DNA of 64,000 bases, from positions 1-64,000 of the IMG/VR virus record IMGVR_UViG_3300044797_000101, one strand, 5' to 3'. Positions 1 through 64,000 of the stretch are shown in pieces. How positions within the stretch are numbered: the stretch's first letter is position 1; each line of letters starts with the position of its first letter. The position numbers were made by a program, and so were the translations under genes. The DNA comes from a virus. The notes under the pieces were generated by a model. The model ran no database searches, was not told the origin of the DNA, and worked only from the letters and a program-made list of their open reading frames with translations.

Positions 1-2593
1 TTGGATCTGCTGGTTTCTCTTCAACCTTCATATCTTCTAGACCACTATTATCTTCTGGCATTGGCATTTCTGTTGCAGCCTTTTTATTAACTGATTCAAT
101 ATCTTTGGGATCTTTCTTTAGATCGCCGCCTTCGCGTGCACTTTCAGGGGTATCACCAGCGGTTGCTTTAGAAAGTGCTGGTTTATCTTGAACAGCTTCA
201 ATTGGAGCAGAGCTTTCAGATTTGGAGGCTTGAACTGATTTCTCAGATGCATCACCAACTTCTTTCTTGCCACTAGGGAAAGTAGTTCCTTTAGAACTTT
301 CTTCACTCTTTTGCGTATTAGGAATATGATCAGCAGGAGTGGTTGTACCCTTTACTGCTTCATCGGGTTTCTTCGTCAAATTTGGGGTCTTATGTTCTGT
401 GTCACCTTGCGCACTTGTTTCAGGAGCTGAAGAAGGAGAAGCACCACCAGGAAGAGTAGATCCTTCAACTGATTCCTCTGGTTTGTCACCCATCTCTTTT
501 TTACCTTCTGGAAGGGTAGATCCTTTAACGGATTCGTCTGGCGTACCATCAGATGCTTGTTTTTTCATATCGGTCTCCTGAGCTATAAATTCGCTGTGTG
601 CTTTCGCTACGGCTTCAGCATTCTTCATTCCGGCTGCAATATACGTTTTTGCGGCTGTTTTAATTGTTGCTTGAGCTGCAGGAGTAAGAGAAGCCCAGCT
701 AATTAAAGATGATTTTTTATCTGACTTATCATCCTTCTTATCTGCTTTATCTTCTGCTTCTATTGCTTCTGTACCTTTAGCAACGTAATCTGTTTTAACT
801 TCTTTTTCAGATTTATCGTGTTTCTTTTCCTCAGGATTTTTAGGAGTTGTTTTTACTTCTTTACCTTCTGCATCTACCTTTGGTTCTGCGTAATCGGTTT
901 TCACAACTTTAGCCTTTGGAGCTGCAGGACCAGTTTGTCCTTTCTCTTGTCCTGGCATTTCAACCTTAGAGTCCTTTACTTCTTTATGGGCAGGTGCTGC
1001 AGGACCTTTTGAACTTGTTCCTGGTTTAAGTTTTTCAAATTTAGGATTCGTTGGATAACTATGTTCTTTGTTGCTTGTACCAGTACTTGGCTTGGCTTTT
1101 GTGCCAGAAGGACCAAGCTTAGGATCAGCAGCTGTTTTAGAAAGCTTATGGGATACATCCCAGTCATGAGCCAGCTTTGTTACCCCGCCTTGCTCGTAGC
1201 GAGCAACGATCTCTTTGGCATACTCAGGGCTTGTTGCCCAAAGCTGATCAGAGAATGACATAACTTCGAATTCTGATCCCCAAATCTCTTTCAGGGAAGC
1301 TTCGAGTACTGTTTTACCATCTGCTTCGACTGACCATGTTGAGTCTAAAACGTTGTTTTTATCTTCAGTGAATTTTGCTTTAACCTTTTTAGAATCTTGT
1401 TCTTTAACGTGCTTTAATTCATCGTCACAATTAGAACATAAACCATCTTTGCTAGATGCTGAAGCGTTATCATCACAAACTTTACATTTTTCAGAAGCCA
1501 AAGCTGTTTTTACTTTAGCCACAATCTTGGATAAAAAAGACTCTTCTTTCGCGGCTGAATCGGCGATGATCTCCTTAGCTGCTAGATCATTTGCTTTCTT
1601 GGTTTTACCCATAACATATGATTCAAGCTGCTCCATCTCGTAGGCAGAAATTTTATTTAAAACCTTTTTTGTTTCATCATTTAGGGAAACATTCTTGTCA
1701 GTCATGGACGACTCCTTTTCAACTGCTGGGAAGATCCCAGATAAATCAGCTTTTAATTGTGTCTTAGTTGCGTCATCTAATTGCGAAAAAACTTTCTCAA
1801 GCTCGGCAGCTAAGTTAATCTGCTCATCCTTCGGGAGAGACGCGGTCTTCTGCATGTGACTCTTCATATTTGATAAAACTGTTTTAATTACAGCTGTAGG
1901 ATCTGCTGGAACGCCTACGATTGAATCTTCATTAAAGACGATACCTTTATTGATAGAAAAACAAGGGATTAAATCGCCTTTCTTAATATTGTATTCAGGG
2001 ATATCAACCTCAGCAGGAAACTCCTTGCCAAGACCCATTCCCATGTGATTACATTTCTCATCAGCATCAGAATGAAGCACATTACCACAAATAGAGCAAA
2101 TGGACTCGTCAACTGAGCAACCCATGCTGGTGCTATTCAATTCACCTGTTTCAATCTTACGACAAATCTCAGGGTGAAGCTTACGGTCAATCTTCCCGAC
2201 CAATTCAATATAGAATTCACCAGTTTGAGGATCGTCAATAGGCAAAGCATCGATGATCTTACCGATAGAATATAAAGAACTCTCAGAGTTATGATCTAAA
2301 AAGATATTACGACCTACAAAGGTCTGGTAAGAAGATTCTAATTCTTTACGAGGGAAATAGTCTTTGTTACCATTAAAGTTCCAACCGCGAGTACCTTCTT
2401 TCGTCATTGGGCCTTGATCACCAGCAGAAATTGCACGAGCGCGATAATATAAGAAGTCAGAATTCTTTGCTTCAAGAACCTTAGAAATAACTGGTTTAGA
2501 TGCTTCAACAACTGGTTTCTCCATAAGCACATCATCAGCAACTGTTGCTGTTTTTAAGATGCGAAGATGAGAACCTAATTTAATCAATGACAT
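1..2593 (-). CDS. Prohead maturation protease fused to scaffold-like region (partial, runs off left edge)
   Basis: 864 codons are visible from ATG at 2593 and the frame is still open at base 1. Residues about 45-215 look like a phage prohead protease. A conserved stretch leads to FLDHNSES (candidate catalytic His101), and NSTSMGC follows (candidate catalytic Ser154 or Ser156), the usual His...Ser order of the S78/U9-type head proteases. Cys166, Cys169 and later Cys/His residues form a small zinc site inside the domain. From about residue 240 the chain is Lys/Glu/Ser/Pro-rich and scaffold-like. It has a second CxxC pair near residue 380 and repeats near the visible end. Lys-Thr-Ala motifs (LKTAT near the N-terminus, MQKTAS, LSKTAA) could be self-cleavage sites. 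Its position after portal and terminase fits a head gene. The protease assignment is from motif order only. Confidence 0.6.
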   Translation of the reverse strand, partial: MSLIKLGSHLRILKTATVADDVLMEKPVVEASKPVISKVLEAKNSDFLYYRARAISAGDQGPMTKEGTRGWNFNGNKDYFPRKELESSYQTFVGRNIFLDHNSESSLYSIGKIIDALPIDDPQTGEFYIELVGKIDRKLHPEICRKIETGELNSTSMGCSVDESICSICGNVLHSDADEKCNHMGMGLGKEFPAEVDIPEYNIKKGDLIPCFSINKGIVFNEDSIVGVPADPTAVIKTVLSNMKSHMQKTASLPKDEQINLAAELEKVFSQLDDATKTQLKADLSGIFPAVEKESSMTDKNVSLNDETKKVLNKISAYEMEQLESYVMGKTKKANDLAAKEIIADSAAKEESFLSKIVAKVKTALASEKCKVCDDNASASSKDGLCSNCDDELKHVKEQDSKKVKAKFTEDKNNVLDSTWSVEADGKTVLEASLKEIWGSEFEVMSFSDQLWATSPEYAKEIVARYEQGGVTKLAHDWDVSHKLSKTAADPKLGPSGTKAKPSTGTSNKEHSYPTNPKFEKLKPGTSSKGPAAPAHKEVKDSKVEMPGQEKGQTGPAAPKAKVVKTDYAEPKVDAEGKEVKTTPKNPEEKKHDKSEKEVKTDYVAKGTEAIEAEDKADKKDDKSDKKSSLISWASLTPAAQATIKTAAKTYIAAGMKNAEAVAKAHSEFIAQETDMKKQASDGTPDESVKGSTLPEGKKEMGDKPEESVEGSTLPGGASPSSAPETSAQGDTEHKTPNLTKKPDEAVKGTTTPADHIPNTQKSEESSKGTTFPSGKKEVGDASEKSVQASKSESSAPIEAVQDKPALSKATAGDTPESAREGGDLKKDPKDIESVNKKAATEMPMPEDNSGLEDMKVEEKPADP
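252..556 (-). repeat. Imperfect tandem peptide repeat in the scaffold-like region
   Basis: At least four units of about 20 residues follow the pattern P-[DE]-E-[SA]-[VS]-[KE]-G-[ST]-T-x-P, and some continue with G-K-K-E-[MV]-G-D. Examples are ESVKGSTLPEGKKEMGD, ESVEGSTLPGG, EAVKGTTTPAD and ESSKGTTFPSGKKEVGD. The repeats are acidic/polar and probably disordered. Confidence 0.75.
1703..1717 (-). promoter_or_regulatory. Internal Shine-Dalgarno and in-frame ATG (possible nested scaffold start)
   Basis: Inside the protease gene, AAGGAG (1712-1717) is followed after six bases by an in-frame ATG (1703-1705), codon 297. This is where the protease-like part ends and the charged scaffold-like part begins. 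Lambda (C/Nu3) makes its scaffold from a nested start in the same way. Use of this site is inferred. Confidence 0.5.
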
Positions 2594-2599
2594 AGTAAA

Positions 2600-3367
2600 T
2601 TATCCTTTAAATAATCCAGTAATCCAATTAGGTACTTTCTGGCTTGTTTCTTTATTAAAATTTCGACGTTCATCCCACTCTTCATCTGTGATGTTATCAC
2701 GTTTTTCTTGCTCTTCTTTTTGTTCTAATTGTTTAAGCCAATCCATCCATTCTTCATCTGTTAATTCGTTTTCAGTTGGGATTGATTCTTCAACGTGCTC
2801 GTGTTCTAGATCCTCAAGCCACTGTTTATATTCTTCTGGGTTTAGATCTTGTTTCTCAAATGGATTTTTAATCTGTTTATGGACTTCTTTGGGCACATGG
2901 ACGATCTTTTTCTCTGGCTTCTCAGGAACCTGTTCGATCTTTGGCTCTACTACTGGCATTGGACGAACAGTCTGTTTTGGAGCCTTTTGAACGGGTACTG
3001 GACGACTTGTTCCGATATCTGTATCAGTGTCGCCGTAAGAATCAACCTCAACAGGTGAAAGATTAGGACCGCTAACAATTAAGGTACACGATTGATCGCC
3101 TGGATGCGAACGACAAAACAAGGGAGCATCGTACTCAGTTGTATCTAAAAAATTTTGTAAACTCCAAACCTGTCTATCAAGATCTTGACATTGACTATGG
3201 TGTGAACCGTTTGAATTCCAAGTGACCTGAGTATATCCGTTATTCAATAAATTTGTTAATATTGGACCAGTCATATCCTGGCGATGGTTGCCAGCTGCTT
3301 CTTTATTGAGACGGCAAATCCTCATTGCTTTTGTTGCTAGAATCGATAGCCAATTTTGATCTGTCAT
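2600..3367 (-). CDS. Hypothetical head-region protein with acidic C-terminal half
   Basis: 255 residues, immediately before the protease gene in transcription order. The first 30 residues end in LNKEAAG, a match to the Lys-Glu-Ala motif seen in the large virion proteins, so an N-terminal peptide may be removed. Residues about 30-115 form a Cys/His-containing domain with SHHSQCQDLD and APLFCRSHPGDQSC, which loosely recalls the C-terminal segment of MuF-type head morphogenesis proteins. The rest is Pro/Lys/Glu-rich with repeated DEEWMDWL and DEEWDERR segments. Function is not established. Confidence 0.75.
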   Translation of the reverse strand: MTDQNWLSILATKAMRICRLNKEAAGNHRQDMTGPILTNLLNNGYTQVTWNSNGSHHSQCQDLDRQVWSLQNFLDTTEYDAPLFCRSHPGDQSCTLIVSGPNLSPVEVDSYGDTDTDIGTSRPVPVQKAPKQTVRPMPVVEPKIEQVPEKPEKKIVHVPKEVHKQIKNPFEKQDLNPEEYKQWLEDLEHEHVEESIPTENELTDEEWMDWLKQLEQKEEQEKRDNITDEEWDERRNFNKETSQKVPNWITGLFKG

Positions 3368-3542
3368 ATCTCATTTCCAAAAATTCTAAATTACCCTTAG
3401 GTATCCATCCAGTGTTACAGTCACAAAATAGATCAGGTGAACCATAATATTCACCCATATTCTGAAAGCATTTCTTTAGACCGTGATGATCGTGTAATTC
3501 CCAGCAGTGATCACATGTACGACATTCATTTTCGTTTGACAT
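3303..3542 (-). CDS. Small zinc-knuckle protein, tail GNLEFLE
   Basis: 79 residues from the ATG at 3542. CRTCDHCWELHDHHGLKKC and a later CDC supply Cys/His ligands, followed by a tail motif GNLEFLEMRY. A 25-residue Ser/Asn-rich extension after the tail overlaps the start of the next gene by 65 bases, a larger overlap than usual here. Member of the DNLxYLE family described in the findings. Confidence 0.75.
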   Translation of the reverse strand: MSNENECRTCDHCWELHDHHGLKKCFQNMGEYYGSPDLFCDCNTGWIPKGNLEFLEMRYDRSKLAIDSSNKSNEDLPSQ

Positions 3543-3723
3543 ACTTGTGCTCAAGAAATTCAAGGTTATCCGACGGTAAAAACTCTGTGCATCTGCAACT
3601 TCCATTAACAACATATTGACACAAACAATTTTTATATTTAAAATCTGTATGCGATATATAAGAATGCTGACAGGTCCTGCATTTGTCAAAACTTCGTGGG
3701 TTCCTAATCTTTCGAATAGGCAT
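3526..3723 (-). CDS. Small zinc-knuckle protein, tail SDNLEFLE
   Basis: 65 residues. The arrangement is CRTCQHSYISH, then CLC and CRC, then FLPSDNLEFLEHKYVKRK at the extreme C-terminus. The basic N-terminus (MPIRKIRNPR) is unusual for the family. Overlaps the next family member by 17 bases, so the two form a local pair and are probably a duplication. Confidence 0.85.
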   Translation of the reverse strand: MPIRKIRNPRSFDKCRTCQHSYISHTDFKYKNCLCQYVVNGSCRCTEFLPSDNLEFLEHKYVKRK

Positions 3724-3980
3724 TACTTTGTCTCGTTTACACCATGCTTTTCTAGGATTGCTTTAGCAAATTTAATTTTATCGTAGCAATCATCCTTGAT
3801 TGTACGTTGGAGCTGCGTCAAATTTCGTTCAGAGATATCAGAGATTCTGATCAAATCTAAAACGCGACCCATATATTTAACCATTACAGCTTCAAACATA
3901 ACGGGAACATTCAGCTCGCCATCTTCTGAAATGTACGTTAGTTCTTTCTTTTCGCCTCTTTCATTACCCTCATGTTTCAT
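3723..3980 (-). CDS. Hypothetical protein
   Basis: 85 residues if it starts at the ATG at 3980, which follows GAGAGG at five bases. An upstream ATG at 3998 is also possible. Mostly helical and charged, with MFEAVMVKYMGRVLDLIRISDISERNLTQLQ in the middle. No family recognised. It is the first gene downstream of the repeated promoter-like element at 4022-4066. Confidence 0.65.
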   Translation of the reverse strand: MKHEGNERGEKKELTYISEDGELNVPVMFEAVMVKYMGRVLDLIRISDISERNLTQLQRTIKDDCYDKIKFAKAILEKHGVNETK

Positions 3981-4021
3981 AAATTCCTCTCTTTTCATAA
4001 CTTTTAGGATCAAAACTCTTT

Positions 4022-4066
4022 TAGAACGTAGTGCTCCTATTAATATAGGAAAATATTATACTTTTT
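4022..4066 (-). promoter_or_regulatory. Repeated promoter-like element, copy 1
   Basis: On the minus strand the element reads AAAAAGTATAATATTTTC, then CTATATTAATAGGAG, then CACTACGTTCTA. It matches copies at 17216-17262 and 33124-33171 almost base for base. It contains TATAAT and TATTAATA blocks and lies between two genes, about 25-40 bases before the next ATG. A promoter of a phage-specific class is the simplest reading. Confidence 0.7.
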
Positions 4067-4070
4067 AAAC

Positions 4071-4307
4071 TTATTTAGTGACGTCAAAACCAGAAGACTG
4101 AAGCCTATCAATTAATACATTTAGATCATCGGAACCATAATTATCCACACCGATGCTTTTTAGAGCAGAATGAAGCTGATCTACAGTGAGCTTCTTTGAT
4201 GGAACTTGCTTCAAGATCATCTGTGCTAAAAAGTTAGGATCTATAGTAAAACTTGCATTCTTAACTACTTGAATCTTGTTTGGTGAACCTTTTTTAGATA
4301 ATGCCAT
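4071..4307 (-). CDS. Hypothetical protein
   Basis: 78 residues. The N-terminus is basic, and the C-terminal two thirds look like a small helical domain (KLTVDQLHSALKSIGVDNYGSDD) with an EF-hand or SAP-like helical rhythm but no complete signature. It is the last gene before promoter-like copy 1. Function unknown. Confidence 0.7.
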   Translation of the reverse strand: MALSKKGSPNKIQVVKNASFTIDPNFLAQMILKQVPSKKLTVDQLHSALKSIGVDNYGSDDLNVLIDRLQSSGFDVTK

Positions 4308-4325
4308 GTTGACCTCTTATTATAA

Positions 4326-4649
4326 TTAACTAATTATAGGACTTGTAGGTGAATCTCCAGATGATGTTCCGCACCATGTACCATAATAAGGATATGCGGG
4401 TGAATATGGTTGATTTGGATAATTATGAGTATGACACCCGCAATAATGTCCATAACAAACAGGACGTGCTTCAAGAACAGCTATCTTCTTCTCTAATTCA
4501 AATAGTTTTGCCTCTAATTCTGATTTTTTCATTTTCTTAGTCGCTCCTTTACTTGATTTTTGACAATCAGGACAACGTTGATCCAAGCAACCACTAAACC
4601 AGTTAAACGGTTTATTGCAAGTAGCACAAATAATTGGGTACAATCCCAT
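4326..4649 (-). CDS. Zinc-ribbon coiled-coil protein
   Basis: 107 residues. An N-terminal zinc ribbon (CATCNKPFNWFSGCLDQRCPDC) is followed by a short coiled coil (SELEAKLFELEKKIAVLEA). A Cys/His/Tyr/Pro-rich tail follows (CYGHYCGCHTH, then Tyr-Pro repeats). Sits between the secreted protease and the head genes. No family recognised. Confidence 0.75.
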   Translation of the reverse strand: MGLYPIICATCNKPFNWFSGCLDQRCPDCQKSSKGATKKMKKSELEAKLFELEKKIAVLEARPVCYGHYCGCHTHNYPNQPYSPAYPYYGTWCGTSSGDSPTSPIIS

Positions 4650-4664
4650 ACCTTATCTCCTCTT

Positions 4665-5369
4665 TTACTTAATATCTTTTAAAAACTCTCTAATTGTTTT
4701 AAGATCTACAGCAATACCAAGACCAGTTGCACCAAACGCTCCAAACATAGATGTAGAACGTGTCAAGATACCAATCAAATGACAATTTGAATCTACAACT
4801 GCTCCACCACTATTACCAGGAAGAACGGCAGCGTCAAGAACTATAAAACGTGCTTTTTCTTCTTTAATAACCCAATTAATCTTACTTACAATACCACGAG
4901 TAAAGATATCTTGAATACCAAGAGGATTTCCAACTACCCAGCAATCTTGACCGCGAACAGCACGATCAGCTAAACGAATTGGTGTACCTTTCAGTGGTGT
5001 ATAAAGCAAGAGTAAATCAGCAGCTGGATCAACCTTCACAACAACAGCTCGTTCTGAATCATTACCGCGCTTGATCCAAATTTCCTTCAATTCTAAACCT
5101 TTTTCATCTGCACTAAAACTAACGCAATGTGCTGCTGATAAAATAATATTATCTTTAATGTAAACTCCGCTGCATGATCCCCAACCAGATTTTTCTTTCT
5201 TTTCACCAGTTTCTTCGTCAATCTTAGTCATATGAAGTTTCATCTTAATTAGAACAGTAGAATCTTCCATTCTATCTGAGATATGTGTTCCACGAACGTT
5301 GGTTGTATTGAATGCACAAGCTTGTAATAACAGTAAAGCAGACGCTAAAGCTGCGATCGATTTTTTCAT
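4665..5369 (-). CDS. Trypsin-like serine protease lipoprotein
   Basis: 234 residues. The signal peptide ends in the lipobox LLQAC (Cys18), so the mature protein should be lipid-anchored on the periplasmic side. The chymotrypsin/DegP-type fold is supported by the catalytic triad: His81 in LSAAHC, Asp118 (or Asp114) in DPAADLLLL, and Ser187 in PGNSGGAV. GNPLG sits before the serine as expected. There is no PDZ domain, so it is shorter than DegP. It is embedded between head genes, yet it carries an export signal and cannot easily be the cytoplasmic prohead protease. Possible roles are envelope modification or superinfection exclusion, both inferred. Confidence 0.88.
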   Translation of the reverse strand: MKKSIAALASALLLLQACAFNTTNVRGTHISDRMEDSTVLIKMKLHMTKIDEETGEKKEKSGWGSCSGVYIKDNIILSAAHCVSFSADEKGLELKEIWIKRGNDSERAVVVKVDPAADLLLLYTPLKGTPIRLADRAVRGQDCWVVGNPLGIQDIFTRGIVSKINWVIKEEKARFIVLDAAVLPGNSGGAVVDSNCHLIGILTRSTSMFGAFGATGLGIAVDLKTIREFLKDIK

Positions 5370-5380
5370 AGAGGTTCCTT

Positions 5381-5917
5381 TTAGTTTAAACTAGATGATG
5401 AGTATGCTTTTTCTATTCCACTTTTCTTAGCATGATCTTCAACAGCTAACGGTTGAAGATTTGTGTAGTGACAAGCTTTAAGGAACTGTTCTCTATCTGT
5501 AAGATCAAAATCGGCTAGACGTTTAATATGATCTAATTCCCAGATTTCTCCCCAATTGGCCCAAGACATATTAGAATAGAACTTAGATTCTATATACTTC
5601 TTAAAGTCTGGAATAGAACATCCAAGATCATTTACTGCAGAACCTGATTTTAAATTGTCTCTAACAGCTGTACTAATACGTCGTCTTAGATTTGATCGTA
5701 ATCTATAATTAATATCTGTTTTGCGTTTTAATATAACGTAATCAATGATAATAGATTTATTAATCTTATAATATTCTCTACTATATGTATTACGGACAAT
5801 TTTATTCTCTAAATGATACAAATGTTCATGCTGTTTTTTACAAAGTTTACAATGACTAGCACTATCTCGTCCGGTAACAAATGTATCATGTCCATTTTGA
5901 CAAAATTGCTTTTTCAT
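5381..5917 (-). CDS. HNH homing endonuclease, paralogue 1
   Basis: 178 residues. The N-terminus has a zinc-binding CQNGH...CKLC pattern, followed by a basic region. The C-terminal half holds the nuclease: NWGEIWELDHIKRL (first His with Asp) and then HYTNLQPL...DH. The segment GSAVNDLGCS...YIESKF is shared with the genes at 7652 and 16588. It directly follows the portal gene (one base between), a typical site for free-standing homing endonucleases. Confidence 0.88.
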   Translation of the reverse strand: MKKQFCQNGHDTFVTGRDSASHCKLCKKQHEHLYHLENKIVRNTYSREYYKINKSIIIDYVILKRKTDINYRLRSNLRRRISTAVRDNLKSGSAVNDLGCSIPDFKKYIESKFYSNMSWANWGEIWELDHIKRLADFDLTDREQFLKACHYTNLQPLAVEDHAKKSGIEKAYSSSSLN

Positions 5918-5918
5918 A

Positions 5919-7649
5919 TTAAATTTCTGGAGATCCTAAATCTGATGAACTCCCGACATTACCTTCACCACCGACATTTGGAGTTTGTTCTTGACCTTCA
6001 GGCAATGTTCCCTCACCAGGTTCCGTTGGTTCAATAGGTTCAGTTGGAGCACCACCTGCTCCTCCACCTTCCTCTAATCCTTCTTCAATTGCTCCACCAC
6101 CGCCACCTCCACCACCTGCTGGTTTAGAGATTTGAGCAGGTAAGCGATTATCTTGCGAACCCTTATCGAAAATCGTCCCACGTTCTTCTTCCAACTGCTT
6201 ACGTTCTGTTTCATAATCCAAATTAGGGTACTTGCTGAACAACGTCTTTGTTGAAATAAGACCCAATTTATGAAACTCTGTGAATTGCTCTTGTTCGCGT
6301 TCCTGGGCATCAATGTCCAAGGATTTGTACCATGAAATTTGTGGAAGAATTAATTGCTTCTCTCCGGTATCTGGATCCATCGTATAAAAGCCGTTCTTCT
6401 CAGCAATAGGTCTGAAAAACTTATTGATCATCCAGTCTTCAAAACTATCACGTACTTTCTTATACTGCATGACCAATGACTGAAGAGCCATTGTTTTGCT
6501 GTTACCAAAGTTTGGACCTTCACCCAAAATAATATTCTTATTTACTCCAAGACCTACAAGAAGCTGATCTTGAATATAATCGTACTCTGCGTTGAGAGGG
6601 AATTGCTTACCCATAACACTCAATGGTTCATAGTGAACAATTGGAGGAGCAACGATCGTGAATGGAGGATTCTGAATAGATTGGTTGATCAGCTGTCTCC
6701 AATTCTGTAGATCATCTTTAGAAGGCATCGTGTTGCTTGCCAAGTCACCGATGGTCCACAATTCCTTGGGGAATACATAGTTCTTAGCATAAGCAGACTG
6801 AGCAAGACGAATCCAGTCTTGTAGAATCAATGCTTTAAAGCATGATTGGATACGAGAAGTACCACGAGTAGCTGAAGGATCAGTGATACGTGCAATCTGA
6901 GACACGCATTCTTCATCTAGCTTGATGTTACGGTGCTCTTGAACAGCGTTTACGAGCTCTGGGGATGACTTCTTCAACTCTTCTACCTGCTCAATATCTT
7001 CTGGGCGAGTGGAAGAAATAAGGGCTTTAATTTCCTCAGTGGGAACCATCTCAAAGGTTTTCTTACCACTCATCATATCTGTCTTAATTTCGACGAGTTC
7101 AGGTTCTAGAAGAATGAAATTGTGCCAGCGATACATACGCTTACCATTCTTAGATGGTTTTTCATCTTGCGTTAAGTTTCCAAAGCAAATAGCTTCACCG
7201 AATTTCTCACGAGAAATGGATGCTTGGCAAATATAATCAAAGAGGTTAAACGTACCATTTGAACACATCTCTTCGTAGAACTTCTTAACTGTAGGATCAG
7301 ATACAACTAAATCAAATTTGGAAAAAGGATAAAACGCGTGCATCATTGTGATCTGTTGAATATATGGTTCAAGATTAAAGAAGATGCGGATCCATTTCAG
7401 AATTTCCTGACGAGACTTAGGCAATACCCAAGAATCTGATGTAAGTTCTGGTGAATAGAAAAATGATTGACTCTGAGAAACTGAGTACTCGCTACCAGCT
7501 GTGACATTAAGAGAAGCAACTTTGGCTACGCCCGTTGTAAATACGTTCATCTCAGCAGTAGGATTCTGAGGTCCTAATGAGAGAACTGGTGCTTTAGGTG
7601 CAGCACCGCTTTTTGTAATTTTATTGCCGCTACCCTTTGGTCGTGCCAT
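5919..7649 (-). CDS. Portal protein
   Basis: 576 residues, a normal size for a portal. Residues about 70-480 match the portal pattern. They include a wing/clip region with YPFSKFDLVV and REKFGEAICFGN, a long basic middle, and NKNIILGEGPNFGNSKTMALQSLV, resembling the region after the stem helix in T4- and SPP1-type portals. The last 70 residues are Gly/Glu/Pro-rich (a run of seven or more Gly) and probably disordered. Lies downstream of terminase with HNH genes on both sides. It forms the dodecameric DNA entry ring in the known families. Confidence 0.85.
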   Translation of the reverse strand: MARPKGSGNKITKSGAAPKAPVLSLGPQNPTAEMNVFTTGVAKVASLNVTAGSEYSVSQSQSFFYSPELTSDSWVLPKSRQEILKWIRIFFNLEPYIQQITMMHAFYPFSKFDLVVSDPTVKKFYEEMCSNGTFNLFDYICQASISREKFGEAICFGNLTQDEKPSKNGKRMYRWHNFILLEPELVEIKTDMMSGKKTFEMVPTEEIKALISSTRPEDIEQVEELKKSSPELVNAVQEHRNIKLDEECVSQIARITDPSATRGTSRIQSCFKALILQDWIRLAQSAYAKNYVFPKELWTIGDLASNTMPSKDDLQNWRQLINQSIQNPPFTIVAPPIVHYEPLSVMGKQFPLNAEYDYIQDQLLVGLGVNKNIILGEGPNFGNSKTMALQSLVMQYKKVRDSFEDWMINKFFRPIAEKNGFYTMDPDTGEKQLILPQISWYKSLDIDAQEREQEQFTEFHKLGLISTKTLFSKYPNLDYETERKQLEEERGTIFDKGSQDNRLPAQISKPAGGGGGGGGAIEEGLEEGGGAGGAPTEPIEPTEPGEGTLPEGQEQTPNVGGEGNVGSSSDLGSPEI

Positions 7650-7651
7650 AA

Positions 7652-8083
7652 TTAATTTCTCCTAAATATCGTATCTTTGCTTGTTTTATATCTATGATCT
7701 TCAATTGTTAGGGGTTGAAGATTAGTATAATGTACAGCCTTTTTAAATTGTTCTTTATTTGTAAGATCAAATGTATTCAATTCTTTAATATGATCTAATT
7801 GCCAAACTTTTCCCCAATTATTCCATGTCATATTTTCATAAAACTTTGATTCTATGTATTGTTTAAAGAATTCTATTGAACATCCCAAATCTTTAACTGC
7901 TGATCCAATTTTTTGATTATTTTTAGTTGCCATATACAAACGAACACGAAGTTTACGTCTCAATCTATAGTTAACATCATGCTTCATTTTCTCACGTTGA
8001 TATTTTCCATCTTTAATCAATTCTAATTTTCTATTCCTTAAGTACCAAGCTCTATTCTTAGCTTTTATTTTTTCTTTAGTCAT
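7652..8083 (-). CDS. HNH homing endonuclease, paralogue 2
   Basis: 143 residues, the shortest of three related copies because it lacks the N-terminal zinc finger. It keeps GSAVKDLGCS, YIESKFYENMTWNNWG, WQLDHIKEL and HYTNLQPLTIEDH, which cover the HNH catalytic elements. Inserted between terminase/8080-8517 and portal. Confidence 0.87.
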   Translation of the reverse strand: MTKEKIKAKNRAWYLRNRKLELIKDGKYQREKMKHDVNYRLRRKLRVRLYMATKNNQKIGSAVKDLGCSIEFFKQYIESKFYENMTWNNWGKVWQLDHIKELNTFDLTNKEQFKKAVHYTNLQPLTIEDHRYKTSKDTIFRRN

Positions 8084-8517
8084 AATGAATTTGTATCTAA
8101 ATCTCGTTTCGCTATCAATTCATTTTCCTGAGCAACTTTATTCTGTTTGATATAATAGTCAACTCTTGCCTTTACTTCCTGAATCTGTTGCTCAGTACCA
8201 GCTTTCTTCATTTCCTTCAATTGATTTTCAACAATCTGTAAATTCTTTTTAGCCCTAACAGCAACGCTCTTATAAGCAGTATAACGATTTTCTAAAACAG
8301 CTAAAACTTGAATCTTCTTTTCAGCTTTTTCTTTAGCCACAATACGCGTGGTTAAATCTTCTAAGCCTTTAGCATAGGCTTGAATATCAGCTGAATATTT
8401 TGCAATGACATCTCGTTCTTGTTTTCCAATGGAATAGGATTGTGAAGCTGAACCCAACGCATCGGAAACATAAAGAAGATATTTTTTTGCTTCATCAAGA
8501 ATTTGATTTGGTTTCAT
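8080..8517 (-). CDS. Hypothetical coiled-coil protein
   Basis: 145 residues, almost entirely predicted helix with long charged heptad-like stretches (NRYTAYKSVAVRAKKNLQIVEN onward). It lies between terminase large subunit and portal. A head accessory role is possible from position, but no family signature is visible. Overlaps the following HNH gene by four bases. Confidence 0.7.
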   Translation of the reverse strand: MKPNQILDEAKKYLLYVSDALGSASQSYSIGKQERDVIAKYSADIQAYAKGLEDLTTRIVAKEKAEKKIQVLAVLENRYTAYKSVAVRAKKNLQIVENQLKEMKKAGTEQQIQEVKARVDYYIKQNKVAQENELIAKRDLDTNSL

Positions 8518-8575
8518 CAGGAAGTTCTCACTTATAACTATATCTCAATATGTCAATCTGTAAAACTTGTTTTAA

Positions 8576-10225
8576 TTATGAATTATTCCTATCTTTTAAG
8601 AATCGTCCACTATTAGGGTCGCCAGGTTGCCCGGGGAAAGGAGTACCCATTCCACTCAAGTTCGATGGACCACCAATTGGAGCAGCAATCTCGCTCATGT
8701 TTCGTACAACCTTACCAGCGAATGCCTTCTCTTGATCAGCACACCAGACAGCCAAAATATCAGCAGAGACGTGATCGTCGTGACCAGAAGCAGGATCTAC
8801 GAAGATCTTGTCATTGATACCAGCTTTGCTACGGTGACGTTCCAAAAGACCCCATTGTTCATAGCCTTCCGTAAATACCTTGCTCTTTTTAATCTTATCA
8901 AGATTAGGGTATCTAACACGGCTGCTATCAAGTTCAAAGACGAATTGATCGATCATAGCATTTTTATAATTCTTGCCAGTAACGGCTTCTTTAGCACCAA
9001 AACTTACACCGGCTATGGGAATACCTTCGCTCTTAAAAATATCAATAAGACCAATAGCAAAGTTTGAAAAGTCAGCAAGTCCCATTACACATTTGAATTC
9101 ACCCTCAACAGGATGAACAATATCTTTAATTTCTTGCATCTGCGTAACCGTATCACCTTGCCACATATACTTAGCTACTATGTCTTTAGTGTTATCACCA
9201 TTCTTTCTTAAAATTGTAAGTACAGTCCAGTCGAGATCCTTTTGACCAGGCATAAGTGAACCTGATGCAGTATCAAGACCAAAATAGTATTTTTCTGTAA
9301 GTTCTGGGCGACCTTGTTTCAAGATATTAAATAATCCTGATGCAAGCTTCTTTTGCTGCTCGCCTGATAGAACCAGGTTGATATCTTCCATCCATATCAT
9401 TTCATATTGAGTATTCCACTCAATTTCAGAGTATCCTTCTACTGAATCAAAATGCAGGGCTGGATCGTTAGGGAATAAACGTTCCTTAACCATCTTAGGC
9501 ATAAGTTCAACAATACGACGAGGATATTCTCTACCCTCATACAAGATTGACCCTTGTTGCCAGTAAATATCGCACTCATTCCAAGGTTTTCTAATAACCT
9601 TATAGCGAGTACCATTATCATTACAGCTATGCCAAAAATTGTTCTTATATAAAGAAATACCAATCTTGATTGTCTTAAATGGGGACAATGATAACATTGG
9701 AGTGATCTTTTCTTTTACAACGAAATCCGAAATCCTATGGGCCTCATCTAATACCACGCAGTGAAAGTGCTCTGACTCAATAGTAGCCGTGGGAGAAGCA
9801 GAAAGTGCTTTAATTGTAGAGCCGTTTTTAAATTGAATAAATTGATTAGAAGTTTTATTAGCGTCAATTTTGTCGTAGAGAGGAGAGGAAGGAGTAAGAA
9901 TACGACCGAGAATATCTTCTTTAACTAATCGTTTCGAGGTATCAGCCTTAGGACCAAAAATACCAATACGAAAGCCAGGATTATCTAGACAAAGCTTAAC
10001 TAGTCCAATAGCAACCGAATATGTTTTTCCTGATCCGCGTGAAGCAAGAACACCAACGTAAGGTATACTTAAATCACAAACGGCGTCAACTATCTCAACT
10101 TGATTATCATATAGGTCGATCCCTAATTGAGTGAGAGACCAATAGCTTGGACTCATCGCAAGTTGAAATAAATTCTGAAGTCGAGAAGGTATTAGATTCT
10201 CTAAAATCGTATCGTATTGAGACAT
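8576..10225 (-). CDS. Terminase large subunit
   Basis: 549 residues. ATPase domain: Walker A GVLASRGSGKT (residues 58-68) and Walker B CVVLDEAH (Asp160-Glu161). The C-terminal RNase H-like nuclease domain has FGLDTASG (Asp318), LADFSNF and HDDHVSADILAVW, the expected acidic triad. It packages DNA through the portal, which is encoded two genes downstream. No small terminase subunit is recognisable nearby, although one of the two small genes just upstream could fill that role. Confidence 0.95.
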   Translation of the reverse strand: MSQYDTILENLIPSRLQNLFQLAMSPSYWSLTQLGIDLYDNQVEIVDAVCDLSIPYVGVLASRGSGKTYSVAIGLVKLCLDNPGFRIGIFGPKADTSKRLVKEDILGRILTPSSPLYDKIDANKTSNQFIQFKNGSTIKALSASPTATIESEHFHCVVLDEAHRISDFVVKEKITPMLSLSPFKTIKIGISLYKNNFWHSCNDNGTRYKVIRKPWNECDIYWQQGSILYEGREYPRRIVELMPKMVKERLFPNDPALHFDSVEGYSEIEWNTQYEMIWMEDINLVLSGEQQKKLASGLFNILKQGRPELTEKYYFGLDTASGSLMPGQKDLDWTVLTILRKNGDNTKDIVAKYMWQGDTVTQMQEIKDIVHPVEGEFKCVMGLADFSNFAIGLIDIFKSEGIPIAGVSFGAKEAVTGKNYKNAMIDQFVFELDSSRVRYPNLDKIKKSKVFTEGYEQWGLLERHRSKAGINDKIFVDPASGHDDHVSADILAVWCADQEKAFAGKVVRNMSEIAAPIGGPSNLSGMGTPFPGQPGDPNSGRFLKDRNNS

Positions 10226-10256
10226 TATTACTCCGTACCGTTTCTTTTACGAATAT

Positions 10257-10412
10257 TTACTTTTCGTTTGTTATCAGTTTCAATTCTTCACAACTATCAC
10301 ACTTATATATACGCCACGACCCATCAAGTTTAGTTTCATTCCCCATAATAAAGGAATAGATTTGCTTGAAGGTATGCTTAACGCACTGATTTTTTATTTT
10401 TGCGTTTAACAT
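10257..10412 (-). CDS. Small hypothetical protein with C-terminal CxxC
   Basis: 51 residues from ATG at 10412. The basic N-terminal half is followed by WRIYKCDSCEEL, a minimal CxxC motif. The first 35 bases overlap the end of the preceding gene. Function unknown. Confidence 0.6.
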   Translation of the reverse strand: MLNAKIKNQCVKHTFKQIYSFIMGNETKLDGSWRIYKCDSCEELKLITNEK

Positions 10413-10554
10413 CTTTGGTTGTTAAGGAAGGCCATTCTGTCATTTCTTCTTGAATCATCTTAATCTTTTCGCGTAAATTAAGATTTGATTTTTGAATATG
10501 AGTATGGATTTCTCTTATCTCATGATTAATTTTATCAAGTTTGTCAGCACTCAT
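10378..10554 (-). CDS. Small charged helical protein
   Basis: 58 residues, helical, Lys/Glu-rich with a basic end (KRKNKKSVR). The start ATG abuts the stop of the membrane protein gene upstream. Position just before terminase makes a small terminase or DNA-binding role possible, but no motif supports it. Confidence 0.6.
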   Translation of the reverse strand: MSADKLDKINHEIREIHTHIQKSNLNLREKIKMIQEEMTEWPSLTTKDVKRKNKKSVR

Positions 10555-10805
10555 TATTTAGCTCCACTGCTTCCATTTTTGCCACTCAGCTTAATGAGTA
10601 AGTCAAGGGTATTGTTAATATCTTTGGCTAGATGATTGTAATCATCAACCATGCCTTTCCACTCGTTTAATCGCTGTTCTTGTAGGGCATCATACTTCTG
10701 AAATAGTTTATATAAAGCAAATGACAACGCAAATATACATGCCGTTGGCAATGATAAAACAGAAAGAACCTTAGGATCGGTCAATAAGTTGAGCAATACT
10801 TCCAT
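10554..10805 (-). CDS. Single-pass membrane protein with coiled coil
   Basis: 83 residues. One hydrophobic segment (VLSLPTACIFALSFALYKLF) is followed by a charged coiled coil (YDALQEQRLNEWKGMVDDYN). The layout resembles small phage holin- or spanin-like proteins, but no lysis enzyme is adjacent, so the role stays open. Confidence 0.7.
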   Translation of the reverse strand: MEVLLNLLTDPKVLSVLSLPTACIFALSFALYKLFQKYDALQEQRLNEWKGMVDDYNHLAKDINNTLDLLIKLSGKNGSSGAK

Positions 10806-10817
10806 GTTATCCTCGAA

Positions 10818-13800
10818 TTAGATTGGTTCTGATAATAATTTTAATGCTGCCATTAACTCTTCATTGAAGTGATTCATCATTCCTAATGGGCTTGAATCTG
10901 CCTCTGTCATTAACTCGCTCTTCTTATTTGGCCAACGAATTAGAGTATTCTCCATAACCTTCTTGGCCTGTGAGAGCATACCATTCAAAACATCTTGAAC
11001 ATATTTTTCAGCGCCATCAAACTTTGCATAGATCTTTGAAAGCGTTTCTTTAGGTGTTAGCTTTGGTACATAGTTAACCTCTTCAGTTTGCAGTGTATAA
11101 AGTTTATCCTTCCATTGAACAACCTTCGATTCTACTGCACTAATTAGAACGGCTGCTTTTTCAATGGATTGTTGAAGTTCTGCTTCCATCTCAACACGAT
11201 TGCCTGCCTGATCAACCTGTGACATTTGTTCTTGCATCTTAGCCTGAATCTGTTGTCTAGCAGTCTCTAATGTTGCGAGGTTTGTCTCTAGAGCAGTCAT
11301 TTTGCTTAGGACGGCATCAATCTCAGGGGTTGCAGGAACAGCTTCTTGTTTAGGTGCATATTTAGGGGTAATCTTATAATCTTTAAATTGTGTCTTAGCT
11401 GGGTCAACTGGATCAGCTGATGTTTTATTCTGTGAGATTCCTTTCTCAAAATCAGAAGCTTGTTTTGTTTCAAATTTATTACCGCAATCAGTACATAGAT
11501 TTAAAACTTCAGCATCACCGAATACCTTAGGAGTTGTATTATCATTTCCGCAATTAGGGCATTTAGGAGCTGGAACAAAATGTAATTCAGAACCTTTTTT
11601 CTTTTTAACTACAGGAGCTGGAGCAACTGGCGTTGGTGCAACAGCTGGTTGCTGTACTTCAGCTGCATCATAATCATATAGATCGCAATCCTCACTACAA
11701 ACATGATCTGGTTTTGCATGTTCAGCTTCGGATTCAGCGTACCAAATATCTTGCATCTCATGCTCATCATGAATCTGTCCAAAAATACTAGACAATTCGT
11801 CATAGATCATCTCTGGATCGCTAGCTCCATATCGAGTAAAACCATCAACAAGTCCCTTCTCATTCATGGTGAGCCAAACGTAATTATCTCCATCAGTGAT
11901 AAATAGATCTTTACCTTTTTTACCAACCTGAAGACCTTTTACTTTCTTAAGTTGAGCTAATGAAACTGGAGTTGTAAAATAATAATCTGTTGAGGCCGTT
12001 TTTTCCATAGAAGCTTTTTTATCATGTTTCTCTAAAATTTCACGATCGCGACCTGGCATTACTTCCCATTTAGGACATTTGCATTCTGAACATGCACCCT
12101 TCATATCCTTATGTTCACCAATACGATCACCACATTTACACTTCATAGCATAAGCTGTTTTCAAAGATGATTCTGTATCAATAGCTGGTTCGGGATTTGG
12201 ATTTTTATCATGCTCCATAGGTTTATAACCTTCTGGATAGATAGGTTGATTGTTTGCATCCAAAAGTGTCCACATTGGCGTAGCACCGGGACGAGCACTA
12301 AATCCTTCTACATAAATAGCATATACACCTTTAGGATGATCACCACGTTCTAATTGGACCCAACTAAGTCCAAGCTGGCGACATGTCTCTTCATCATTTT
12401 TAATCTTCTGATCTAATTTGGCATTTGCCATCTTATCACTAAAAGATACAATTGTTCCACCAAGACCACTAACGTGCTGAACACGAACTGCATCCTCAGG
12501 AGGATCAGGTAAACCAATATCGTACCAGGTTGTACCAGCTTGTTTCTTTAAGGAAGCATCTTTATTCCATTCAGAAGCATGTGATTTACAAAGATAACCT
12601 GCTCCATGTTCATTCTTAACCATGTCTTCTAACTTATGAACTTTGTCACATTTAATGCACTTGGAACCATCAGCTGCAATTTTCTCAACCTTAGGTTCTA
12701 ATGATGATCGTGGTTTAACTTGATCCTTAAAGTCTGGATTAACAGCATCTGGCCCATATTTGTCCATCTGTTCTTGTTCAAATTTAAGATCTTCATCAGC
12801 CTCATTTACTGGGCTAGCAAGTGCAACCCAATCAATACGATCATGATCAGAAGGTGATAGAGAATCAAACCAAGATTGAACACCAACCTTAGCTCCAGCG
12901 CTATCTGCTAAACGTAAAGATTCATGCGCAATATATCTGGCAATTTCTTTCAAAGCTTGAATACGAGCTGCTTCATCTGGTATTTTTAAAGCTTCAGCGT
13001 ACTTGGCATCGGCTGCAACTTCATCATCCGTTACCCAAACTCGGCACCAACCATTACCTTCAAATGCTGAATCATTGGCATGCTTTTCAAGACCCTTCTT
13101 AACAAACATATAAGAGGTTTTTCCCATACTCTGTACATCGGCCAAAAGTAATTCAGCCTCTTTCTTAATAGCAAGGGCTTCATCTTGAGAACTATGAAGA
13201 TCAGTCATCTTTGGTGTTACTTGGATTGATTCAGATTTTTGCTGTTGATCAATTGTTGGCGCCATGGAAGGCTCAGCTTCTTGAGCACCCATGTTATCGG
13301 AAAGTTTTACAACACGATTAGCAGCTACATCAAGCAAATCACCCTCATCTGTTTCAACGATGAATAAGTCATTTCCTTCTGATTTATAGCTGGATACAAA
13401 TGTACCTTCAAAGCCTGCTTTTTCATCAGACATATCAGAAGATACAAATACACGGTCTCCCTTTTGAGGAGCTTGATGATCTAGTGGTTTCTTTCCCATT
13501 GGAACTACATCATGGGAAGCTGGGGTTGTTGGATCTTGTTGGACTGGTTCTTGGAGGGGATTTAAGCCATCAGCAGCTGTTTTAACTGATGCTTTTTTAT
13601 TCTTACAATTATTACATTTTAATTTGGTTGGTGCTTCACATCCATCTTCATTACATGGCCATTCTTCTTTACAATTAGGACATGTATGCCATTCCTCATT
13701 ACTAGCAACCTTACGAATATCATCATTATCGGCGCGAGCAATTTCATCTAATTCCGAAATTGCCATAACGTCTTGCGGTGTAAATGACGCGTCTTTATGA

Positions 13801-15077
13801 CATAAATTACAAGTATTCTTATCACGCATTTCTTCTGGAAGAACCAAAGAACGGCAAGAAGGACACACTCGTGTATATTTATCTAAATCTTTATCTTCCT
13901 TGCTTTTTGCAGCCTCTTCCTTAATTACAGGTTCTTCGGCTGGCTGATCATGTTTTTTTTTATCTTCATGATCCTTAAGCAACTGATCATGTGTTTCAGG
14001 GGAAACTAAATCTTCAGGAGGAGTAAGTGGCGCATCTTTCTTATCATCCTCTTTAACTGGTTCAACTTCAACGCCTGTTGGATCTGTGCCTTGGCGTTGT
14101 TCATCTACAAAGATATTTGTAGAATCTTTATCAAAACCAAAATCTTTAACTAGGATTTTCTTAATTTCATCCCAGTTGCGTCCATTCTTACGTAGGACTT
14201 CTACAAGCTCAACCTGGTCAGGACCAAACACTGAAGCAGCTTTCTGCTGCAATGCTGATTCTAACTCGGTTTTAATTTTTTCATCAATATGTTCTTGCAT
14301 GTCATCATGCTGTTTTGCTTTCTGCTCTTCAACGTCTTCATAGGACAAGGAAGCAGGAGCCAATTTATCTGTTGGTTTCTTTTCATCTTTATTCTTATCC
14401 CAAAGAGGAATATGATCCTGATCACCACCAGTTGCACTCTTCTGTTTCTTCTGATAGTCTAACAATTCATCAGTTGTAGTGAACCAAAGATTCTGCATTG
14501 TGATCTTTGCTTCACGCCAAAGTTTATCATCATCCTGAGACGCAATTGCTGTAAGACCTACTGATTTACCTTTCATAAGCGCTTCATCAATGGTCATACA
14601 TGTATTAGCTAGCATTTCAGCATATTTAGGATCAATATCTTGAAAAAGACTTTTAACCTGATTAACATCTAAAGCTTTCTTTTCTAAAGAAGCTTGGGTG
14701 GTATTCAATTTGGGCAAATTAGTGTCCACGATATCGCCCGTGTTCTCGGCGTACTTCTGACCCAATTTCTTCATGAGGTCCTTGGCTGCATCATATTCGC
14801 CCTTTTTTGTAAGAGCTGCAGCTTCAGATAAATCTGTTGAGATAAGATCAAATTGATGAGAAGCTTCCTGTTCACTCAATGTTTTTTCAAATAATTTTTC
14901 TCCGCCTTCCCAAGACAATGCAATAATAGTACTCCCTTCATCGAGAGGTACGGCATCTAATGAAATAGGACGAATAGGATTAGCTCCTACTGCTGTTGAA
15001 TCAGCAACAGAGAATTTAGCGTGTCCTTCGAAAGCTGTTTTAATTAAATGAGATACAACATCACGAAAAAATTTCAT
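10818..15077 (-). CDS. Giant modular zinc-ribbon virion polyprotein
   Basis: 1419 residues. Modules in order: a head-proximal helical region (1-240), a coiled/acidic linker (240-400), two zinc ribbons near 405-426 and 466-491, and further CxxC pairs near 807. A CKCGDRIGEH...CSEC knuckle lies near 980, a ribbon (CPNCGND...CTDCG) near 1176, and a helical coiled-coil C-terminus from about 1240. Short Lys-rich Ala motifs separate modules (SVKTAADG, SLKTAYA, MEKTAS, IKTAFEG near the N-terminus) and could be maturation cleavage sites. Near 860-950 is a compact domain with the TWYDIGLPDPPEDAVRVQHV stretch. No enzyme signature recognised. Its place just before terminase points to a virion internal or core protein, which is inferred. 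Confidence 0.8.
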   Translation of the reverse strand: MKFFRDVVSHLIKTAFEGHAKFSVADSTAVGANPIRPISLDAVPLDEGSTIIALSWEGGEKLFEKTLSEQEASHQFDLISTDLSEAAALTKKGEYDAAKDLMKKLGQKYAENTGDIVDTNLPKLNTTQASLEKKALDVNQVKSLFQDIDPKYAEMLANTCMTIDEALMKGKSVGLTAIASQDDDKLWREAKITMQNLWFTTTDELLDYQKKQKSATGGDQDHIPLWDKNKDEKKPTDKLAPASLSYEDVEEQKAKQHDDMQEHIDEKIKTELESALQQKAASVFGPDQVELVEVLRKNGRNWDEIKKILVKDFGFDKDSTNIFVDEQRQGTDPTGVEVEPVKEDDKKDAPLTPPEDLVSPETHDQLLKDHEDKKKHDQPAEEPVIKEEAAKSKEDKDLDKYTRVCPSCRSLVLPEEMRDKNTCNLCHKDASFTPQDVMAISELDEIARADNDDIRKVASNEEWHTCPNCKEEWPCNEDGCEAPTKLKCNNCKNKKASVKTAADGLNPLQEPVQQDPTTPASHDVVPMGKKPLDHQAPQKGDRVFVSSDMSDEKAGFEGTFVSSYKSEGNDLFIVETDEGDLLDVAANRVVKLSDNMGAQEAEPSMAPTIDQQQKSESIQVTPKMTDLHSSQDEALAIKKEAELLLADVQSMGKTSYMFVKKGLEKHANDSAFEGNGWCRVWVTDDEVAADAKYAEALKIPDEAARIQALKEIARYIAHESLRLADSAGAKVGVQSWFDSLSPSDHDRIDWVALASPVNEADEDLKFEQEQMDKYGPDAVNPDFKDQVKPRSSLEPKVEKIAADGSKCIKCDKVHKLEDMVKNEHGAGYLCKSHASEWNKDASLKKQAGTTWYDIGLPDPPEDAVRVQHVSGLGGTIVSFSDKMANAKLDQKIKNDEETCRQLGLSWVQLERGDHPKGVYAIYVEGFSARPGATPMWTLLDANNQPIYPEGYKPMEHDKNPNPEPAIDTESSLKTAYAMKCKCGDRIGEHKDMKGACSECKCPKWEVMPGRDREILEKHDKKASMEKTASTDYYFTTPVSLAQLKKVKGLQVGKKGKDLFITDGDNYVWLTMNEKGLVDGFTRYGASDPEMIYDELSSIFGQIHDEHEMQDIWYAESEAEHAKPDHVCSEDCDLYDYDAAEVQQPAVAPTPVAPAPVVKKKKGSELHFVPAPKCPNCGNDNTTPKVFGDAEVLNLCTDCGNKFETKQASDFEKGISQNKTSADPVDPAKTQFKDYKITPKYAPKQEAVPATPEIDAVLSKMTALETNLATLETARQQIQAKMQEQMSQVDQAGNRVEMEAELQQSIEKAAVLISAVESKVVQWKDKLYTLQTEEVNYVPKLTPKETLSKIYAKFDGAEKYVQDVLNGMLSQAKKVMENTLIRWPNKKSELMTEADSSPLGMMNHFNEELMAALKLLSEPI

Positions 15078-15105
15078 TGGTAGCTCCTAATGATCAAATC
15101 TTTTA

Positions 15106-16578
15106 TTATGAAGGAATTTGGTTCTTAACTTTTTTATCATCACGTTCAGGATCTTGGCATTTCTTAAGAGCCCAAAGGCTACCATCACCTTCACCCTTTG
15201 AATTTTGATTACCATCCTGATTAACAATCTCATATTGATCAGTTCCATCAGAAATTTTATCTCCTACCTTGTAATCCTCATGGTTTGGTAACAGATGTTT
15301 TTGAACTGTCATGGTTGAATCGTCGCTATCAAAGAATGGTTGTTTTTCACCAGCAGCTTCTTTCTCTACTGTAGCTACTTTATCAGTCAAAATTGAAACA
15401 ACCTCATTAGCCTCATAAGCCATGCGTTCATCGATAGCTGCTAATTTCTCAAGTGTCTCTAAATCAAACTGTTCTGCAAGCTTTGCTTGAACATTTAGAC
15501 CCTTTTCAATTAGGGTAGCAATTATAGATTTTTTAGGAAGAAGATACTTACCTTCTTTAACAGTAACTGGGATACTTACGGCCTTCACTGCGCCAGCATG
15601 ATCTACAGCTGTCATAATATCGAAGCCTTCTTTGGAGCTAGTAATCTCAACAGCTTTAGCTGAACCGTATCCCATACCCTGGAGTGTGGACATTAATTCA
15701 TTTGCGGCTTCATGTTCAACCTTCATCTGTGCTTCATTAGCTGATTGATCTTCAAGCTGTGCAGCCTGAACTAAATGATCTGCTGATTTTGCACGAGGCA
15801 TATTCTCTTGAATAGAATATGTTTTTTCCGCTTTAACTTCTACGGAGTCATCAAAAGGAGTATATTCAATCTCTTCAGCGTCTTTAAATAATTCTGCTGT
15901 GAGCCAAGTTGCTTTTGCAGTTGGCGATAAAGCAGCTTCTTTCTTTGATTCATGTAAATTATGCTTATGATCTTTCAAGCTACCTGCTGTCCAAAAGCTA
16001 TCATCACACTTATCACATTGATGATCACCTTTTTCTTTAGCTTCTTTTTCAATCATTGGTTCTGTAAATGATCCTGTAAATTCAACCTTAGGAGCAATGG
16101 CTGCATCCTTTAAAATTCCCTGAAGCAATGCTGCTTTATCTTTAGATGCAGAATATTCGCCCTTTCCGACGATACCAAGCACTGAATCCTGAGCGGCTGT
16201 GTGAGATACTTTTAAATATTTTGAACCATCATCTGTCAAATGGAAACCATTTAAAGATGCAACAAAGAGATCTTTGTTTTGCTCAGCAGAATTCAGAGCA
16301 TTCGTTATATTAGATTGAACATCTTCTGATGTTACTTCAATATCGTTATCATTAATTGTCATTCCAAGATCCACCGTTTTTAGTACTCCAGTATCAGCTT
16401 TAATGTGAATAGTGCCTGAAAAGTTAACGGAATTAGGAGCTAAACCTTCTGTAGTATTTAAATCAACTGTTGGATCGCCAATTAATTTAACTGATCCGTA
16501 TTTGGCTAAAAGATATCGTGCACCTTTATTTTGTGCGTCAACAATTAGTCGATTCTTTAATTCATTAAATTTTGTCAT
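15106..16578 (-). CDS. Modular virion protein with C2H2-type zinc finger
   Basis: 490 residues. An N-terminal domain of about 150 residues has a beta-rich look (FSGTIHIKADTGVLKTVDLGMTIND). A classical finger follows: CDKCDDSFWTAGSLKDHKHNLH. The remainder is helical, with a final basic SH3-like stretch (YKVGDKISDGTDQYEIVNQ). Candidate processing motifs are MIEKEA and TVEKEAAGE. Sits between a giant polyprotein gene and an HNH gene. No known family assigned. Confidence 0.75.
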   Translation of the reverse strand: MTKFNELKNRLIVDAQNKGARYLLAKYGSVKLIGDPTVDLNTTEGLAPNSVNFSGTIHIKADTGVLKTVDLGMTINDNDIEVTSEDVQSNITNALNSAEQNKDLFVASLNGFHLTDDGSKYLKVSHTAAQDSVLGIVGKGEYSASKDKAALLQGILKDAAIAPKVEFTGSFTEPMIEKEAKEKGDHQCDKCDDSFWTAGSLKDHKHNLHESKKEAALSPTAKATWLTAELFKDAEEIEYTPFDDSVEVKAEKTYSIQENMPRAKSADHLVQAAQLEDQSANEAQMKVEHEAANELMSTLQGMGYGSAKAVEITSSKEGFDIMTAVDHAGAVKAVSIPVTVKEGKYLLPKKSIIATLIEKGLNVQAKLAEQFDLETLEKLAAIDERMAYEANEVVSILTDKVATVEKEAAGEKQPFFDSDDSTMTVQKHLLPNHEDYKVGDKISDGTDQYEIVNQDGNQNSKGEGDGSLWALKKCQDPERDDKKVKNQIPS

Positions 16579-16587
16579 AGCAGTCTC

Positions 16588-17190
16588 CTAAATATTAGCA
16601 GCTAAAATCTTAGAACTTTTTTGTAAGTTATCTGGTTCCCATAAGGGTTGAAGATTTGTATAATGTACTGCTTTTAACAACTGTTCTCTATCAGTAAGAT
16701 CAAAACTACTTAACGGAATTACATGATCTATATTCCATTTATCAGGACCTTTACCCCAATTATTCCAAGTCATACCAGGAAGAAATTTTGATTCAATATA
16801 CTTCTTTAAAAACTCTACAGAACAACCAAGATCTTTAACTGCTGAACCTTTCTTTTGATTCTTTTTAAGAGCGCAATATAATCGATTACGCAAATTACAA
16901 ACTAACTTATAGTTAAGATCTTCTTTTTGACGAGTCTTTTTGTACTCTTTTTCATAACCTGCTTTGTCAAAGTTATTACTGTCCCGATATTCTTGATGTT
17001 GAATTTGGATTTGTTTTTTATTATCTATGTAATATTGTTTTAAATATTCACTTAGTTCTTGTTTATGATCATTCTGATAAACAGTGTTCTGAGCATTATG
17101 ACAAATTCTGCATTGACCTTGTTTAGTTTTTCCGTTAACTAAATCTTTGTCATGTCCTTTAGGACAAAATTGAATTTTCAAACGAGACAT
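16588..17190 (-). CDS. HNH homing endonuclease, paralogue 3
   Basis: 200 residues, the longest of the three. The N-terminal zinc motif CPKGH...CRICH is followed by a basic helical linker. GSAVKDLGCS, YIESKFLPGMTWNNWG, WNIDHVIPL and HYTNLQPLW form the nuclease part. It is the first gene downstream of promoter-like copy 2. Confidence 0.88.
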   Translation of the reverse strand: MSRLKIQFCPKGHDKDLVNGKTKQGQCRICHNAQNTVYQNDHKQELSEYLKQYYIDNKKQIQIQHQEYRDSNNFDKAGYEKEYKKTRQKEDLNYKLVCNLRNRLYCALKKNQKKGSAVKDLGCSVEFLKKYIESKFLPGMTWNNWGKGPDKWNIDHVIPLSSFDLTDREQLLKAVHYTNLQPLWEPDNLQKSSKILAANI

Positions 17191-17215
17191 TCTTATCTAT
17201 TCCTTAGAATTACTA

Positions 17216-17262
17216 GGAGCGTAGGACTCCTATTAATACACTAAAATATTATACTTTTCTAC
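17216..17262 (-). promoter_or_regulatory. Repeated promoter-like element, copy 2
   Basis: On the minus strand: GAAAAGTATAATATTTTAG, then TGTATTAATAGGAGTCC, then TACGCTCC. Follows the stop codon of 17284-21258 and precedes the HNH gene start by 26 bases. See copies at 4022 and 33124. Confidence 0.7.
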
Positions 17263-17283
17263 TAATTATGGATTGTTATCTAC

Positions 17284-20200
17284 TTAGTCTTCGTTGGTTT
17301 GCTCAATTCCATCACTCATTGGCATGGCATTATAATAAGTGATATGATACTCGCCAATACCAAATGGATCGTTTCTATAAGCAGGATTCTCAAGTGTATC
17401 CAGATGAACTACTGCTCTTGAGTTGTCCTGAGGCCATCCTATGCCAGTTCCTGTATTCTCTGGTGAATCATGCATGCCGTAACTTGTATCTCTTTGATCA
17501 TGATTGACGTAAGGTTCTTCTGAAATATCATCATGCAGTTGATCTGTCTTCCATTCATCAATAAGATAGTCTGGCACAGAAGCACTCTGTGATCCAGCCT
17601 CTTTATTTAGGGAAGATACCTTAAACTCTTCTTCTTTAATTTCGTAATTACCTGCAGCAAATTCAGCTGGGAAACGTTCCTTACAAGTTTGAATAGCTTT
17701 AGCACGAGTCAAAGTACGAATAGCTAAACGACCTCCGACATACAAGGCATATTGTCTAGTAATAGCAGTTTTAGTAATCTCTTGTGTTAAATGATCAATA
17801 GCTGCTTCACGATTCTTAAGCATGTCAATTAGGATATGATTAGCTTCGCCTTCATTAGAGAACCATTCACCTTTTGGTTTTCCCATAAAACGACGTGGGT
17901 ATCCACCTGGAGAATTCTGATCGAGATTATCTTCATTAGAAATCTGAGGAGAATAGGTTACAGATGTTGGCTTGCTTGGTTCACCATCCTGAGTAAGTGA
18001 ATCCCAGGTTGTATTATGAGGCATGTGCTTTAGGTTTAAATCTGTAAAATCCTTAGAATATTCTAGCAATGTTTGATCTTCACCAAGTTCATTCTTCTCA
18101 ATGTCTTCTAATTCTTTATCATAAGACTCAATCTTACGAGTATCATTCTTAGAGAATAGATTTGAGAACATGCTGATAAATTGTCTCCAAACTTCTTTTG
18201 TACGAGGTTTTCCAGTTGTACAAGGTTCAGCAGAAGTTGTATCATCACTTACACTATCAGGATTAAGGGCTATTTCTTTATCATCTCCGCCCTCTGCTTC
18301 CTGCCATTTATTATCTGGAGCATTGAACAATGAAGGAAGAAAATCAGCTATCTTATCAATTTTTTCAAGTAAGAATGAACTTTCTTTATCAGTACCAACA
18401 CTAAAATATGTACGATTACCCTTATTTGGACTGAACACAACTGTATCTAGTTCAATCTCTTTACCCTCAAATTCATCAGCACCAACATACTCTTTTGCAG
18501 TATCACGCTTCATGTAGGCAATAGTAATATGAGGTTTATACTCATCCGAGACAAGACCTTCTGCACAATCAAATTTATCACAAATCATCTCGTTGGCTTT
18601 AGTAAGATCTTCACTAATAACCTCTATGGTAAGAACATCGAATGGAAGTTCAGGGGGTTGGAAATGACGAACCTTTCCAAGCTTAGCCTTAAAAGGTTTA
18701 GAATTATTAAAAGATCGACGAACATGCTTCCCGTCATCAGTCAAAAGACCATACTTAATGGTTACATGTGACTCAAGTTCTCTACCGAACTTGTCACCAT
18801 CTTTATATACGTCCTCATCAGGAACGTTATTAACGCCCCATGCAACAATCTCCTGAGCCAGTTCATGAGGAACCAAAGCCATAACGCAAGAATAATTTCC
18901 TTGCTTAATCTTCTTCGTTTGTGCTGTAATATCTTTCTTAGAAAATAGAGAAGCTGCGTTGCGCAGACGTTTAGCCTGGTAAATAGCCTTTCTAAGATTA
19001 GGGAATGGATCTTGAATATCCTGATAGTTACCCTCAAGATCATCAATCTCAACTCCACCACCAGTGTAATGTTGAGCTACAAAATTATCTAAGTAAGAAG
19101 GAAGATTATTTAAGTCAGCTACTTCCATCGCAAAGTCATAATCAGACTCAGTAGTAATACGAGTCCAGCCATCCCTAATCATAGCGGTAGCTTGATCTGA
19201 ATTATCTACACCCTCATAAGCATCGGGCATATTCTTTTGGACCCATCCTTCATGTCCTAAATTATTCTCAACAGGATATTCTTGTCCTCTAGGATCAATC
19301 CAATACTTATCAGCAAGTCGAGCAATTTTTAATGAAGCTGTTTTTGTAACAGGAATCTCTTGAGCTACATTAAAGAAGTTAGATCCATCACGTTGTAATT
19401 TAGGATTGTCTCGGGCCTTGTCAAATACCCATGCCTGCAAGACTTTCATATTACCCTCATGAGACATATGTGGTGATTCTTTAGCCAATCCTTTTAAATA
19501 TTGTGGATACGATTTCTGTAGTATCCTAATAGCCATCTTGCCAAGCATCGATTGATAAGAGGCATCCCATAAACTACGTTTATCATGTTTCTTTAGGTTA
19601 TTAAATACAGGATTAAGGATTGGCATGGAAGCTAAATTCGTATAGATAGAATTAGGAGTTTGCTGTTTCAACATTGATTCAAATCCTGATGCGAGCTGTT
19701 CCCCAAGCCAATCCTCATCAGGAATTAAAGCATCCTCATTGGGCGCAACTAAAACTACACCACCCTCTGGTCCACCGGATATGTGAGAAATATCACTAGA
19801 TCCAACCATATTAGCTCCAAGAGCATATATGAGGGCATAACTTAAATCTTTGGTCAGATAAGCACGACCAGCTAAAGGAGATTGATTTGCTCTTCCAGTT
19901 TCCAAAGGAGCCATGACATAACCATCTTTGGCAATCTGCCTAATTGAGTCACCTGATCCACCGTGATAGTAGGCATCGATAGCGGTTACATAAAGAGAGG
20001 CTTTCTTCTCTGATTTTTCAACCTGCTTTAACACGTTATCCCAATTATCAAATCTAATAGCATGGTCATCTATGTAAAATTTTGCAAATGGTTTCTCACC
20101 TTCAAAGATAGAATCATAGGGAAGATCATGTTTATCAAGATATTCACGGACCTTATCCACGCCAGCGCCTTCATCAGCTCTGCACGAGTAGATTATGACA

Positions 20201-21258
20201 TTATAACCCATGTCCTTAAGTGCCTGAAGTCCTTCCTTTGCACCTTCTATAGGTTCACCAATCTCAGGATACTTGGCAGCTTTAGCAATGGTCTTATCAA
20301 GATCAACACAAATATCTGTTTCAGTTTCTTTCTCAAAAGCTTCTTTTAGGAAAGCTTCTTTCAAAGAACTTTCACTTAAAATCTTATCAATTATGGGAAG
20401 TTCTTGAGTCGTAACCTTGCCGCCTGTTTCTTCAAGCAGAGTTTTAATGTTCCCTAAGATGCTAAAGAATCCAAAGCGAGCAAGCCACTTAAATTTGATC
20501 TCAGTATCAGACATAGCATCATGGCCAGCATGACGTGCATCAATGAGGTCTTGACGGATCTTTACATCCTTAATCAATTCTGCTTCAATCTCAAGGAGCT
20601 TTTGTTCAACCTTAGAATAAAATAGTTGTTGTTTATCTCGATCCCAAGCCTTTACTACGCTCTCTAATTCATCGATACGCTTTATATCTCGTTTAACCTT
20701 GCCAAGACTAGCGTCAATACTCTCAGCTAATAATTCAGCCTGAGCTACCACATCTTTCTTAGAAACTTCAAAATCCAAATCAGCGGGAAACATAACTGGC
20801 TCTTTAAGCCAAGCATCTTGAGTTAAAGAATAAACCCCTACGAACTCTACATTGCTAGGAGCAATAGCATCACATTCAAAATAGTATTCAATCGGATGTT
20901 GCGTCATAGGAGCCAAGATCTTAGCCCTGTCAAATTCCTTCCGAGTTGCATCAAGAAATGCGAAAGCCTCTTGAATGGTAGATTCTGGCATATTGCTGTT
21001 CTTAAATGCTTCTATATCAACCTTAATATGTGCATCTAAATCAGAGGTCAAGAGCCATTTTGTTGTTGTTAAAGAACCTACAATTACAATATCCTTAACC
21101 CATAATTCGGTTTGTTTTAGATTGTATGTAGTATAAATCGTTTGTAGTAAACGTAAGATGAAGTCTTTATGATAGGAATAGAGTTTTAAATCGTGGTCCC
21201 AAACTGCAGGATCAAGAGAGGGATGGGAATAATCAAGGATAGAAGACGTTTTCTTCAT
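17284..21258 (-). CDS. Multi-enzyme virion polyprotein: nucleotidyltransferase, HAD, ART-like and 2H phosphoesterase modules
   Basis: 1324 residues. (1) Residues about 50-165 resemble a pol-beta-type nucleotidyltransferase: GSLTTTKWLLTSDLDAHI gives Gly61-Ser62 and Asp73/Asp75, and Asp130 is a possible third acid. (2) Residues 315-415 are a HAD phosphatase: CVDLDKT (Asp319, Asp321), YSCR and FYIDDHA (Asp397-Asp398). (3) Residues 428-520 begin YYHGGS and contain RAYLTKDLSYALIYA, suggesting an ADP-ribosyltransferase-like fold (weak). (4) Residues 645-765 are a WIDP...DPFPNLRKAI module also found in 23179-24828. (5) Residues 785-960 are a 2H phosphoesterase with HVTIKYG (831) and HITIAYM (910). 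A Ser/Asn/Glu-rich C-terminus follows. Boundaries carry EKKASLY, VTKTASLK, LEKIA, ITKTA and LNKEAG motifs, candidate protease sites. Probably packaged and injected, which is inferred. Confidence 0.85.
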   Translation of the reverse strand: MKKTSSILDYSHPSLDPAVWDHDLKLYSYHKDFILRLLQTIYTTYNLKQTELWVKDIVIVGSLTTTKWLLTSDLDAHIKVDIEAFKNSNMPESTIQEAFAFLDATRKEFDRAKILAPMTQHPIEYYFECDAIAPSNVEFVGVYSLTQDAWLKEPVMFPADLDFEVSKKDVVAQAELLAESIDASLGKVKRDIKRIDELESVVKAWDRDKQQLFYSKVEQKLLEIEAELIKDVKIRQDLIDARHAGHDAMSDTEIKFKWLARFGFFSILGNIKTLLEETGGKVTTQELPIIDKILSESSLKEAFLKEAFEKETETDICVDLDKTIAKAAKYPEIGEPIEGAKEGLQALKDMGYNVIIYSCRADEGAGVDKVREYLDKHDLPYDSIFEGEKPFAKFYIDDHAIRFDNWDNVLKQVEKSEKKASLYVTAIDAYYHGGSGDSIRQIAKDGYVMAPLETGRANQSPLAGRAYLTKDLSYALIYALGANMVGSSDISHISGGPEGGVVLVAPNEDALIPDEDWLGEQLASGFESMLKQQTPNSIYTNLASMPILNPVFNNLKKHDKRSLWDASYQSMLGKMAIRILQKSYPQYLKGLAKESPHMSHEGNMKVLQAWVFDKARDNPKLQRDGSNFFNVAQEIPVTKTASLKIARLADKYWIDPRGQEYPVENNLGHEGWVQKNMPDAYEGVDNSDQATAMIRDGWTRITTESDYDFAMEVADLNNLPSYLDNFVAQHYTGGGVEIDDLEGNYQDIQDPFPNLRKAIYQAKRLRNAASLFSKKDITAQTKKIKQGNYSCVMALVPHELAQEIVAWGVNNVPDEDVYKDGDKFGRELESHVTIKYGLLTDDGKHVRRSFNNSKPFKAKLGKVRHFQPPELPFDVLTIEVISEDLTKANEMICDKFDCAEGLVSDEYKPHITIAYMKRDTAKEYVGADEFEGKEIELDTVVFSPNKGNRTYFSVGTDKESSFLLEKIDKIADFLPSLFNAPDNKWQEAEGGDDKEIALNPDSVSDDTTSAEPCTTGKPRTKEVWRQFISMFSNLFSKNDTRKIESYDKELEDIEKNELGEDQTLLEYSKDFTDLNLKHMPHNTTWDSLTQDGEPSKPTSVTYSPQISNEDNLDQNSPGGYPRRFMGKPKGEWFSNEGEANHILIDMLKNREAAIDHLTQEITKTAITRQYALYVGGRLAIRTLTRAKAIQTCKERFPAEFAAGNYEIKEEEFKVSSLNKEAGSQSASVPDYLIDEWKTDQLHDDISEEPYVNHDQRDTSYGMHDSPENTGTGIGWPQDNSRAVVHLDTLENPAYRNDPFGIGEYHITYYNAMPMSDGIEQTNED

Positions 21259-21287
21259 AGGAGGTTTACGACTATTAGATTTGAAAC

Positions 21288-21506
21288 TTACTTCTGTGGA
21301 GCTGGATAATCTTTTGCGATACGTGAAGGAATCTCACGAATATCTTCACAATGATTATTGCAACGCGGACACATTTCTAAGAGGTAATACTTAGATTCTA
21401 CTTGTTTAACGACATATAAAAAATTCTTATTTTGATTACATGCAGGGCAAAGATATCGTTCTTCAGTGTAAATCTTCATATTAGCTACCTCAGAAAGTTG
21501 TATCAT
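21288..21506 (-). CDS. Small zinc-ribbon protein
   Basis: 72 residues from the ATG at 21506, chosen because AAGGAG lies just upstream. A single treble-clef/ribbon-like site: CPACNQNKNF...MCPRCNNHC. No DNLxYLE tail. Overlaps no neighbour and precedes the large polyprotein gene. Confidence 0.75.
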   Translation of the reverse strand: MIQLSEVANMKIYTEERYLCPACNQNKNFLYVVKQVESKYYLLEMCPRCNNHCEDIREIPSRIAKDYPAPQK

Positions 21507-21508
21507 GG

Positions 21509-21748
21509 TTATTCTCCTTGTCCTTTCTTTTGTTCGCATTGTTCTAAATACTTAAGATTATCTGGAACGAACTTCTCACAATCACAATTATATGTTCGTC
21601 CATACTTATTGTTTGCTGCCTGTGTAAATCCTTCGCACCATCCTGTCCAAAGTGGAGCACCTACAGTATCATGAAATGCTTTACTATGCCCGCATCTACA
21701 AGGAAAATGTTTGGGTATTCTCTTTTTCCTTGGTTTCTTTAAATTCAT
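21509..21748 (-). CDS. Small zinc-knuckle protein, tail PDNLKYLE
   Basis: 79 residues. Basic N-terminus, CRCGHSKAFH knuckle, a Trp/Gly-rich middle, then CDCEKFVPDNLKYLEQCEQKKGQGE. A complete example of the family: first pair CxCGH, later CxC, aromatic, Pro, tail. Confidence 0.88.
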   Translation of the reverse strand: MNLKKPRKKRIPKHFPCRCGHSKAFHDTVGAPLWTGWCEGFTQAANNKYGRTYNCDCEKFVPDNLKYLEQCEQKKGQGE

Positions 21749-21917
21749 TTAATCGTTCCAAAGTTGCAAGATTATCCATCTCAAAAGTAAGACATTTATC
21801 CCAACAAAAACCACATGCACTATGATAATCTAGCCCAAGAGATTGCGCATAGTATTTACCATGCTGACTCTTAGCATGACCACATTTACATCTTGATTGT
21901 GGACGACGTCTTTTCAT
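21696..21917 (-). CDS. Small zinc-knuckle protein, tail MDNLATLE
   Basis: 73 residues. CKCGHAKSQHGKYY, then CGFCWDKC, then FEMDNLATLERLNEF and a Lys/Glu/Thr tail. Overlaps the next family member by 53 bases, so both reading frames are under shared constraint. Confidence 0.85.
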   Translation of the reverse strand: MKRRRPQSRCKCGHAKSQHGKYYAQSLGLDYHSACGFCWDKCLTFEMDNLATLERLNEFKETKEKENTQTFSL

Positions 21918-22276
21918 TATTTACCAGTTGGGTTATTCTTAATCCATCCAGCAACAGTTTCATGCATAATCTTGTCTTCAAATCCAAATGATTTTTGACA
22001 CGTAGGACAGAATACAGCAAATCTGTTATCACCGGCGCCCATTCTCATAACCTGTCTATCAGAGATTGTCTCTCGGCACGTAGCACAATACCATTCGCGT
22101 TCTGCTTCTGGTTGCACAACTACTGGAGCAACTGCAACAGGCTTAACCTTGCGATTATATGCACGTTTCTTTTTTGGTGCAGCAAGTAGTTCTGGGGAAA
22201 TAGCTAAAGGTCCAGTAACATCTTTTGTTGTCGCTTCTTCGTGTGCAGCCATTTCTTTAAATGTATCATCATTCAT
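21917..22276 (-). CDS. Zinc-ribbon protein with basic linker
   Basis: 119 residues. The N-terminal 60 residues are acidic then Lys/Ala/Pro-rich (KKKRAYNRKVKPVAVAP). A C-terminal ribbon of CATCRETISDRQVM...FCPTCQKSF follows. No tail motif. Could bind nucleic acid, which is inferred from the basic linker and ribbon. Confidence 0.75.
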   Translation of the reverse strand: MNDDTFKEMAAHEEATTKDVTGPLAISPELLAAPKKKRAYNRKVKPVAVAPVVVQPEAEREWYCATCRETISDRQVMRMGAGDNRFAVFCPTCQKSFGFEDKIMHETVAGWIKNNPTGK

Positions 22277-22277
22277 C

Positions 22278-22454
22278 TTAACTCTCCTTTTGTATCGTCA
22301 GCCATTCTAAGAAGGCTAAATTCTCTATTCGTTCAAATTTACAATGACTACTTTTTCTATTATCTTTACATGCATAACAATAATCAAAGTGTCTACCGTG
22401 ATCATTCTGTTTATGCCCACACTTCTTACAAGGATACAACGATTTATCAGGCAT
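22278..22454 (-). CDS. Small zinc-knuckle protein, tail IENLAFLE
   Basis: 58 residues. CKKCGHKQNDHGRHFDYCYAC, then a single Cys and FERIENLAFLEWLTIQKES. The tail Asp is replaced by Glu. Start overlaps the end of deoC by eight bases. Confidence 0.82.
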   Translation of the reverse strand: MPDKSLYPCKKCGHKQNDHGRHFDYCYACKDNRKSSHCKFERIENLAFLEWLTIQKES

Positions 22455-23121
22455 TTAATTCATTAATTATATCAACTGATCGACTGCATCCAACACGAGA
22501 AGCACCTGCTTCAAGCATCAGATTAAGATCTGCAAGTGTTCTAATACCGCCAGAAGCTTTGACCTTAATCCTTGTTCCTGCAACGCTGTCTTTCATAAGC
22601 TTAACGCAACGTGCTGTTTCAGCAGGCGTTATTTCTTTAAAAAAACCAGTAGATGTCTTAACAAAATCTAAATTAGTCTCTTTAGCCAAATCACAACAAT
22701 GCTTAATCTCATCATCTGTTAAAGCAGCGACTTCTAAAATTAATTTAAGGACATGACGTTCAGAAGCTTCTCGAATCTCTACCAGTTCATCCTTAATACG
22801 TTTCCAATCACCAGTTTTAACTAAGCTGATATTGATAACAGCATCAATCTCATGAGCACCCTTTGAAATCGCGCGTTCAATCTCGATTGATTTTGTATGT
22901 ATATCTGAAGCCCCAAATGGAAATCCAACAACTGAACAAACCTTAACACTAGTAAGTGGATTTGCATTCAAAAGGCTTGCAACTAATGGAACATGGAAGG
23001 AGTTAACACAAACTGAATAAAATCCGTACTTTACTGCTTCTCTACACAACTCTGTATATTTGCCTAAAGGCGCATCTGGACGAAGAAGCGTATGATCTAT
23101 CATACAAGCTATACTATCCAT
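22447..23121 (-). CDS. deoC: Deoxyribose-phosphate aldolase
   Basis: 224 residues from the ATG at 23121, which follows AAGGAGG; this matches the usual family length. DeoC cleaves 2-deoxyribose-5-phosphate to glyceraldehyde-3-phosphate and acetaldehyde in the cytoplasm. Signatures: IDHTLLRPDA at the N-terminus, EIDAVIN (Asp93), FVKTSTGF with Schiff-base Lys155, and VKASGGIRT with the second active-site Lys. It sits alone among head genes with its own bacterial-style promoter. It may recycle deoxynucleosides released from host DNA. Confidence 0.95.
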   Translation of the reverse strand: MDSIACMIDHTLLRPDAPLGKYTELCREAVKYGFYSVCVNSFHVPLVASLLNANPLTSVKVCSVVGFPFGASDIHTKSIEIERAISKGAHEIDAVINISLVKTGDWKRIKDELVEIREASERHVLKLILEVAALTDDEIKHCCDLAKETNLDFVKTSTGFFKEITPAETARCVKLMKDSVAGTRIKVKASGGIRTLADLNLMLEAGASRVGCSRSVDIINELNA

Positions 23122-23127
23122 TAAACC

Positions 23128-23171
23128 CTCCTTACCTCTTATAAATATATCACACTTTTTGTGATTTGTCA
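23128..23171 (-). promoter_or_regulatory. Sigma70-type promoter with palindromic spacer upstream of deoC
   Basis: On the minus strand: TTGACA, 17 bases, TATATT. The spacer contains ATCACA-AAAAG-TGTGAT, a six-base-arm inverted repeat sitting where a repressor would block RNA polymerase. About 22 bases with an AAGGAGG ribosome site separate the -10 from the deoC ATG. Confidence 0.75.
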
Positions 23172-23178
23172 ACTAATA

Positions 23179-24828
23179 TTATAGGTAATTATTGATCAAT
23201 TCAACAAGCTTTTTAGGGTCTATCTTTTCCATATTTGATACGGATTGTATAGCATATTCAAGGGCACGATCTTTTTCATGGCCACGTTTAACAGCCTGAG
23301 CATAGTTGTTCAAAGCTGTGTTATAAATAGGTGCTGTAGTAGCAGCGATTTGATCTTGCTGATCCTGAGGTAAAACCTGATCATCAGCGGTTTTCTTAAC
23401 CTCACCAGTTCCACCAGTCTGTATCTCTTTGCCATTCTTAAGGTCCCAGATTGCAATCTGGTTGTGTTGTTTACCTAATTCAATGGCTTGCGCCTCATCG
23501 GGAATAGTTGCTACGATATCTAAATAAAGTTTGCCACCATTAACCCAAGCACCAATGGAGTTTTCAGCATTATTCAAAAGATCTTCATTTTTAAGCATGA
23601 ATTGCTCTAATGTATCAAAATCTGTACCAGAAGGTAAAATCTCAGAACGTTCAGGATAGATTGAAACTGCATAGTTATCAGTTCCTACCATGTTACCCTG
23701 TGAGAGATTAAATGTAGCACCACTGTTTGCATGAATAGAATTAAGAACTTGGTTTACAATTTGCCCACTTAAATCAGCCTGTTTTCCCATACGCTTACTT
23801 TTTTGAATGCCCTTACGCAGGGTAGGAAATGGGTCATTAACTACCCAGTTGCCGCTAAAGGTTTCAATAAGAACGTATTGAAAACCTGGTTGCCAGTTCT
23901 GAGCCACATAATCATCAAGTTGATCAACACGCCCAATATCTTTGGTATTAAAAACGATAGCAGAATCTGCAACGGCTGCGCGTGTCCAGCCATTATCAAT
24001 CATGTATGATACTGTGCTATCAGTATTTGGATCCATCTGTGATAAATCTAAATTGTACTGGGTTTTAAGCATCTCAGCATTTGCTTCGCCCCAAGTATCG
24101 TGTGTATTATCACTAAACGTAAAAATCTTTCCACTAGGATCAATCCAGGCAGGTGCATCCATACGTGCTTTCTTGCTGAATGGTCTTTTAAATGCAGAAG
24201 CAACATTTGAAGCTGGCTGTTCATCCTTGTTCTCATCATCTGCAGGCAACCAACCAGTATTAGGGAATGGAGACTTCTGGGGTTTTGCGCCTTGATCTTC
24301 TGGGCTTGAAAATGGTCCACTATCTAGGGTTGGATTTACACCAACATCATCTGTAGAAAATTCCGCACCTGTAAATTCACCGTCAGCTGTTTTATCTTGC
24401 CCGTACTCATATGCAAGATACCCAGGAGCATGATTAAGCATATCATCAGCATCTTCTTGAGCTGGCCAAAGATCATCTGATGCGATTTTCAAGCTTGCAT
24501 TTTTCGGAAGTTTGCTAAGTAAGAACTCACGTGGAATATTGTATTTCTCTGTTGCAAGGGTCCAAAGTTTAGCAGCAAGATCACCGACATCATCCACAGT
24601 GACAAAAGGATAGGCATCCGCAATTGATTTAATCTCTTGAGGAGGAACGCCTTCAGCAGTTAATAGTTTAACGAGTTTTACGAGGAAGGTATATTCGGGA
24701 TCATGCTTGTCAATTTCTTTTGCACCACGTTGTTCAGCCTGATCATATGGTTCACGATCATATAAAAATCGAGGACGTTCAGGAACTTCAGCTTGTTTAG
24801 AAATAGATTTTTTTGAAAATGGTCTCAT
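23179..24828 (-). CDS. Modular virion polyprotein with WIDP module
   Basis: 549 residues. It opens with RPFSKKSISKQAE, a motif repeated at about residue 212 (FKRPFSKKARM) directly before the WIDPSGK module. That module (about residues 220-350, ending DPFPTLRKGIQKSKRMGKQA) is homologous to residues 645-765 of the protein at 17284-21258. The C-terminal 180 residues look like a separate alpha/beta domain (VSIYPERSEILPSGTD onward) plus a helix. Candidate cleavage motifs include SLKIAS, DKTADGE and VKKTADD. No enzyme motif seen. Confidence 0.75.
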   Translation of the reverse strand: MRPFSKKSISKQAEVPERPRFLYDREPYDQAEQRGAKEIDKHDPEYTFLVKLVKLLTAEGVPPQEIKSIADAYPFVTVDDVGDLAAKLWTLATEKYNIPREFLLSKLPKNASLKIASDDLWPAQEDADDMLNHAPGYLAYEYGQDKTADGEFTGAEFSTDDVGVNPTLDSGPFSSPEDQGAKPQKSPFPNTGWLPADDENKDEQPASNVASAFKRPFSKKARMDAPAWIDPSGKIFTFSDNTHDTWGEANAEMLKTQYNLDLSQMDPNTDSTVSYMIDNGWTRAAVADSAIVFNTKDIGRVDQLDDYVAQNWQPGFQYVLIETFSGNWVVNDPFPTLRKGIQKSKRMGKQADLSGQIVNQVLNSIHANSGATFNLSQGNMVGTDNYAVSIYPERSEILPSGTDFDTLEQFMLKNEDLLNNAENSIGAWVNGGKLYLDIVATIPDEAQAIELGKQHNQIAIWDLKNGKEIQTGGTGEVKKTADDQVLPQDQQDQIAATTAPIYNTALNNYAQAVKRGHEKDRALEYAIQSVSNMEKIDPKKLVELINNYL

Positions 24829-24834
24829 TGGATC

Positions 24835-24999
24835 TTACCTTTTAAAGTTGGGATTAGGAATACAAGATTCATTTGATTCTCTATATCCCTCACAAGAACC
24901 TCTATCTTCATAATTACACTGAATAGTTTGTTCAGCCTTATTAAACGTGCACCAAGGTTGAATCCCTATTAAATGAAGAGCGGCTAATAGAGTAAACAT
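24835..24999 (-). CDS. Small Cys-rich protein with hydrophobic N-terminus
   Basis: 54 residues. MFTLLAALHLIGIQPW is signal-like, followed by four Cys in a short polar region (CNYEDRGSCEGY...SC). Could be exported and disulfide-bonded. No family recognised. Fits tightly between two polyprotein genes. Confidence 0.65.
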   Translation of the reverse strand: MFTLLAALHLIGIQPWCTFNKAEQTIQCNYEDRGSCEGYRESNESCIPNPNFKR

Positions 25000-25000
25000 C

Positions 25001-28000
25001 TTAGATTGCTTTGTTAACAGAAGCTGGATCAGTCATTACTACATATTTACCAACAGTACTATCCCACTGCCACTTCTGTCCTGCGGGAAGTGGCGAGGTT
25101 GGAGCCTGTGTAGGACTTTCTAAATTATTATCATCAGTAGGTTGAACGTTCTGAATCAAAGGAGCTGTTGTAGCTGGGGTTGTTGAAGGAACAGTTGCAT
25201 TAGGATCATTTGTAACAACGGTTTCAGACGTTTCATCTGTTGCAGTATCTGCATGCTTTTCAGTTTCACTATTCTTTGTTTCCCATTCTTGAGCAAATTG
25301 AGGATAATTATCTTGAATATAGAATTCAAGACTGATATTTGGTTCATCCTGAAATTCTGTTGCCTCAGATTGCGTGAGAGCCAACTCATCAACGTCATTG
25401 CCACCGGACCATTCTTTAAAAGCATCAAAATCAAAACCAGGAGGAAGCATTATACCTTTATATGAAATCCATTCTGGTGCAGCGGCTGTTTTATCAGAAA
25501 TTGATCTTTTAAATTTCTTACAATCACAATCTTCAAATGAACACTCATCGTCATCAGTATGATCTTTCCACATATGTCCACAACTGCATCGAGTAACTGG
25601 TGTTTCACCAGCTGCTTCTTTCTCAATATCCTCTACAATCTCTTTATGCTCTGGTTCTGCTTTCTCATGCTCATTAAGCTTAGGAGTAATACCACATTCT
25701 TCCTCAAGCTTCCAAAGCTTATTCTCTAATTCTTCAATCATCTTATGTTCTGCACTTTCATCTCCACCAAGCTGCTCTTCAAGTAAAGCAATACCATGTG
25801 TGATATCTTCGAATAAAGCTGGAAGATCCATTGGTGCTTCTTCACCAGCTGTCTTAATAGCAGGAGCTGTTTGAATTCTTTCTTGAACTTCAGACATGCG
25901 TCCGCGCATATCAGTGATATGATCTGTCAATGATTGATATGGATTAGCCAATGTTTCAGCAAGAACATTTCTGCTGAAAGGACGAATCGCACCATTATGT
26001 TTAAAATATTCTACTTGACGAAGACGCTTTACCGCTTCACCTTTGGACTTATATGGTCCACCTAAATTTTTGCCTTTCTCACTAAGTACATGCCATCCAT
26101 CTTTCTGATGAACAACGCGCGCCACCTTATTTAGAGAACCATAAATACCTTTTCCCTCAGCGCAAGACTTGCAATATGGTTTTCCTTTCTGATCAACACC
26201 TTTGCCATTTATAATCTCATTTCCGCAAAGAGCGCATTTTAAAGATGCTTTTGTATCATTTTTAGAAGAAAATTCTTGACCGCACTGCTCACATTTAAAA
26301 TGTTTTCTATTTCCTAATATTCCTAAGAACCTGCCAAAGCCGAAGCAAATAGGGCATTCGTTAGGTTCATCATTCATACGATATTCAGCTGTTTTTTCTG
26401 ATTTAACAGGATTTGGTTTACCGCAATTTGTACAATAATCTAATATCCCAGGATACCAATATCCGCAATCAGAGCATTCACCAGCTGGATATTTTTGCTG
26501 GCCAATGGCTGTTTTTTCATTCGATACACATTTAGAATTTTTACAGATACAATTATCTGTATCACACATTTCATGATGACCAGCTTCACATTTAGTACAA
26601 ACTGACATTTCTTTTGGCATATCAGCTTTAGCTTTCAATGAAGATGTAACACCCAATGCTTTGTATACTTCATCTTGCTCTTTAGAACCTAAAGCATTCC
26701 AATGCCGTTTAAACATTACCCATGCCATCTCTTGTACATCGTCATCTGAAGGTCCATTCATAGGATCAAAAGGAGGTGGAGTCATGTTAGCATCACCACG
26801 TTGAGGAAGTATTTGTTTAGGAAGTGCTGTTTCTAAAGCTTGTTTTTCATTGCTAGCTTTATCTAACCAATTCTCATTAACTTCTTGTGTAGTACCGTCG
26901 TTAAATTTAAGTACACATGTCCATCCATATTTTTTAGTATCACCAGTTGCTCTAACAAGTGCAACTGTAGCTTCTTCACCTTTACGTGATCCGTCATTAA
27001 ATACTACCATATCACCTATATTAAACTTTGGAACTACTCTATGTGTACCTTTAGGTGTGTACAAATTATTATTGACTGCAGTTTTCTGGACAGCGAAACG
27101 TCCACAAGTAGGGCAAGTTTCACCCTCTGCACCTTCAAATGTTCCATGACAATCAGCGCATTCTTTAGCAGCTGCTTTCTTAACATCCTCTTTAGCTCTA
27201 CATTCTTTACAATATTCTTGTGATAATGAGTAGCTATCAAACTTTTTTCCACATGAAGAGCAAGTTCTTGGTTCAAATGTAGCTGTTTTTCTCTCTTTCA
27301 TCTCAGTGGCATAACCGCCACATTCTGGACAAGAGCCATGACCTGGAATACCAACACCTTTACATTTTGGACATGTAACTTCTGATTCTAAATCATTTAG
27401 GGATTCAGGTGTTGCTGGTGGGCGATTGCCTTCCATCAATTCAGCTGAGCTAACCCACATTGGTCCACCCTCTGTACAATCTAACAGGGTCTCTGATCCT
27501 GAATGTCCCAGTACCTTGTCTGAATGCCCATTATGATTCACAGGTTGACTTTCTAGTGCCGTTAGCTGGATCTTGGATGAACTACACCATCCGCGGACAC
27601 CATGCTCAATACTGGCAAATTTGACACGTCTAGCGGCTTTGTCTTCAGCCATAATAAAGATCGTAGAGCCAGCATCTAGATGAGCTATCTTCTCAACTAG
27701 TTTTGCCTTCTTCATATTTCGAGTGAGCTCGATCTCTGAGCAAAACTCTAATTGCTTCTTATTCATTGGCTGGCTATCTTTGCCCTTGATATTAAATAGT
27801 TTTTTTCCATCAGCGCTAATATCGTACCCTTCTGTTACAGGGGTCGCCAATAGTTCGCGCTTTAGGACATTCAATTTTGTAGCAGAGGTAACAGGCGCAT
27901 TATCTAGGTCTGCTTTAATTTTAAAATATTCATCTTTCAATGCTTTAACCTGAATGATCTCATCATGTAAATGAAGAGTCTTATTAGAAGCAATCTTAAC

Positions 28001-28054
28001 AAGTTTGTCAATAATCTGTTCAATATGGTTTAATTTAGCTTCTTTATCAATCAT
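25001..28054 (-). CDS. Giant modular zinc-ribbon virion polyprotein
   Basis: 1017 residues. N-terminal helical region (1-125), then a beta-rich stretch. At least seven zinc sites follow: CPKCKG...CPECGG (228-246), CSSCGKK...CKEC (265-285), CADCHG...CPTCG (299-318), 486-505, 527-544, 567-592, and CALCGNE...CKSC (607-631). An SH3-like segment lies at 343-397. Residues 640-690 hold HVLSEKGKNLGGPYKSKGEA, a short domain recurrent in phage virion proteins. Residues 823-848 carry CSCGHMWKDH...CDCKKF, the same knuckle as the small DNLxYLE proteins. Linkers contain VQKTA, NEKTA, SEKTA, AIKTAG, IEKEAAG and DKTAAA. Function unknown. Confidence 0.8.
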   Translation of the reverse strand: MIDKEAKLNHIEQIIDKLVKIASNKTLHLHDEIIQVKALKDEYFKIKADLDNAPVTSATKLNVLKRELLATPVTEGYDISADGKKLFNIKGKDSQPMNKKQLEFCSEIELTRNMKKAKLVEKIAHLDAGSTIFIMAEDKAARRVKFASIEHGVRGWCSSSKIQLTALESQPVNHNGHSDKVLGHSGSETLLDCTEGGPMWVSSAELMEGNRPPATPESLNDLESEVTCPKCKGVGIPGHGSCPECGGYATEMKERKTATFEPRTCSSCGKKFDSYSLSQEYCKECRAKEDVKKAAAKECADCHGTFEGAEGETCPTCGRFAVQKTAVNNNLYTPKGTHRVVPKFNIGDMVVFNDGSRKGEEATVALVRATGDTKKYGWTCVLKFNDGTTQEVNENWLDKASNEKQALETALPKQILPQRGDANMTPPPFDPMNGPSDDDVQEMAWVMFKRHWNALGSKEQDEVYKALGVTSSLKAKADMPKEMSVCTKCEAGHHEMCDTDNCICKNSKCVSNEKTAIGQQKYPAGECSDCGYWYPGILDYCTNCGKPNPVKSEKTAEYRMNDEPNECPICFGFGRFLGILGNRKHFKCEQCGQEFSSKNDTKASLKCALCGNEIINGKGVDQKGKPYCKSCAEGKGIYGSLNKVARVVHQKDGWHVLSEKGKNLGGPYKSKGEAVKRLRQVEYFKHNGAIRPFSRNVLAETLANPYQSLTDHITDMRGRMSEVQERIQTAPAIKTAGEEAPMDLPALFEDITHGIALLEEQLGGDESAEHKMIEELENKLWKLEEECGITPKLNEHEKAEPEHKEIVEDIEKEAAGETPVTRCSCGHMWKDHTDDDECSFEDCDCKKFKRSISDKTAAAPEWISYKGIMLPPGFDFDAFKEWSGGNDVDELALTQSEATEFQDEPNISLEFYIQDNYPQFAQEWETKNSETEKHADTATDETSETVVTNDPNATVPSTTPATTAPLIQNVQPTDDNNLESPTQAPTSPLPAGQKWQWDSTVGKYVVMTDPASVNKAI

Positions 28055-28066
28055 TTTAATATCCTC

Positions 28067-28519
28067 TTATTTTAATCCAGCTTCTACCAAGATCTTTTCA
28101 TAAAATTTGGTTGCTTCTTTAGGAGTACAATTGTGCTGCTTACTACTGTTTTCTGGGTGTGTCAAATATTGTAAGTTCCAACTAACATGCAAGCCTGAAA
28201 CCTTCTTACCTTGTAAAGGAATTATATGATCAACAGTTAAATCTTTAGGTTTATTTAAATAAAATTCTTTTATTCCTTCTTGTCCCCAAGATACTTCGCG
28301 TAAACCACGTTTAGCATTCGCACGTAACTTTGTTAATACTACAATGTCTGGATTTCTTTTTTTATACTCTTTATGCTGTACTTTTATTTCATCAACATGC
28401 TGATTATTATATTTATTATGTCTAGCTAAAATTTTGGCTTTATTAGCTTCATAATATCTTTTTTGATATTCTTTAATATAATCTTTATTTTGCTTAATCC
28501 ATCTATCTATATCAAACAT
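28067..28519 (-). CDS. HNH endonuclease (second family)
   Basis: 150 residues from the ATG at 28519. The N-terminal half is a basic helical region, and the nuclease core is LTVDHIIPLQGKKVSGLHVSWNLQYLTHPENSSK, a typical HNH signature (His-Ile, Gly-Leu-His, Asn-Leu). It lacks the GSAV/YIESKF signature of the three paralogues in this window, so it was acquired separately. Confidence 0.88.
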   Translation of the reverse strand: MFDIDRWIKQNKDYIKEYQKRYYEANKAKILARHNKYNNQHVDEIKVQHKEYKKRNPDIVVLTKLRANAKRGLREVSWGQEGIKEFYLNKPKDLTVDHIIPLQGKKVSGLHVSWNLQYLTHPENSSKQHNCTPKEATKFYEKILVEAGLK

Positions 28520-28523
28520 AAAA

Positions 28524-30239
28524 TTATCTAGCTGGTTCAGCCTGTTCAGATTCAAATTCAGAATCAACATCATCTTTTCCTTCTGTAATACCTTGAGCTT
28601 GCGCTGGGGAATGATCCATAATTGTTAGGTGTTCTGCGTTCTGAGCTCCAGCGATCTTAGTTAAACGTGAAGGATCAACGCCTCGATAAATAACCCCTTT
28701 GTAGGTATTCTCTTGAACGTCAACAGTTCCATCAGCATTCACAACCTTAATAAAACCTTCTGCTCCTTCAATCTTATCAACAATTTTATCGCCCACTTTT
28801 AATGGAACGCTTACATTCTCAGCTGCACCTTCTTTCTGATTATTTGTCTCATTGATAGTTTTCCATTCAGCAAGCCATTGATCAAATTCAGGTTGCAATA
28901 CTGGACGCCATTCTGGCATACCTGAGTACTTCAATTCAAATGTACCATTCTCTGGTTGTTTCATTCGAACATTTGTATCATTAATTTTAAGAGGAACATG
29001 CTGCTGAAAACGACCATTCGTCAAATCATATACAGTTGCTTCATATCCATGACCGGAGGTTGCCTTTGTGATTTGACGAATTAATTCAGGACCTCCGCTA
29101 GCTTTTTTTCCTAATTCTCGATTACGCAACGCGATTTGACATTTATGAGAACAGGTCTTAAATTTAGTATCACCTGTGTCGTTTCCACAATTAGTACATT
29201 TACCACCTGATGCTTGAACATCATTGTTACCAAACTTCTCAGCAATGGCTTTCTCAAGATCTACAATCTTCTGATCTAGACGAGCAGTCCAGGAATGATT
29301 GCCTTGAGCATAATGTGCTTCGCGCTCTTCTTTTAAATCCTTAAGAAGAGATTCATAATTGCCTTTCAAATCACCTTGTTTCTCAGTATTACTTTCACAA
29401 TTCTTACAAATTGGTTCTGCTTGAGGTTGCGGAGCAGCAACTGGCTCTTCAGCTTTCTTTTTAAGATCATGCATATAGTATCCGCCGTATTCACCATGTT
29501 TCTCTTTGATTGGTCCATCCATCCACTTAACGTAAACAAGAGGATCGCCATTGATACCAGAAGGACGCATAACATGTCCCCAAGAACCTGTAGCTCCACG
29601 AATAGGTTCAACCTTATCATCCACTGCAAATTTTTCTAATTCAGCCTTTGGTTCTTGATCACTAATAATATGAGGAGCAATCTTAGGATCTTTCTCAACA
29701 CGATCTACGATATCATCGTGCTTCTTTACAGAATCAGGAACAATAACACCGGGAGCAAGCTTAGGATCAGTTTCAACTTTCTTCACTACATTTGGATCAA
29801 CCGCAGCAACAGTCTTATCAAGCTTCTGACCTGGATTTGTAGGAGCTATATCAGAAGCATGCGTAAATTCCATATGCTGCTGTAATGCTGCTTGATCATT
29901 AAATGTTATACCACCGCAAAGAGGACAATTTACTTTCTGATCATCTGGGGTTGCTTCTGGTTGACCAGGTTGACTTGGGGTAACAGCATTAGGTGCAGTT
30001 GCACCAATATTGCCTGCCATAGGAACAGCAACTGCTTCTACCTCTTGAGGTTTTTCAGCTTTGGCTTTCGCACGTTGTTCTTTCTTTTCCTGCTTTTCCT
30101 TAAGCATGTCTTTGAGATTCTTAATGGTATCTGTAATCTCTTTAATTAAAGCAGGTTTAACCTTTGATGCGTCCATTTCTTTTAGACGTTTCTCAAGGTT
30201 ACGAATCTGTGTAGGAAGGCCAGCTGTCTTGTCGATCAT
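28524..30239 (-). CDS. Modular zinc-finger virion protein
   Basis: 571 residues. An N-terminal coiled coil (RNLEKRLKEMDASKVK...EKQEKKEQRAKAKAE) is followed by a C2H2-type finger (CPLCGG...HMEFTHA). A KOW/SH3-like segment (VDDKVEPIRGATGSWGHVM) comes next, then CKNC, a ribbon CTNCGNDTGDTKF..CSHKC, and a second SH3-like segment (LKVGDKIVDKIEGAEGF). Processing-type motifs: IDKTAG at the N-terminus and GKKASGG. The last residues are acidic. Confidence 0.75.
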   Translation of the reverse strand: MIDKTAGLPTQIRNLEKRLKEMDASKVKPALIKEITDTIKNLKDMLKEKQEKKEQRAKAKAEKPQEVEAVAVPMAGNIGATAPNAVTPSQPGQPEATPDDQKVNCPLCGGITFNDQAALQQHMEFTHASDIAPTNPGQKLDKTVAAVDPNVVKKVETDPKLAPGVIVPDSVKKHDDIVDRVEKDPKIAPHIISDQEPKAELEKFAVDDKVEPIRGATGSWGHVMRPSGINGDPLVYVKWMDGPIKEKHGEYGGYYMHDLKKKAEEPVAAPQPQAEPICKNCESNTEKQGDLKGNYESLLKDLKEEREAHYAQGNHSWTARLDQKIVDLEKAIAEKFGNNDVQASGGKCTNCGNDTGDTKFKTCSHKCQIALRNRELGKKASGGPELIRQITKATSGHGYEATVYDLTNGRFQQHVPLKINDTNVRMKQPENGTFELKYSGMPEWRPVLQPEFDQWLAEWKTINETNNQKEGAAENVSVPLKVGDKIVDKIEGAEGFIKVVNADGTVDVQENTYKGVIYRGVDPSRLTKIAGAQNAEHLTIMDHSPAQAQGITEGKDDVDSEFESEQAEPAR

Positions 30240-30257
30240 GTTATTTTACCTCTTGAA

Positions 30258-30440
30258 TCATAATATTTTTACTATATCTCGTAAATGAAACGTTTCTACG
30301 CTATTATCAATAATATTTTCAGCGATTGCAACGGTTGCACATGGGTAGGATTTAATAGATCTTATAATGTATCTTTGGCCATCTTTTTCGATGACATCAT
30401 TAATATCAAGTTCTGTATTATTTTTGTCACGATAGCACAT
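30258..30440 (-). CDS. Small hypothetical beta-rich protein
   Basis: 60 residues from the ATG at 30440, preceded by GAGG at eight bases. The pattern DINDVIEKDGQRYIIRSIKS suggests a small SH3/PRC-like beta barrel. No tail motif and no Cys pair. Function unknown. Confidence 0.65.
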   Translation of the reverse strand: MCYRDKNNTELDINDVIEKDGQRYIIRSIKSYPCATVAIAENIIDNSVETFHLRDIVKIL

Positions 30441-30477
30441 TGTAAGAACCTCAACTCTGAGACTTCCTAACAACGTG

Positions 30478-32760
30478 TTACTTTAATAGATCTCGTATCC
30501 AAGAAGCTGCGAAGTTTAGAGGTTTTAAAGAAGCTTTTTCTTCTGCAGGAGCTGGTGCTGCTGGTGTGGCATCAACGGGAGCTTTTTTATCTGCATCGTC
30601 ATCTTTATCAAACATTGAAGAATCTGATTCATCTTTCTTTTCATCTTTTTTAGATGTACTAAAATTTCGTGGTTCATCTGGAGAAGCACCACCACCGCCA
30701 CCACCAGAACCTTCACCTTTTCCACCTTCACCTGCACTACCAGGACCATCACCGCTGGCAACATCACCTGCGTCTGTAGTTCCACCAACGTTGCTTATAT
30801 TAATTGTAATTGGCTCACCTTTCTCACCATCACTGTTTGAACCTGTTCCGCTATTACCAGAAATGGTTACATTTACAGTACCAGCTCCACCAGTAGATGC
30901 TCCACCTGTTGCTGCACCGCCGGTTCCTGCGCCACCAATTCCGCTACCAACACCACCGGTTGAAGCACCACCGGGACTTGATCCGCCTGTTTCTGTATTT
31001 GTTCGAGTTGGGGAAGTTGTATCACCAGTTGAAGCTGCTGGTGCTGGAGGAACAACCGCTGCTGCGGCAGGAGCTGCGACTGGAGCTGCTGGTGCAACAA
31101 CTGCTGCTGGAGCAACTGCAGGTTCTGCTTTAGGTGCTGCATCTGCGGGAGCTTTATCTTTATCTTCGTCTTTATCAGCAGGAGCAACTGGAGCAGCTGC
31201 AGTTTTAAGGGAAGCTGATTTAATAGTTCCTGTAGTAATCTCTTCTTCTGATTCTTTGATATTAGTAGGTTGATCAACACGAGCAATAACTTCATTGCCT
31301 TGTTCATCAGTTGTTACAGCCCAAGGACTCTTAACTTCAGCGGTTTTAGAGAGCTCCGCAACTTTCTTAATTACTTCCTCTTTGGAAGCATGAGATTTGA
31401 TCTCATCTTTCTTCTGTTGAAGTTTATCAACCTGATCAAGATGATCTACGTATTCTGATTTATCTTTAATTGGATTTAGCTCTTTCATCTTCATACGAAG
31501 ACGTTTAAGCTTATGTGAATCTGTTTCAGCTTCTGTTTCTAAACTTGCTTTTGCATATGTTAAACCGCAAGCTTCACATGCCATATGTTCTTTCTGACCG
31601 TTATTAAGATCTTTACCCATAGATGCACAAACTGGGCAACCTGACGCAATCTTATTGAATTGAAATTTTAAGAATGAAACAGCCATTGGAACACCAGCAT
31701 GTTCATACTGCTGTTCATCTGGAGTCCATTCACCTTCGTCACTAAAATCATTCAACATTGACTGCATCTCGCTAACAGGCATATACTGCATCAAAAGATC
31801 TAGAATAACTTCTTCGCCACCACCTTCACACATCTGCTTAAAGGCTTCGCGAATAACGTTCTCATCTAAAGGTTGAGGAGCAACTTTATCAGCATCCATA
31901 ATAGAAATGTTATCAGCATTTTTCTTTATATGCTTAACTGTACCGTCTGGACCTTTTTGAGCTCCGCAATTTGCGCAAGATAAGCCTGTTGGATCTGAGA
32001 GAATCATATCTCCTGCACCACATTCACCAGAAGCAGTTTTTATAGAAGCTTCTTTGCTTGTACCAGCTACGATATCTTTCTGAAGTACTCCAGCTTCCTG
32101 GGTTACTTCTTTACGTTCATCGGCTTCGCGACCATTACCTGGGATTGCTTTCTCAGCATCTTTAGGCAATTTGAATTTATCTTCGGAAGGATGTTCAAAG
32201 TCATGCGCCTTCTCAGGAACATCAGTACGGAATAAATCTTTTTCTTTGACTTCTGCTGGTACTGCATCTTTTGTAAATTGTTTGAAAGCCTTCTGCCAGT
32301 CAAGCATTGTAGCATCAGGAATGAGCTCAAGCAGAGCCTTCTCTGCTTTCTCGCGTGAGGAAGCTACTTCTGCTTTCGCTTTCTCTTTCAATTCATAGAA
32401 CATCTCGCTTGTATTCTGCGCTTTATGACCACGCGCTTCAGCCAACATCTCGGCTAGAGCATAGTCAGAAAGGCTTGATACATCGCGTTTATAATCACGA
32501 TTCATAACTTCTTCAGGAGTTACACCATCGGCGATAACATCATCTAGAGCAGCTGTTTTACCAAGAGTCATTGCCTCTTGTTTTAGCTTCTCACGATATT
32601 CGGCTTCAACAGTGACAGGATCAAGATCTAATACATCATTAACCCAAGGATGAGCTACGACCTTACGATCAAAATGATCTTGTTTATCAGTTCCCTGACT
32701 TTCCATAGCCTCTTTAGAAATTTTATTTCCCATCATATTATCAAGCCATTCTTTTGCCAT
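30478..32760 (-). CDS. Modular virion polyprotein with Ala/Pro and Gly-rich low-complexity region
   Basis: 760 residues. Residues 1-230 are helical and charged. A zinc ribbon (CGAGDM...CANCG) lies near 250-270, another (CPVCASMG...CEACG) near 380-400, then a coiled coil (KLKRLRMKMKELNPI). From about residue 510 the sequence is Ala/Pro-rich, then Gly/Ser/Thr-rich with repeated GGAxTGG units, then acidic, ending in FAASWIRDLLK, a possible amphipathic capsid-binding helix. Lys-Thr-Ala motifs: LGKTAA, SIKTASG, LSKTAE and SLKTAAAP. It is the first large gene of the block. Confidence 0.78.
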   Translation of the reverse strand: MAKEWLDNMMGNKISKEAMESQGTDKQDHFDRKVVAHPWVNDVLDLDPVTVEAEYREKLKQEAMTLGKTAALDDVIADGVTPEEVMNRDYKRDVSSLSDYALAEMLAEARGHKAQNTSEMFYELKEKAKAEVASSREKAEKALLELIPDATMLDWQKAFKQFTKDAVPAEVKEKDLFRTDVPEKAHDFEHPSEDKFKLPKDAEKAIPGNGREADERKEVTQEAGVLQKDIVAGTSKEASIKTASGECGAGDMILSDPTGLSCANCGAQKGPDGTVKHIKKNADNISIMDADKVAPQPLDENVIREAFKQMCEGGGEEVILDLLMQYMPVSEMQSMLNDFSDEGEWTPDEQQYEHAGVPMAVSFLKFQFNKIASGCPVCASMGKDLNNGQKEHMACEACGLTYAKASLETEAETDSHKLKRLRMKMKELNPIKDKSEYVDHLDQVDKLQQKKDEIKSHASKEEVIKKVAELSKTAEVKSPWAVTTDEQGNEVIARVDQPTNIKESEEEITTGTIKSASLKTAAAPVAPADKDEDKDKAPADAAPKAEPAVAPAAVVAPAAPVAAPAAAAVVPPAPAASTGDTTSPTRTNTETGGSSPGGASTGGVGSGIGGAGTGGAATGGASTGGAGTVNVTISGNSGTGSNSDGEKGEPITINISNVGGTTDAGDVASGDGPGSAGEGGKGEGSGGGGGGASPDEPRNFSTSKKDEKKDESDSSMFDKDDDADKKAPVDATPAAPAPAEEKASLKPLNFAASWIRDLLK
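30540..31215 (-). repeat. Ala/Pro then Gly/Thr-rich low-complexity coding repeat
   Basis: Within the 30478-32760 gene: an APAAxVAPA-type stretch followed by short GGA-[ST/G]-TGG repeats (collagen-like in glycine density but not a strict Gly-X-Y pattern) and a GEGGKGEGSGGGGGG run. It creates a long opposite-strand open frame that is not a gene. Confidence 0.8.
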
Positions 32761-32777
32761 TGTAATTCTCCTTAAAT

Positions 32778-32924
32778 TTATTCCTCAGCTGTTAAGCCAA
32801 AATCGTTACATTTAGCGCAATTAGTACATGCGTAACCTGTGTACTCAACGTAGTGTAGATGATATTTAACATCACACCCACACCAACAAGTTTTTATCTT
32901 TAATTCTTTTGGAGTTTTTTTCAC
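32778..32924 (-). CDS. Small zinc-knuckle protein without tail
   Basis: 48 residues from a GTG at 32924 that overlaps the preceding stop. Cys pattern CWCGCDVKYHLH...CTNCAKC resembles the knuckle of the tail family, but the tail is absent and the protein ends LTAEE. Confidence 0.65.
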   Translation of the reverse strand: MKKTPKELKIKTCWCGCDVKYHLHYVEYTGYACTNCAKCNDFGLTAEE

Positions 32925-33097
32925 TTCTTATCCCAGTCAAAAGACAAGTCAGCATCATCCAGTTCAGCTTCTTCCAAAGCTTTCTGAATTTCTTGCTTAT
33001 TGTTTTGTCGTTGGTAGTCTGTTTTGACCTTATGGATTTTTGTGTTTGGATCGAAATCTTTTGGAAACGATTTTCTGATCTTAATCTCATCTTTCAT
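32921..33097 (-). CDS. Small charged protein
   Basis: 58 residues, Lys/Asp-rich, ending in an acidic helix (EEAELDDADLSFDWDKK). It is the first gene downstream of promoter-like copy 3, and the AGTAGATAACAAT 13-mer abuts its ATG. Function unknown. Confidence 0.65.
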   Translation of the reverse strand: MKDEIKIRKSFPKDFDPNTKIHKVKTDYQRQNNKQEIQKALEEAELDDADLSFDWDKK

Positions 33098-33123
33098 ATT
33101 GTTATCTACTAATAAAGCAAAAT

Positions 33124-33171
33124 TAGAACGTAGAACTCCTATTAATACATCAAAATATTATACTTTTCTAC
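33124..33171 (-). promoter_or_regulatory. Repeated promoter-like element, copy 3
   Basis: On the minus strand: GAAAAGTATAATATTTTGA, then TGTATTAATAGGAGTTC, then TACGTTCTA. Lies between the stop of the ClpP-like gene 33189-33815 and the ATG at 33097. Confidence 0.7.
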
Positions 33172-33188
33172 TTGACAATGATTGTTAT

Positions 33189-33815
33189 CTACTTATGTTT
33201 ACGCTTCACAGCAGGTTTTACAATCTCGTGAACAATACCAGCTTTTAAAGCATCTTCAGGAAAATAATAATAGTTTAATCCAGTATTCAACATAACGAAC
33301 CAATCCTTTTTAGGGAGATTAGTTCTAGAGGCATACCAAACAGACCATCTCTCAAAGTAACGTCTATGAAGATCAGATTCTGTCATAATCTGAGGAAGGG
33401 TTTGATATTCGAATCGAGAAGATCCAGAATGCATCATTAGGATTGTATTAGGGTAAACAACACGTTTATCCCCAGCAAGAAAGATATCAAAGGCAGCAGA
33501 CATTGCTTGACCTAGGGCAATTGTAGTAACTTGAGCCTTGCATGTAAGGATAGCGTCTACAACCATTTGACCATCTTCAACTGAACCACCAGGAGAATTA
33601 ATTATAATTTTAATGGGTTTATTAGAATTACCCATACGCCCAAGAGGAAGTACAATACGTTCTATAACGCTCTTGTCAATTACGCCATTATATAGAATTG
33701 TACGATCTTTTAAAAGGGCTTTATATGTCTCGACCTCAAACTCAGAAAACGGATTAAACTGATTAGATGCTTGCTCTTCATCTTCATCATCGTGTGTTTG
33801 GTCTTGAGGTTTCAT
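33189..33815 (-). CDS. ClpP-like serine peptidase (second copy)
   Basis: 208 residues with an acidic N-terminal extension of about 25 residues. The ClpP/crotonase fold is shown by IIINSPGGSVEDG, GQAMSAAF (catalytic Ser106) and ILMMHS (His129). The aspartate is not obvious. It differs clearly from the copy at 43649, being more divergent after the histidine with an aromatic-rich segment (YFERWSVWYASR). In the known family ClpP forms a tetradecameric chamber with an unfoldase. None is encoded in the window. Confidence 0.87.
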   Translation of the reverse strand: MKPQDQTHDDEDEEQASNQFNPFSEFEVETYKALLKDRTILYNGVIDKSVIERIVLPLGRMGNSNKPIKIIINSPGGSVEDGQMVVDAILTCKAQVTTIALGQAMSAAFDIFLAGDKRVVYPNTILMMHSGSSRFEYQTLPQIMTESDLHRRYFERWSVWYASRTNLPKKDWFVMLNTGLNYYYFPEDALKAGIVHEIVKPAVKRKHK

Positions 33816-33963
33816 CGTGTTTCTCCTTTTTGCTTAAGACGAACTCTAAATACTCTAAATTGTCAGACGGTTTGCAATCTTCAATTCCACCCCATTCAGC
33901 AACATGTCGATTATCTGGAAGAAATGGAACACCACATCTACAATAGCTTTTGTACTTTTTCAT
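33787..33963 (-). CDS. Small protein, tail SDNLEYLE
   Basis: 58 residues. A reduced zinc site (CRCGVPFLPDNRH, one later Cys), then CKPSDNLEYLEFVLSKKEKH. The C-terminus runs 29 bases into the ClpP-like gene downstream. Confidence 0.8.
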   Translation of the reverse strand: MKKYKSYCRCGVPFLPDNRHVAEWGGIEDCKPSDNLEYLEFVLSKKEKHDETSRPNTR

Positions 33964-34070
33964 TTACTTCTGTGATTCAAATAATTACACTCAACACATC
34001 GATATTCTTGCTCACTCACTTGCACTGCAACCCCATTACAAAGCATACAACGTGTATTAGACGATTCCAT
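33960..34070 (-). CDS. Mini zinc-ribbon protein
   Basis: 36 residues, two CxxC pairs (CMLC and CVEC) 15 residues apart, a minimal zinc ribbon. The stop overlaps the next start as ATGA. No tail. Confidence 0.65.
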   Translation of the reverse strand: MESSNTRCMLCNGVAVQVSEQEYRCVECNYLNHRSK

Positions 34071-34325
34071 TTAAACTCCCTCTAAGTCGCATACCGGTTT
34101 ATCTATCTCAATATAACGTGAAGCATTGATAAGCCAAATCTTTTGGCCTCTAGCTTTTTGAAACCTACCGTAAACATCTCCAAGTCCTTCATGACAAACC
34201 ATTTCAGGGTTTCCATGAACTTCAGTGCGCTTGCCGTTCTGATCAACTAAATAATTGCCTTCACTACTCCAGTGAATACTGAGTGGTTGTACTAAGGCAA
34301 CTAAGATTAAGAATTTTCTGTACAT
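34071..34325 (-). CDS. Small secreted protein
   Basis: 84 residues with an N-terminal signal (MYRKFLILVALVQPLS). The mature part has two Cys and a KIWLINASRYIEID strand pattern. No family recognised. Confidence 0.7.
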   Translation of the reverse strand: MYRKFLILVALVQPLSIHWSSEGNYLVDQNGKRTEVHGNPEMVCHEGLGDVYGRFQKARGQKIWLINASRYIEIDKPVCDLEGV

Positions 34326-34579
34326 TTTTCTTCCATCATTTCTAGATATTTTAAATTATCAACTGGAAAACAAGGTGAACCCACTTCTTTTTCTTCAATC
34401 CTGAATCGACTCTTAAAATCCGCTCTACCTGAAAAGTGTTCTAAATCTGGACCATATTCTTGATCTACAGGATATTTAATGAAGTACTTTCTGTAATTCT
34501 CTGCTTCAGTTTTTGTTTCAAAAATACCTAAGCAATGTCTATCTTCCCACTCAACAAACCAGAGAAGATAGATTTTCAT
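34307..34579 (-). CDS. DNLKYLE-tail protein without zinc knuckle
   Basis: 90 residues. The N-terminal part (YLLWFVEWEDRHCLGIFETKTEAENYRKYF) looks like a small alpha/beta domain common in phages. The last 25 residues are CFPVDNLKYLEMMEEKCTENS. This shows the tail attached to an unrelated domain. Confidence 0.82.
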   Translation of the reverse strand: MKIYLLWFVEWEDRHCLGIFETKTEAENYRKYFIKYPVDQEYGPDLEHFSGRADFKSRFRIEEKEVGSPCFPVDNLKYLEMMEEKCTENS

Positions 34580-34803
34580 TTCTTAACCCAATCCTGTAAC
34601 AATTTACCGCAGTCTTCACAAATACGCCCTGATATAAATATAGCACTATTTTTCACAGCTGTCAAGGTTATTGTTTTATCTGATTGAATCTTTATGTTAC
34701 CACAATGGGAACAAATGAATGTAGGAATACTAGGGGGATTTGGTTGAACATTTTCTTGAGTCACACGACTACGACCGTATTTATTACCTTTACCGTATGG
34801 CAT
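34576..34803 (-). CDS. Zinc-ribbon protein
   Basis: 75 residues. Basic Gly/Tyr/Arg N-terminus, CSHCGNIKI and CEDCGKLLQDW separated by 29 residues. Probably a single zinc ribbon. No tail. Confidence 0.7.
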   Translation of the reverse strand: MPYGKGNKYGRSRVTQENVQPNPPSIPTFICSHCGNIKIQSDKTITLTAVKNSAIFISGRICEDCGKLLQDWVKK

Positions 34804-34805
34804 TC

Positions 34806-35276
34806 TTATTTACCTTTAAACAGGCCTGGATTGATCTGTTTAGCTTTATCTATTGATCCGTCAAAATTTTTATAGAAGCTATAATCACCATCTCTAGCAA
34901 TCTGTTCCATACCAAGGCATTCGCGACCTTTTGATGTAATCTGTATGTCGTAATCGCGTGGAGAAATTTGCCATGTTACACAAAGCCTACCATTTGGAGT
35001 AGGATGTTCTTTATGGCCACATTGTTCTAAACGAGCAAGTTCTGTACGTCTATTATCAACCAGCATGAGAAGACCACTGTTAAAACACTCTTTAAGCATG
35101 TTCTCAAATACAGTACTAAAATACATTTTTTTAGAGATTTTCTGACCAGGCCAAATCTCCTTACGATTAACTGGATTAGCAATGTGCAAAGATCCAATCA
35201 TAACAGAATCTGTATAATTATGAGGTTTCATATCCCCAAATACTGATAGCACATGATAACGTTGAATCCTTTTCAT
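34806..35276 (-). CDS. Hypothetical protein
   Basis: 156 residues, mixed alpha/beta. It contains LEQCGHKEHPTPNGRLC, a possible metal site, and a C-terminal EC...ARDGDYSFYKNFDGSIDK segment. No family recognised. Confidence 0.7.
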   Translation of the reverse strand: MKRIQRYHVLSVFGDMKPHNYTDSVMIGSLHIANPVNRKEIWPGQKISKKMYFSTVFENMLKECFNSGLLMLVDNRRTELARLEQCGHKEHPTPNGRLCVTWQISPRDYDIQITSKGRECLGMEQIARDGDYSFYKNFDGSIDKAKQINPGLFKGK

Positions 35277-35278
35277 AT

Positions 35279-35554
35279 CTACTCCTTTGACATTAATTGC
35301 TTGTATTCTAGATATGTTAGATTATCGAGCATAGCATTAAGGACCATGAATTCAAGATAAACTTCCATATAACGGCGTGTATACTTGCCTGATTGAAACT
35401 CTCTAAATAACTGCTCTAAGTTTTGCTTAGAAAAAGTAACATTATGATTATCAGTATACGATGGAGCCCAAACAAGATTTCCAGCACCATTATATGTCAA
35501 TGATGAACCGGATAAACCTGATGACGTAGTAACACCTGTAATGTTATTAGACAT
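35279..35554 (-). CDS. Small protein, tail LDNLTYLE
   Basis: 91 residues with no Cys. The N-terminal half is Gly/Ser/Thr-rich. The C-terminal helix contains FREFQSGKYTRRYMEVYLEF and then LDNLTYLEYKQLMSKE. Another carrier of the tail without a zinc knuckle. Confidence 0.78.
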   Translation of the reverse strand: MSNNITGVTTSSGLSGSSLTYNGAGNLVWAPSYTDNHNVTFSKQNLEQLFREFQSGKYTRRYMEVYLEFMVLNAMLDNLTYLEYKQLMSKE

Positions 35555-35556
35555 TT

Positions 35557-36225
35557 TTAGCTATCTAATTCAAGCTGATCTTCACTGAATGTATTACGAA
35601 TAACTTTCTTCTCATAACCGCGTTCAAGCTTACCAGTTTTTTTATTCAAACGAATCTTGGGAATTTTACCACCCTGGAATTCTACGTCAAATACCTTTGC
35701 AGCTTCGTTTCCAATGATACGTGTTACTTTGCCCTTCTTACCAACCCAATTGATTCGGCTAGCAGAAACCATGTAGATGATCTTAACCTTACTGCCTACA
35801 CGAATCTTACCTGACCAGTCATTCTCCTCTTCCTCTTCTTCAAGAGCAAGCTTATTAAGATCTGCTTCAGAAGCATCTTCCAAGGCAACGATCTCAGTAA
35901 CGATGAATTTATCATCACCAGGAACTTCTGCAACTGGAATAACAACCTTCGCGGCTGGTTTAATCTCACCAACTTCCTCAAGGATAGGTTTATCCTCCGA
36001 AACTGCTGTAGGAATTGAACCACCCATAAATGCTAATACTTCTTCTACAGTTTTACCTGTTTGAGCAGCGATCATTTGGGCCATTGCAAACTTTGGATCA
36101 ACTGGTTTAGCTGCTGTAGATACACCAGCCATAGCAGCAAAAATCCTGGCTTGTTCAGCATTCATACCCTGATTGTCTGCAACATACAGCGGATCATGCG
36201 CATCTCTTTGAATAAATTCACCCAT
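35557..36225 (-). CDS. Hypothetical protein with KOW/SH3-like C-terminus
   Basis: 222 residues. N-terminal helices (ARIFAAMAGVST...FAMAQMIAAQTGKTVEEVLAFMGG), an acidic linker (LALEEEEEENDW), then a beta-rich segment: IRVGSKVKIIYMVSASRINWVGKKGKVTRIIGN. The C-terminal part resembles KOW-type RNA/protein-binding modules. Function unknown. Confidence 0.72.
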   Translation of the reverse strand: MGEFIQRDAHDPLYVADNQGMNAEQARIFAAMAGVSTAAKPVDPKFAMAQMIAAQTGKTVEEVLAFMGGSIPTAVSEDKPILEEVGEIKPAAKVVIPVAEVPGDDKFIVTEIVALEDASEADLNKLALEEEEEENDWSGKIRVGSKVKIIYMVSASRINWVGKKGKVTRIIGNEAAKVFDVEFQGGKIPKIRLNKKTGKLERGYEKKVIRNTFSEDQLELDS

Positions 36226-36621
36226 TATAATTTTCCTCCTATGTAAGCTATAAATCTTTTAAACAACTGTTTATTGTCAAATACATGTAGTCTTGTGTTG
36301 CATCTACCACAAATTACACCTCTAAACCTACCAGTATGATGATTATGGTCAACTACTAGTTTTCTAGATACTAAACAAATAAGACATTTATTATCTTGCT
36401 GTTTACGTATTCTATTAAATTGCTCTAACGTAATGCCGTATTTGTATTTCAATTTAATATTTCTAAGTTTATCAGGATTTGCTTTATTCCATAATCTACT
36501 ACGTTTATTTTTATACTGTCTATTTTTTTTCTACACCATGCTCTTTGTGCATCTGCTTTTTTTCTTCTTATTCTTTAAATACCAAAGATGATCAAGATAT
36601 TTTTTTATGACTTCTATTCAT
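36225..36621 (-). pseudogene. Recombination endonuclease VII-like gene with apparent frameshifts
   Basis: The last 76 codons encode YGITLEQFNRIRKQQDNKC, CLVSRKLVVDHNHHTGRFRG and CGRCNTRL, the zinc/HNH core of phage T4 gp49-type endonuclease VII. This piece has no ATG; the preceding codon run meets a stop. Upstream sequence to an ATG at 36621 encodes the expected Lys/Arg-rich N-terminus (for example WCRKK and QYKNKRSRLWNKANPDKLRNI) only if the frame shifts at three A runs of seven or eight bases. It is either a decayed gene or has homopolymer sequencing errors. Confidence 0.65.
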
Positions 36622-36630
36622 AAATACCTA

Positions 36631-36792
36631 TTAATTCTCCTTGAATTGAAAACATCTCACTTCACCTGAGCACTGTAAACACCAACCTTGGCTCAAGTAA
36701 AGTGCCATTCCTAATCCGACCTCGACTTGCCCAGCTTTACCTGTATGGGCAAGTTGAATATGTTGACATCCACTGCATAACTTCTCACTCAT
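36631..36792 (-). CDS. Small CxxC protein
   Basis: 53 residues. CSGCQHIQLAH near the N-terminus and CLQCSGEVRC near the C-terminus could form one zinc site. No DNLxYLE tail. Start ATG at 36792 directly follows the gene upstream. Confidence 0.65.
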   Translation of the reverse strand: MSEKLCSGCQHIQLAHTGKAGQVEVGLGMALYLSQGWCLQCSGEVRCFQFKEN

Positions 36793-36793
36793 A

Positions 36794-37153
36794 TTAAGCT
36801 TGAGGAGGAACTACCGCAGCATCAACTGGTGTTGCAGCTACCTGCTGAACCTGTTGTGTTGTTGGAACAATGATTTCAGGAGCTGCAGCTTTCGCGGCTG
36901 CATCTTCAGCTTCTTTCTGCATTTCCTTAATAATCTCACCAGACATCTCTGTCATTTCAGCTTCAGTAATGTTATTCTTTTTGATAAGCAAACGTTGAAT
37001 GGCAAGGAGACGAATTTCTTTCCCGGTTGAATCCAAACGAATGGCCTGTTGAAAGTTCTGAATGAACTGAACAATCTGTTGACCTTGTTGTGCAACCTGA
37101 TTAATTTTAGCTTCTAACTGATGAACTAAACCGTAAACTGTATCATCTCGCAT
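36794..37153 (-). CDS. Hypothetical helical protein
   Basis: 119 residues. The N-terminal coiled coil (QLEAKINQVAQQGQQIVQFIQNFQQ) is followed by a helical region and an Ala/Val/Pro/Gln tail. Could be a virion accessory protein. No signature. Confidence 0.7.
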   Translation of the reverse strand: MRDDTVYGLVHQLEAKINQVAQQGQQIVQFIQNFQQAIRLDSTGKEIRLLAIQRLLIKKNNITEAEMTEMSGEIIKEMQKEAEDAAAKAAAPEIIVPTTQQVQQVAATPVDAAVVPPQA

Positions 37154-37163
37154 GGTGAAACTC

Positions 37164-37361
37164 CTATTTAGTAAAATTAACTACGTAATCAATGGTTTCT
37201 GTAGGCATTTGAAACAGAACTTTATTATGATCATTATCATCGACCACATTAATCATTCTGCGTTGAGCTGTAACAACCAAGTGCTTGGTTACTACCAATC
37301 CGATGGTTGTAAGAACCAGCAAACAGGTCAGGCTGTAAAAGACATGAAATAACGCCTTCAT
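37164..37361 (-). CDS. Small membrane protein
   Basis: 65 residues, one N-terminal transmembrane segment (FHVFYSLTCLLVLTTIGLVV) and a polar C-terminal part. No family recognised. Confidence 0.7.
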   Translation of the reverse strand: MKALFHVFYSLTCLLVLTTIGLVVTKHLVVTAQRRMINVVDDNDHNKVLFQMPTETIDYVVNFTK

Positions 37362-37367
37362 GTTATT

Positions 37368-37553
37368 TTACTGAGCTGCTGTTTCTAGTGGTGTTTCTGC
37401 TGTGACTGGTTTGAGCTCACGGAGCCAATTGTATATAGTAGGAACTGAAACTCCAAACTGTTTAGCAATCGCTTCATAATGCTTTGGACCCTGTTCTGCT
37501 GCAGCTGCGAGTACTGCTGTGCGTGTTTCTGCGCTGATTGATCGACGTGCCAT
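37368..37553 (-). CDS. Helix-turn-helix DNA-binding protein
   Basis: 61 residues from the ATG at 37553. It is a compact HTH: HYEAIAKQFGVSVPTIYNWLREL matches the recognition helix pattern of transposase/resolvase-type and Mor-like HTHs. The small size suggests a DNA-binding regulator. Target unknown. Confidence 0.8.
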   Translation of the reverse strand: MARRSISAETRTAVLAAAAEQGPKHYEAIAKQFGVSVPTIYNWLRELKPVTAETPLETAAQ

Positions 37554-37569
37554 TGTATATCTCCTTAGG

Positions 37570-38010
37570 TTATTTCGTTGTGTTGTCAATTATCTGGGAT
37601 TTTCGTAACTGCAAATAATCATAAATCACCTGCTCATTTAACTCTTCTTTTAGTCTAATGTCTTCTGTTGCCGCGGAAGCTTGTGCAATCCAGCAATTAA
37701 CCAGTCTTGATATATCACCGTCATTTACATCAAATTCCTCTAAAAGAATACGAGCAGCCAATTGCAATTCATCAACAGTTGGTTGACCATTACCTAGCAA
37801 GTACCAGCTCACAAGTTTAGTAGCAGCTTGATGACGTACACGATAGTCTTTGCTGACCATACCTTCTTTAAAAGTATCAAATGATCCATCGGACATTTGA
37901 GTTAAATCAAATATATTAAACTCTGGAACAACTAATTTATTGGCCAATCGTGTCAATTGAGCAGCAAGTTGCAATAGCAAATTAGACAACAATCCTTTAA
38001 ACTTATTCAT
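37570..38010 (-). CDS. Hypothetical helical protein
   Basis: 146 residues from the ATG at 38010, which follows GAGG. Strongly helical, with a hydrophobic N-terminal region (GLLSNLLLQLAAQLTRLANKL) and no Cys pairs. Overlaps the upstream gene by eight bases. Confidence 0.7.
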   Translation of the reverse strand: MNKFKGLLSNLLLQLAAQLTRLANKLVVPEFNIFDLTQMSDGSFDTFKEGMVSKDYRVRHQAATKLVSWYLLGNGQPTVDELQLAARILLEEFDVNDGDISRLVNCWIAQASAATEDIRLKEELNEQVIYDYLQLRKSQIIDNTTK

Positions 38011-38467
38011 TATTCTTATCCTCGCTTTTATTGTATGCTTCTTCAACGATCTCAAGCCCATCAAGATCTTCTTTTTTCGTATGATCTAAACATGCGGTAT
38101 ACAACCAACCATGTCCGCGTATCGCACCTAGCTTGCCACATTGTTCACAAATAGTAGCTGTTTCCTCTTCCCAAGCTTCAACAAGGTTGTGCATCTCTTC
38201 TGTTCCTGATGATAGATACCAACGACCTGTACCATATTTTTCTTTAAGTTGAGAAGTTCTATAGTATCCATATTCGTGTGCTTCTGGGTCTTTCTCAATA
38301 GCAGCTTTAATAAGCGGTTCAAGCTTCTCTGCGGTCTTTCTAATAGAAGGTTCCCAACCATCGCTACATTCAAATCCAAACATAGACCAAGGTTCTTTAC
38401 CAGTTGGATTGCGCGCAAATGTCAACGGAAAATCTTTTACTAATGCTTCGTCTAATTTATGTTTCAT
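38003..38467 (-). CDS. Conserved phage protein with zinc ribbon
   Basis: 154 residues. FGFECSDGWEPSIRKTAEKLE followed by QLKEKYGTGRWYLS and CEQCGKLG...CLDH is an arrangement seen in uncharacterised proteins of many phages and prophages. The CxxC and later Cys/His probably bind zinc. Confidence 0.75.
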   Translation of the reverse strand: MKHKLDEALVKDFPLTFARNPTGKEPWSMFGFECSDGWEPSIRKTAEKLEPLIKAAIEKDPEAHEYGYYRTSQLKEKYGTGRWYLSSGTEEMHNLVEAWEEETATICEQCGKLGAIRGHGWLYTACLDHTKKEDLDGLEIVEEAYNKSEDKNNE

Positions 38468-38913
38468 AATTTCATCAAGTGACTTATAATAAGTTTTCCA
38501 TTGAGGTGATCAGCTTCATGTTGAACAATGCGTGCATCAAATCCTGTAAATTCTAAATTAACTTTTTCACCGTTAAGTCGTTGACACTCAACACGAACAC
38601 CAAGATAACGAGGAACATTCACATTCGTACCTGGGCAACTTAAGCAACCTTCTGTCAATGTGTCCACCTCTTTACTATACCCTGTTATTATAAGATTCGC
38701 AACTACTAAAATTTTAGATTTGTTTTCTATGTATAAAGCTGCAAGATTCTTATTTAGTCCAATTTGATTTGCTGCAAGCCCAATACCTTTATAAGCAAGC
38801 ATTGTTTCAATCATATCACCAGCAATGTTATCTAGTCCAGTAAAATCAGTAACAAGATCAACTTTCTTATTTAAAATTGGTTCTATATATAACCTAACTG
38901 GTTTTACGCTCAC
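38464..38913 (-). CDS. def: Peptide deformylase
   Basis: 149 residues from a GTG at 38913, six bases after GGAGG. All three family motifs are present: GIGLAANQIG (43-52), EGCLS (88-92, metal Cys90) and QHEADH (131-136, metal His and catalytic Glu). It removes the N-formyl group from nascent proteins and is known in marine phages. Here it would support early processing of phage proteins. Confidence 0.95.
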   Translation of the reverse strand: MSVKPVRLYIEPILNKKVDLVTDFTGLDNIAGDMIETMLAYKGIGLAANQIGLNKNLAALYIENKSKILVVANLIITGYSKEVDTLTEGCLSCPGTNVNVPRYLGVRVECQRLNGEKVNLEFTGFDARIVQHEADHLNGKLIISHLMKL

Positions 38914-39220
38914 TCAATGCCTCCAAGTACTTAAGATTGTCTACCTTAAAAATCTTACACTGACAATCACGACATTTACTGTACTGTGCTCTTAATTTCT
39001 CTGCTTCTTGAAATGCAGCTTCATACGTATAATATTGCTGCTGATCACGATCCATAACATGATAACCAACGACACCCATCTTGTCCGGATGACGGACTAC
39101 AGTTATACCCTTCTGGCTCTCAAGCTTAAGCAATAATTCATGTGATGAAGTATCTTCATGATATCTGTGAAGATATTCTGCATGATTACATGTGCACATC
39201 TTTTTAACAGATTCGTTCAT
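38894..39220 (-). CDS. Zinc-knuckle protein, tail VDNLKYLE
   Basis: 108 residues from the ATG at 39220, a long family member. CTCNHAEYLH opens the knuckle. An inserted domain of about 60 residues (VVRHPDKMGVVGYHVMDRD...YEAAFQEAEKLRA) follows, then CRDCQCKIFKVDNLKYLEALSERKTS. The insert splits the two halves of the zinc site. Confidence 0.85.
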   Translation of the reverse strand: MNESVKKMCTCNHAEYLHRYHEDTSSHELLLKLESQKGITVVRHPDKMGVVGYHVMDRDQQQYYTYEAAFQEAEKLRAQYSKCRDCQCKIFKVDNLKYLEALSERKTS

Positions 39221-39404
39221 TTCTATCAAGCCATTCAATAAATTCAAGATTATCCATTGGTTTAAACTTCTTACACTTACACTTCCCATTATTCTTATCT
39301 AGCATTATACGAACAACAAGATATGTTTCTGCATCAATAGCACCTGATGGATGATCAAGCCAAAGACATCCACAACGACTACAATGCTTGTTGTCCTTTT
39401 TCAT
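39204..39404 (-). CDS. Zinc-knuckle protein, tail MDNLEFIE
   Basis: 66 residues. CSRCGCLWLDHPSG, then CKCKKFKPMDNLEFIEWLDRNERIC. Overlaps neighbours on both sides by 17-26 bases. Confidence 0.87.
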   Translation of the reverse strand: MKKDNKHCSRCGCLWLDHPSGAIDAETYLVVRIMLDKNNGKCKCKKFKPMDNLEFIEWLDRNERIC

Positions 39405-39582
39405 TTTGACTCTTAATCTCCAACCACTTTAAATTATCTACTGGGGTATAAGTCGTACACCAAAAGCCTGGTTTATGAACATGCTCTCTACAATAATAGA
39501 CATCTTCTTTAGAACCTTTAAAAGAGAGTTTTGCATGATCATCAAAAGAGCATCCACAAATACATGGACGTTCTGTGTTCAT
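39379..39582 (-). CDS. Zinc-knuckle protein, tail VDNLKWLE
   Basis: 67 residues. CICGCSFDDHAKL, CREHVHKPGFWC, then YTPVDNLKWLEIKSQNEK. The tail Tyr is replaced by Trp, keeping an aromatic. Confidence 0.87.
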   Translation of the reverse strand: MNTERPCICGCSFDDHAKLSFKGSKEDVYYCREHVHKPGFWCTTYTPVDNLKWLEIKSQNEKGQQAL

Positions 39583-39980
39583 ATCTGATGCTCATCCTTG
39601 TATATAATGATATTTTCCATGTATTCTAAATTATCTAAAACATCGAATATAAGTACTAATCCTATCTCTTTAACAATACCATCATCTACAATATCATAAT
39701 CAGTTATCTGACTAAATCTAATAAATTTCTTTTCAGTTCCAAACATCACAGAAGCAACAAGCCCTTGGATTCGTAATGGATGTTCTTTTACAGCCTCAAA
39801 TAGAGGATTATCCCATCCATCAATCAATATAGAACCACTTGCTCGTGTATTCTTTACTTCTTCTTCATCCCAGTCATAATCTAAAAGAATATGAGCAGTC
39901 TCAATTATAAATTTACCTTTTGTTACTGGATCAAATCCAATGATGGGAGATTTAAAAGAATTTTGATCAATGGTTGCCAT
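39579..39980 (-). CDS. Hypothetical protein, tail LDNLEYME
   Basis: 133 residues with no Cys pairs. A beta-rich domain (IIGFDPVTKGKFIIETAHILL...FIRFSQITDYDIVDDG) ends in LDNLEYMENIIIYKDEHQI. The tail is again attached to a non-zinc domain. Confidence 0.8.
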   Translation of the reverse strand: MATIDQNSFKSPIIGFDPVTKGKFIIETAHILLDYDWDEEEVKNTRASGSILIDGWDNPLFEAVKEHPLRIQGLVASVMFGTEKKFIRFSQITDYDIVDDGIVKEIGLVLIFDVLDNLEYMENIIIYKDEHQI

Positions 39981-39981
39981 G

Positions 39982-40275
39982 TTACTTACCTATGTGAATT
40001 AGCTTCCAACCCTTAGGTTTGAAATGAGCCACAACTGTTAAAGCCATCATGCAGATAATCAAGGCTGCTGACTCCATGCCAAACCCTACCCAGTTTGCAA
40101 ATATAGCTAGATTAATAAGGTTGAAAAAGATCTTAGCCATCTTATATAGGTATGCGGAAGAGGATACTTGGTTTGAATGCTTTGAACGGAGGGTTTTTGT
40201 AATTTGTTTCCAGTAGCTTGAGAACTCAAAAAATAAGGCAATTGAAGCGCAGCATATACCAATTACTTTGATCAT
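39982..40275 (-). CDS. Three-helix membrane protein, PQ-loop/SemiSWEET-like
   Basis: 97 residues with three hydrophobic segments. YWKQITKTLRSKHSNQVSSS between helices 1 and 2 resembles the PQ-loop (here K-Q) followed by the Ser-rich turn of SemiSWEET half-transporters, which have this length. Sugar transport is not shown, and the Pro of the PQ motif is missing. Confidence 0.55.
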   Translation of the reverse strand: MIKVIGICCASIALFFEFSSYWKQITKTLRSKHSNQVSSSAYLYKMAKIFFNLINLAIFANWVGFGMESAALIICMMALTVVAHFKPKGWKLIHIGK

Positions 40276-40808
40276 AAACTAAAGTTTTGCCACCTGGTTG
40301 CCTTAAGAGATTTTATCATTTCTGGTGCGTGCTCTTCTAAGTATAACACAAATGTTGAACAATATCCATAGATTTCTGGTGAATCACTATAATGCTGTTC
40401 AATGTATGCAACCAAATCAGTGAGGGTAATTTCCCATAAAAAGTTAAGGAATAGCCCTTGTGGTAGAACAAGTGCAGCTTGCTCTAGACAAAGACCTTCT
40501 TTAAGCAAATTATTATGGAAGTTTAAAGCCGCATTGTAGAAATTAAAAAGCTTCGTACTATAAATATTGCATTGCTTAGAGTCAATCGCAGTGTACCCAG
40601 AATCATCTTTCTTATAGAATTCAGCAGGCACGTAAGCTAAAGGGTGATCTAGCTCGGCTAAATGATTTAAGGTGCCTAGATTTGAATCCCTGAACGCTAG
40701 AAAGGTCAATAAAGGTGCTTTGATCTCAAAAGTGAACGTAATCTCATCTTTTTCAGTGCCCTTAACGTAGGGAAGTTTAATAGTGCCTGAATTCAATACT
40801 CGTTTCAC
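40272..40808 (-). CDS. ThyX-like protein lacking the catalytic motif
   Basis: 178 residues from a GTG at 40808. FTFEIKAPLLTFLAF aligns with the strand before the ThyX signature. AYVPAEFY and LCLEQAALVLPQGLFLNFLW...AYIEQHYSDSPEIYGYC follow the flavin-dependent thymidylate synthase pattern through to the end. The RHRxxSxNExSxRY motif is replaced by RDSNLGTLNHLAELDH, and the Arg expected in E-x-A-R is Ala. If the homology holds, the protein is probably inactive as a synthase. It sits next to RNase H and near dCMP deaminase. Confidence 0.65.
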   Translation of the reverse strand: MKRVLNSGTIKLPYVKGTEKDEITFTFEIKAPLLTFLAFRDSNLGTLNHLAELDHPLAYVPAEFYKKDDSGYTAIDSKQCNIYSTKLFNFYNAALNFHNNLLKEGLCLEQAALVLPQGLFLNFLWEITLTDLVAYIEQHYSDSPEIYGYCSTFVLYLEEHAPEMIKSLKATRWQNFSL

Positions 40809-41230
40809 GATATTACCTCATTCTTCCGTGCTGCGTTAGCCAACTTATCACATCGTTCGTTAAACTCTATACCTTCATGACCTGGTACCCAACGAGTCTT
40901 AGCTTTAAAATCAGCCATTAAATTTCTAAGCTGTTGATACTTGAGGATCTTCTCTTCCTGTCTAAACGCTCTTGTTCCGTCCGCCCAACCTAAGGTAATT
41001 TCGCTATCTGAAACAAGCCAAACGTCTGTTAACTCTTCTCGGTCCAAATTAGCATGAAGCGAATAAAGTCCTTCAATAGCACCTTCAAGCTCGCAATCGT
41101 TATTGGTAGCATAATCTAAATGACCAGACCCTTCATAAGATTTAACTCCATCAACCACAACTACAAAACCATATCCACCTGGTTTATCCTTAGTTGTACC
41201 GCTACCATCAGAATAGACTTCTACTTTCAT
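40805..41230 (-). CDS. Ribonuclease H (type I fold)
   Basis: 141 residues. VEVYSDGSG (Asp8), NNDCELEGA (Glu47), WLVSDSEI (Asp75) and NERCDKLANAA (final Asp) make up the RNase HI catalytic set. WVPGHEGI with the conserved His precedes the last Asp. It degrades RNA in RNA-DNA hybrids, for example primers. Confidence 0.92.
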   Translation of the reverse strand: MKVEVYSDGSGTTKDKPGGYGFVVVVDGVKSYEGSGHLDYATNNDCELEGAIEGLYSLHANLDREELTDVWLVSDSEITLGWADGTRAFRQEEKILKYQQLRNLMADFKAKTRWVPGHEGIEFNERCDKLANAARKNEVIS

Positions 41231-41481
41231 TAATCAATTACGCAATCGTTATCTTTCAATCTAATGATCTGGGTCTTTTTATCATCATCTCTATAAGCAA
41301 CAAGAGGTTCTTTGCCTTTCAAAACAAACACAATCACATCTCCAGGCACGATCATGTCTATAGTCTTGATCTTGCTGTTGTTTGGATCTACACACAAAAT
41401 CTGATGTGGACGACCACCGTATGTAGACTTTTCACATCCAACTAATCCTAATAACAAACCAAGTAAAAGTATTTTTTTCAT
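41230..41481 (-). CDS. Small lipoprotein
   Basis: 83 residues. The signal peptide MKKILLLGLLLGLVGC ends in a lipobox. The mature part is a short beta domain (PGDVIVFVLKGKEPLVAYRDDDKK). Function unknown. Confidence 0.82.
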   Translation of the reverse strand: MKKILLLGLLLGLVGCEKSTYGGRPHQILCVDPNNSKIKTIDMIVPGDVIVFVLKGKEPLVAYRDDDKKTQIIRLKDNDCVID

Positions 41482-41867
41482 ATTAATCCTTCATCCTTTA
41501 TATCATCATCTAACTCAATATTATAGCTACCCTGTTCATATGTAGATTCTATTCCAGCAGCTTTAAGAATTCCCATCATTTTCTCTGCACCAAGCGGATT
41601 TGCTGTATGAAACTTAATCACTTGTGGACGTATTGATTCAGGCATAACAGAGAGATAAAAGGCAACTGGTTGGAATGTTTCCTGTCCGATCTGAAGGCGC
41701 CGTTTAACACTGTCCGATAATTCACCTGAAAAGGGAACACAAATATCGTGGTCAATGCTAATCTCTTCTACATAACCCGTAGACAGAAGACGGATAGCTT
41801 CAGTGTTATTACGAGCAAGTGTCCAACCTTCTGGACAACGGCGAAGATCATCAACGTATAGTTTCAT
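41478..41867 (-). CDS. Cyclic-phosphate-processing receiver-like domain protein
   Basis: 129 residues from the ATG at 41867. The start MKLYVDDLRRCPEGWTLARN and VEEISIDHDI match the stand-alone receiver-like family predicted to act on cyclic phosphates in RNA-repair and nucleotide-processing gene sets. The paired Asp (VDD and DHD) mimic a receiver active site without the phosphotransfer context. The family is known from phages. The substrate is unproven. Relevant neighbours in the window: RNA ligase and Thg1. Confidence 0.75.
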   Translation of the reverse strand: MKLYVDDLRRCPEGWTLARNNTEAIRLLSTGYVEEISIDHDICVPFSGELSDSVKRRLQIGQETFQPVAFYLSVMPESIRPQVIKFHTANPLGAEKMMGILKAAGIESTYEQGSYNIELDDDIKDEGLI

Positions 41868-42042
41868 CTGCTTTTTTCTCCAAGTACTCAAGATTAGTGG
41901 CTGGAACAAATTCAACAGCTGTGTAATATTCACCAGGTGTCTCTGTTGGGCACAGCATCATACTGCCAAGATTAAGATGTTCTTTCTCAAATCGTAGACA
42001 GTTAATACAGTGTCTATTTATGTTTTCTGGCATAACCTTCAA
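41851..42042 (-). CDS. Zinc-knuckle protein, tail ATNLEYLE
   Basis: 63 residues. CINCLRFEKEHLNLG replaces the usual CxCGH. One more Cys (MMLCP), then FVPATNLEYLEKKADETIR. The tail Asp is Thr. Confidence 0.83.
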   Translation of the reverse strand: MKVMPENINRHCINCLRFEKEHLNLGSMMLCPTETPGEYYTAVEFVPATNLEYLEKKADETIR

Positions 42043-42121
42043 GACGTCTATCCTTCAACGTCCAAGCCAAGTGCATAAGCTTCTCAACAAGCCACCAGAT
42101 AAACTGCTCTAAACGATACAT
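42014..42121 (-). CDS. Very small Trp-rich protein
   Basis: 35 residues, MYRLEQFIWWLVEKLMHLAW then a basic end. Its ATG overlaps the upstream stop as TAATG, the coupling seen at many real junctions here. It overlaps the next gene by 29 bases. Amphipathic, perhaps membrane-associated. Confidence 0.45.
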   Translation of the reverse strand: MYRLEQFIWWLVEKLMHLAWTLKDRRLEGYARKHK

Positions 42122-42300
42122 TAGCAACCCTCGCCTACTAGACCTTCATTCCTTAATGTATTGATCTCACTTTGTAGTTCTAAATTAAGAGCATGTTCCT
42201 TAAGCTTTAAGTGTTCCTCAGCTGTTAAACGGTGGGACAAGTAAAGCCAATCAATGTATTCCCAAACAGTTTTAGGTTCAACGTTTTTTCTTTTTGCCAT
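42121..42300 (-). CDS. Small helical protein
   Basis: 59 residues from the ATG at 42300, preceded by AAAGGGG. Helical, WEYIDWLYLSHRLTAEEHLKLKEHAL. No family recognised. Confidence 0.7.
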   Translation of the reverse strand: MAKRKNVEPKTVWEYIDWLYLSHRLTAEEHLKLKEHALNLELQSEINTLRNEGLVGEGC

Positions 42301-42682
42301 AAAATCCCCTTTTTCTAACACCCTTTAATAAGGCATCAATCTCTTTAAAATACGTTCGTGGTGAAATAGAAGTTAAACTATTATTTGAATACCTGCTCAC
42401 GTAATCTAATTCACCAAATGATACTTCAAGTTTTGTTTCACCTTGAACTTCAAATGTATCTGAAATTACATGCTCACCAGCAGCAGCAACTATACGCTTG
42501 TAGATCCAACCCCTACGACGTCTACCAAAAAAATAACTATTTCGATATTTAAAGCATTTCCCAACTAACGCTTGCGCTTTAGGAACAGATTCGAGGATAC
42601 GAATCTTATCCCTAATTTCTGAAATATGCTTTTCATATGCAATGGAAAGCTCTTTTAGATTCTTGATAACATCATCGCTCAT
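42278..42682 (-). CDS. Hypothetical protein
   Basis: 134 residues. N-terminal coiled coil (NLKELSIAYEKHISEIRDKIRI), then a basic beta segment (FKYRNSYFFGRRRRGWIYKRIV) and a very basic C-terminus (GVRKRGFYGKKKKR). May bind nucleic acid, inferred from charge only. Confidence 0.7.
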   Translation of the reverse strand: MSDDVIKNLKELSIAYEKHISEIRDKIRILESVPKAQALVGKCFKYRNSYFFGRRRRGWIYKRIVAAAGEHVISDTFEVQGETKLEVSFGELDYVSRYSNNSLTSISPRTYFKEIDALLKGVRKRGFYGKKKKR

Positions 42683-42884
42683 TCAACTGCTCCTTACGTT
42701 TTGCACACCACTCTAAATACTCTAGATTATCAGAGGGACTGCATTCTTCTTTACATGCTGATTCACTCTGAGTACCTGTTGGTCCAACTATATCATTTGG
42801 AATCCAATGATATCCTTGTACTCTATGCGCACCACATACACGGCAAGGACTTTTAAATTCCCTTGCATCCATCCACCAAATCAT
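42672..42884 (-). CDS. Zinc-knuckle protein, tail SDNLEYLE
   Basis: 70 residues if started at MIWWM (42884), 66 from the next Met. CRVCGAHRVQGYH, later CKEEC, then SPSDNLEYLEWCAKRKEQLNER. Confidence 0.85.
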   Translation of the reverse strand: MIWWMDAREFKSPCRVCGAHRVQGYHWIPNDIVGPTGTQSESACKEECSPSDNLEYLEWCAKRKEQLNER

Positions 42885-42885
42885 C

Positions 42886-43005
42886 TTAGCGAGGCAAGCG
42901 TGTATGTTTACGACGAGCTACTTCAATTGCGGCAAGCTGACGACGCTGAAGAGCAACAACCACCAACAACAGCAACGTGCTTACTTGTAGTAGTAATGAT
43001 TCCAT
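42886..43005 (-). CDS. Very small membrane protein
   Basis: 39 residues: one hydrophobic helix (LLLQVSTLLLLVVVALQ) and a basic C-terminal half. Topology suggests N-out, C-in. No family. Confidence 0.6.
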   Translation of the reverse strand: MESLLLQVSTLLLLVVVALQRRQLAAIEVARRKHTRLPR

Positions 43006-43026
43006 TTTAAGCTCCTTTTAGTTTAT

Positions 43027-43164
43027 TTAAAACAACTGATTCAGCTGCCAAGCAACTAAACCAGCACTAACCAATCCCCAAACATAAGAACCCTGGTAAA
43101 AATTAATTATAGCGAATGTAATATTTAAAACTAAACATCCGTAAAACAACACTTGGTTCATCAT
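43027..43164 (-). CDS. Small two-helix membrane protein
   Basis: 45 residues, two hydrophobic stretches (VLFYGCLVLNITFAIINFY and VWGLVSAGLVAWQL). Abuts the KTSC gene. Function unknown. Confidence 0.6.
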   Translation of the reverse strand: MMNQVLFYGCLVLNITFAIINFYQGSYVWGLVSAGLVAWQLNQLF

Positions 43165-43166
43165 AA

Positions 43167-43415
43167 TTATCCTTTTTTCTCAACACGAGACCAAGCAAAC
43201 GCCTGCTTAAGAATCTTATTGAAATGAACGCCTTTGCTTTTAGCTAATTTAAAATCGTCATAATCAGCTTGGGTTGCACCCTTCGCGTCATATGTTCCAC
43301 CGTTATTAAATCGAACACGCATCGTACCAGATTGAGCATCAAATCCAGCAGCGGAAATGTTTGAGCTAACAACTGGTTCTAGTTGAATCTCTGTTGGTTT
43401 AATTTCATCAGCCAT
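43167..43415 (-). CDS. KTSC-domain protein
   Basis: 82 residues. SSNISAAGFDAQSGTMRVRF, then GGTYDAKGATQADYDDFKLAKSKGVHFNK follows the KTSC domain (named for its conserved residues and linked to lysyl-tRNA synthetase in some proteins). The last 30 residues carry the conserved Ser/Gly. It is the first gene downstream of the structured RNA at 43430-43615. Confidence 0.8.
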   Translation of the reverse strand: MADEIKPTEIQLEPVVSSNISAAGFDAQSGTMRVRFNNGGTYDAKGATQADYDDFKLAKSKGVHFNKILKQAFAWSRVEKKG

Positions 43416-43429
43416 GTTAATCTCCTTAA

Positions 43430-43615
43430 AAATACGTATTTAAACTATGCTTAGGATTTGAAGTCCTAACCAGCGGATTCGTCCAACCGCATCTCTCCCT
43501 GATTGTGGGAGTGTTCTCGAATCGTTTAAAAGAGCAAGGTTTCGTTTACCCACGACGAAACAGGCTTCAGCTCCCAAGTGGGATAATGGCTCTATTTCCG
43601 CCTTGCGCCTCTCTA
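43430..43615 (-). ncRNA. Structured RNA, possibly a small RNA or long 5' leader
   Basis: There is no open frame here, but the stretch has several strong stems on the minus strand. These are GTTTCGT/ACGAAAC (seven pairs) with a GTGGG loop that can pair with an upstream CCCAC as a pseudoknot, GCAAGG/CCTTGC enclosing it, and CTCCC/GGGAG with a seven-base loop. GCGG/CCGC and TTAGGA/TCCTAA with loop CTTCAAA follow. The last resembles an anticodon arm, but no tRNA acceptor or T arm is present. A TGTTATAAT -10 lies just upstream, placing a start near 43612. Identity unknown. Confidence 0.6.
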
Positions 43616-43616
43616 T

Positions 43617-43645
43617 TTATTATAACAGATTATCCGTTATAATAA
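43617..43645 (-). promoter_or_regulatory. Extended -10 element inside a 10-bp inverted repeat
   Basis: TTATTATAAC, nine bases, GTTATAATAA. Minus-strand TGTTATAATAA is the extended -10 also used at 46680, 59463 and 63207. No good -35 is visible at 16-18 bases, so a regulator or the inverted repeat itself may matter. Confidence 0.5.
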
Positions 43646-43648
43646 CAC

Positions 43649-44302
43649 TTATTTTTCGTCAAAGTACGTGTTGCCTGTTCCCTTCTTGTGATCTCTAGCT
43701 GGGGATACAATACGATCAACGAAACCATACTCCAGAGCCTGTTGAGAGGAGAAGTAGTTGTTACGTTCACCATCAGCAAGAACCTTATCAAATGGTTGAC
43801 CTGTATGATCAGCCAAAATCTGAGCTAATGAATTCTTATGGTAAACCATTTCACGTGCTTCGATCTCAATATCAGTGGCTTGACCAGAGATACCACCGCC
43901 ATGGATCAAGGGTTGGTGCATCATGATACGAGCATGGGGCATCGCTGAACGCATCCCTTTTGTTCCAGCAGCCAACAAAACTAACCCGAATGACATGGCA
44001 TGACCCATAACTAACGTAGCAACTGGAGACTTCAAATGCTGCATGGTATCATAAATCGCTAATCCTGCTAACACGCTTCCACCTGGGCAGTTGATATACA
44101 TCTGAATGGGTTTATTATTGTCCAAGGATTCTAAATATAGAAGCTGGGCAATCAATAAATTGCTACCTTCCGTTGTAATATCTTCACCGCCAACCATTAC
44201 AATACGATCTGATAACAGTTTGGAAAAGATATCATAGGATATTGTACCGTTAGCGGACTTCTCATAGATACTCGGAACGATTGCCATGTTAGGTTTAATC
44301 AT
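43649..44302 (-). CDS. clpP: ATP-dependent Clp protease proteolytic subunit homologue
   Basis: 217 residues, standard ClpP length. INCPGGSV, GHAMSFGLVLLAAG (catalytic Ser104), ARIMMHQP (His129) and GFVDRI supply the triad region. QATDIEIEAREM is the typical handle helix. Closer to bacterial ClpP than the copy at 33189. Could act with a host ClpA/ClpX, or as a phage-specific chamber with the second copy. Confidence 0.93.
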   Translation of the reverse strand: MIKPNMAIVPSIYEKSANGTISYDIFSKLLSDRIVMVGGEDITTEGSNLLIAQLLYLESLDNNKPIQMYINCPGGSVLAGLAIYDTMQHLKSPVATLVMGHAMSFGLVLLAAGTKGMRSAMPHARIMMHQPLIHGGGISGQATDIEIEAREMVYHKNSLAQILADHTGQPFDKVLADGERNNYFSSQQALEYGFVDRIVSPARDHKKGTGNTYFDEK

Positions 44303-44311
44303 GATTCTCCT

Positions 44312-44494
44312 TTATTTCACTTGTGCTTCTAGCCATTTTAAATTATCCCTCTTAAACTGCTTACAATGCTTCCTGCATTTTGGTTCCAATAATCCATAAG
44401 CCCAACACTCAGGTCCGTGACGACCTTTTGGATGCTCACACGCAACACACGGCTCATTGTCAAAACTCAGTTGCTTTATAGTCATGATAGGCAT
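44312..44494 (-). CDS. Zinc-knuckle protein, tail RDNLKWLE
   Basis: 60 residues. CVACEHPKGRHG, C...CRKHCKQFKRDNLKWLEAQVK. Overlaps the previous gene by 35 bases. Confidence 0.86.
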   Translation of the reverse strand: MPIMTIKQLSFDNEPCVACEHPKGRHGPECWAYGLLEPKCRKHCKQFKRDNLKWLEAQVK

Positions 44495-44594
44495 TCGCCG
44501 TACACTTTAAGCAAGAATCCTCATAGTCATGAGGGAGCAATCTTTCATGGTCTTCTCTTCGATGACCGCATTCACACAGCAATTCTTTACTCAT
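44460..44594 (-). CDS. Zinc-knuckle protein without tail
   Basis: 44 residues. CECGHRREDHERLLP...CLKC is the family knuckle, but the protein ends DYKATEF with no tail. It may be a truncated member. Confidence 0.7.
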   Translation of the reverse strand: MSKELLCECGHRREDHERLLPHDYEDSCLKCTANAYHDYKATEF

Positions 44595-44800
44595 ATTTTT
44601 GACTCCAAATATTTCAAATTATCAATCGGTGTATATTGTTCACACTTTCCAACCCTACATTTCTCGCAATATCCATAAATAGTAACACGTGTGCCTTTTT
44701 CATTAATATCTTTTTTATCCCATATTGAAATATCTTTGCCACTATACTGATAGCGATAATGTTTACTTTTCGTATGTTTACAAGTACAAATTCTACTCAT
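44591..44800 (-). CDS. Zinc-knuckle protein, tail IDNLKYLE
   Basis: 69 residues. CTCKHTKSKHYRYQ, a 30-residue insert, CEKCRVGKCEQYTPIDNLKYLESKI. The tail is at the extreme C-terminus with only three residues after it. Confidence 0.87.
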   Translation of the reverse strand: MSRICTCKHTKSKHYRYQYSGKDISIWDKKDINEKGTRVTIYGYCEKCRVGKCEQYTPIDNLKYLESKI

Positions 44801-45851
44801 TGTATTTTAACAGGAAGTCAGGATTGATACATTTGAAACTCAATCGACCTCGCAGCTCCTCTTCGTATTCATTGATCAATGGACGAAACACCACGCCTTC
44901 ACGGTGGACGTCTTTATTCAATAGGCTTTTACCTTTAGAATACTCAACAAGCTCATCAACCGTTCCAGGCAACACGTAGGAATCAGAGATGAATGGAACG
45001 TGAGTAAGTCCAAGATATTCAACGATCTGGCTAAGATCAGCATAGTTAAAGTGAAGACCCGTATCAATATCATAGGCATTGAAAATGTGATAACCAAGCT
45101 TATCTAGTTTGTACTTATTTCCTTGAACTCCAGGACCAAGCAACTCACCTTGAAGAGCGATGTTACGACGGAAACTACGCAACTTATTCTCAAGATCTAG
45201 CTCACGAGCAACCTTCCAGAATGAATTGCCCTCTGTTTCCTTAAGGTCTAGGTTACGAGAACACACACCAAATTCATCACCTTTAAAATAGGTTGTCATG
45301 CTTGAACCGTCAACCTTCTCAGTGACATAGAACTTCTTAAGCTGATGCTTAAATAGCAACTCGGGAACAGCTTGAATGCGCATCTCATCTGTCTTTGACA
45401 AGAATGAGGGAAAATTTCCCTTAACCGTTCCAGATAATTGAGCTGGAACATAAGGTTCGTATTTCTCAACTTCAAGCATGGCTGTAACATCATCGCCTTC
45501 ACTATAATCAAACTTTAGACTGCAATCAGAAATGATTGAGGCATCTGGGATAGCAGCATGAACCTTTTGAGGAATTGGAAGAATAGACAAAGGAAGACAA
45601 AGACCTTGAGATACCTGACCACGTAGCTTAATCGTTTTAATCCTAAAACTAGATTTACGAAGGAACTCAACCTCAGGACTTTCCTTAAGAATTGAATCAA
45701 TCTCAAAGTATACAACCAGGTCGCCGATATTGAATTCGCCCTTCTTGGCTACAACTTTCCAGCCAAGAACAGTTAAAACCTCGATAGCATCGGCTCCAGG
45801 AATAGGTTGAATATCCAATACCTTTTGAATAGATGCAAGCTTGCGTTCCAT
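44793..45851 (-). CDS. RNA ligase (DraRnl/Rnl5-type)
   Basis: 352 residues. The N-terminal OB-like domain (SIQKVLDIQPIPGADAIEV, WKVVAKKGEFNIGDLVVYFE) is diagnostic for the Deinococcus Rnl group. The nucleotidyltransferase domain has YVTEKVDGSSMTTY with adenylated Lys179, CSRN, and downstream motifs (NIALQGELLGPGVQGNKY, HREGVVFRP). It seals nicked RNA ends. With Thg1 and the receiver-like protein it suggests RNA repair. Confidence 0.92.
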   Translation of the reverse strand: MERKLASIQKVLDIQPIPGADAIEVLTVLGWKVVAKKGEFNIGDLVVYFEIDSILKESPEVEFLRKSSFRIKTIKLRGQVSQGLCLPLSILPIPQKVHAAIPDASIISDCSLKFDYSEGDDVTAMLEVEKYEPYVPAQLSGTVKGNFPSFLSKTDEMRIQAVPELLFKHQLKKFYVTEKVDGSSMTTYFKGDEFGVCSRNLDLKETEGNSFWKVARELDLENKLRSFRRNIALQGELLGPGVQGNKYKLDKLGYHIFNAYDIDTGLHFNYADLSQIVEYLGLTHVPFISDSYVLPGTVDELVEYSKGKSLLNKDVHREGVVFRPLINEYEEELRGRLSFKCINPDFLLKYNE

Positions 45852-46069
45852 TATTTACCTTTTGAAACGAGTTGATTCTTCTCAGTATCTAAAATATAAA
45901 CAGCTTTTCCCTGAGTCCGTAGCAAATCCATATGAGCAAAAGCTTTCTCAGCAGAAAAATACCTACCATGAACAATCAAACTATGCTTCGCAGTAAATAA
46001 AAGTTTTATTCTTGCCCAAAGGCTATTATCAACACTCACTAATTCAAATCTAAATGTTCTATCACTCAT
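45851..46069 (-). CDS. Hypothetical protein
   Basis: 72 residues, alpha/beta pattern, HGRYFSAEKAFAHMDLLRTQGKAVYILD. Resembles small phage proteins of unknown role. Overlaps the RNA ligase start by one base. Confidence 0.65.
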   Translation of the reverse strand: MSDRTFRFELVSVDNSLWARIKLLFTAKHSLIVHGRYFSAEKAFAHMDLLRTQGKAVYILDTEKNQLVSKGK

Positions 46070-46254
46070 TAAATTGACCAGTCCTTTTCAATCCCTAATA
46101 CCCATTGCAGTGCATACGCTTGAAGATAAAGATCATTGAAACGCTTCTCTTCCTCAGGCGTACGATCAAATCGAGGCAAACTATTGCGTGCTTCAAAAAG
46201 AGCATTGCACTTCTCGCGAACCTCTTCCTCCCAACGCATTAGATCTCTCTCCAT
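46069..46254 (-). CDS. Small helical protein
   Basis: 61 residues, charged helix-turn-helix shape (EEVREKCNALFEARNSLPRFDR...FNDLYLQAYALQWVLGI). No family recognised. Confidence 0.65.
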   Translation of the reverse strand: MERDLMRWEEEVREKCNALFEARNSLPRFDRTPEEEKRFNDLYLQAYALQWVLGIEKDWSI

Positions 46255-46673
46255 TTCACTTTAGCATCATCAAAATAGTATTTAGTTTTAGCTACAGATT
46301 CTTTCCAACGTGCTTCTAATTTCTTTGGAAGCTTAGGAAACACAGCAAGCTTAATACCTGCTTGAATCATATGCACAGCACAGCGATCACACGAAGCAAA
46401 TGGGTATGTATAAAGAGTACATCCTTCAACTGACTGCTTAGAATTCAGAACAGCATTCATCTCACAGTGAACTATCCGTGAATACTTCAATTCACGATTA
46501 GCATAAAGATGAGGTTCATCACTCATGCCTTTAGGAAAACCATTATAACCCACTGCTAAAATAGTACGATCTGGACGCACAATTACAGCGCCAGTTTGAG
46601 TGCTTGGATCTTTTGACCAGCTTGCTACAAGCTTGGCCAATTCCATAAATCGTTTATCCCACTTGTTTACCAT
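46239..46673 (-). CDS. Deoxycytidylate (dCMP) deaminase
   Basis: 144 residues. Zinc deaminase motif HCEMNAV (His69, Glu71) and PFASCDRCAVHMI (Cys95, Cys98). It converts dCMP to dUMP for thymidylate synthesis. The first residues are needed to complete the N-terminal helix (WDKRFMELAKLV...TGAVIV), so the ATG at 46673 is the start, only six bases after a perfect -10. Confidence 0.92.
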   Translation of the reverse strand: MVNKWDKRFMELAKLVASWSKDPSTQTGAVIVRPDRTILAVGYNGFPKGMSDEPHLYANRELKYSRIVHCEMNAVLNSKQSVEGCTLYTYPFASCDRCAVHMIQAGIKLAVFPKLPKKLEARWKESVAKTKYYFDDAKVKWREI

Positions 46674-46679
46674 AGAGTT

Positions 46680-46708
46680 ATTATAACAGATAAAAGGTGT
46701 TTTGTCAA
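46680..46708 (-). promoter_or_regulatory. Consensus sigma70 promoter, near-leaderless
   Basis: TTGACA (46703-46708), 17 bases, TATAAT (46680-46685) on the minus strand with TG at the extended -10. The dCMP deaminase ATG lies six bases after the -10, where transcription should begin. Confidence 0.85.
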
Positions 46709-46715
46709 CCCCCTA

Positions 46716-47462
46716 TTAATCTCCTATATTTACGTGATGATTTATAAATTCCCTATCTTGACTGAAAACAGGTATATTCTTCTCAACATACCAACCATCA
46801 ACACCCTTAATTACGCAAGCACCACGTTTGTTAATTACAGGAAGATCATTCCAATTGATCCCCTTCTCTTTAAACAGCAGTTCTTGCACTTCATCCGTGC
46901 ACAGACCATGTAACTGCTTCGGACTGAATTGAGACTGTCCTACGCTGTTTATGGAGTTTCTAGTGGCATCCTGTTGTCGCCACAGGAAGTAGTTGCACAC
47001 TTCAGCGTGAGGAAGAATAAACGCACGAGAATCAAAGTGAGCCATAGGCTTAAACTTATCTTCTTGACGATACTCGAACATCCGTAAGTTTGCTCTCTCA
47101 GCTTCATAATTAAAAGCTGCAGTGGCAATGCTTGCTGAGATACTAACAAGCTTTTGAAGATTCTTATCATAAGGCGCTTGGGTTGTCAATGTATCATAAT
47201 CTGTAATGAACAAGCTGATCTCATCTGATTGCCAATAAGCAAGCTTCACGCCTTGTATACCTTCACAAAGTGCTTGGGTTGTTTTAAGCATGAGCTCCAT
47301 GAAGTCTGGATCAAATGGACGAATAAACCCACGTGTGTATGTATGGAAAGCCTTACCATCAATCCTAAGAATCAATGGAAGTCTTCCAGACAAATGGAAA
47401 CGATAGGCATTCTCGTAGTTTTTCATACGATCACCAAGGCTATCTTTTTCAGGCTTGCTCAT
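46716..47462 (-). CDS. Thg1-family tRNA-His guanylyltransferase-like enzyme
   Basis: 248 residues. DRMKNYE, RIDGKAFHTYTRGF (metal Asp35) and YWQSDEISLFITD (Asp80, Glu81) are the Thg1/TLP catalytic motifs. FDSRAFILP and CNYFLWRQQDATRNS are typical of the fold. Thg1-like proteins add nucleotides in the 3' to 5' direction to tRNA 5' ends and can repair truncated tRNAs. Lies between dCMP deaminase and the small zinc proteins, with RNA ligase two kilobases away. Confidence 0.93.
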   Translation of the reverse strand: MSKPEKDSLGDRMKNYENAYRFHLSGRLPLILRIDGKAFHTYTRGFIRPFDPDFMELMLKTTQALCEGIQGVKLAYWQSDEISLFITDYDTLTTQAPYDKNLQKLVSISASIATAAFNYEAERANLRMFEYRQEDKFKPMAHFDSRAFILPHAEVCNYFLWRQQDATRNSINSVGQSQFSPKQLHGLCTDEVQELLFKEKGINWNDLPVINKRGACVIKGVDGWYVEKNIPVFSQDREFINHHVNIGD

Positions 47463-47661
47463 TTAGAAGCTCCTGTTTCTTTTTCTTCAATTCCATAAAA
47501 GCTAGGTTGTCCCCATCAAAATCATGAAACCTATCATCTGTATAACCAGGTTCATCAATCTGACATCCAGTACAAACTCCAGTACCTGTTGAAATATTAA
47601 CGTAATGTCGCTCGGCTAAATGCCTACAGACCTTACAAGGAAAATCCTTAGCGACTGCCAT
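47449..47661 (-). CDS. Zinc-knuckle protein, tail GDNLAFME
   Basis: 70 residues from the ATG at 47661 (MAVAKDF). CKVCRHLAERHYV, CTGC, then FDGDNLAFMELKKKKQELLNEQA. Overlaps the Thg1 gene by 14 bases. Confidence 0.83.
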   Translation of the reverse strand: MAVAKDFPCKVCRHLAERHYVNISTGTGVCTGCQIDEPGYTDDRFHDFDGDNLAFMELKKKKQELLNEQA

Positions 47662-47824
47662 AATATTCCTTATCCATTTGTTCTGCATACAGCTGATCAT
47701 CTAGGATAAACACATTACACGGACAAGCAGCTTTTGGACGGTATATATCCTCACGCTGACAGATAAGCCCGAATTGTCCGTGTTCTTTATCTAAATGACC
47801 ACAGCTACAAATTAATTCTACCAT
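47648..47824 (-). CDS. Zinc-knuckle protein with degenerate tail
   Basis: 58 residues. CSCGHLDKEHGQFGLIC, CPCNVFILDDQLYAEQM. The tail position holds DDQLYAE, apparently a diverged DNLxYLE. Confidence 0.75.
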   Translation of the reverse strand: MVELICSCGHLDKEHGQFGLICQREDIYRPKAACPCNVFILDDQLYAEQMDKEYYGSR

Positions 47825-48099
47825 GAATCTTTATCCTGTTCACGGATTTTTATCTCGGCTTGCTCAGCCTTAAGTTCAAGATATTCTAAATTGTCCATTG
47901 GTTGATAATCAAGGCATCCGCACTTAGTTGAGCTCACACTGAATTGTCCTTGCATATATGAATCACAAGGAACCATCTCAAGGATCTTTATAAATGATTG
48001 AGTAATGCCGCCTTGTTCAATACGAAGATAGATTGCATGATGACTAACCATATGTCCGCATTTACGACACATCGCATCACTTTTAGGATAGTCTAACAT
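47818..48099 (-). CDS. Zinc-knuckle protein, tail MDNLEYLE
   Basis: 93 residues. CRKCGHMVSHHAIY, a 40-residue insert with one Cys, CGCLDYQPMDNLEYLELKAEQAEIKIREQ. The post-tail helix is longer than usual. Confidence 0.87.
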   Translation of the reverse strand: MLDYPKSDAMCRKCGHMVSHHAIYLRIEQGGITQSFIKILEMVPCDSYMQGQFSVSSTKCGCLDYQPMDNLEYLELKAEQAEIKIREQDKDSW

Positions 48100-48365
48100 T
48101 CAGGTCTCTCATTCCATTCTTTTAGAATGGGAAATGTTTCAAATATATCTGCTCCAGCACGAACAGCCTTTACACGATCTAACTCTTCAAGGTATTTTAG
48201 ATTATCAACTGGTACATTCTTTAAAACAAACTTAGCCCTAGCTTCAAGCCTATTTAGAAATTCTTCTTTATCATCTGTAATAATGTATTTTTGTTTAGGA
48301 GGTTTAGGTCCTTTAAGCATTTCAGCAATCTTTTCAATATTCCAGCCCCAATCAGTTGTATCCAT
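48093..48365 (-). CDS. DNLKYLE protein without zinc knuckle
   Basis: 90 residues with no Cys until the last residue. Helical N-terminal region, then NVPVDNLKYLEELDRVKAVRAG and a further 25 residues, so the motif is internal here. It is followed by GADIFETFPILKEWNERPEC. Confidence 0.82.
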   Translation of the reverse strand: MDTTDWGWNIEKIAEMLKGPKPPKQKYIITDDKEEFLNRLEARAKFVLKNVPVDNLKYLEELDRVKAVRAGADIFETFPILKEWNERPEC

Positions 48366-48856
48366 TATTTAGACTTCTTTTCTTTCTCTTTACTCTTAGT
48401 TTCAAGGATACGAAGGTTATCTAGTTTCTTTTTCATATCGTCCCAGACTTCCCTAAAATTCTGTTCCCATTTAAACTCAAACGCTTTAGTATTAGCCCAA
48501 GCTTCGAAAGCATCCATATTTTTAATTATGGGAAAGATGCTTTGCCCAATAGCAAGTGTAATTGCGTTACCACGACGTCGTCCATTGAGACCTGCAAGCT
48601 TTAATTCATTGACACCGTAAACTCCATCGCTCTTAATACCAAAGTTATAATCGCACCAGAGTGTTGTGCCACCACCTAAGTCAAAGACGGCGTAGTCATT
48701 ACCATCATCAAATATGATCTTAAACTTAAACGGTGCATCTTGAAGATCAATCAGCTTAGCATACTCTTTACTATGGAATCTACGATGGTGCCACAAGAAT
48801 CCACCGAGGATTGTTGGAAATGTTACGAAAACTCCGTACAAAAAATGATGGCTCAT
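48365..48856 (-). CDS. Hypothetical protein with membrane-like N-terminus and LDNLRILE tail
   Basis: 163 residues. N-terminal hydrophobic stretch (FLYGVFVTFPTILGGFLWHH), a beta/alpha core with an FKIIFDDGNDYAVFDLGGGTTLW segment, then KKKLDNLRILETKSKEKEKK at the end. DLGGGTT recalls phosphate-loop motifs of the actin-like fold, but the rest does not match. Confidence 0.7.
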   Translation of the reverse strand: MSHHFLYGVFVTFPTILGGFLWHHRRFHSKEYAKLIDLQDAPFKFKIIFDDGNDYAVFDLGGGTTLWCDYNFGIKSDGVYGVNELKLAGLNGRRRGNAITLAIGQSIFPIIKNMDAFEAWANTKAFEFKWEQNFREVWDDMKKKLDNLRILETKSKEKEKKSK

Positions 48857-49491
48857 TGGTTATCGCCTCTCTCTAATACTTCATTAACAAGCTTATCGGG
48901 GTAAATGATATCACGAACATCTTCACCCTTAACCTCGATAAAGTTGAAATTCTCTAATACCTTTGATGCAGCTGTCATACCAAATGTCTTCTCAAACGCT
49001 TGTGGATCAAGGTTGCTTGTGATAATCGTGATATGCTCATCCTCACGACGATGTGACATCAAGAGCGTAAGCTCACGTTTATCATTATGAGGGTTGCTAG
49101 AACAGAATGCAGGAGAAACATCATCAAGCAATAGAATTGGCACAGTCATTGCAAGCCTACGATCTGCAATAGCTTCATCTGTAAACTGGTTGCGACTGAT
49201 TAGGTATTCACCGAACTTAATCTGAGCGATAGGAAGAATGACAACCTTACCCTCTGAATCAAGACGCGGTTGATGCAGCTGCTGTAAGACATAATTAGCG
49301 ATACGAGACTTCCCATTTCCATTCACTGGGGAATAGATATACAGGTTATCTCCATCTTCTACAACGTCTGGATCTGCAAGGTATTTCGCTACCTTGGCTT
49401 GAATATCTTGAACGTTTGAGGCACCAAATAAATCTTTAATGTCCCAATCTCGATGGAGTTTAGGAATTGCAGTTCTTACAACGTGGCTCAT
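48853..49491 (-). CDS. DnaC/IstB-like AAA+ helicase loader
   Basis: 212 residues from the ATG at 49491 (MSHVVRT), preceded by AGGAG. Walker A SPVNGNGKS (55-62) and Walker B ILLLDDVSPAF (Asp123-Asp124), with a sensor-like ITIITSNLD. Matches DnaC/DnaI-type loaders in size and motif spacing. The replicative helicase is not in the window. Confidence 0.87.
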   Translation of the reverse strand: MSHVVRTAIPKLHRDWDIKDLFGASNVQDIQAKVAKYLADPDVVEDGDNLYIYSPVNGNGKSRIANYVLQQLHQPRLDSEGKVVILPIAQIKFGEYLISRNQFTDEAIADRRLAMTVPILLLDDVSPAFCSSNPHNDKRELTLLMSHRREDEHITIITSNLDPQAFEKTFGMTAASKVLENFNFIEVKGEDVRDIIYPDKLVNEVLERGDNQ

Positions 49492-49807
49492 TGTCTCGCT
49501 CCTCTTTCTCAATCGATCTAATTTCTAATAATTCTAAATTCGTAAAGATACCACCATTTTTTCGTTTGTAATCTTGATATTGTGTTATCGCTGCAGACAA
49601 TGGTAAGATCTCTAAATGTGCGTCAGAATAATCGTAACAAGAACACCCAGACTCATACACTACGACATAACGTCCGTCGCTTAATTGAAAGACGTGCATC
49701 TCATCGACGCCATCTGAGTTAGGATTTGAAAAGCAACCAAGCTCCAACGTTGCTTTAGCACCGTCAACGTTACCAGCCCACTGATCATGCCAACAATCAA
49801 GCGACAT
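49460..49807 (-). CDS. Hypothetical protein with TNLELLE motif and C-terminal CxxC
   Basis: 115 residues. A small beta domain (VDEMHVFQLSDGRYVVVYESGCSCYDY) is followed by a helix and FTNLELLEIRSIEKEERDNEPRCKNC. The tail is weakly conserved, and the usual order is reversed, with the Cys pair after it. Confidence 0.72.
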   Translation of the reverse strand: MSLDCWHDQWAGNVDGAKATLELGCFSNPNSDGVDEMHVFQLSDGRYVVVYESGCSCYDYSDAHLEILPLSAAITQYQDYKRKNGGIFTNLELLEIRSIEKEERDNEPRCKNCNS

Positions 49808-49988
49808 TCTTTTTCTCCAATGACTTCTTTTCTAAATACTCTAAATTACCAACATATGGATGCTTAAAAAAACTATTTTTTCTCTTATTCACACCAAACC
49901 TATAACACTCAGAACACCACACTGTCGTAGGATCATGATGCGCTACTGAGTGCTCTTCTCGTTTATGACCACAGGTAAAACAAATCAT
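49797..49988 (-). CDS. Zinc-knuckle protein, tail VGNLEYLE
   Basis: 63 residues. CFTCGHKREEHSVAHH, CSEC, then FFKHPYVGNLEYLEKKSLEKKNVA. Confidence 0.86.
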   Translation of the reverse strand: MICFTCGHKREEHSVAHHDPTTVWCSECYRFGVNKRKNSFFKHPYVGNLEYLEKKSLEKKNVA

Positions 49989-50557
49989 TGCTTCTTAGCT
50001 TTCAGCTTTGCTTTCCATTCATCACGAAGCTTTTTACGGAATTCTTTATTTGACTTGTTCTTAGCCTTCTGAATCTCATTAAGGTCAAATTCAACCTCTT
50101 TGAATACCTTACTATCCTCATTCCACCAACTATAATTGTTCTTGACATCCCAATCCAAATTCGAAGGAACGTATCCATCTTTCTTAACCTTACGCATTAC
50201 GACTGGGGACAAGTTTTCATTGTGACCTGACTCAACCCAAGCATCATAGAGCTGCTGATACTTAGGATCATCAACGGTCCAATTAGCATAGAACTCATCA
50301 AAGTTGCACATAGGAAGTTTCCAGCGTTTAGCATACTTCCTTACTGCAGACCAAATAGAATGAGCATGACCTCTAAAGGCTAATGATTTCACTTTTTTGT
50401 TCCCCAAAATAATCTCTCTATTATCTTTATAATAATTTCGCTTATTTGACAAGCGTTTTTTTCTATTCTTCTTGTAATCTTTTCTACTCTGTTTGATGAT
50501 CTTCTTTTGATTATCCAAATAATATTGTCGCTTGTATTCTTTCCTACTCATTTCCAT
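49985..50557 (-). CDS. Putative homing-type endonuclease or DNA-binding protein
   Basis: 190 residues from the ATG at 50557 (a TTG at 50578 extends it by seven residues but lies inside the inverted repeat). A Lys/Arg/Tyr-rich N-terminus (EYKRQYYLDNQKKIIKQSRKDY) like those of the HNH proteins here, then WTVDDPKYQQLYDAWVESGH and GYVPSNLDWDVKNNYSWWN, a pattern seen in phage HNH-associated proteins. No catalytic HNH is evident. Confidence 0.65.
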   Translation of the reverse strand: MEMSRKEYKRQYYLDNQKKIIKQSRKDYKKNRKKRLSNKRNYYKDNREIILGNKKVKSLAFRGHAHSIWSAVRKYAKRWKLPMCNFDEFYANWTVDDPKYQQLYDAWVESGHNENLSPVVMRKVKKDGYVPSNLDWDVKNNYSWWNEDSKVFKEVEFDLNEIQKAKNKSNKEFRKKLRDEWKAKLKAKKQ

Positions 50558-50575
50558 ATGATTCTTTCCTTCTGC

Positions 50576-50645
50576 CAAATGAAGAAGTATCTATTCTCTC
50601 TATAGATCTATATAATATAAGGGTCTAAAGATACTTCTTCATTTG
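50576..50645. repeat. 17-bp perfect inverted repeat flanking 36 AT-rich bases
   Basis: CAAATGAAGAAGTATCT (50576-50592) and its exact complement (50629-50645). The loop contains TATAATAT-type sequence, so it may hold a promoter. There is no U-tract, so it is not a standard terminator. It sits between two genes. Confidence 0.85.
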
Positions 50646-50648
50646 ACA

Positions 50649-50828
50649 CTAACTAAGTATTGTGCTTTCTACGGTGTCCCTGAAGCTCTCATGTATTAGG
50701 ATCGTATCACAGTCCAAACATAATTCGATCCCGTTATGAGGTTGCTTCGTTGGATTTGGGAAGCTGTAAAAGAATAATCGGTTTTCTAATTTAGCCTGCT
50801 TGAGTATTGCTAGGGTTTTCTCGTTCAT
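50649..50828 (-). CDS. Small protein with CLDC
   Basis: 59 residues. NRLFFYSFPNPTKQPHNGIELCLDCDTILIHESFRD. One CxxC only. The stop lies four bases before the inverted repeat. Function unknown. Confidence 0.65.
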   Translation of the reverse strand: MNEKTLAILKQAKLENRLFFYSFPNPTKQPHNGIELCLDCDTILIHESFRDTVESTILS

Positions 50829-51397
50829 ATTAGTCTTCCAACACTGTATTTAATTAAATGACAGTTCATGCAAACGACGTTGCATTTCTGAAGCTCAGTA
50901 AGTAAGGTTGATGTTTCGCCAAGGATCATCTTAGAGAGCGTTTTATGTCTCGAAGGTGTTTGCCTATAGGAAAACGTCATAGCCACTCTAGGAAATGATC
51001 CCTTACATTCTAGGCACGCTTGAGAGATAGCTTCAGTGACAATCTTCGTATTAATCTCACGAAGAGCATCCTCAACCTGTTTCTGTTCAATGCGACGCTT
51101 CGTGCGTTCCTTACGTGAAACAACCATCTCTAAATATTTTAGGCGATCACCCTTCTTGAGCATGTACATCTCAGTTGTCGATGTACCTTCAGGAATTTTA
51201 GATGAGACCTCATATTTCCCACGACCAGCAGGACGTAAGAATCCACCGATCAACATCATGCTACGATGACCATCAACGGTTCCAGGGGAAATACCTTTGA
51301 CCCTAGCAAATTGTTGAAGATCAGACCGTTTGATAACGTGTCCGATCTCGTGCTTATTTATAAAATCAACGACTTGTTTCCAATAGCTATCGCTCAT
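50825..51397 (-). CDS. Winged-helix/zinc protein with DRLKYLE motif
   Basis: 190 residues. The N-terminal 75 residues look like a winged helix (IGHVIKRSDLQQFARVKGI...GRGKYEVSSKIP). Then LKKGDRLKYLEMVVSRKERTKRR, a basic helix, and a C-terminal CLECKGSFP...VVCMNCH, an HNH-like zinc site that appears incomplete. DNA binding is likely. The YLE motif here is internal. Confidence 0.72.
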   Translation of the reverse strand: MSDSYWKQVVDFINKHEIGHVIKRSDLQQFARVKGISPGTVDGHRSMMLIGGFLRPAGRGKYEVSSKIPEGTSTTEMYMLKKGDRLKYLEMVVSRKERTKRRIEQKQVEDALREINTKIVTEAISQACLECKGSFPRVAMTFSYRQTPSRHKTLSKMILGETSTLLTELQKCNVVCMNCHLIKYSVGRLI

Positions 51398-51593
51398 CGG
51401 CTTTCATCTCCAAGTACTTAAGATTATCCACTGGTGCATAACCTGGACACTTGCGACACGAGCATTCTCCAAAGCCTATCTTCTGATTGTCCATGCCAAA
51501 ATCCCTAACGTTAATATGGAACTTAGCATTATGCGGACAATAGCGACAAGGCTCTTCCGCTAAATACTTAGGATAATCATACCAGCGTTTCAT
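51387..51593 (-). CDS. Zinc-knuckle protein, tail VDNLKYLE (array member 8)
   Basis: 68 residues. N-terminal Tyr-rich segment, CRYCPHNAKFHINV, CSCRKCPGYAPVDNLKYLEMKADER. Last of eight tandem family members in transcription order. Confidence 0.88.
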   Translation of the reverse strand: MKRWYDYPKYLAEEPCRYCPHNAKFHINVRDFGMDNQKIGFGECSCRKCPGYAPVDNLKYLEMKADER

Positions 51594-51778
51594 TGATTTG
51601 TAAACCCCCCGTCTGAAAGTTTTTCAATAAATAAAAGATTATCAGGTCTAAAGACCTGACATGGACAAATGCTACCATTCTTCTCAACAAAGCCAGCACA
51701 CTGAAACAACCAATCACCATTAAAATTATGTATCTTTTGAGCATGCCCACACTTGCATGGGTACTCTCTACTTAACAT
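51590..51778 (-). CDS. Zinc-knuckle protein, tail PDNLLFIE (array member 7)
   Basis: 62 residues. CKCGHAQKIHNFNG, CAGF, CPCQVFRPDNLLFIEKLSDGGFTNQ. Confidence 0.88.
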   Translation of the reverse strand: MLSREYPCKCGHAQKIHNFNGDWLFQCAGFVEKNGSICPCQVFRPDNLLFIEKLSDGGFTNQ

Positions 51779-51977
51779 TGTTTAACAACTCCAACGTCTT
51801 TAGGTTGTCTGGTTCAAAATTTGGGCACATGCAAATCTTTTCATTTGTAGTGGGATTTGGATAATCCTTATACTCAAAACAGATACGACCATTGATCCCA
51901 TATCCCTTGATAGCATCCTCAACGGTTGAGTGCATCTTGTTTCGATGACCACACTTACATATGAAGTTATCGTTCAC
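51768..51977 (-). CDS. Zinc-knuckle protein, tail PDNLKTLE (array member 6)
   Basis: 69 residues from a GTG at 51977. CKCGHRNKMHSTVE, C, CMCPNFEPDNLKTLELLNNVK. Overlaps both neighbours by 11 bases. Confidence 0.86.
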   Translation of the reverse strand: MNDNFICKCGHRNKMHSTVEDAIKGYGINGRICFEYKDYPNPTTNEKICMCPNFEPDNLKTLELLNNVK

Positions 51978-52125
51978 TCTGCATCTCCAGGTATCTAAGA
52001 TTGTCTTGCACATAATCATTACACCTGCAAATTGGTTTACCACAGAACTTAAATACGTTAGTTTCCTCCATAGCATGACATCCTCTCGGATGACCACAGC
52101 TACAGGGATAATCGTTATCTATCAT
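51967..52125 (-). CDS. Zinc-knuckle protein, tail QDNLRYLE (array member 5)
   Basis: 52 residues, one of the shortest complete members: CSCGHPRGCHAMEE, C, CRCNDYVQDNLRYLEMQSER. Confidence 0.86.
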   Translation of the reverse strand: MIDNDYPCSCGHPRGCHAMEETNVFKFCGKPICRCNDYVQDNLRYLEMQSER

Positions 52126-52312
52126 TATTAAGCCTATCCTCTAAGTATCTTAGGTTGTCACCTTTAAATTTAGTACAAATGCTTGCAGCCACCATAAATC
52201 CATTCATGCTTGCGTAAAATCCTTTGTCAGCCCAACAGATTGCGCAATGAAGACCAATGATATGATCTTCGTAATTATGATTGCAGTTTTTGCACGGATA
52301 CAGTAGGTCCAA
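52115..52312 (-). CDS. Zinc-knuckle protein, tail GDNLRYLE (array member 4)
   Basis: 65 residues, apparently from a TTG at 52312 because no ATG or GTG precedes the knuckle. CKNCNHNYEDHIIGLHCAIC, C, FKGDNLRYLEDRLNNDR. The start codon is less certain than the gene. Confidence 0.82.
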   Translation of the reverse strand: MDLLYPCKNCNHNYEDHIIGLHCAICWADKGFYASMNGFMVAASICTKFKGDNLRYLEDRLNNDR

Positions 52313-52457
52313 TTGCCTTCTCCAGTGTCAACAGATTGTCTGGTTTAAACTCATCACAAAGGCACATGAAGCATCCAGCATATTGCCACGCTATGCTCTC
52401 TTTAAAGTTATGATTGAACTCCTCGTGCGAGCACTTACAAATGCGTACGATCTGCAC
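52275..52457 (-). CDS. Zinc-knuckle protein, tail PDNLLTLE (array member 3)
   Basis: 60 residues from a GTG at 52457, seven bases after GGAG. CKCSHEEFNHNFK, C, CLCDEFKPDNLLTLEKAIGPTVS. Confidence 0.85.
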   Translation of the reverse strand: MQIVRICKCSHEEFNHNFKESIAWQYAGCFMCLCDEFKPDNLLTLEKAIGPTVSVQKLQS

Positions 52458-52596
52458 TTGAATACTCCAATGATTTGAGGTTGTTCATAAAGAACTTAGT
52501 GCAAGTACAAAAGCCACATTCTAATACTAGATCTTGTCTATAATAATGATGCATCCAATCAGGATGGTTGCAATCACACACTCTTGTTATTAACAC
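52435..52596 (-). CDS. Zinc-knuckle protein, tail MNNLKSLE (array member 2)
   Basis: 53 residues from a GTG at 52596. CDCNHPDWMHHYY, CGFCTCTKFFMNNLKSLEYSSADRTHL. The tail is diverged (Asn for Asp, Ser for Tyr). Confidence 0.82.
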   Translation of the reverse strand: MLITRVCDCNHPDWMHHYYRQDLVLECGFCTCTKFFMNNLKSLEYSSADRTHL

Positions 52597-52768
52597 TTAA
52601 TGCCTCAAGGTATTTAAGATTGTCTAATTTAAAATTATGAGAGGAAGCTTTAAATCGTAACGAGAATCGAGGATACTTACCAGCATTCCAACAGGCAAGA
52701 CAACCACTTGCTCCGTGGCGATCGTGTTCATGACCGCAAATACAGATATTAGATTCGGAGTGACTCAA
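52574..52768 (-). CDS. Zinc-knuckle protein, tail LDNLKYLE (array member 1)
   Basis: 64 residues from a TTG at 52768. CICGHEHDRHGASGCLAC, a basic insert, FKLDNLKYLEALSVNNKSV. First of the tandem eight in transcription order. Confidence 0.82.
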   Translation of the reverse strand: MSHSESNICICGHEHDRHGASGCLACWNAGKYPRFSLRFKASSHNFKLDNLKYLEALSVNNKSV

Positions 52769-53189
52769 GGCTATTCACCATAGGAACACCGTAGCGTTTA
52801 CAAACAATATCTACGTTGCCCTTACGCCAAAAGCCATCAGGACAACAAACGGTGAGTTTACCTGATCGTGCATGAAGTCCCAATTCCATTAAGGATATTG
52901 GGGATTTTGTGGTAGGATCGAAATACATTACAATATTGGTGGCATCTTCCATAGCAGTTAGTTCCCAATCAACCTGCTGTCTAAATTGGGGATTCTCAAT
53001 AGTCTGCACCCAGCATGAATCCCAATCATCCCTACGAGGATTAAGGATCAATCCTTCTCTGTCCTCAAGCGCTTTAGATAGACGAGATTGCCAGTTGTCA
53101 GCCTTACCCATCTCTATTGAACCTGCAAGAAAGATGCGCTGCTGCTTCGGGATTAGCAGATAAGTATTAGGTGCTTTGATCTCAATCAT
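52749..53189 (-). CDS. Nucleoside 2-deoxyribosyltransferase-like enzyme
   Basis: 146 residues. IFLAGSIEMGKADNWQ, LNPRRDDWDSCWVQ, QVDWELTAMEDA and SPISLMELGLHA (candidate catalytic Glu) are the family motifs, with CCPDGFWRKGNVDIVCKRYG at the end. Members exchange bases between deoxynucleosides or hydrolyse them. It could complement deoC and dCMP deaminase in nucleotide recycling. Confidence 0.9.
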   Translation of the reverse strand: MIEIKAPNTYLLIPKQQRIFLAGSIEMGKADNWQSRLSKALEDREGLILNPRRDDWDSCWVQTIENPQFRQQVDWELTAMEDATNIVMYFDPTTKSPISLMELGLHARSGKLTVCCPDGFWRKGNVDIVCKRYGVPMVNSLESLRI

Positions 53190-53304
53190 ATATTACCCAT
53201 TTATGACTTCCACAAACTTTACACGCACCTGATGAAGACGTTGGATCTTCAGAGACAGGATCAAATGGTATTTTCATTCCGCACTCTTTACAGAAGAATG
53301 TCAT
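53182..53304 (-). CDS. Mini zinc-ribbon protein
   Basis: 40 residues. CKECGMKIPFD and CKVCGSHKW form a minimal zinc ribbon. ATGA overlap with the upstream gene. Confidence 0.7.
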   Translation of the reverse strand: MTFFCKECGMKIPFDPVSEDPTSSSGACKVCGSHKWVIYD

Positions 53305-53543
53305 TTAAGCAAGCCAGCCTCACGAAGACGTTCGTCTTCTTTAAGCTTTGTAAGATCATCATGCTGAGCTGTAATAGCATCATCATGATCTCCAACCCAA
53401 GATTGAAGTGTAGCTAAAGCTGCTTCACCTTTTTCAATGCGTCCCACGAAATACCAAGCTTCTGTAACAGCCGTACTAGCTAACGTGCCAATCAGTGAGA
53501 TTAGAAACCAATACTTACTTATAAGCTTAAAGATCTTTTCCAT
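53301..53543 (-). CDS. Single-pass membrane protein with coiled coil
   Basis: 80 residues. Hydrophobic stretch (YWFLISLIGTLASTAVTEAWYFV), then helical GEAALATLQSWVGDHDDAITAQHDDLTKL. Comparable in layout to the protein at 10554. Function unknown. Confidence 0.68.
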   Translation of the reverse strand: MEKIFKLISKYWFLISLIGTLASTAVTEAWYFVGRIEKGEAALATLQSWVGDHDDAITAQHDDLTKLKEDERLREAGLLK

Positions 53544-54124
53544 TAAAAGAAATCTCCTGCATGATCTCCACCAAAGAACCCATCATCTTCCATATCCTCA
53601 TCTTCATAATCATAACGATCTGGATAGCTAACAACAGGAGCTGGATTCGATCCACCACGTTTAGTGTACTTACACTCTGGAAACTCAGAGCAACCAAGGA
53701 ATGTATTACCAGTTAAGCTATTAACTCGTTCTACTAGAAACCCACCATCTTTATCTTCTGGACATCTTTCAGCCCTATCACATTCTTGAATAGGTGGATC
53801 AATTTCATCGTGTGAAGGATCTCCACATGGACCATCTGAAATATCTACAACATCACATGAGTGATCGTAGACCTGAGGAGCAACAGGTTCTTCAACTGCC
53901 CTAAGTCTACGTGCATTCTCTAGATGATGAGACAAGATCTCAACTGAATCAGGCCAAGATCCATCAAGCACTGCTGCTTTATAACTAAGCTCTTCCTCTG
54001 CATTCCAACGGCTATCGAAGACGGACTCGAACCATTCACGATGCTCTAATGGAATTAGGGGAAGGACATGCTTAAATCGTTTATAATCGATACAGAATTT
54101 ACATTGACATGGTTTATCGCTCAT
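53543..54124 (-). CDS. Protein with topoisomerase-type C4 zinc finger
   Basis: 193 residues. The Cys-rich N-terminus (CQCKFC) is followed by a helical middle. CPEDKDGGFLVERVNSL..TFLGCSEFPEC is the C4 finger found at the C-terminus of bacterial topoisomerase I. No topoisomerase domain is attached. The acidic C-terminus ends DGFFGGDHAGDFF. Could bind single-stranded DNA. Confidence 0.8.
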   Translation of the reverse strand: MSDKPCQCKFCIDYKRFKHVLPLIPLEHREWFESVFDSRWNAEEELSYKAAVLDGSWPDSVEILSHHLENARRLRAVEEPVAPQVYDHSCDVVDISDGPCGDPSHDEIDPPIQECDRAERCPEDKDGGFLVERVNSLTGNTFLGCSEFPECKYTKRGGSNPAPVVSYPDRYDYEDEDMEDDGFFGGDHAGDFF

Positions 54125-54333
54125 TGGATTATCCCTTGTTTTCGTTGTTCAGTTAAGATATTAGCGTATTGCCAACCAAGCTTACTGAGTGCTGCGTCAA
54201 TGGCATGAAACGACGTATACAGCTCTAGCTTCATCGCTCGTTGCTTAAGAGCTGATAGATCATAGATAAGCTCATTAATAGCGAGGTTGCGAGCTGCTAA
54301 TGCTTTCTTTTCTTTAGCTGTCCACTTTTTCAT
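54121..54333 (-). CDS. Small helical protein
   Basis: 70 residues from the ATG at 54333 (MKKWTAKEKK). Two or three helices, no Cys. No family recognised. Confidence 0.65.
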   Translation of the reverse strand: MKKWTAKEKKALAARNLAINELIYDLSALKQRAMKLELYTSFHAIDAALSKLGWQYANILTEQRKQGIIQ

Positions 54334-54479
54334 TTGCTTATCGTTCTCCCAATTAACCAAGATCCACCAATAACTATGGCAAGCAGTGGAAACCACAATG
54401 TTTTTATCATCAGTAAAAAGGCTACCACGTAAAGTGTGAAGAAAGCTAAGCCCTTTAAAATGTATTTAAGATCTTTCAT
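54330..54479 (-). CDS. Small two-helix membrane protein
   Basis: 49 residues with hydrophobic stretches LAFFTLYVVAFLLMI and LWFPLLAIVIGGSWLIG. ATGA overlaps at both ends tie it to its neighbours. Confidence 0.68.
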   Translation of the reverse strand: MKDLKYILKGLAFFTLYVVAFLLMIKTLWFPLLAIVIGGSWLIGRTISK

Positions 54480-54849
54480 TGCGTGCCTTCTCTCTTGCAA
54501 GTTGAGTTGCTTTACGTACCCGTTCCTTCTCTTCTTCTAAAGCAAGTTCATGTAAGCAATTCTCAATTTGATTATAAACTATTCTTTGAGTCTCACCTGA
54601 AAAGTGCATTCCTTCATTAACTCTAAGATCATGTGCAACAAATCGTGAACCATCGTGTTCAAGGTAAAACCCATCCCACATATAAAGATGATATGCTGGA
54701 ATCTCTTCTACTATCACAGACTTGTATTCACCACTCAGCATCATCTTTGATACATCTATATTATATAACGCATATTCTCTAATAACAACAGAACTCTTTT
54801 CACCATTCTTATCTACTGTAATCAAATGAAGAGGTTTATAGGTATTCAT
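54466..54849 (-). CDS. Hypothetical protein
   Basis: 127 residues: beta-rich N-terminal part (HLITVDKNGEKSSVVIREYA), YHLYMWDGFYLEHDGSRF, then a highly charged helix ending KATQLAREKARNERS. No family. Confidence 0.7.
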   Translation of the reverse strand: MNTYKPLHLITVDKNGEKSSVVIREYALYNIDVSKMMLSGEYKSVIVEEIPAYHLYMWDGFYLEHDGSRFVAHDLRVNEGMHFSGETQRIVYNQIENCLHELALEEEKERVRKATQLAREKARNERS

Positions 54850-54929
54850 TTATCAAACAGGATATGCAAGCCAACATACACTGCTCCTCCGATTAGTACT
54901 ACTGCAGCAATTGCTGTTGTGCTATCCAT
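54846..54929 (-). CDS. Very small membrane protein
   Basis: 27 residues: one transmembrane helix (IAAVVLIGGAVYVGLHILF). Start abuts the preceding gene, and its stop overlaps the next ATG. Short, but the coupling supports it. Confidence 0.5.
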   Translation of the reverse strand: MDSTTAIAAVVLIGGAVYVGLHILFDK

Positions 54930-55111
54930 TAATCACGATCTAATGAGACCTTAAAAAAGGGAAAGCCATGAAGTGAATCAATCATCCAATGTCTATCACA
55001 GGGACAAACAGCTTCAAAGACAGTTGCACCGCTCACGATATCAATGAACAAGCTATGCAATATCTTCATTCGCCAATGAAAATTCATCCTACAAAGTAGT
55101 GGTGTTTTCAT
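54929..55111 (-). CDS. Small hypothetical protein with CPCD
   Basis: 60 residues, FEAVCPCDRHWMIDSLHGFPFF near the C-terminus. Resembles small phage proteins with a CxC-x-R-x-W motif. Function unknown. Confidence 0.65.
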   Translation of the reverse strand: MKTPLLCRMNFHWRMKILHSLFIDIVSGATVFEAVCPCDRHWMIDSLHGFPFFKVSLDRD

Positions 55112-55326
55112 TTACCGATGTTCTTTGTTGCTTCTTTAATATATAACACCGTCATTTCATTGTAATCTTTAAGCAGCTTCATATAGCTCTCAAACCAATA
55201 ATCAGTATGTTTCTTATCCATATCCATCAATGGTTTGTACAAGCGTTCAATTTTAGATGATCCAAGTGCAATACCAATCAGCAACCCAATGTACAATCCA
55301 ACAAGAAGCCATATGAAGATAATCAT
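55108..55326 (-). CDS. Single-pass membrane protein
   Basis: 72 residues: IIFIWLLVGLYIGLLIGIALG then a helical cytoplasmic part. No family. Confidence 0.68.
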   Translation of the reverse strand: MIIFIWLLVGLYIGLLIGIALGSSKIERLYKPLMDMDKKHTDYWFESYMKLLKDYNEMTVLYIKEATKNIGK

Positions 55327-55487
55327 CGCACGTATTCCTCAAAGCTTAACTTGCACTTGTGGCATTCATTTCGTAGGTAAGTATTCTTAAGGTATACGAA
55401 GTGATGGATACAAAATACCTCTCGGAAAAACTGCTTCCAGGTCTTAGTTACCTTGGGTTTACATGCTTCACAATCATAATTACTCAT
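55323..55487 (-). CDS. Small CxxC protein
   Basis: 54 residues. CEAC near the N-terminus and CHKCKL near the C-terminus, separated by an aromatic-rich segment (FFREVFCIHHFVYL). Likely one zinc site. Confidence 0.65.
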   Translation of the reverse strand: MSNYDCEACKPKVTKTWKQFFREVFCIHHFVYLKNTYLRNECHKCKLSFEEYVR

Positions 55488-55806
55488 TAGTATCTCCTAC
55501 CTTATGTTCGTTGATCATTGTCCACTTGCCATCGATCTTCGTATATGTTTGAGCTGTCAATCCTAAAATAAACCTTGTGTTATCAGGTACACCGTTTTCT
55601 AAATCATAAGCATGGTTATAAGGTTTAAGATTAGCGACAAACTGGATCGCTTTCTTTTCATCATCAATCTCAACGAAGTGACTCTGACCTTGTGTCTCAA
55701 AGCAATGGAACGTAACATTGGGACTTCCGTGGATATTAGATCCGCACACAACTGGAGTGCGAATAGCTACAGTATACAAGATCGCATAGATGAATACAGG
55801 TGTCAT
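55480..55806 (-). CDS. Small secreted protein
   Basis: 108 residues with a signal-like N-terminus (FIYAILYTVAIRTPVVC). Mature domain beta-rich, two or more Cys. Follows the HAD gene. Function unknown. Confidence 0.65.
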   Translation of the reverse strand: MTPVFIYAILYTVAIRTPVVCGSNIHGSPNVTFHCFETQGQSHFVEIDDEKKAIQFVANLKPYNHAYDLENGVPDNTRFILGLTAQTYTKIDGKWTMINEHKVGDTNE

Positions 55807-56327
55807 ATTAGTATCAAGGGTTGATGATACTCTGGATTGAAGTGTTTGATGATCTTAAAGGCATCCTGCATGTTTAACCCGATCCAGGAATCCGTTAGGT
55901 ATTGGTTGGCAAAATTCTTTTTATCCTCAAGATAGAAGATGGGATGATCATCGACAGCTATCCAAGCTTCTACATCTTTCTGATCTTCAAGCCACCACAT
56001 GATCTCCATGTTACGCGAACTAGAAAATTTACGAGGCGTAATACCAATGAGCCTTGAACTCGGAAGACGGAAGATCTTAAATAGCTCTTTAAACTGAGGA
56101 AGACTAAATTGAGCTCCCCAAGCTGAAGAGATAACGATCTTCAAATCTGGTACCTGCTTAAGGATATACCCGAGCACCCACATATTATTATAATTAACAC
56201 TCTGTTTCATATGAAATAGATCTGCATCACTTAACGTATCAGCAGCTGGTTTTTTCTTATCCATGATAGATAAGAAATGCTGTTTGCTGTTTAGTACGCC
56301 ATCAAAATCTAGGAATAATACTTTCAT
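55803..56327 (-). CDS. HAD-like phosphatase of the RNA-repair-associated type
   Basis: 174 residues. LFLDFDGVLN (Asp7, Asp9), IVISSAWGAQ (motif II Ser) and AWIAVDDHPIF (motif IV Asp pair). Spacing and VLN start match the HAD domain associated with multi-domain RNA-repair proteins. May remove terminal phosphates before ligation by the RNA ligase at 44793, which is inferred. Confidence 0.85.
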   Translation of the reverse strand: MKVLFLDFDGVLNSKQHFLSIMDKKKPAADTLSDADLFHMKQSVNYNNMWVLGYILKQVPDLKIVISSAWGAQFSLPQFKELFKIFRLPSSRLIGITPRKFSSSRNMEIMWWLEDQKDVEAWIAVDDHPIFYLEDKKNFANQYLTDSWIGLNMQDAFKIIKHFNPEYHQPLILI

Positions 56328-56443
56328 TGGACCCTCGTCGTAGATTTGTAATTAGGATCGTCATACATCCTCATATTACAATCAATCAATGCAATTAAAC
56401 GATCAGGTGTGATAGCACATCCGTACGTCATAAATGTAATCAT
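56324..56443 (-). CDS. Very small hypothetical protein
   Basis: 39 residues, ITFMTYGCAITPDRLIALIDC. Coupled by ATGA overlaps to both neighbours. Function unknown. Confidence 0.5.
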   Translation of the reverse strand: MITFMTYGCAITPDRLIALIDCNMRMYDDPNYKSTTRVQ

Positions 56444-56652
56444 TCTATCCCCTTAAACCAGAATGCGTCAATCCAATCTGGTGTCATATCTGTCTTAATC
56501 CATTGTCCTGATGAACCCTCTTCGAATACTCTCTTGATCTCTGTCACTGTCATTGTTTGAGTAACCATGAAAGCATACAGTATCATCTGATCAGCTATTT
56601 GCTCATCAAATGGATTATCCTTAAGTTTTACCTTGTCGCCAATTTTAAACAT
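56440..56652 (-). CDS. Small SH3/KOW-like protein
   Basis: 70 residues. MFKIGDKVKLKDNPFD opens a beta-barrel-like fold, and the rest is compact with Trp/Asp (IKTDMTPDWIDAFWF). No exact family. Confidence 0.65.
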   Translation of the reverse strand: MFKIGDKVKLKDNPFDEQIADQMILYAFMVTQTMTVTEIKRVFEEGSSGQWIKTDMTPDWIDAFWFKGIE

Positions 56653-56653
56653 A

Positions 56654-56749
56654 TTAGTGAGTGAGCCTCGCGCCTAGAATGCCTAGGAACATTACAATAA
56701 TTATAACTAAGACCTTTACTGGATCTGGTAAATCTTTAAAGTCTTTCAT
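56654..56749 (-). CDS. Very small membrane protein
   Basis: 31 residues: DLPDPVKVLVIIIVMFLGILGARL, one helix. Adjacent to several other tiny membrane genes. Confidence 0.5.
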   Translation of the reverse strand: MKDFKDLPDPVKVLVIIIVMFLGILGARLTH

Positions 56750-57060
56750 ACCACTTCCGATGCGTAATATTCAGGTCGACTTTCAGACGTTACTACAAAT
56801 TTCTTAATTAAACCATCGGGACATTTGATAGTGACATCCACTTCAGACCCGCCTGCGCATGTGTAATCACCTTCTGCATCCCATTCTTCTACAGCTTTTT
56901 GGGCTGCATCCTCAGCGTCATGAGCATTGATTTTCATGGCATCCTCTTCAAAATCATCACCATGATAATCCTTAATCAAGACTAAATAAATTGGAGGGCA
57001 TTTATGATGTTCAGGGAATGACATGTAAGCGTGGCATGTATTACAGAATGATGAACTCAT
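56746..57060 (-). CDS. Hypothetical zinc-binding protein
   Basis: 104 residues from the ATG at 57060, coupled by ATGA to the gene upstream. N-terminal CNTCHAYMSFPEHHKC, then an alpha/beta domain (YLVLIKDYHGDD...AHDAEDAAQKAVEEW). No family recognised. Confidence 0.7.
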   Translation of the reverse strand: MSSSFCNTCHAYMSFPEHHKCPPIYLVLIKDYHGDDFEEDAMKINAHDAEDAAQKAVEEWDAEGDYTCAGGSEVDVTIKCPDGLIKKFVVTSESRPEYYASEVV

Positions 57061-57278
57061 TTGAACCACGCTGTCCAATACATGAACAACCCTGTTTCAG
57101 GATCAGTCATTTCATGTAGTGTTGCCAACGCAATCTTGTTATCAACTGGATGAGTAGCACCAGTGTTCTTATCAACTGCAACCAATTTCTTGTTAGCTTT
57201 CAATGCTTTGGCTTGACGATCAGTCAATGACATTGAACCACGTTGAAAGTAGAATGAATTCTTGATATTGATCTTCAT
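57057..57278 (-). CDS. Small hypothetical protein
   Basis: 73 residues. RQAKALKANKKLVAVDKNTGATHPVDNKIA. Mixed fold, no motif. Confidence 0.6.
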   Translation of the reverse strand: MKINIKNSFYFQRGSMSLTDRQAKALKANKKLVAVDKNTGATHPVDNKIALATLHEMTDPETGLFMYWTAWFK

Positions 57279-57556
57279 TTCAATTCTCCTAATAATTTAT
57301 TAACCTTCGCTTCAAGTTTGTCCAGCTTCTTCGTGTGATCTTCTGAGTAATAATCAATCTTATTGGTCAGACTTCTATACTTCCCCCCGAAGCCAAATAA
57401 CCCTTGGAATCTAAATTCCCAACATAGGTTCTGATCTTCATCATCCGTATGAACAAAGACAAAGTTGTTACGTAATGATTCAGGAGCACCAGCGTGAGTC
57501 ACTAAGATATCATATACCATATTTGCTGTAATAAGTGAAAGTCTTTTTCCTCTCAT
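57275..57556 (-). CDS. Hypothetical protein
   Basis: 93 residues with a C-terminal coiled coil (HTKKLDKLEAKVNKLLGELK) and a beta core (LCWEFRFQGLFGFGGKYRSL). Function unknown. Confidence 0.65.
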   Translation of the reverse strand: MRGKRLSLITANMVYDILVTHAGAPESLRNNFVFVHTDDEDQNLCWEFRFQGLFGFGGKYRSLTNKIDYYSEDHTKKLDKLEAKVNKLLGELK

Positions 57557-57825
57557 TTGAGCACCACAACAGCCATGTATTTACAATCGGTGCAAATCTT
57601 CTTTTGGCGAGATTCGATCTCTGAATATATCGGATCACCGCCATAGGTATGTGTTACATTCATATAGTAAACATCTCCGACATCCTTAAAGACATGCCAA
57701 CCTTCAAAGCGCTCTTCTTTTCCACAGGTTTTACAGGTATGATAACGATAGCAAGGACGATGCTTCATCTCTTCAATCTTACGAGTATTCCAGTTGTGGA
57801 AACCTAATATACAGAACAATTTCAT
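57553..57825 (-). CDS. Zinc-binding protein
   Basis: 90 residues. FCILGFHNWNTRKIEEM, CYRYHTCKTCGKEERFEGWH and KKICTDCKYMAVVV. Two CxxC pairs and His residues form a probable single zinc site. This pattern recurs in small phage proteins. Confidence 0.72.
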   Translation of the reverse strand: MKLFCILGFHNWNTRKIEEMKHRPCYRYHTCKTCGKEERFEGWHVFKDVGDVYYMNVTHTYGGDPIYSEIESRQKKICTDCKYMAVVVLK

Positions 57826-58016
57826 TATTCTATCCCCACAAATTCATTGTTATCTACTTCAACCTCGGTAAGATCTTCTTCGTTCTTAACGCCTGCTTCT
57901 TTAGCTTTCTCAACGGAGGAGAAGATCTTTACAGATGGATATGGAAAAGGACCACCGCAACACTCTGGATCACTGCAGCTATTATCATCATCCATATAGC
58001 AGACGTATACCTTCAT
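57825..58016 (-). CDS. Small Cys-containing protein
   Basis: 63 residues. VCYMDDDNSCSDPECCGGPFPYPSVKIFSSVEKAKEAG; the remainder is acidic. Its EVDNNEF codons contain the AGTAGATAACAAT 13-mer discussed in the findings. Confidence 0.65.
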   Translation of the reverse strand: MKVYVCYMDDDNSCSDPECCGGPFPYPSVKIFSSVEKAKEAGVKNEEDLTEVEVDNNEFVGIE

Positions 58017-58213
58017 TGTTTTTCCTCGGCTGGAGCGAATCCGATATTCAGGCCATCATCACCATCACGAGTAACTGTAAGCTCACCTTCTGTATACGAT
58101 TTGATCAAGGCTAACACATGGGAATAATCGGCATACACAATGCCATTGATCTTTGTTTTAGCCATACCAAACAAAGCGATTTGAATCTGATCGAACTCTC
58201 TCGGTGTTAGCAT
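58013..58213 (-). CDS. Small hypothetical protein
   Basis: 66 residues from the ATG at 58213, next to a GGGGATGG ribosome site. LTPREFDQIQIALFGMAKTKING...ALIKSYTEGEL. Helical then beta. No family. Confidence 0.65.
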   Translation of the reverse strand: MLTPREFDQIQIALFGMAKTKINGIVYADYSHVLALIKSYTEGELTVTRDGDDGLNIGFAPAEEKQ

Positions 58214-58214
58214 T

Positions 58215-58427
58215 TTACCATCCCCACTTTTTAGTAGTGTCATAAAAAGCTTGTTCAGGATCAATAGGCTCAATCGTATCTTGATCTACTTCTCCAGTAG
58301 CATCACAGCGATCACAAGGCAATGTCGCTGGATGACCTAATGCACTATGTCCAAAAATACCCTTGTGTCCATCACAACGAGGACATTTCACAAAGATCTT
58401 TCGTTTACGTAGGATAGAATCATTCAT
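58215..58427 (-). CDS. DnaJ-type zinc-finger protein
   Basis: 70 residues. CPRCDGHKGIFGHSALGHPATLPCDRCDATGEV follows the CxxCxGxG repeat pattern of DnaJ-like fingers in a minimal form. No J domain. Confidence 0.72.
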   Translation of the reverse strand: MNDSILRKRKIFVKCPRCDGHKGIFGHSALGHPATLPCDRCDATGEVDQDTIEPIDPEQAFYDTTKKWGW

Positions 58428-58786
58428 CGTAATGCCTCCAATAGATTTACGAGATAATGCCGTTTAAGTTTAAGATTGACTGCAGTCAAAAGCTCTTTGA
58501 CATACTTGTTCTTTAAATCCTTCTTGACAAGTTTAAGCGCCTTGGTTAATGATAATGCTGTATCAGTAAAGAATACCACGCGATCACCAATCCCACCACG
58601 ACGATCAGGTACCCAACTAAAATTATAGGAATCAATACGACCTGGAACACAGTATCGACTTATTGAAGCTCCATGATCTGTTATATGGATGGATAGATAT
58701 TGATGACCCCATTTTGTTCTAGCTACAAGGGTATTGTCAGAGTATAGCGTTTTATCTTCGTGATTGTAATCGATAGTTAAGCTCAT
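58424..58786 (-). CDS. Hypothetical protein
   Basis: 120 residues. Beta-rich first half (YSDNTLVARTKWGHQYLSIHIT), helical basic second half (LKLVKKDLKNKYVKEL). No family. Confidence 0.65.
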   Translation of the reverse strand: MSLTIDYNHEDKTLYSDNTLVARTKWGHQYLSIHITDHGASISRYCVPGRIDSYNFSWVPDRRGGIGDRVVFFTDTALSLTKALKLVKKDLKNKYVKELLTAVNLKLKRHYLVNLLEALR

Positions 58787-58932
58787 AAGAAGTTCTCCAA
58801 TATAGTACCGAGGACAAAGAACAGACCAAGTGTTTCAAAGCCTACATTTGTACCATAGACAATGCCAACAGCTAATGACAAGTCCACTGTTCCTGATGGA
58901 CATGTGATAGTAAACTTATGTTCTTTTTTCAT
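58783..58932 (-). CDS. Small hydrophobic protein
   Basis: 49 residues. Polar N-terminus, then VGIVYGTNVGFETLGLFFVLGTILENFL, probably membrane-associated. ATGA junctions on both sides. Confidence 0.6.
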   Translation of the reverse strand: MKKEHKFTITCPSGTVDLSLAVGIVYGTNVGFETLGLFFVLGTILENFL

Positions 58933-59096
58933 AATCCTAACCTATCACATAATTGCAAGATATAATAAGCCTCAATGAATAAGAAGCATACAAAGCTCGC
59001 AAGCTTCTCAAAGATATTAACCTTTTGTGAGCTAACAATCAAAGCTTCAGCATATAAGAAGAAGCACATCGCTGCCACAACGAATAAGGTTAGCAT
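58929..59096 (-). CDS. Small two-helix membrane protein
   Basis: 55 residues: LTLFVVAAMCFFLYAEALIV and FVCFLFIEAYYILQL. No family. Confidence 0.65.
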   Translation of the reverse strand: MLTLFVVAAMCFFLYAEALIVSSQKVNIFEKLASFVCFLFIEAYYILQLCDRLGL

Positions 59097-59275
59097 TAAC
59101 GTTTGACCTCTCTAAGAAATTGTAGATGCGCCTCATCGTACTTCATCATACCTTTTGGATATGGGAACTTAATGAACACACGAGTCTTAAGGATGTTATC
59201 CACGACTCCGACACCCCAATCAGGGTACCAAGTGTCTTCGACTTTCGTTCCAAAATCTAGCTCTTCAATGTTCAT
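59096..59275 (-). CDS. Small hypothetical protein
   Basis: 59 residues. GTKVEDTWYPDWGVGVVDNILKTRVFIKFPY looks like a short SH3-type barrel. TAATG junction with the next gene. Confidence 0.62.
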   Translation of the reverse strand: MNIEELDFGTKVEDTWYPDWGVGVVDNILKTRVFIKFPYPKGMMKYDEAHLQFLREVKR

Positions 59276-59451
59276 TGGTTAATGTGAACCGTATCAATGC
59301 TATTGATATTAATATAATAGTTTGAGCCTGCATCAGCAAACACCAAGATCGAATTAGGAACATCAATGCTGATGATGGTTCCAGTAAACAGTCTACCGTG
59401 AATCAATAGATCCAACGATTTACCGACTAATGTTTGTAATAGGTTAAGCAT
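59272..59451 (-). CDS. Small Sm/SH3-like protein
   Basis: 59 residues. LVGKSLDLLIHGRLFTGTIISIDVPNSILVF has the strand-turn pattern of Sm-like or related barrels. No RNA-binding signature is complete. First gene after the promoter at 59463. Confidence 0.6.
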   Translation of the reverse strand: MLNLLQTLVGKSLDLLIHGRLFTGTIISIDVPNSILVFADAGSNYYININSIDTVHINQ

Positions 59452-59462
59452 ATATCCTCTTT

Positions 59463-59491
59463 ATTATAACAGGTATTTGGGGTTTTGTAAA
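59463..59491 (-). promoter_or_regulatory. Sigma70-type extended -10 promoter
   Basis: TTTACA (59486-59491), 17 bases, TATAAT (59463-59468), with TG extended. It is highly similar to the promoter at 46680 (GGGGGTT-ACAAAAC upstream block, CTGTTATAATAA downstream). The ATG of the next gene lies 11 bases after the -10. Confidence 0.8.
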
Positions 59492-59500
59492 CCCCCTATT

Positions 59501-59716
59501 TTAATGTTTATTTGGAGAGACAGGTTCAACCTTTACAGTTGTCACTGTCTTTAAAGCATCAGCAAAGGCTGACTCTTCATCTGCTCCATAACCTGCTACG
59601 ATGCGACCATTGCTATGTCTTACACCAACAAACCACTTTCCCCATGATACAACTGGGGAAGCAGTGGAATGCTGGACTTCGAAACCTAGAGCAACCAATT
59701 CTTCTTTGCTTGCCAT
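59501..59716 (-). CDS. Small hypothetical protein
   Basis: 71 residues. WGKWFVGVRHSNGRIVAGYGADEESAFADALK, a compact alpha/beta fold typical of small phage proteins. No known function. Confidence 0.68.
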   Translation of the reverse strand: MASKEELVALGFEVQHSTASPVVSWGKWFVGVRHSNGRIVAGYGADEESAFADALKTVTTVKVEPVSPNKH

Positions 59717-59725
59717 AATATCTCC

Positions 59726-60232
59726 TTACTGCGCTGCGTATTCGCCTGCAGCTCGTAATTTAAAAGGACTCACAATAACGCGTGGCTCAACATAGAGAGG
59801 AGCGATATTGCCTTTCTGAGTAGGATCGATGCATGTAACCCATGTTCCCTCAGCATTAGCTGGCATAAACAATCCGTTTGGTTCTGCTTGTGGGATTGTA
59901 ACGTTCGTTCCCCAATTAGCTTCTTTCATTGGGTTAGAGAATTGCGTTGCGTAAGGAACTCCATACCCAATGCTATCGCACAAGTGCCAAAGCTTTCCAT
60001 TCATGTCAGGGATATATGAGTAGGTAGCAATGTTCTGATCACGAAGCTCATACAGCTTACGGACAAGCTTAAGCTCAGTGTAGTTGGTGATACCAGGCAA
60101 TCCTACTTGAGCGACCGCTTGCTGCTGCATTCCTTCTTGCTGCTGTTGAACCTTCTGATCAGCTGATTGATCACAACCAGTGACAATAATAACTCCAACC
60201 AATCCCATCATCATTAATAGTATACGATTCAT
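59726..60232 (-). CDS. Lipoprotein, conserved phage type
   Basis: 168 residues. Signal peptide ending VTGC, a Gln-rich linker, then YTELKLVRKLYELRDQNIATYSYIPDMN...WHLCDSIGYGVPYATQFSNP, an arrangement seen in uncharacterised phage lipoproteins. Precedes a membrane protein that often accompanies it. Role unknown. Confidence 0.8.
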   Translation of the reverse strand: MNRILLMMMGLVGVIIVTGCDQSADQKVQQQQEGMQQQAVAQVGLPGITNYTELKLVRKLYELRDQNIATYSYIPDMNGKLWHLCDSIGYGVPYATQFSNPMKEANWGTNVTIPQAEPNGLFMPANAEGTWVTCIDPTQKGNIAPLYVEPRVIVSPFKLRAAGEYAAQ

Positions 60233-60558
60233 TGTAAGCTCCTTATGAATACTTGAAGATCGATAGGCAATAAAGAATTATCAATCGTGGAAGCTTCAGA
60301 CAAGATCAAGGTACGAAGTGCAGCGCGTTGATTCGTATCCGATGATTCTTGATATTGAAAACGCAAGTGACAGAGGTACTCTACTTTTCCTTCAACATAA
60401 CTCTGTGTATGTTCAAACACGTTACGTTGTGCATTCGCATACTTGGGTGCCCAGAATTTAAAGCTATTGTAATCATAGCCTGTAAAGATAAAGCCCAGTA
60501 CAAAGATCCCAACCAATGCTACCAATCCTAACAACACTGCTTTAAGTTCATCCATCAT
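60229..60558 (-). CDS. Single-pass membrane protein, partner of the lipoprotein
   Basis: 109 residues. N-terminal helix LGLVALVGIFVLGFIF, then YNSFKFWAPKYANAQRNVFEHTQSYVEGKVEYLCHLRFQYQ, typically encoded beside the lipoprotein at 59726 in phages. ATGA overlap suggests co-translation. Confidence 0.75.
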   Translation of the reverse strand: MMDELKAVLLGLVALVGIFVLGFIFTGYDYNSFKFWAPKYANAQRNVFEHTQSYVEGKVEYLCHLRFQYQESSDTNQRAALRTLILSEASTIDNSLLPIDLQVFIRSLQ

Positions 60559-60575
60559 AATCTCCTTATCGTTTA

Positions 60576-60710
60576 TTATCCTAAATCCTGCATAGTTATT
60601 TTAGTAAGTGCTGCCGCCAAATATGTAGGCGATATCTGTAAGTATTCAGCTAATCGTTTAATGATCTCTTCACCTTCAAGCTTTGTTGTCCCACAAGCGT
60701 CAAATGCCAT
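60576..60710 (-). CDS. Very small helical protein
   Basis: 44 residues, EGEEIIKRLAEYLQISPTYLAAAL. No family. Confidence 0.55.
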   Translation of the reverse strand: MAFDACGTTKLEGEEIIKRLAEYLQISPTYLAAALTKITMQDLG

Positions 60711-60711
60711 A

Positions 60712-60951
60712 TTAGAATCCTACCTGAATTCGAGTAGGTCCACCTGGTCCAAGCTCTCTTAAGATCTCTTGAATCTCCTGCTCTTCTTTTGCTTTCTTAG
60801 CAATATATGCCTTACGTTGCTTTGGAGTCATAGCCTCGAACTTAGCTTTTTCAGCTGCAGCTTTGTCCAGTAAACCATTTAGTACTTGATCAAATGTCAT
60901 AGCTGGAACAGAAATAGGAATTGCTTTATTTACTACTTTCTTTTTAGCCAT
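60712..60951 (-). CDS. Small charged helical protein
   Basis: 79 residues, Lys/Ala/Glu-rich helix (LLDKAAAEKAKFEAMTPKQRKAYIAKKAKEEQEI). No Cys. Function unknown. Confidence 0.65.
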   Translation of the reverse strand: MAKKKVVNKAIPISVPAMTFDQVLNGLLDKAAAEKAKFEAMTPKQRKAYIAKKAKEEQEIQEILRELGPGGPTRIQVGF

Positions 60952-61159
60952 TTAAAATCTCCTTAGTAAATGTATCTAGAGTAAATCCAACGCATTGACA
61001 TTCAATACAATTAAAGTTCTCATCATTGCCATGAGATAAGTTTGAATGACCACACCAACAATTACCTGCATCATTAGTATAAGGCCAACCCGTTAAGGTA
61101 AGCAATGCTGCAGCTTCTGAAATCTCTTGGAGCGTATCTTCGTTCACGTTAGAATCCAT
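60944..61159 (-). CDS. Zinc-knuckle protein without DNLxYLE tail
   Basis: 71 residues from the ATG at 61159. CWCGHSNLSHGNDENFNCIECQCVGFTLDTF keeps the family knuckle order. The C-terminus (FTKEILNG) lacks the tail, and a helix precedes the knuckle instead. Confidence 0.75.
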   Translation of the reverse strand: MDSNVNEDTLQEISEAAALLTLTGWPYTNDAGNCWCGHSNLSHGNDENFNCIECQCVGFTLDTFTKEILNG

Positions 61160-61319
61160 ACTTATCCTTCCCATTATAGATAGGCACAAATGGAACGCCT
61201 AGGTTAGGTTTCTTATCATCTGGCAATAGCATATACTCGTGAAAGCATTTGTCACAACGACCTAAAAAGTCTAGGTCCTTCGCTTCGAATTCACCTTTAC
61301 ACATTACACAAGGTTTCAT
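61149..61319 (-). CDS. Small zinc-ribbon protein
   Basis: 56 residues. CVMCKGEFEAKDLDFLGRCDKCF is a clear CxxC...CxxC ribbon. No tail. Confidence 0.7.
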   Translation of the reverse strand: MKPCVMCKGEFEAKDLDFLGRCDKCFHEYMLLPDDKKPNLGVPFVPIYNGKDKYGF

Positions 61320-61324
61320 CTTAA

Positions 61325-61435
61325 TCACAATGCTTTCTTTCTCAAGATAGCAAGCTCACACACGAGCTCTTGAATTTGCTCAGGAGTAAGCTTATTATAT
61401 TCTACCACATGTTCCGCTAATTGTTGAATAGTCAT
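61325..61435 (-). CDS. Very small helical protein
   Basis: 36 residues, two helices (VVEYNKLTPEQIQELVCELAILRKK). Coupled by overlap with the next gene. Confidence 0.5.
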   Translation of the reverse strand: MTIQQLAEHVVEYNKLTPEQIQELVCELAILRKKAL

Positions 61436-61593
61436 TTCTTGCCTCGTTTAAAGACCAAGAGCAGTCCAGGTTGTCTTACCATTCCCTTCTTGCACCGTTT
61501 ACGTTTAGGCGCGTTACAAATCTTATGAGCACCATTCAAGCAATTATAGCATTGCGTTCCATTATAATTAGTACACAAGCAAGGATGAATCAT
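61432..61593 (-). CDS. Small basic Cys-rich protein
   Basis: 53 residues. CLCTNYNGTQCYNCLNGAHKIC, then a highly basic end (KRKRCKKGMVRQPG, KRGKK). Could bind nucleic acid. ATGA overlap with the upstream gene. Confidence 0.62.
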   Translation of the reverse strand: MIHPCLCTNYNGTQCYNCLNGAHKICNAPKRKRCKKGMVRQPGLLLVFKRGKK

Positions 61594-62120
61594 TGTAGTT
61601 CCTTAACTCCTGATAGATCCTCGTTCACATCGCCTCGACCAATGTTTCTATTCCAAATCAAGTACGTAAGCATGTCAGCAATTTGAGCCTCTGCTTCTTC
61701 TTCAGTTTTAGTAGACCATACTTGAGGTTCGCCATCCTTCATCTTATCCCCTCGAGCGTAGCTTAAAACCTCATTATCTTGTGTAATCTCATATCTATTA
61801 TTAGCCCATTCTAACCAAACATTGAGCTCTTCTAAAGAAATTCCGAGTTTATTTTCAGTATATTGTAAGCAACCTTGTAGACGTTCCTCAATGCTTTTGC
61901 GTTGCGCTGTTGTCCAGGGTTTAACAATACGTGAAGGTGAAGCAAACGTCCATTCACGTTTGAACTCAGCTTCCCATTGTTTCGTAAACGCTTCAATGTG
62001 CGCAGCACGAATAGCTGCTGTTGCTTCTTGTCGAGGTTTAAGCTCCACACCGCTATAAACATAGACCTTTGCCTCTTGATACAGGTTGCGTTCTAATGGG
62101 GTTGCAAATTCCGTTACCAT
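61590..62120 (-). CDS. Hypothetical protein
   Basis: 176 residues. Helical, Glu/Arg-rich core (EATAAIRAAHIEAFTKQWEAEFKREW), WLEWANNRYEITQDNEVL. No family recognised. Confidence 0.7.
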   Translation of the reverse strand: MVTEFATPLERNLYQEAKVYVYSGVELKPRQEATAAIRAAHIEAFTKQWEAEFKREWTFASPSRIVKPWTTAQRKSIEERLQGCLQYTENKLGISLEELNVWLEWANNRYEITQDNEVLSYARGDKMKDGEPQVWSTKTEEEAEAQIADMLTYLIWNRNIGRGDVNEDLSGVKELQ

Positions 62121-62389
62121 GACTCCACCAAATCCTTTGCTTCCTTCAATCCCAAACCAGTCCTCTCACGAACTGATCTGATTGTTGGAATGAATTGCTG
62201 ACTGCTACGTCCACCTGCTTGCTTAAAGTATTCTCTTAGATCATGCAAAGGATCGTCAACCTTCTCGCCAAGCTTCACATGCTCTTCATTCAGCATACCA
62301 AGTAGAATATCACGATTGCGTTTACTAATCAACCTGAATTCTCTTAATGCAACCTGCATACTCTCAAGATCTTTTAATGAATCAGCCAT
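62114..62389 (-). CDS. Protein with ribosomal L7/L12-like C-terminus
   Basis: 91 residues. A helical N-terminal 60 residues followed by FIPTIRSVRERTGLGLKEAKDLVESW, matching the helix-turn of the bL12 C-terminal domain (VRExTGLGLKEAKxLVE) that contacts translation GTPases. Only the first helix pair is present. Confidence 0.72.
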   Translation of the reverse strand: MADSLKDLESMQVALREFRLISKRNRDILLGMLNEEHVKLGEKVDDPLHDLREYFKQAGGRSSQQFIPTIRSVRERTGLGLKEAKDLVESW

Positions 62390-62609
62390 TGGATAATACC
62401 TCCTTGCGATAGAGTGAACGTAGCAACGGATCAGGAGCAGACGTCACAACCTCACGGATGAATCGACCTTGTACTGTATCTTTAAGCCGTTCCCAATTAA
62501 AGGAATCCCAAAGATAACCGGCAGCTTCATGGATGCACTCACGATTATTAGCCGACTCATTGGCTATGTTACGAACCAAATTATTAAAGTCTTGATCGTC
62601 ACGAACCAT
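62382..62609 (-). CDS. Small helical protein
   Basis: 75 residues from the ATG at 62609, preceded by GGGGAG. DFNNLVRNIANESANNRECIHEAAGYLWDSF. No family. Confidence 0.65.
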   Translation of the reverse strand: MVRDDQDFNNLVRNIANESANNRECIHEAAGYLWDSFNWERLKDTVQGRFIREVVTSAPDPLLRSLYRKEVLSNG

Positions 62610-62611
62610 TG

Positions 62612-63097
62612 TTATTCTCCCCACGTTTCGGTATCAGCTTCAACCTTATCAGCAGTCTTTTCAGCCATATTAACAATCACACATTTATCTTCTGTGCCAT
62701 CCCATTCAAAGGAAAGTCCAACCTTAGCAAGCGTTCCAGCGAGAAGCTTACCTACATCTAATGTTGAGACGGGTTTTTTATCAGGGTATTTATTGGTGGA
62801 AGCATCAGCGAAAGAGATATAGAGTTTACCGGAGGGAAGACGACCGCGATGATCTGTAACAAGATCTTCAGCGCTTTGACGATTGTAGAAAACATAACCT
62901 GTTACTGGTTTATTCTTATCATGCAATCCTTCAATATGAGTACCAATCTCATATGATCCACAAGAACCACAGCACCCAAAACTCTGTCTCGCAATGAGTT
63001 TAGCTTCACGGAGGAGTTTGAAAACCTTATTAAGCTTTACTTTGTTCTCAGCGATCGTGTCTTCAAATCTGTCAATCTCTTGATATGTAGGTCGCAT
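62612..63097 (-). CDS. Conserved hypothetical protein with CCGSCG motif
   Basis: 161 residues. LREAKLIARQSFGCCGSCGSYEIG is a motif of an uncharacterised bacterial/phage family. GYVFYNRQSAEDLV and SGKLYISFADAS follow. Function unknown. Confidence 0.72.
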   Translation of the reverse strand: MRPTYQEIDRFEDTIAENKVKLNKVFKLLREAKLIARQSFGCCGSCGSYEIGTHIEGLHDKNKPVTGYVFYNRQSAEDLVTDHRGRLPSGKLYISFADASTNKYPDKKPVSTLDVGKLLAGTLAKVGLSFEWDGTEDKCVIVNMAEKTADKVEADTETWGE

Positions 63098-63200
63098 TAG
63101 ATTCTCCCTTATGCTGTGATTTAATAGCTTCTAATAAAATCTCAAGCATACCACTGCTTTCGTAAAGCTGTTCCATGTCAGACTTAAGAAGCGTTTTCAT
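63072..63200 (-). CDS. Small helical protein
   Basis: 42 residues. MEQLYESSGMLEILLEAIKSQ. Its ATG lies six bases after a TATAAT. Overlaps the next gene by 26 bases. Confidence 0.5.
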   Translation of the reverse strand: MKTLLKSDMEQLYESSGMLEILLEAIKSQHKGESNATYISRD

Positions 63201-63206
63201 ATCCTA

Positions 63207-63235
63207 ATTATAACAGAAGTAAGTAAGAATGTACA
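63207..63235 (-). promoter_or_regulatory. Extended -10 promoter, near-leaderless
   Basis: TGTTATAAT on the minus strand with TATAAT at 63207-63212. A weak -35 (TGTACA) lies 17 bases upstream. The next ATG is six bases downstream of the -10. Confidence 0.55.
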
Positions 63236-63254
63236 TAGGCCCTTTGAACTATAT

Positions 63255-63464
63255 TTAATGGTGTGGATGAGGATGAACCTCTTCCTCCATTTTGACATCG
63301 TGCAAGCCATGAACTCCAGAACAGAAGAATGCACATCCAGATAGGTGCATAATTCCACCTAAAAGTGTAGCCTCTCCAACGTGGAAGCTTAGGAAGAATA
63401 GAGCAGCTCCAATAAGCATCCAGATGAAATTAGGGAGATTGCTTCTAACAATCCTTTTGACCAT
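63255..63464 (-). CDS. Small two-helix membrane protein with His-rich end
   Basis: 69 residues. NFIWMLIGAALFFLSFHVG and MHLSGCAFFCSGVHGLHDV, ending EEEVHPHPHH. The His tail could bind metal. Confidence 0.68.
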   Translation of the reverse strand: MVKRIVRSNLPNFIWMLIGAALFFLSFHVGEATLLGGIMHLSGCAFFCSGVHGLHDVKMEEEVHPHPHH

Positions 63465-63616
63465 TAGGCTTGTCTCCCGAATACTGCCTGAAGTTCATCC
63501 CGCTTCATTTTAACTGGGCTTTCGATCGTTTGGGTAGTAGTTGTCACCTTAGGCAAATTAAGTGCCTTAAAGTGAAATACAGCCAAATGAGACATTAAGG
63601 ACAAGGTAAGTATCAT
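63464..63616 (-). CDS. Small hypothetical protein
   Basis: 50 residues. Hydrophobic N-terminus (ILTLSLMSHLAVFHF), Thr-rich middle, VKMKRDELQAVFGRQA. TAATG junction with the next gene. Confidence 0.55.
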   Translation of the reverse strand: MILTLSLMSHLAVFHFKALNLPKVTTTTQTIESPVKMKRDELQAVFGRQA

Positions 63617-63798
63617 AGGATCTCCTTAGTTGTCACAAGCTTTACCAATTCTGTATCAAGCTTGTCGTTGATCTCTGCGCTGAATCTCTCATCACGTTCG
63701 TCTGATGATCCACTATCGAATATGTCTGACAAGTGATCAGTCAACCAATCCGCTTGCTGCTTTGTCAATGTGATCTTAACCAATCCACTGTTTGACAT
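63613..63798 (-). CDS. Small hypothetical protein
   Basis: 61 residues. LVKITLTKQQADWLTDHLSDIFD...KLDTELVKLVTTKEIL. Helical. No family. Confidence 0.65.
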   Translation of the reverse strand: MSNSGLVKITLTKQQADWLTDHLSDIFDSGSSDERDERFSAEINDKLDTELVKLVTTKEIL

Positions 63799-64000
63799 TA
63801 TAATCCCTCCGAAGGAAACGTACCTTGAACAAGCTCAGCAACCTCTTTTGCAAGGTTCTTTTGGTTGTCAAGAAATTTAGCTAAGTCAGCGCTATTCGTG
63901 TATCCATAGCCTTTGCTAGAACCATCAGCTGACCATCGTGTCCATTTGGAACGGATGATCGCTTCAATCTGTCGATCATCATATCCACGTTTGCGAAGCA
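63798..64000 (-). CDS. Partial phage protein, start beyond window
   Basis: The last 67 codons are visible, open at the right edge. LRKRGYDDRQIEAIIRSKWTRWSADGSSKGYGYTNSADLAKFL. The RGYxDxQIEAIIRSKW...RW.AD segment is common in uncharacterised phage proteins. Confidence 0.7.
   Translation of the reverse strand, partial: LRKRGYDDRQIEAIIRSKWTRWSADGSSKGYGYTNSADLAKFLDNQKNLAKEVAELVQGTFPSEGL

What the first reader, a model, noticed from the sequence alone, without database searches (positions are those of the whole stretch)
3303..52768. A large family of small phage proteins sharing a DNLxYLE C-terminal tail
About thirty predicted proteins between 3.3 and 52.8 kb carry a tail close to [PVMIL]-x-D-N-L-x-[YFW]-[LIM]-E near the C-terminus. 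Most also carry a CxC-[GNKS]-H-x4-H knuckle and a later CxC. The zinc part varies in spacing and inserts, while the tail is nearly fixed. The tail also ends proteins with unrelated folds (34307, 35279, 39579, 48093, 48365) and appears inside a winged-helix protein (50825). A short linear motif grafted onto many proteins suggests a shared receptor. That could be a phage or host hub protein that recruits, localises or degrades them. I know of no description of this motif.
Basis: partly seen in the sequence, partly recalled or inferred. Interest (0 to 1): 0.92.

Follow-up and report, generated by a model that had tools for sequence, protein, structure and literature searches.

The report
Portable C-terminal tag on phage proteins
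A group of environmental phages puts the same short C-terminal helix (DNLxYLE) on about one in five of its small proteins, most but not all of them zinc-knuckle proteins; selection acts on its amino acids, so it is probably an address or docking tag for one shared, still unidentified partner.

Summary
The window is part of a 119.8-kb phage record. In 15 related records, 242 of 1,171 small proteins (at most 250 aa) carry the tail ([DN]-N-L-x-[YF]-L-E). About 0.7 are expected from shuffled sequences, and none of 162 proteins in the two nearest tail-less relatives has it. Selection acts on the peptide: synonymous codons vary freely, and orthologue pairs give pN/pS 0.13 in the tail against 0.42 elsewhere.

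Seventeen small zinc-knuckle proteins, several conserved between phages, clearly have no tail. About 15-20 non-zinc protein types do have one, including a known phage family (phrog_3972) whose other members end without it, and a beta-barrel protein that keeps the tail in three phages. AlphaFold2 makes the tail a C-terminal helix in both folds tried.

The best reading is a portable docking peptide for one shared partner, probably phage-encoded because knuckle and tail are confined to this clade. The partner is not identified. The leading candidate is a phage ClpP (33189-33815): of 150 conserved gene groups it is most flanked by tail genes (P about 0.002 against local density). Capsid cargo loading and host docking remain open. 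No database family or paper examined describes the tail.

The parts
3303..3689 (-). zinc-knuckle protein, tail GNLEFLE
   Evidence: orthologues in G014, G015, G025
3526..3723 (-). zinc-knuckle protein, tail DNLEFLE (overlaps the start of 3303-3689)
   Evidence: orthologues 61-72% in several phages
21509..21748 (-). canonical CxCGHx4H..C..CxC protein, tail DNLKYLE; AlphaFold2 query
21696..21917 (-). zinc-knuckle protein, tail DNLATLE
22278..22454 (-). zinc-knuckle protein, tail ENLAFLE
33787..33963 (-). tail DNLEYLE protein whose end overlaps the start of the ClpP gene; orthologues sit next to ClpP in G005 and near it in G006
33189..33815 (-). phage ClpP-like protease (ClpP1), leading candidate partner: Ser and His kept, Asn at the Asp position
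34307..34579 (-). non-zinc carrier, tail DNLKYLE
35279..35554 (-). non-zinc carrier, tail DNLTYLE, kept in the G001 orthologue
38894..39289 (-). zinc-knuckle protein, tail DNLKYLE
39204..39404 (-). zinc-knuckle protein, tail DNLEFIE
39379..39582 (-). zinc-knuckle protein, tail DNLKWLE
39579..39980 (-). non-zinc beta-barrel carrier, tail DNLEYME, kept in the G001 and G006 orthologues
41851..42042 (-). possible carrier, TNLEYLE (ORF not chosen by the gene caller)
42672..42884 (-). zinc-knuckle protein, tail DNLEYLE
43649..44302 (-). second phage ClpP (ClpP2), full-length match to ClpP structures; Asp position is Asn
44312..44494 (-). zinc-knuckle protein, tail DNLKWLE
44591..44800 (-). zinc-knuckle protein, tail DNLKYLE
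47449..47700 (-). zinc-knuckle protein, tail DNLAFME
47818..48099 (-). zinc-knuckle protein, tail DNLEYLE
48093..48365 (-). non-zinc carrier, DNLKYLE 30 residues before the C-terminus
48365..48856 (-). non-zinc possible carrier, DNLRILE
49797..49988 (-). zinc-knuckle protein, tail GNLEYLE
50825..51397 (-). HNH-endonuclease-like protein with internal DRLKYLE; doubtful, probably not a carrier
51387..51593 (-). zinc-knuckle protein, tail DNLKYLE
51590..51778 (-). canonical zinc-knuckle protein, tail DNLLFIE
51768..52097 (-). zinc-knuckle protein, tail DNLKTLE
51967..52125 (-). zinc-knuckle protein, tail DNLRYLE
52115..52312 (-). zinc-knuckle protein, tail DNLRYLE
52275..52457 (-). zinc-knuckle protein, tail DNLLTLE
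52435..52596 (-). zinc-knuckle protein, tail NNLKSLE
52574..52768 (-). zinc-knuckle protein, tail DNLKYLE

Best explanation
DNLxYLE is a portable C-terminal docking peptide. It folds as a short helix that starts at its Asp and is recognised by one shared partner. The phage uses it as an address: many fast-changing small proteins (mostly zinc-knuckle modules that presumably each grip a different target, plus about 15-20 unrelated proteins) are brought to the same place or machine. Shown: it is real, it is modular, selection acts on the amino acids, it is confined to one phage clade, and it is predicted helical. Inferred: that a partner exists, and that it is encoded by the phage. Working candidate (inferred, about 0.2): the phage ClpP-type protease at 33189-33815, possibly with the clade's CDC48-like AAA+ ATPase, so that the small proteins act as adaptors for targeted unfolding or degradation during host take-over. 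The confidence given is for the docking-tag reading, not for ClpP.
For: Tail count far above chance: 242 of 1,171 small proteins against 0.67 shuffled and 0 of 162 in the outgroup. Synonymous codon choice at tail positions is about as diverse as elsewhere. In 76 orthologue pairs the tail has pN/pS 0.13 and 86% aa identity, the rest 0.42 and 57%, and pS is no lower in the tail. Modularity: 17 of 103 small zinc-knuckle proteins clearly lack a tail; a knuckle without a tail also occurs inside the 1,017-aa protein 25001-28054. 28 non-knuckle carriers fall into 22 sequence clusters, a few of them doubtful or possibly decayed zinc proteins. 68827-69225 of the record is a phrog_3972 protein whose homologues in Streptococcus and Lactococcus phages end without the tail. 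39579 and its two orthologues keep DNL-x-Y-x-E at 37-45% overall identity. AlphaFold2 gives a C-terminal helix from the Asp in both folds. Clade restriction: every tail-bearing viral contig checked shares this clade's genes; the outgroup with 51% portal identity has neither tail nor knuckle. ClpP: first of 150 gene groups for flanking tail genes, 6 of 8 immediate neighbours; P = 0.002 against local density.
Against: No partner was found and none could be modelled. The ClpP link rests on gene order in four related records; tail genes are dense in that region, and a conserved 97-aa protein and the peptide deformylase rank close behind. The tail does not contain the known (L/I/V)-G-(F/L) ClpP-docking motif of Clp ATPases (own knowledge). 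Two tail types exist (DNLE-YLE-aromatic and DNL[K/R]-YLE-polar), which could mean two partners or simply two paralogue lineages. The AlphaFold2 models have modest confidence (mean pLDDT 65.5 and 66.8), and contacts between helix and core could not be inspected.
Confidence: 0.62

Rival explanations
1. Capsid cargo tag: the tail loads the small proteins into the phage head, so that they are injected with the DNA and act at once on the host.
For: Works like encapsulin C-terminal cargo peptides (PMC8346489, abstract) and the T4 capsid-targeting sequence (own knowledge). The capsid protein is very conserved within the clade (93-97%). One carrier (69188) resembles the C-terminus of the capsid protein over about 25 aa (E = 0.001), and the 39579 carrier looks weakly like tail/baseplate barrels.
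Against: The outgroup shares a 65%-identical capsid protein yet has no tails. Two carriers are predicted to be membrane-anchored (72302 in the record, 105055 in G004), which does not fit packaging.
Confidence: 0.15
2. The shared partner is a host protein (polymerase, ribosome, protease or division protein) that all the carriers bind or block.
For: Large variable sets of small phage proteins usually act on the host (general knowledge); SPO1 Gp53 is a phage adaptor-like protein for host ClpC (PMC6873191).
Against: No tail was seen in phages outside this clade, although other phages of the same host could use the same site. The five bacterial hits to the DNA pattern look like chance; the one readable ORF is an unrelated protein that ends in the motif.
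Confidence: 0.2
3. Self-association: the tail helix pairs with other tails, so the carriers form mixed oligomers with no separate receptor.
For: Amphipathic pattern (L3, L6, Y10), and covariation of tail positions one helix turn apart.
Against: Invariant polar N2 and E7 and a nearly fixed Y5 are more than a simple helix pair needs; it does not explain why unrelated proteins need the tail (inference).
Confidence: 0.15
4. The tail is an ordinary structural part of one zinc domain, and the non-zinc carriers are spurious.
For: Most carriers are zinc-knuckle proteins, and CxC-x2-[FY] leads straight into the tail.
Against: Tail-less zinc proteins with all ligands are conserved between phages; unrelated carriers keep the tail in orthologues.
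Confidence: 0.04
5. A DNA or RNA signal (ribosome site, promoter or recombination site) that happens to be read as DNLxYLE.
For: It lies near gene ends, just upstream of the next gene.
Against: Synonymous sites vary as in the rest of the genes, and there is no enrichment for GGAG-type codons.
Confidence: 0.01

Closest known systems
Zinc-ribbon expansion (about 35 copies) in Bacillus phage G (PMC7824862)
   Same: Lineage-specific expansion of small zinc proteins in a large phage whose portal is the closest named relative (32%)
   Different: The example protein gp32 has CxxC ribbons and no tail; the family profile and the tail pattern find nothing in phage G
NCBIfam NF038206, RGCVC family
   Same: A weak match (E = 0.005) from one of 121 members to a small Cys-rich family
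   Different: 120 of 121 members do not match; no tail is named in the description
Encapsulin cargo-loading peptides / T4 capsid-targeting sequence
   Same: One short peptide grafted on many proteins takes them to one shared partner
   Different: No shell binding tested; the T4 signal is N-terminal (own knowledge); the outgroup shares the capsid but not the tail
Clp adaptors (SspB, ClpS, phage SPO1 Gp53)
   Same: Small proteins that carry a docking tail and a variable substrate-binding part (working analogy); phage adaptor-like proteins exist (PMC6873191)
   Different: No family match found; the known docking motifs are different (own knowledge); here the tag occurs on dozens of proteins

Membership tests
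Bacillus phage G zinc-ribbon expansion | sequence similarity to the gp32-type zinc ribbon | tested here: not met
   profile A1 finds no match in phage G; gp32 is CxxC...CxxxC-type with no tail
RGCVC family (NF038206) | match to the model | tested here: not met
   1 of 121 members at E = 0.0047
Pfam or PHROG families | any consistent family match of the zinc-tail proteins | tested here: not met
   at most 2 of 121 members match any one family, E >= 1.8e-4
ClpP proteases (33189 and 43649) | ClpP fold by sequence; Ser-His-Asp triad | tested here: inconclusive
   Pfam ClpP E 9e-26 and 2e-66; Ser and His kept, Asp is Asn in both window copies and in G001 and G005, Asp in G006
Clp-type adaptors | binding to a Clp or AAA+ ATPase or to ClpP | not testable with these tools
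   no interaction modelling or experiment available
Capsid cargo peptides | presence of the tagged proteins in virions | not testable with these tools
   no isolate or proteomics
Capsid cargo peptides | tag co-occurs with its capsid protein | tested here: not met
   G032 has a 65%-identical capsid protein and no tags

The most novel reading that the evidence does not exclude
The phage runs its own address system: dozens of exchangeable zinc-knuckle adaptors, each gripping a different host or phage target, plus other effectors, all dock through DNLxYLE on a phage-encoded ClpP / CDC48-like AAA+ machine (or another phage hub). This would be a phage counterpart of a multi-adaptor degradation system.
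Probability: 0.15. Interest if true: 0.95.

Novelty: categorically new. Interest (0 to 1): 0.82.

Why it matters
Phage small proteins are mostly unknown, and a tag shared by about a fifth of them gives a handle on dozens at once: find the one partner and many unknown genes become interpretable. If the partner is a protease or unfoldase, it would show a virus running a plug-in adaptor system against its host. The peptide could also be a ready-made orthogonal docking tag for protein engineering.

Tried and rejected
Single-protein search of viral contigs with 52574-52768: no relatives, too divergent. tblastn of a zinc-tail protein in 50,697 phage records: no match. DNA-level element: rejected on codon data. 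Structural-part idea: rejected. Foldseek of the zinc model: nothing; of 39579: weak tail/baseplate-like barrels only. Bacterial genome hits to the pattern: look like chance. Phage hub by clade-specific gene content: about 49 conserved non-tail genes lack an outgroup homologue, so this alone does not discriminate. Literature for the motif or for a phage C-terminal tag: nothing relevant. The host is unknown: no host assignment was attempted beyond named relatives.
Full report
WHAT IS THERE. The window is bases 1-64000 of a 119,809-base IMG/VR phage record, with nearly all genes on the minus strand. It holds a portal, terminase large subunit, trypsin-like protease, two ClpP-like proteases, an RNA ligase and Thg1; the rest of the record holds PolA fused to a uracil-glycosylase domain, RecA, DnaB, NusG and AAA+ proteins. 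Twenty-six to 28 minus-strand ORFs at 3.3-52.8 kb carry [DN]-N-L-x-[YFW]-[LIM]-E or a close variant near the C-terminus. About 35 more lie at 65-104 kb, including a run of some 30 genes at 65-76 kb in which almost every gene carries it.

CHANCE. Strict motif: 44 of 264 called genes in this record, and 31 of 315, 10 of 117, 14 of 190, 10 of 110, 16 of 66 and 10 of 186 in six related records, against at most 0.05 expected by shuffling. Ten-column profile at score 11: 242 of 1,171 proteins of at most 250 aa, 0.67 in shuffled sets, 1 in reversed sequences, 0 of 162 in the outgroup. Almost all lie within 25 residues of the C-terminus.

PROTEIN, NOT DNA. All six Leu codons and both codons of D, N, Y and E are used at tail positions, with entropies close to the background. 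In 76 orthologue pairs at 50% identity or more, the tail has aa identity 86%, pS 0.77, pN 0.10; the rest of the protein 57%, 0.68, 0.29. The genes are therefore real and the peptide is their most constrained part.

MODULARITY. The common architecture is CxC[GNKS]Hx4H - variable insert - C - CxC-x2-[FY]-x-x-DNLxYLE. Of 103 small CxC[GNKS]Hx4H proteins, chosen without regard to the tail, 80 carry it clearly, 6 are borderline and 17 lack it; several tail-less ones have the full ligand set and look-alikes in other phages (G002:35130, G004:54202, G005:283 and G007:70113; G002:6503 and G004:80583). Conversely, 28 carriers without a knuckle form 22 sequence clusters; some of these may be decayed zinc proteins and one (50825) is doubtful, so I count about 15-20 distinct non-zinc types. 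Clear cases: 39579 with two orthologues, 35279 with one, a pair of DUF6745-like proteins (weak Pfam match), and record position 68827-69225, a phrog_3972 protein (E = 3e-31) whose Streptococcus and Lactococcus phage homologues end without the tail.

STRUCTURE. AlphaFold2 on 21509 with 121 relatives gives a C-terminal helix 64-77, starting just after the Asp, at pLDDT about 80-87. The 39579 barrel (only three sequences, mean 66.8) ends in helix 117-131 with low confidence. Whether the helix touches the core could not be inspected. Foldseek gives nothing for the zinc model and weak phage tail/baseplate barrels for 39579. The invariant N and E are not explained by helix capping alone (inference).

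DISTRIBUTION. A 14-base-specific pattern for P[LMIVF]DNL[KE]YLE hits nine stretches in seven IMG/VR contigs, with 1-28 tails per contig and no hits for the backwards control pattern in them. All share this clade's genes, as do two contigs found with another pattern. Of the records with a portal match, the two nearest relatives of useful length without tails are G032 (124.9 kb, portal 51%) and G028 (43.7 kb, portal 50%); they have neither tail nor knuckle. Several short fragments with closer portals also show none, as can be expected from their length. Bacillus phage G and virus Rctr197k have no tail or knuckle; phage LR745208 has one knuckle-only match. Pfam, PHROGs, NCBIfam and the PDB give no family.

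WHO IS THE PARTNER. Clade restriction favours a phage-encoded partner (inference). Gene content alone does not single one out. In a screen of 150 conserved non-tail gene groups for flanking tail genes, the ClpP at 33189 ranks first (6 of 8 immediate neighbours; 11 of 16 within two genes, mean for all non-tail genes 0.12), followed by a 97-aa protein and the peptide deformylase. Against non-tail genes within 12 kb, P = 0.002. In G000, G005 and G001 the upstream tail gene overlaps the ClpP start. ClpP had been noted as a candidate before the screen, but the four records are related and the evidence is modest. ClpP1 keeps Ser and His; the Asp position is Asn or Asp. A CDC48-like AAA+ (107751-109148; best PDB matches are VCP-like ATPases) is conserved at 56-73% in four other clade records and has only a weak, generic AAA match in the outgroup.

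TWO TAIL TYPES. Counting the Asp as 1, position 4 (E or K/R) and position 8 (aromatic or polar) covary (Fisher P = 5e-24, not corrected for relatedness). The E type goes with Pro two residues before the Asp and with CxxC or no knuckle, the K/R type with CxC. This may mean two partner classes or two paralogue lineages.

KNOWN CONTEXT. Jumbo phages can have zinc-ribbon expansions (phage G, about 35 copies), ClpP, ClpS and MoxR-vWA pairs (PMC7824862), and SPO1 Gp53 acts as an adaptor-like protein for host ClpC (PMC6873191). Encapsulin cargo peptides show how a short signal can sort proteins (PMC8346489, abstract only). None describes this tail. The 'categorically new' rating refers to a phage-wide C-terminal tag; docking peptides as such are a known principle.

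VERDICT. The docking-tag reading is the best supported (0.62); the identity of the partner is open, with ClpP at about 0.2.

Noticed in passing
window 33189-33815 and 43649-44302: Two different ClpP-like proteases in one phage; both have Asn at the usual catalytic Asp position.
   Followed up: partly
record G000 107751-109148 (L011:7251-8648): CDC48/VCP-like AAA+ ATPase in a phage, next to a clade-specific 436-aa metallophosphatase-like protein.
   Followed up: partly
record G000 69188-69508 (L009:5688-6008): Tail carrier whose N-terminal part resembles the C-terminus of the clade's major capsid protein over about 25 residues (E = 0.001).
   Followed up: partly
G001 114031-116257; L141:3992-7504: The capsid gene of G001 and the DNA polymerase gene of L141 are split into separated pieces, as by introns or inteins.
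   Followed up: no
record G000 98943-101531: DNA polymerase A with an N-terminal uracil-DNA-glycosylase domain.
   Followed up: no
window 38464-38913, 44793-45851, 46716-47462; record 106983-107324: Peptide deformylase, RNA ligase, Thg1-like enzyme and (by eye) a PTH2-like peptidyl-tRNA hydrolase: an unusual RNA and protein maturation set.
   Followed up: no
record G000 66023-66946 and 73212-74117: By eye, a branched-chain aminotransferase-like and a patatin-like gene inside the tail-gene run.
   Followed up: no
window 17284-21258: 1,324-aa protein with a phosphoheptose-isomerase-like and a 2'-5' RNA-ligase-like region.
   Followed up: no
window 25001-28054: 1,017-aa protein with many CxxC pairs and one CxCGHx4H knuckle without a tail.
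   Followed up: no
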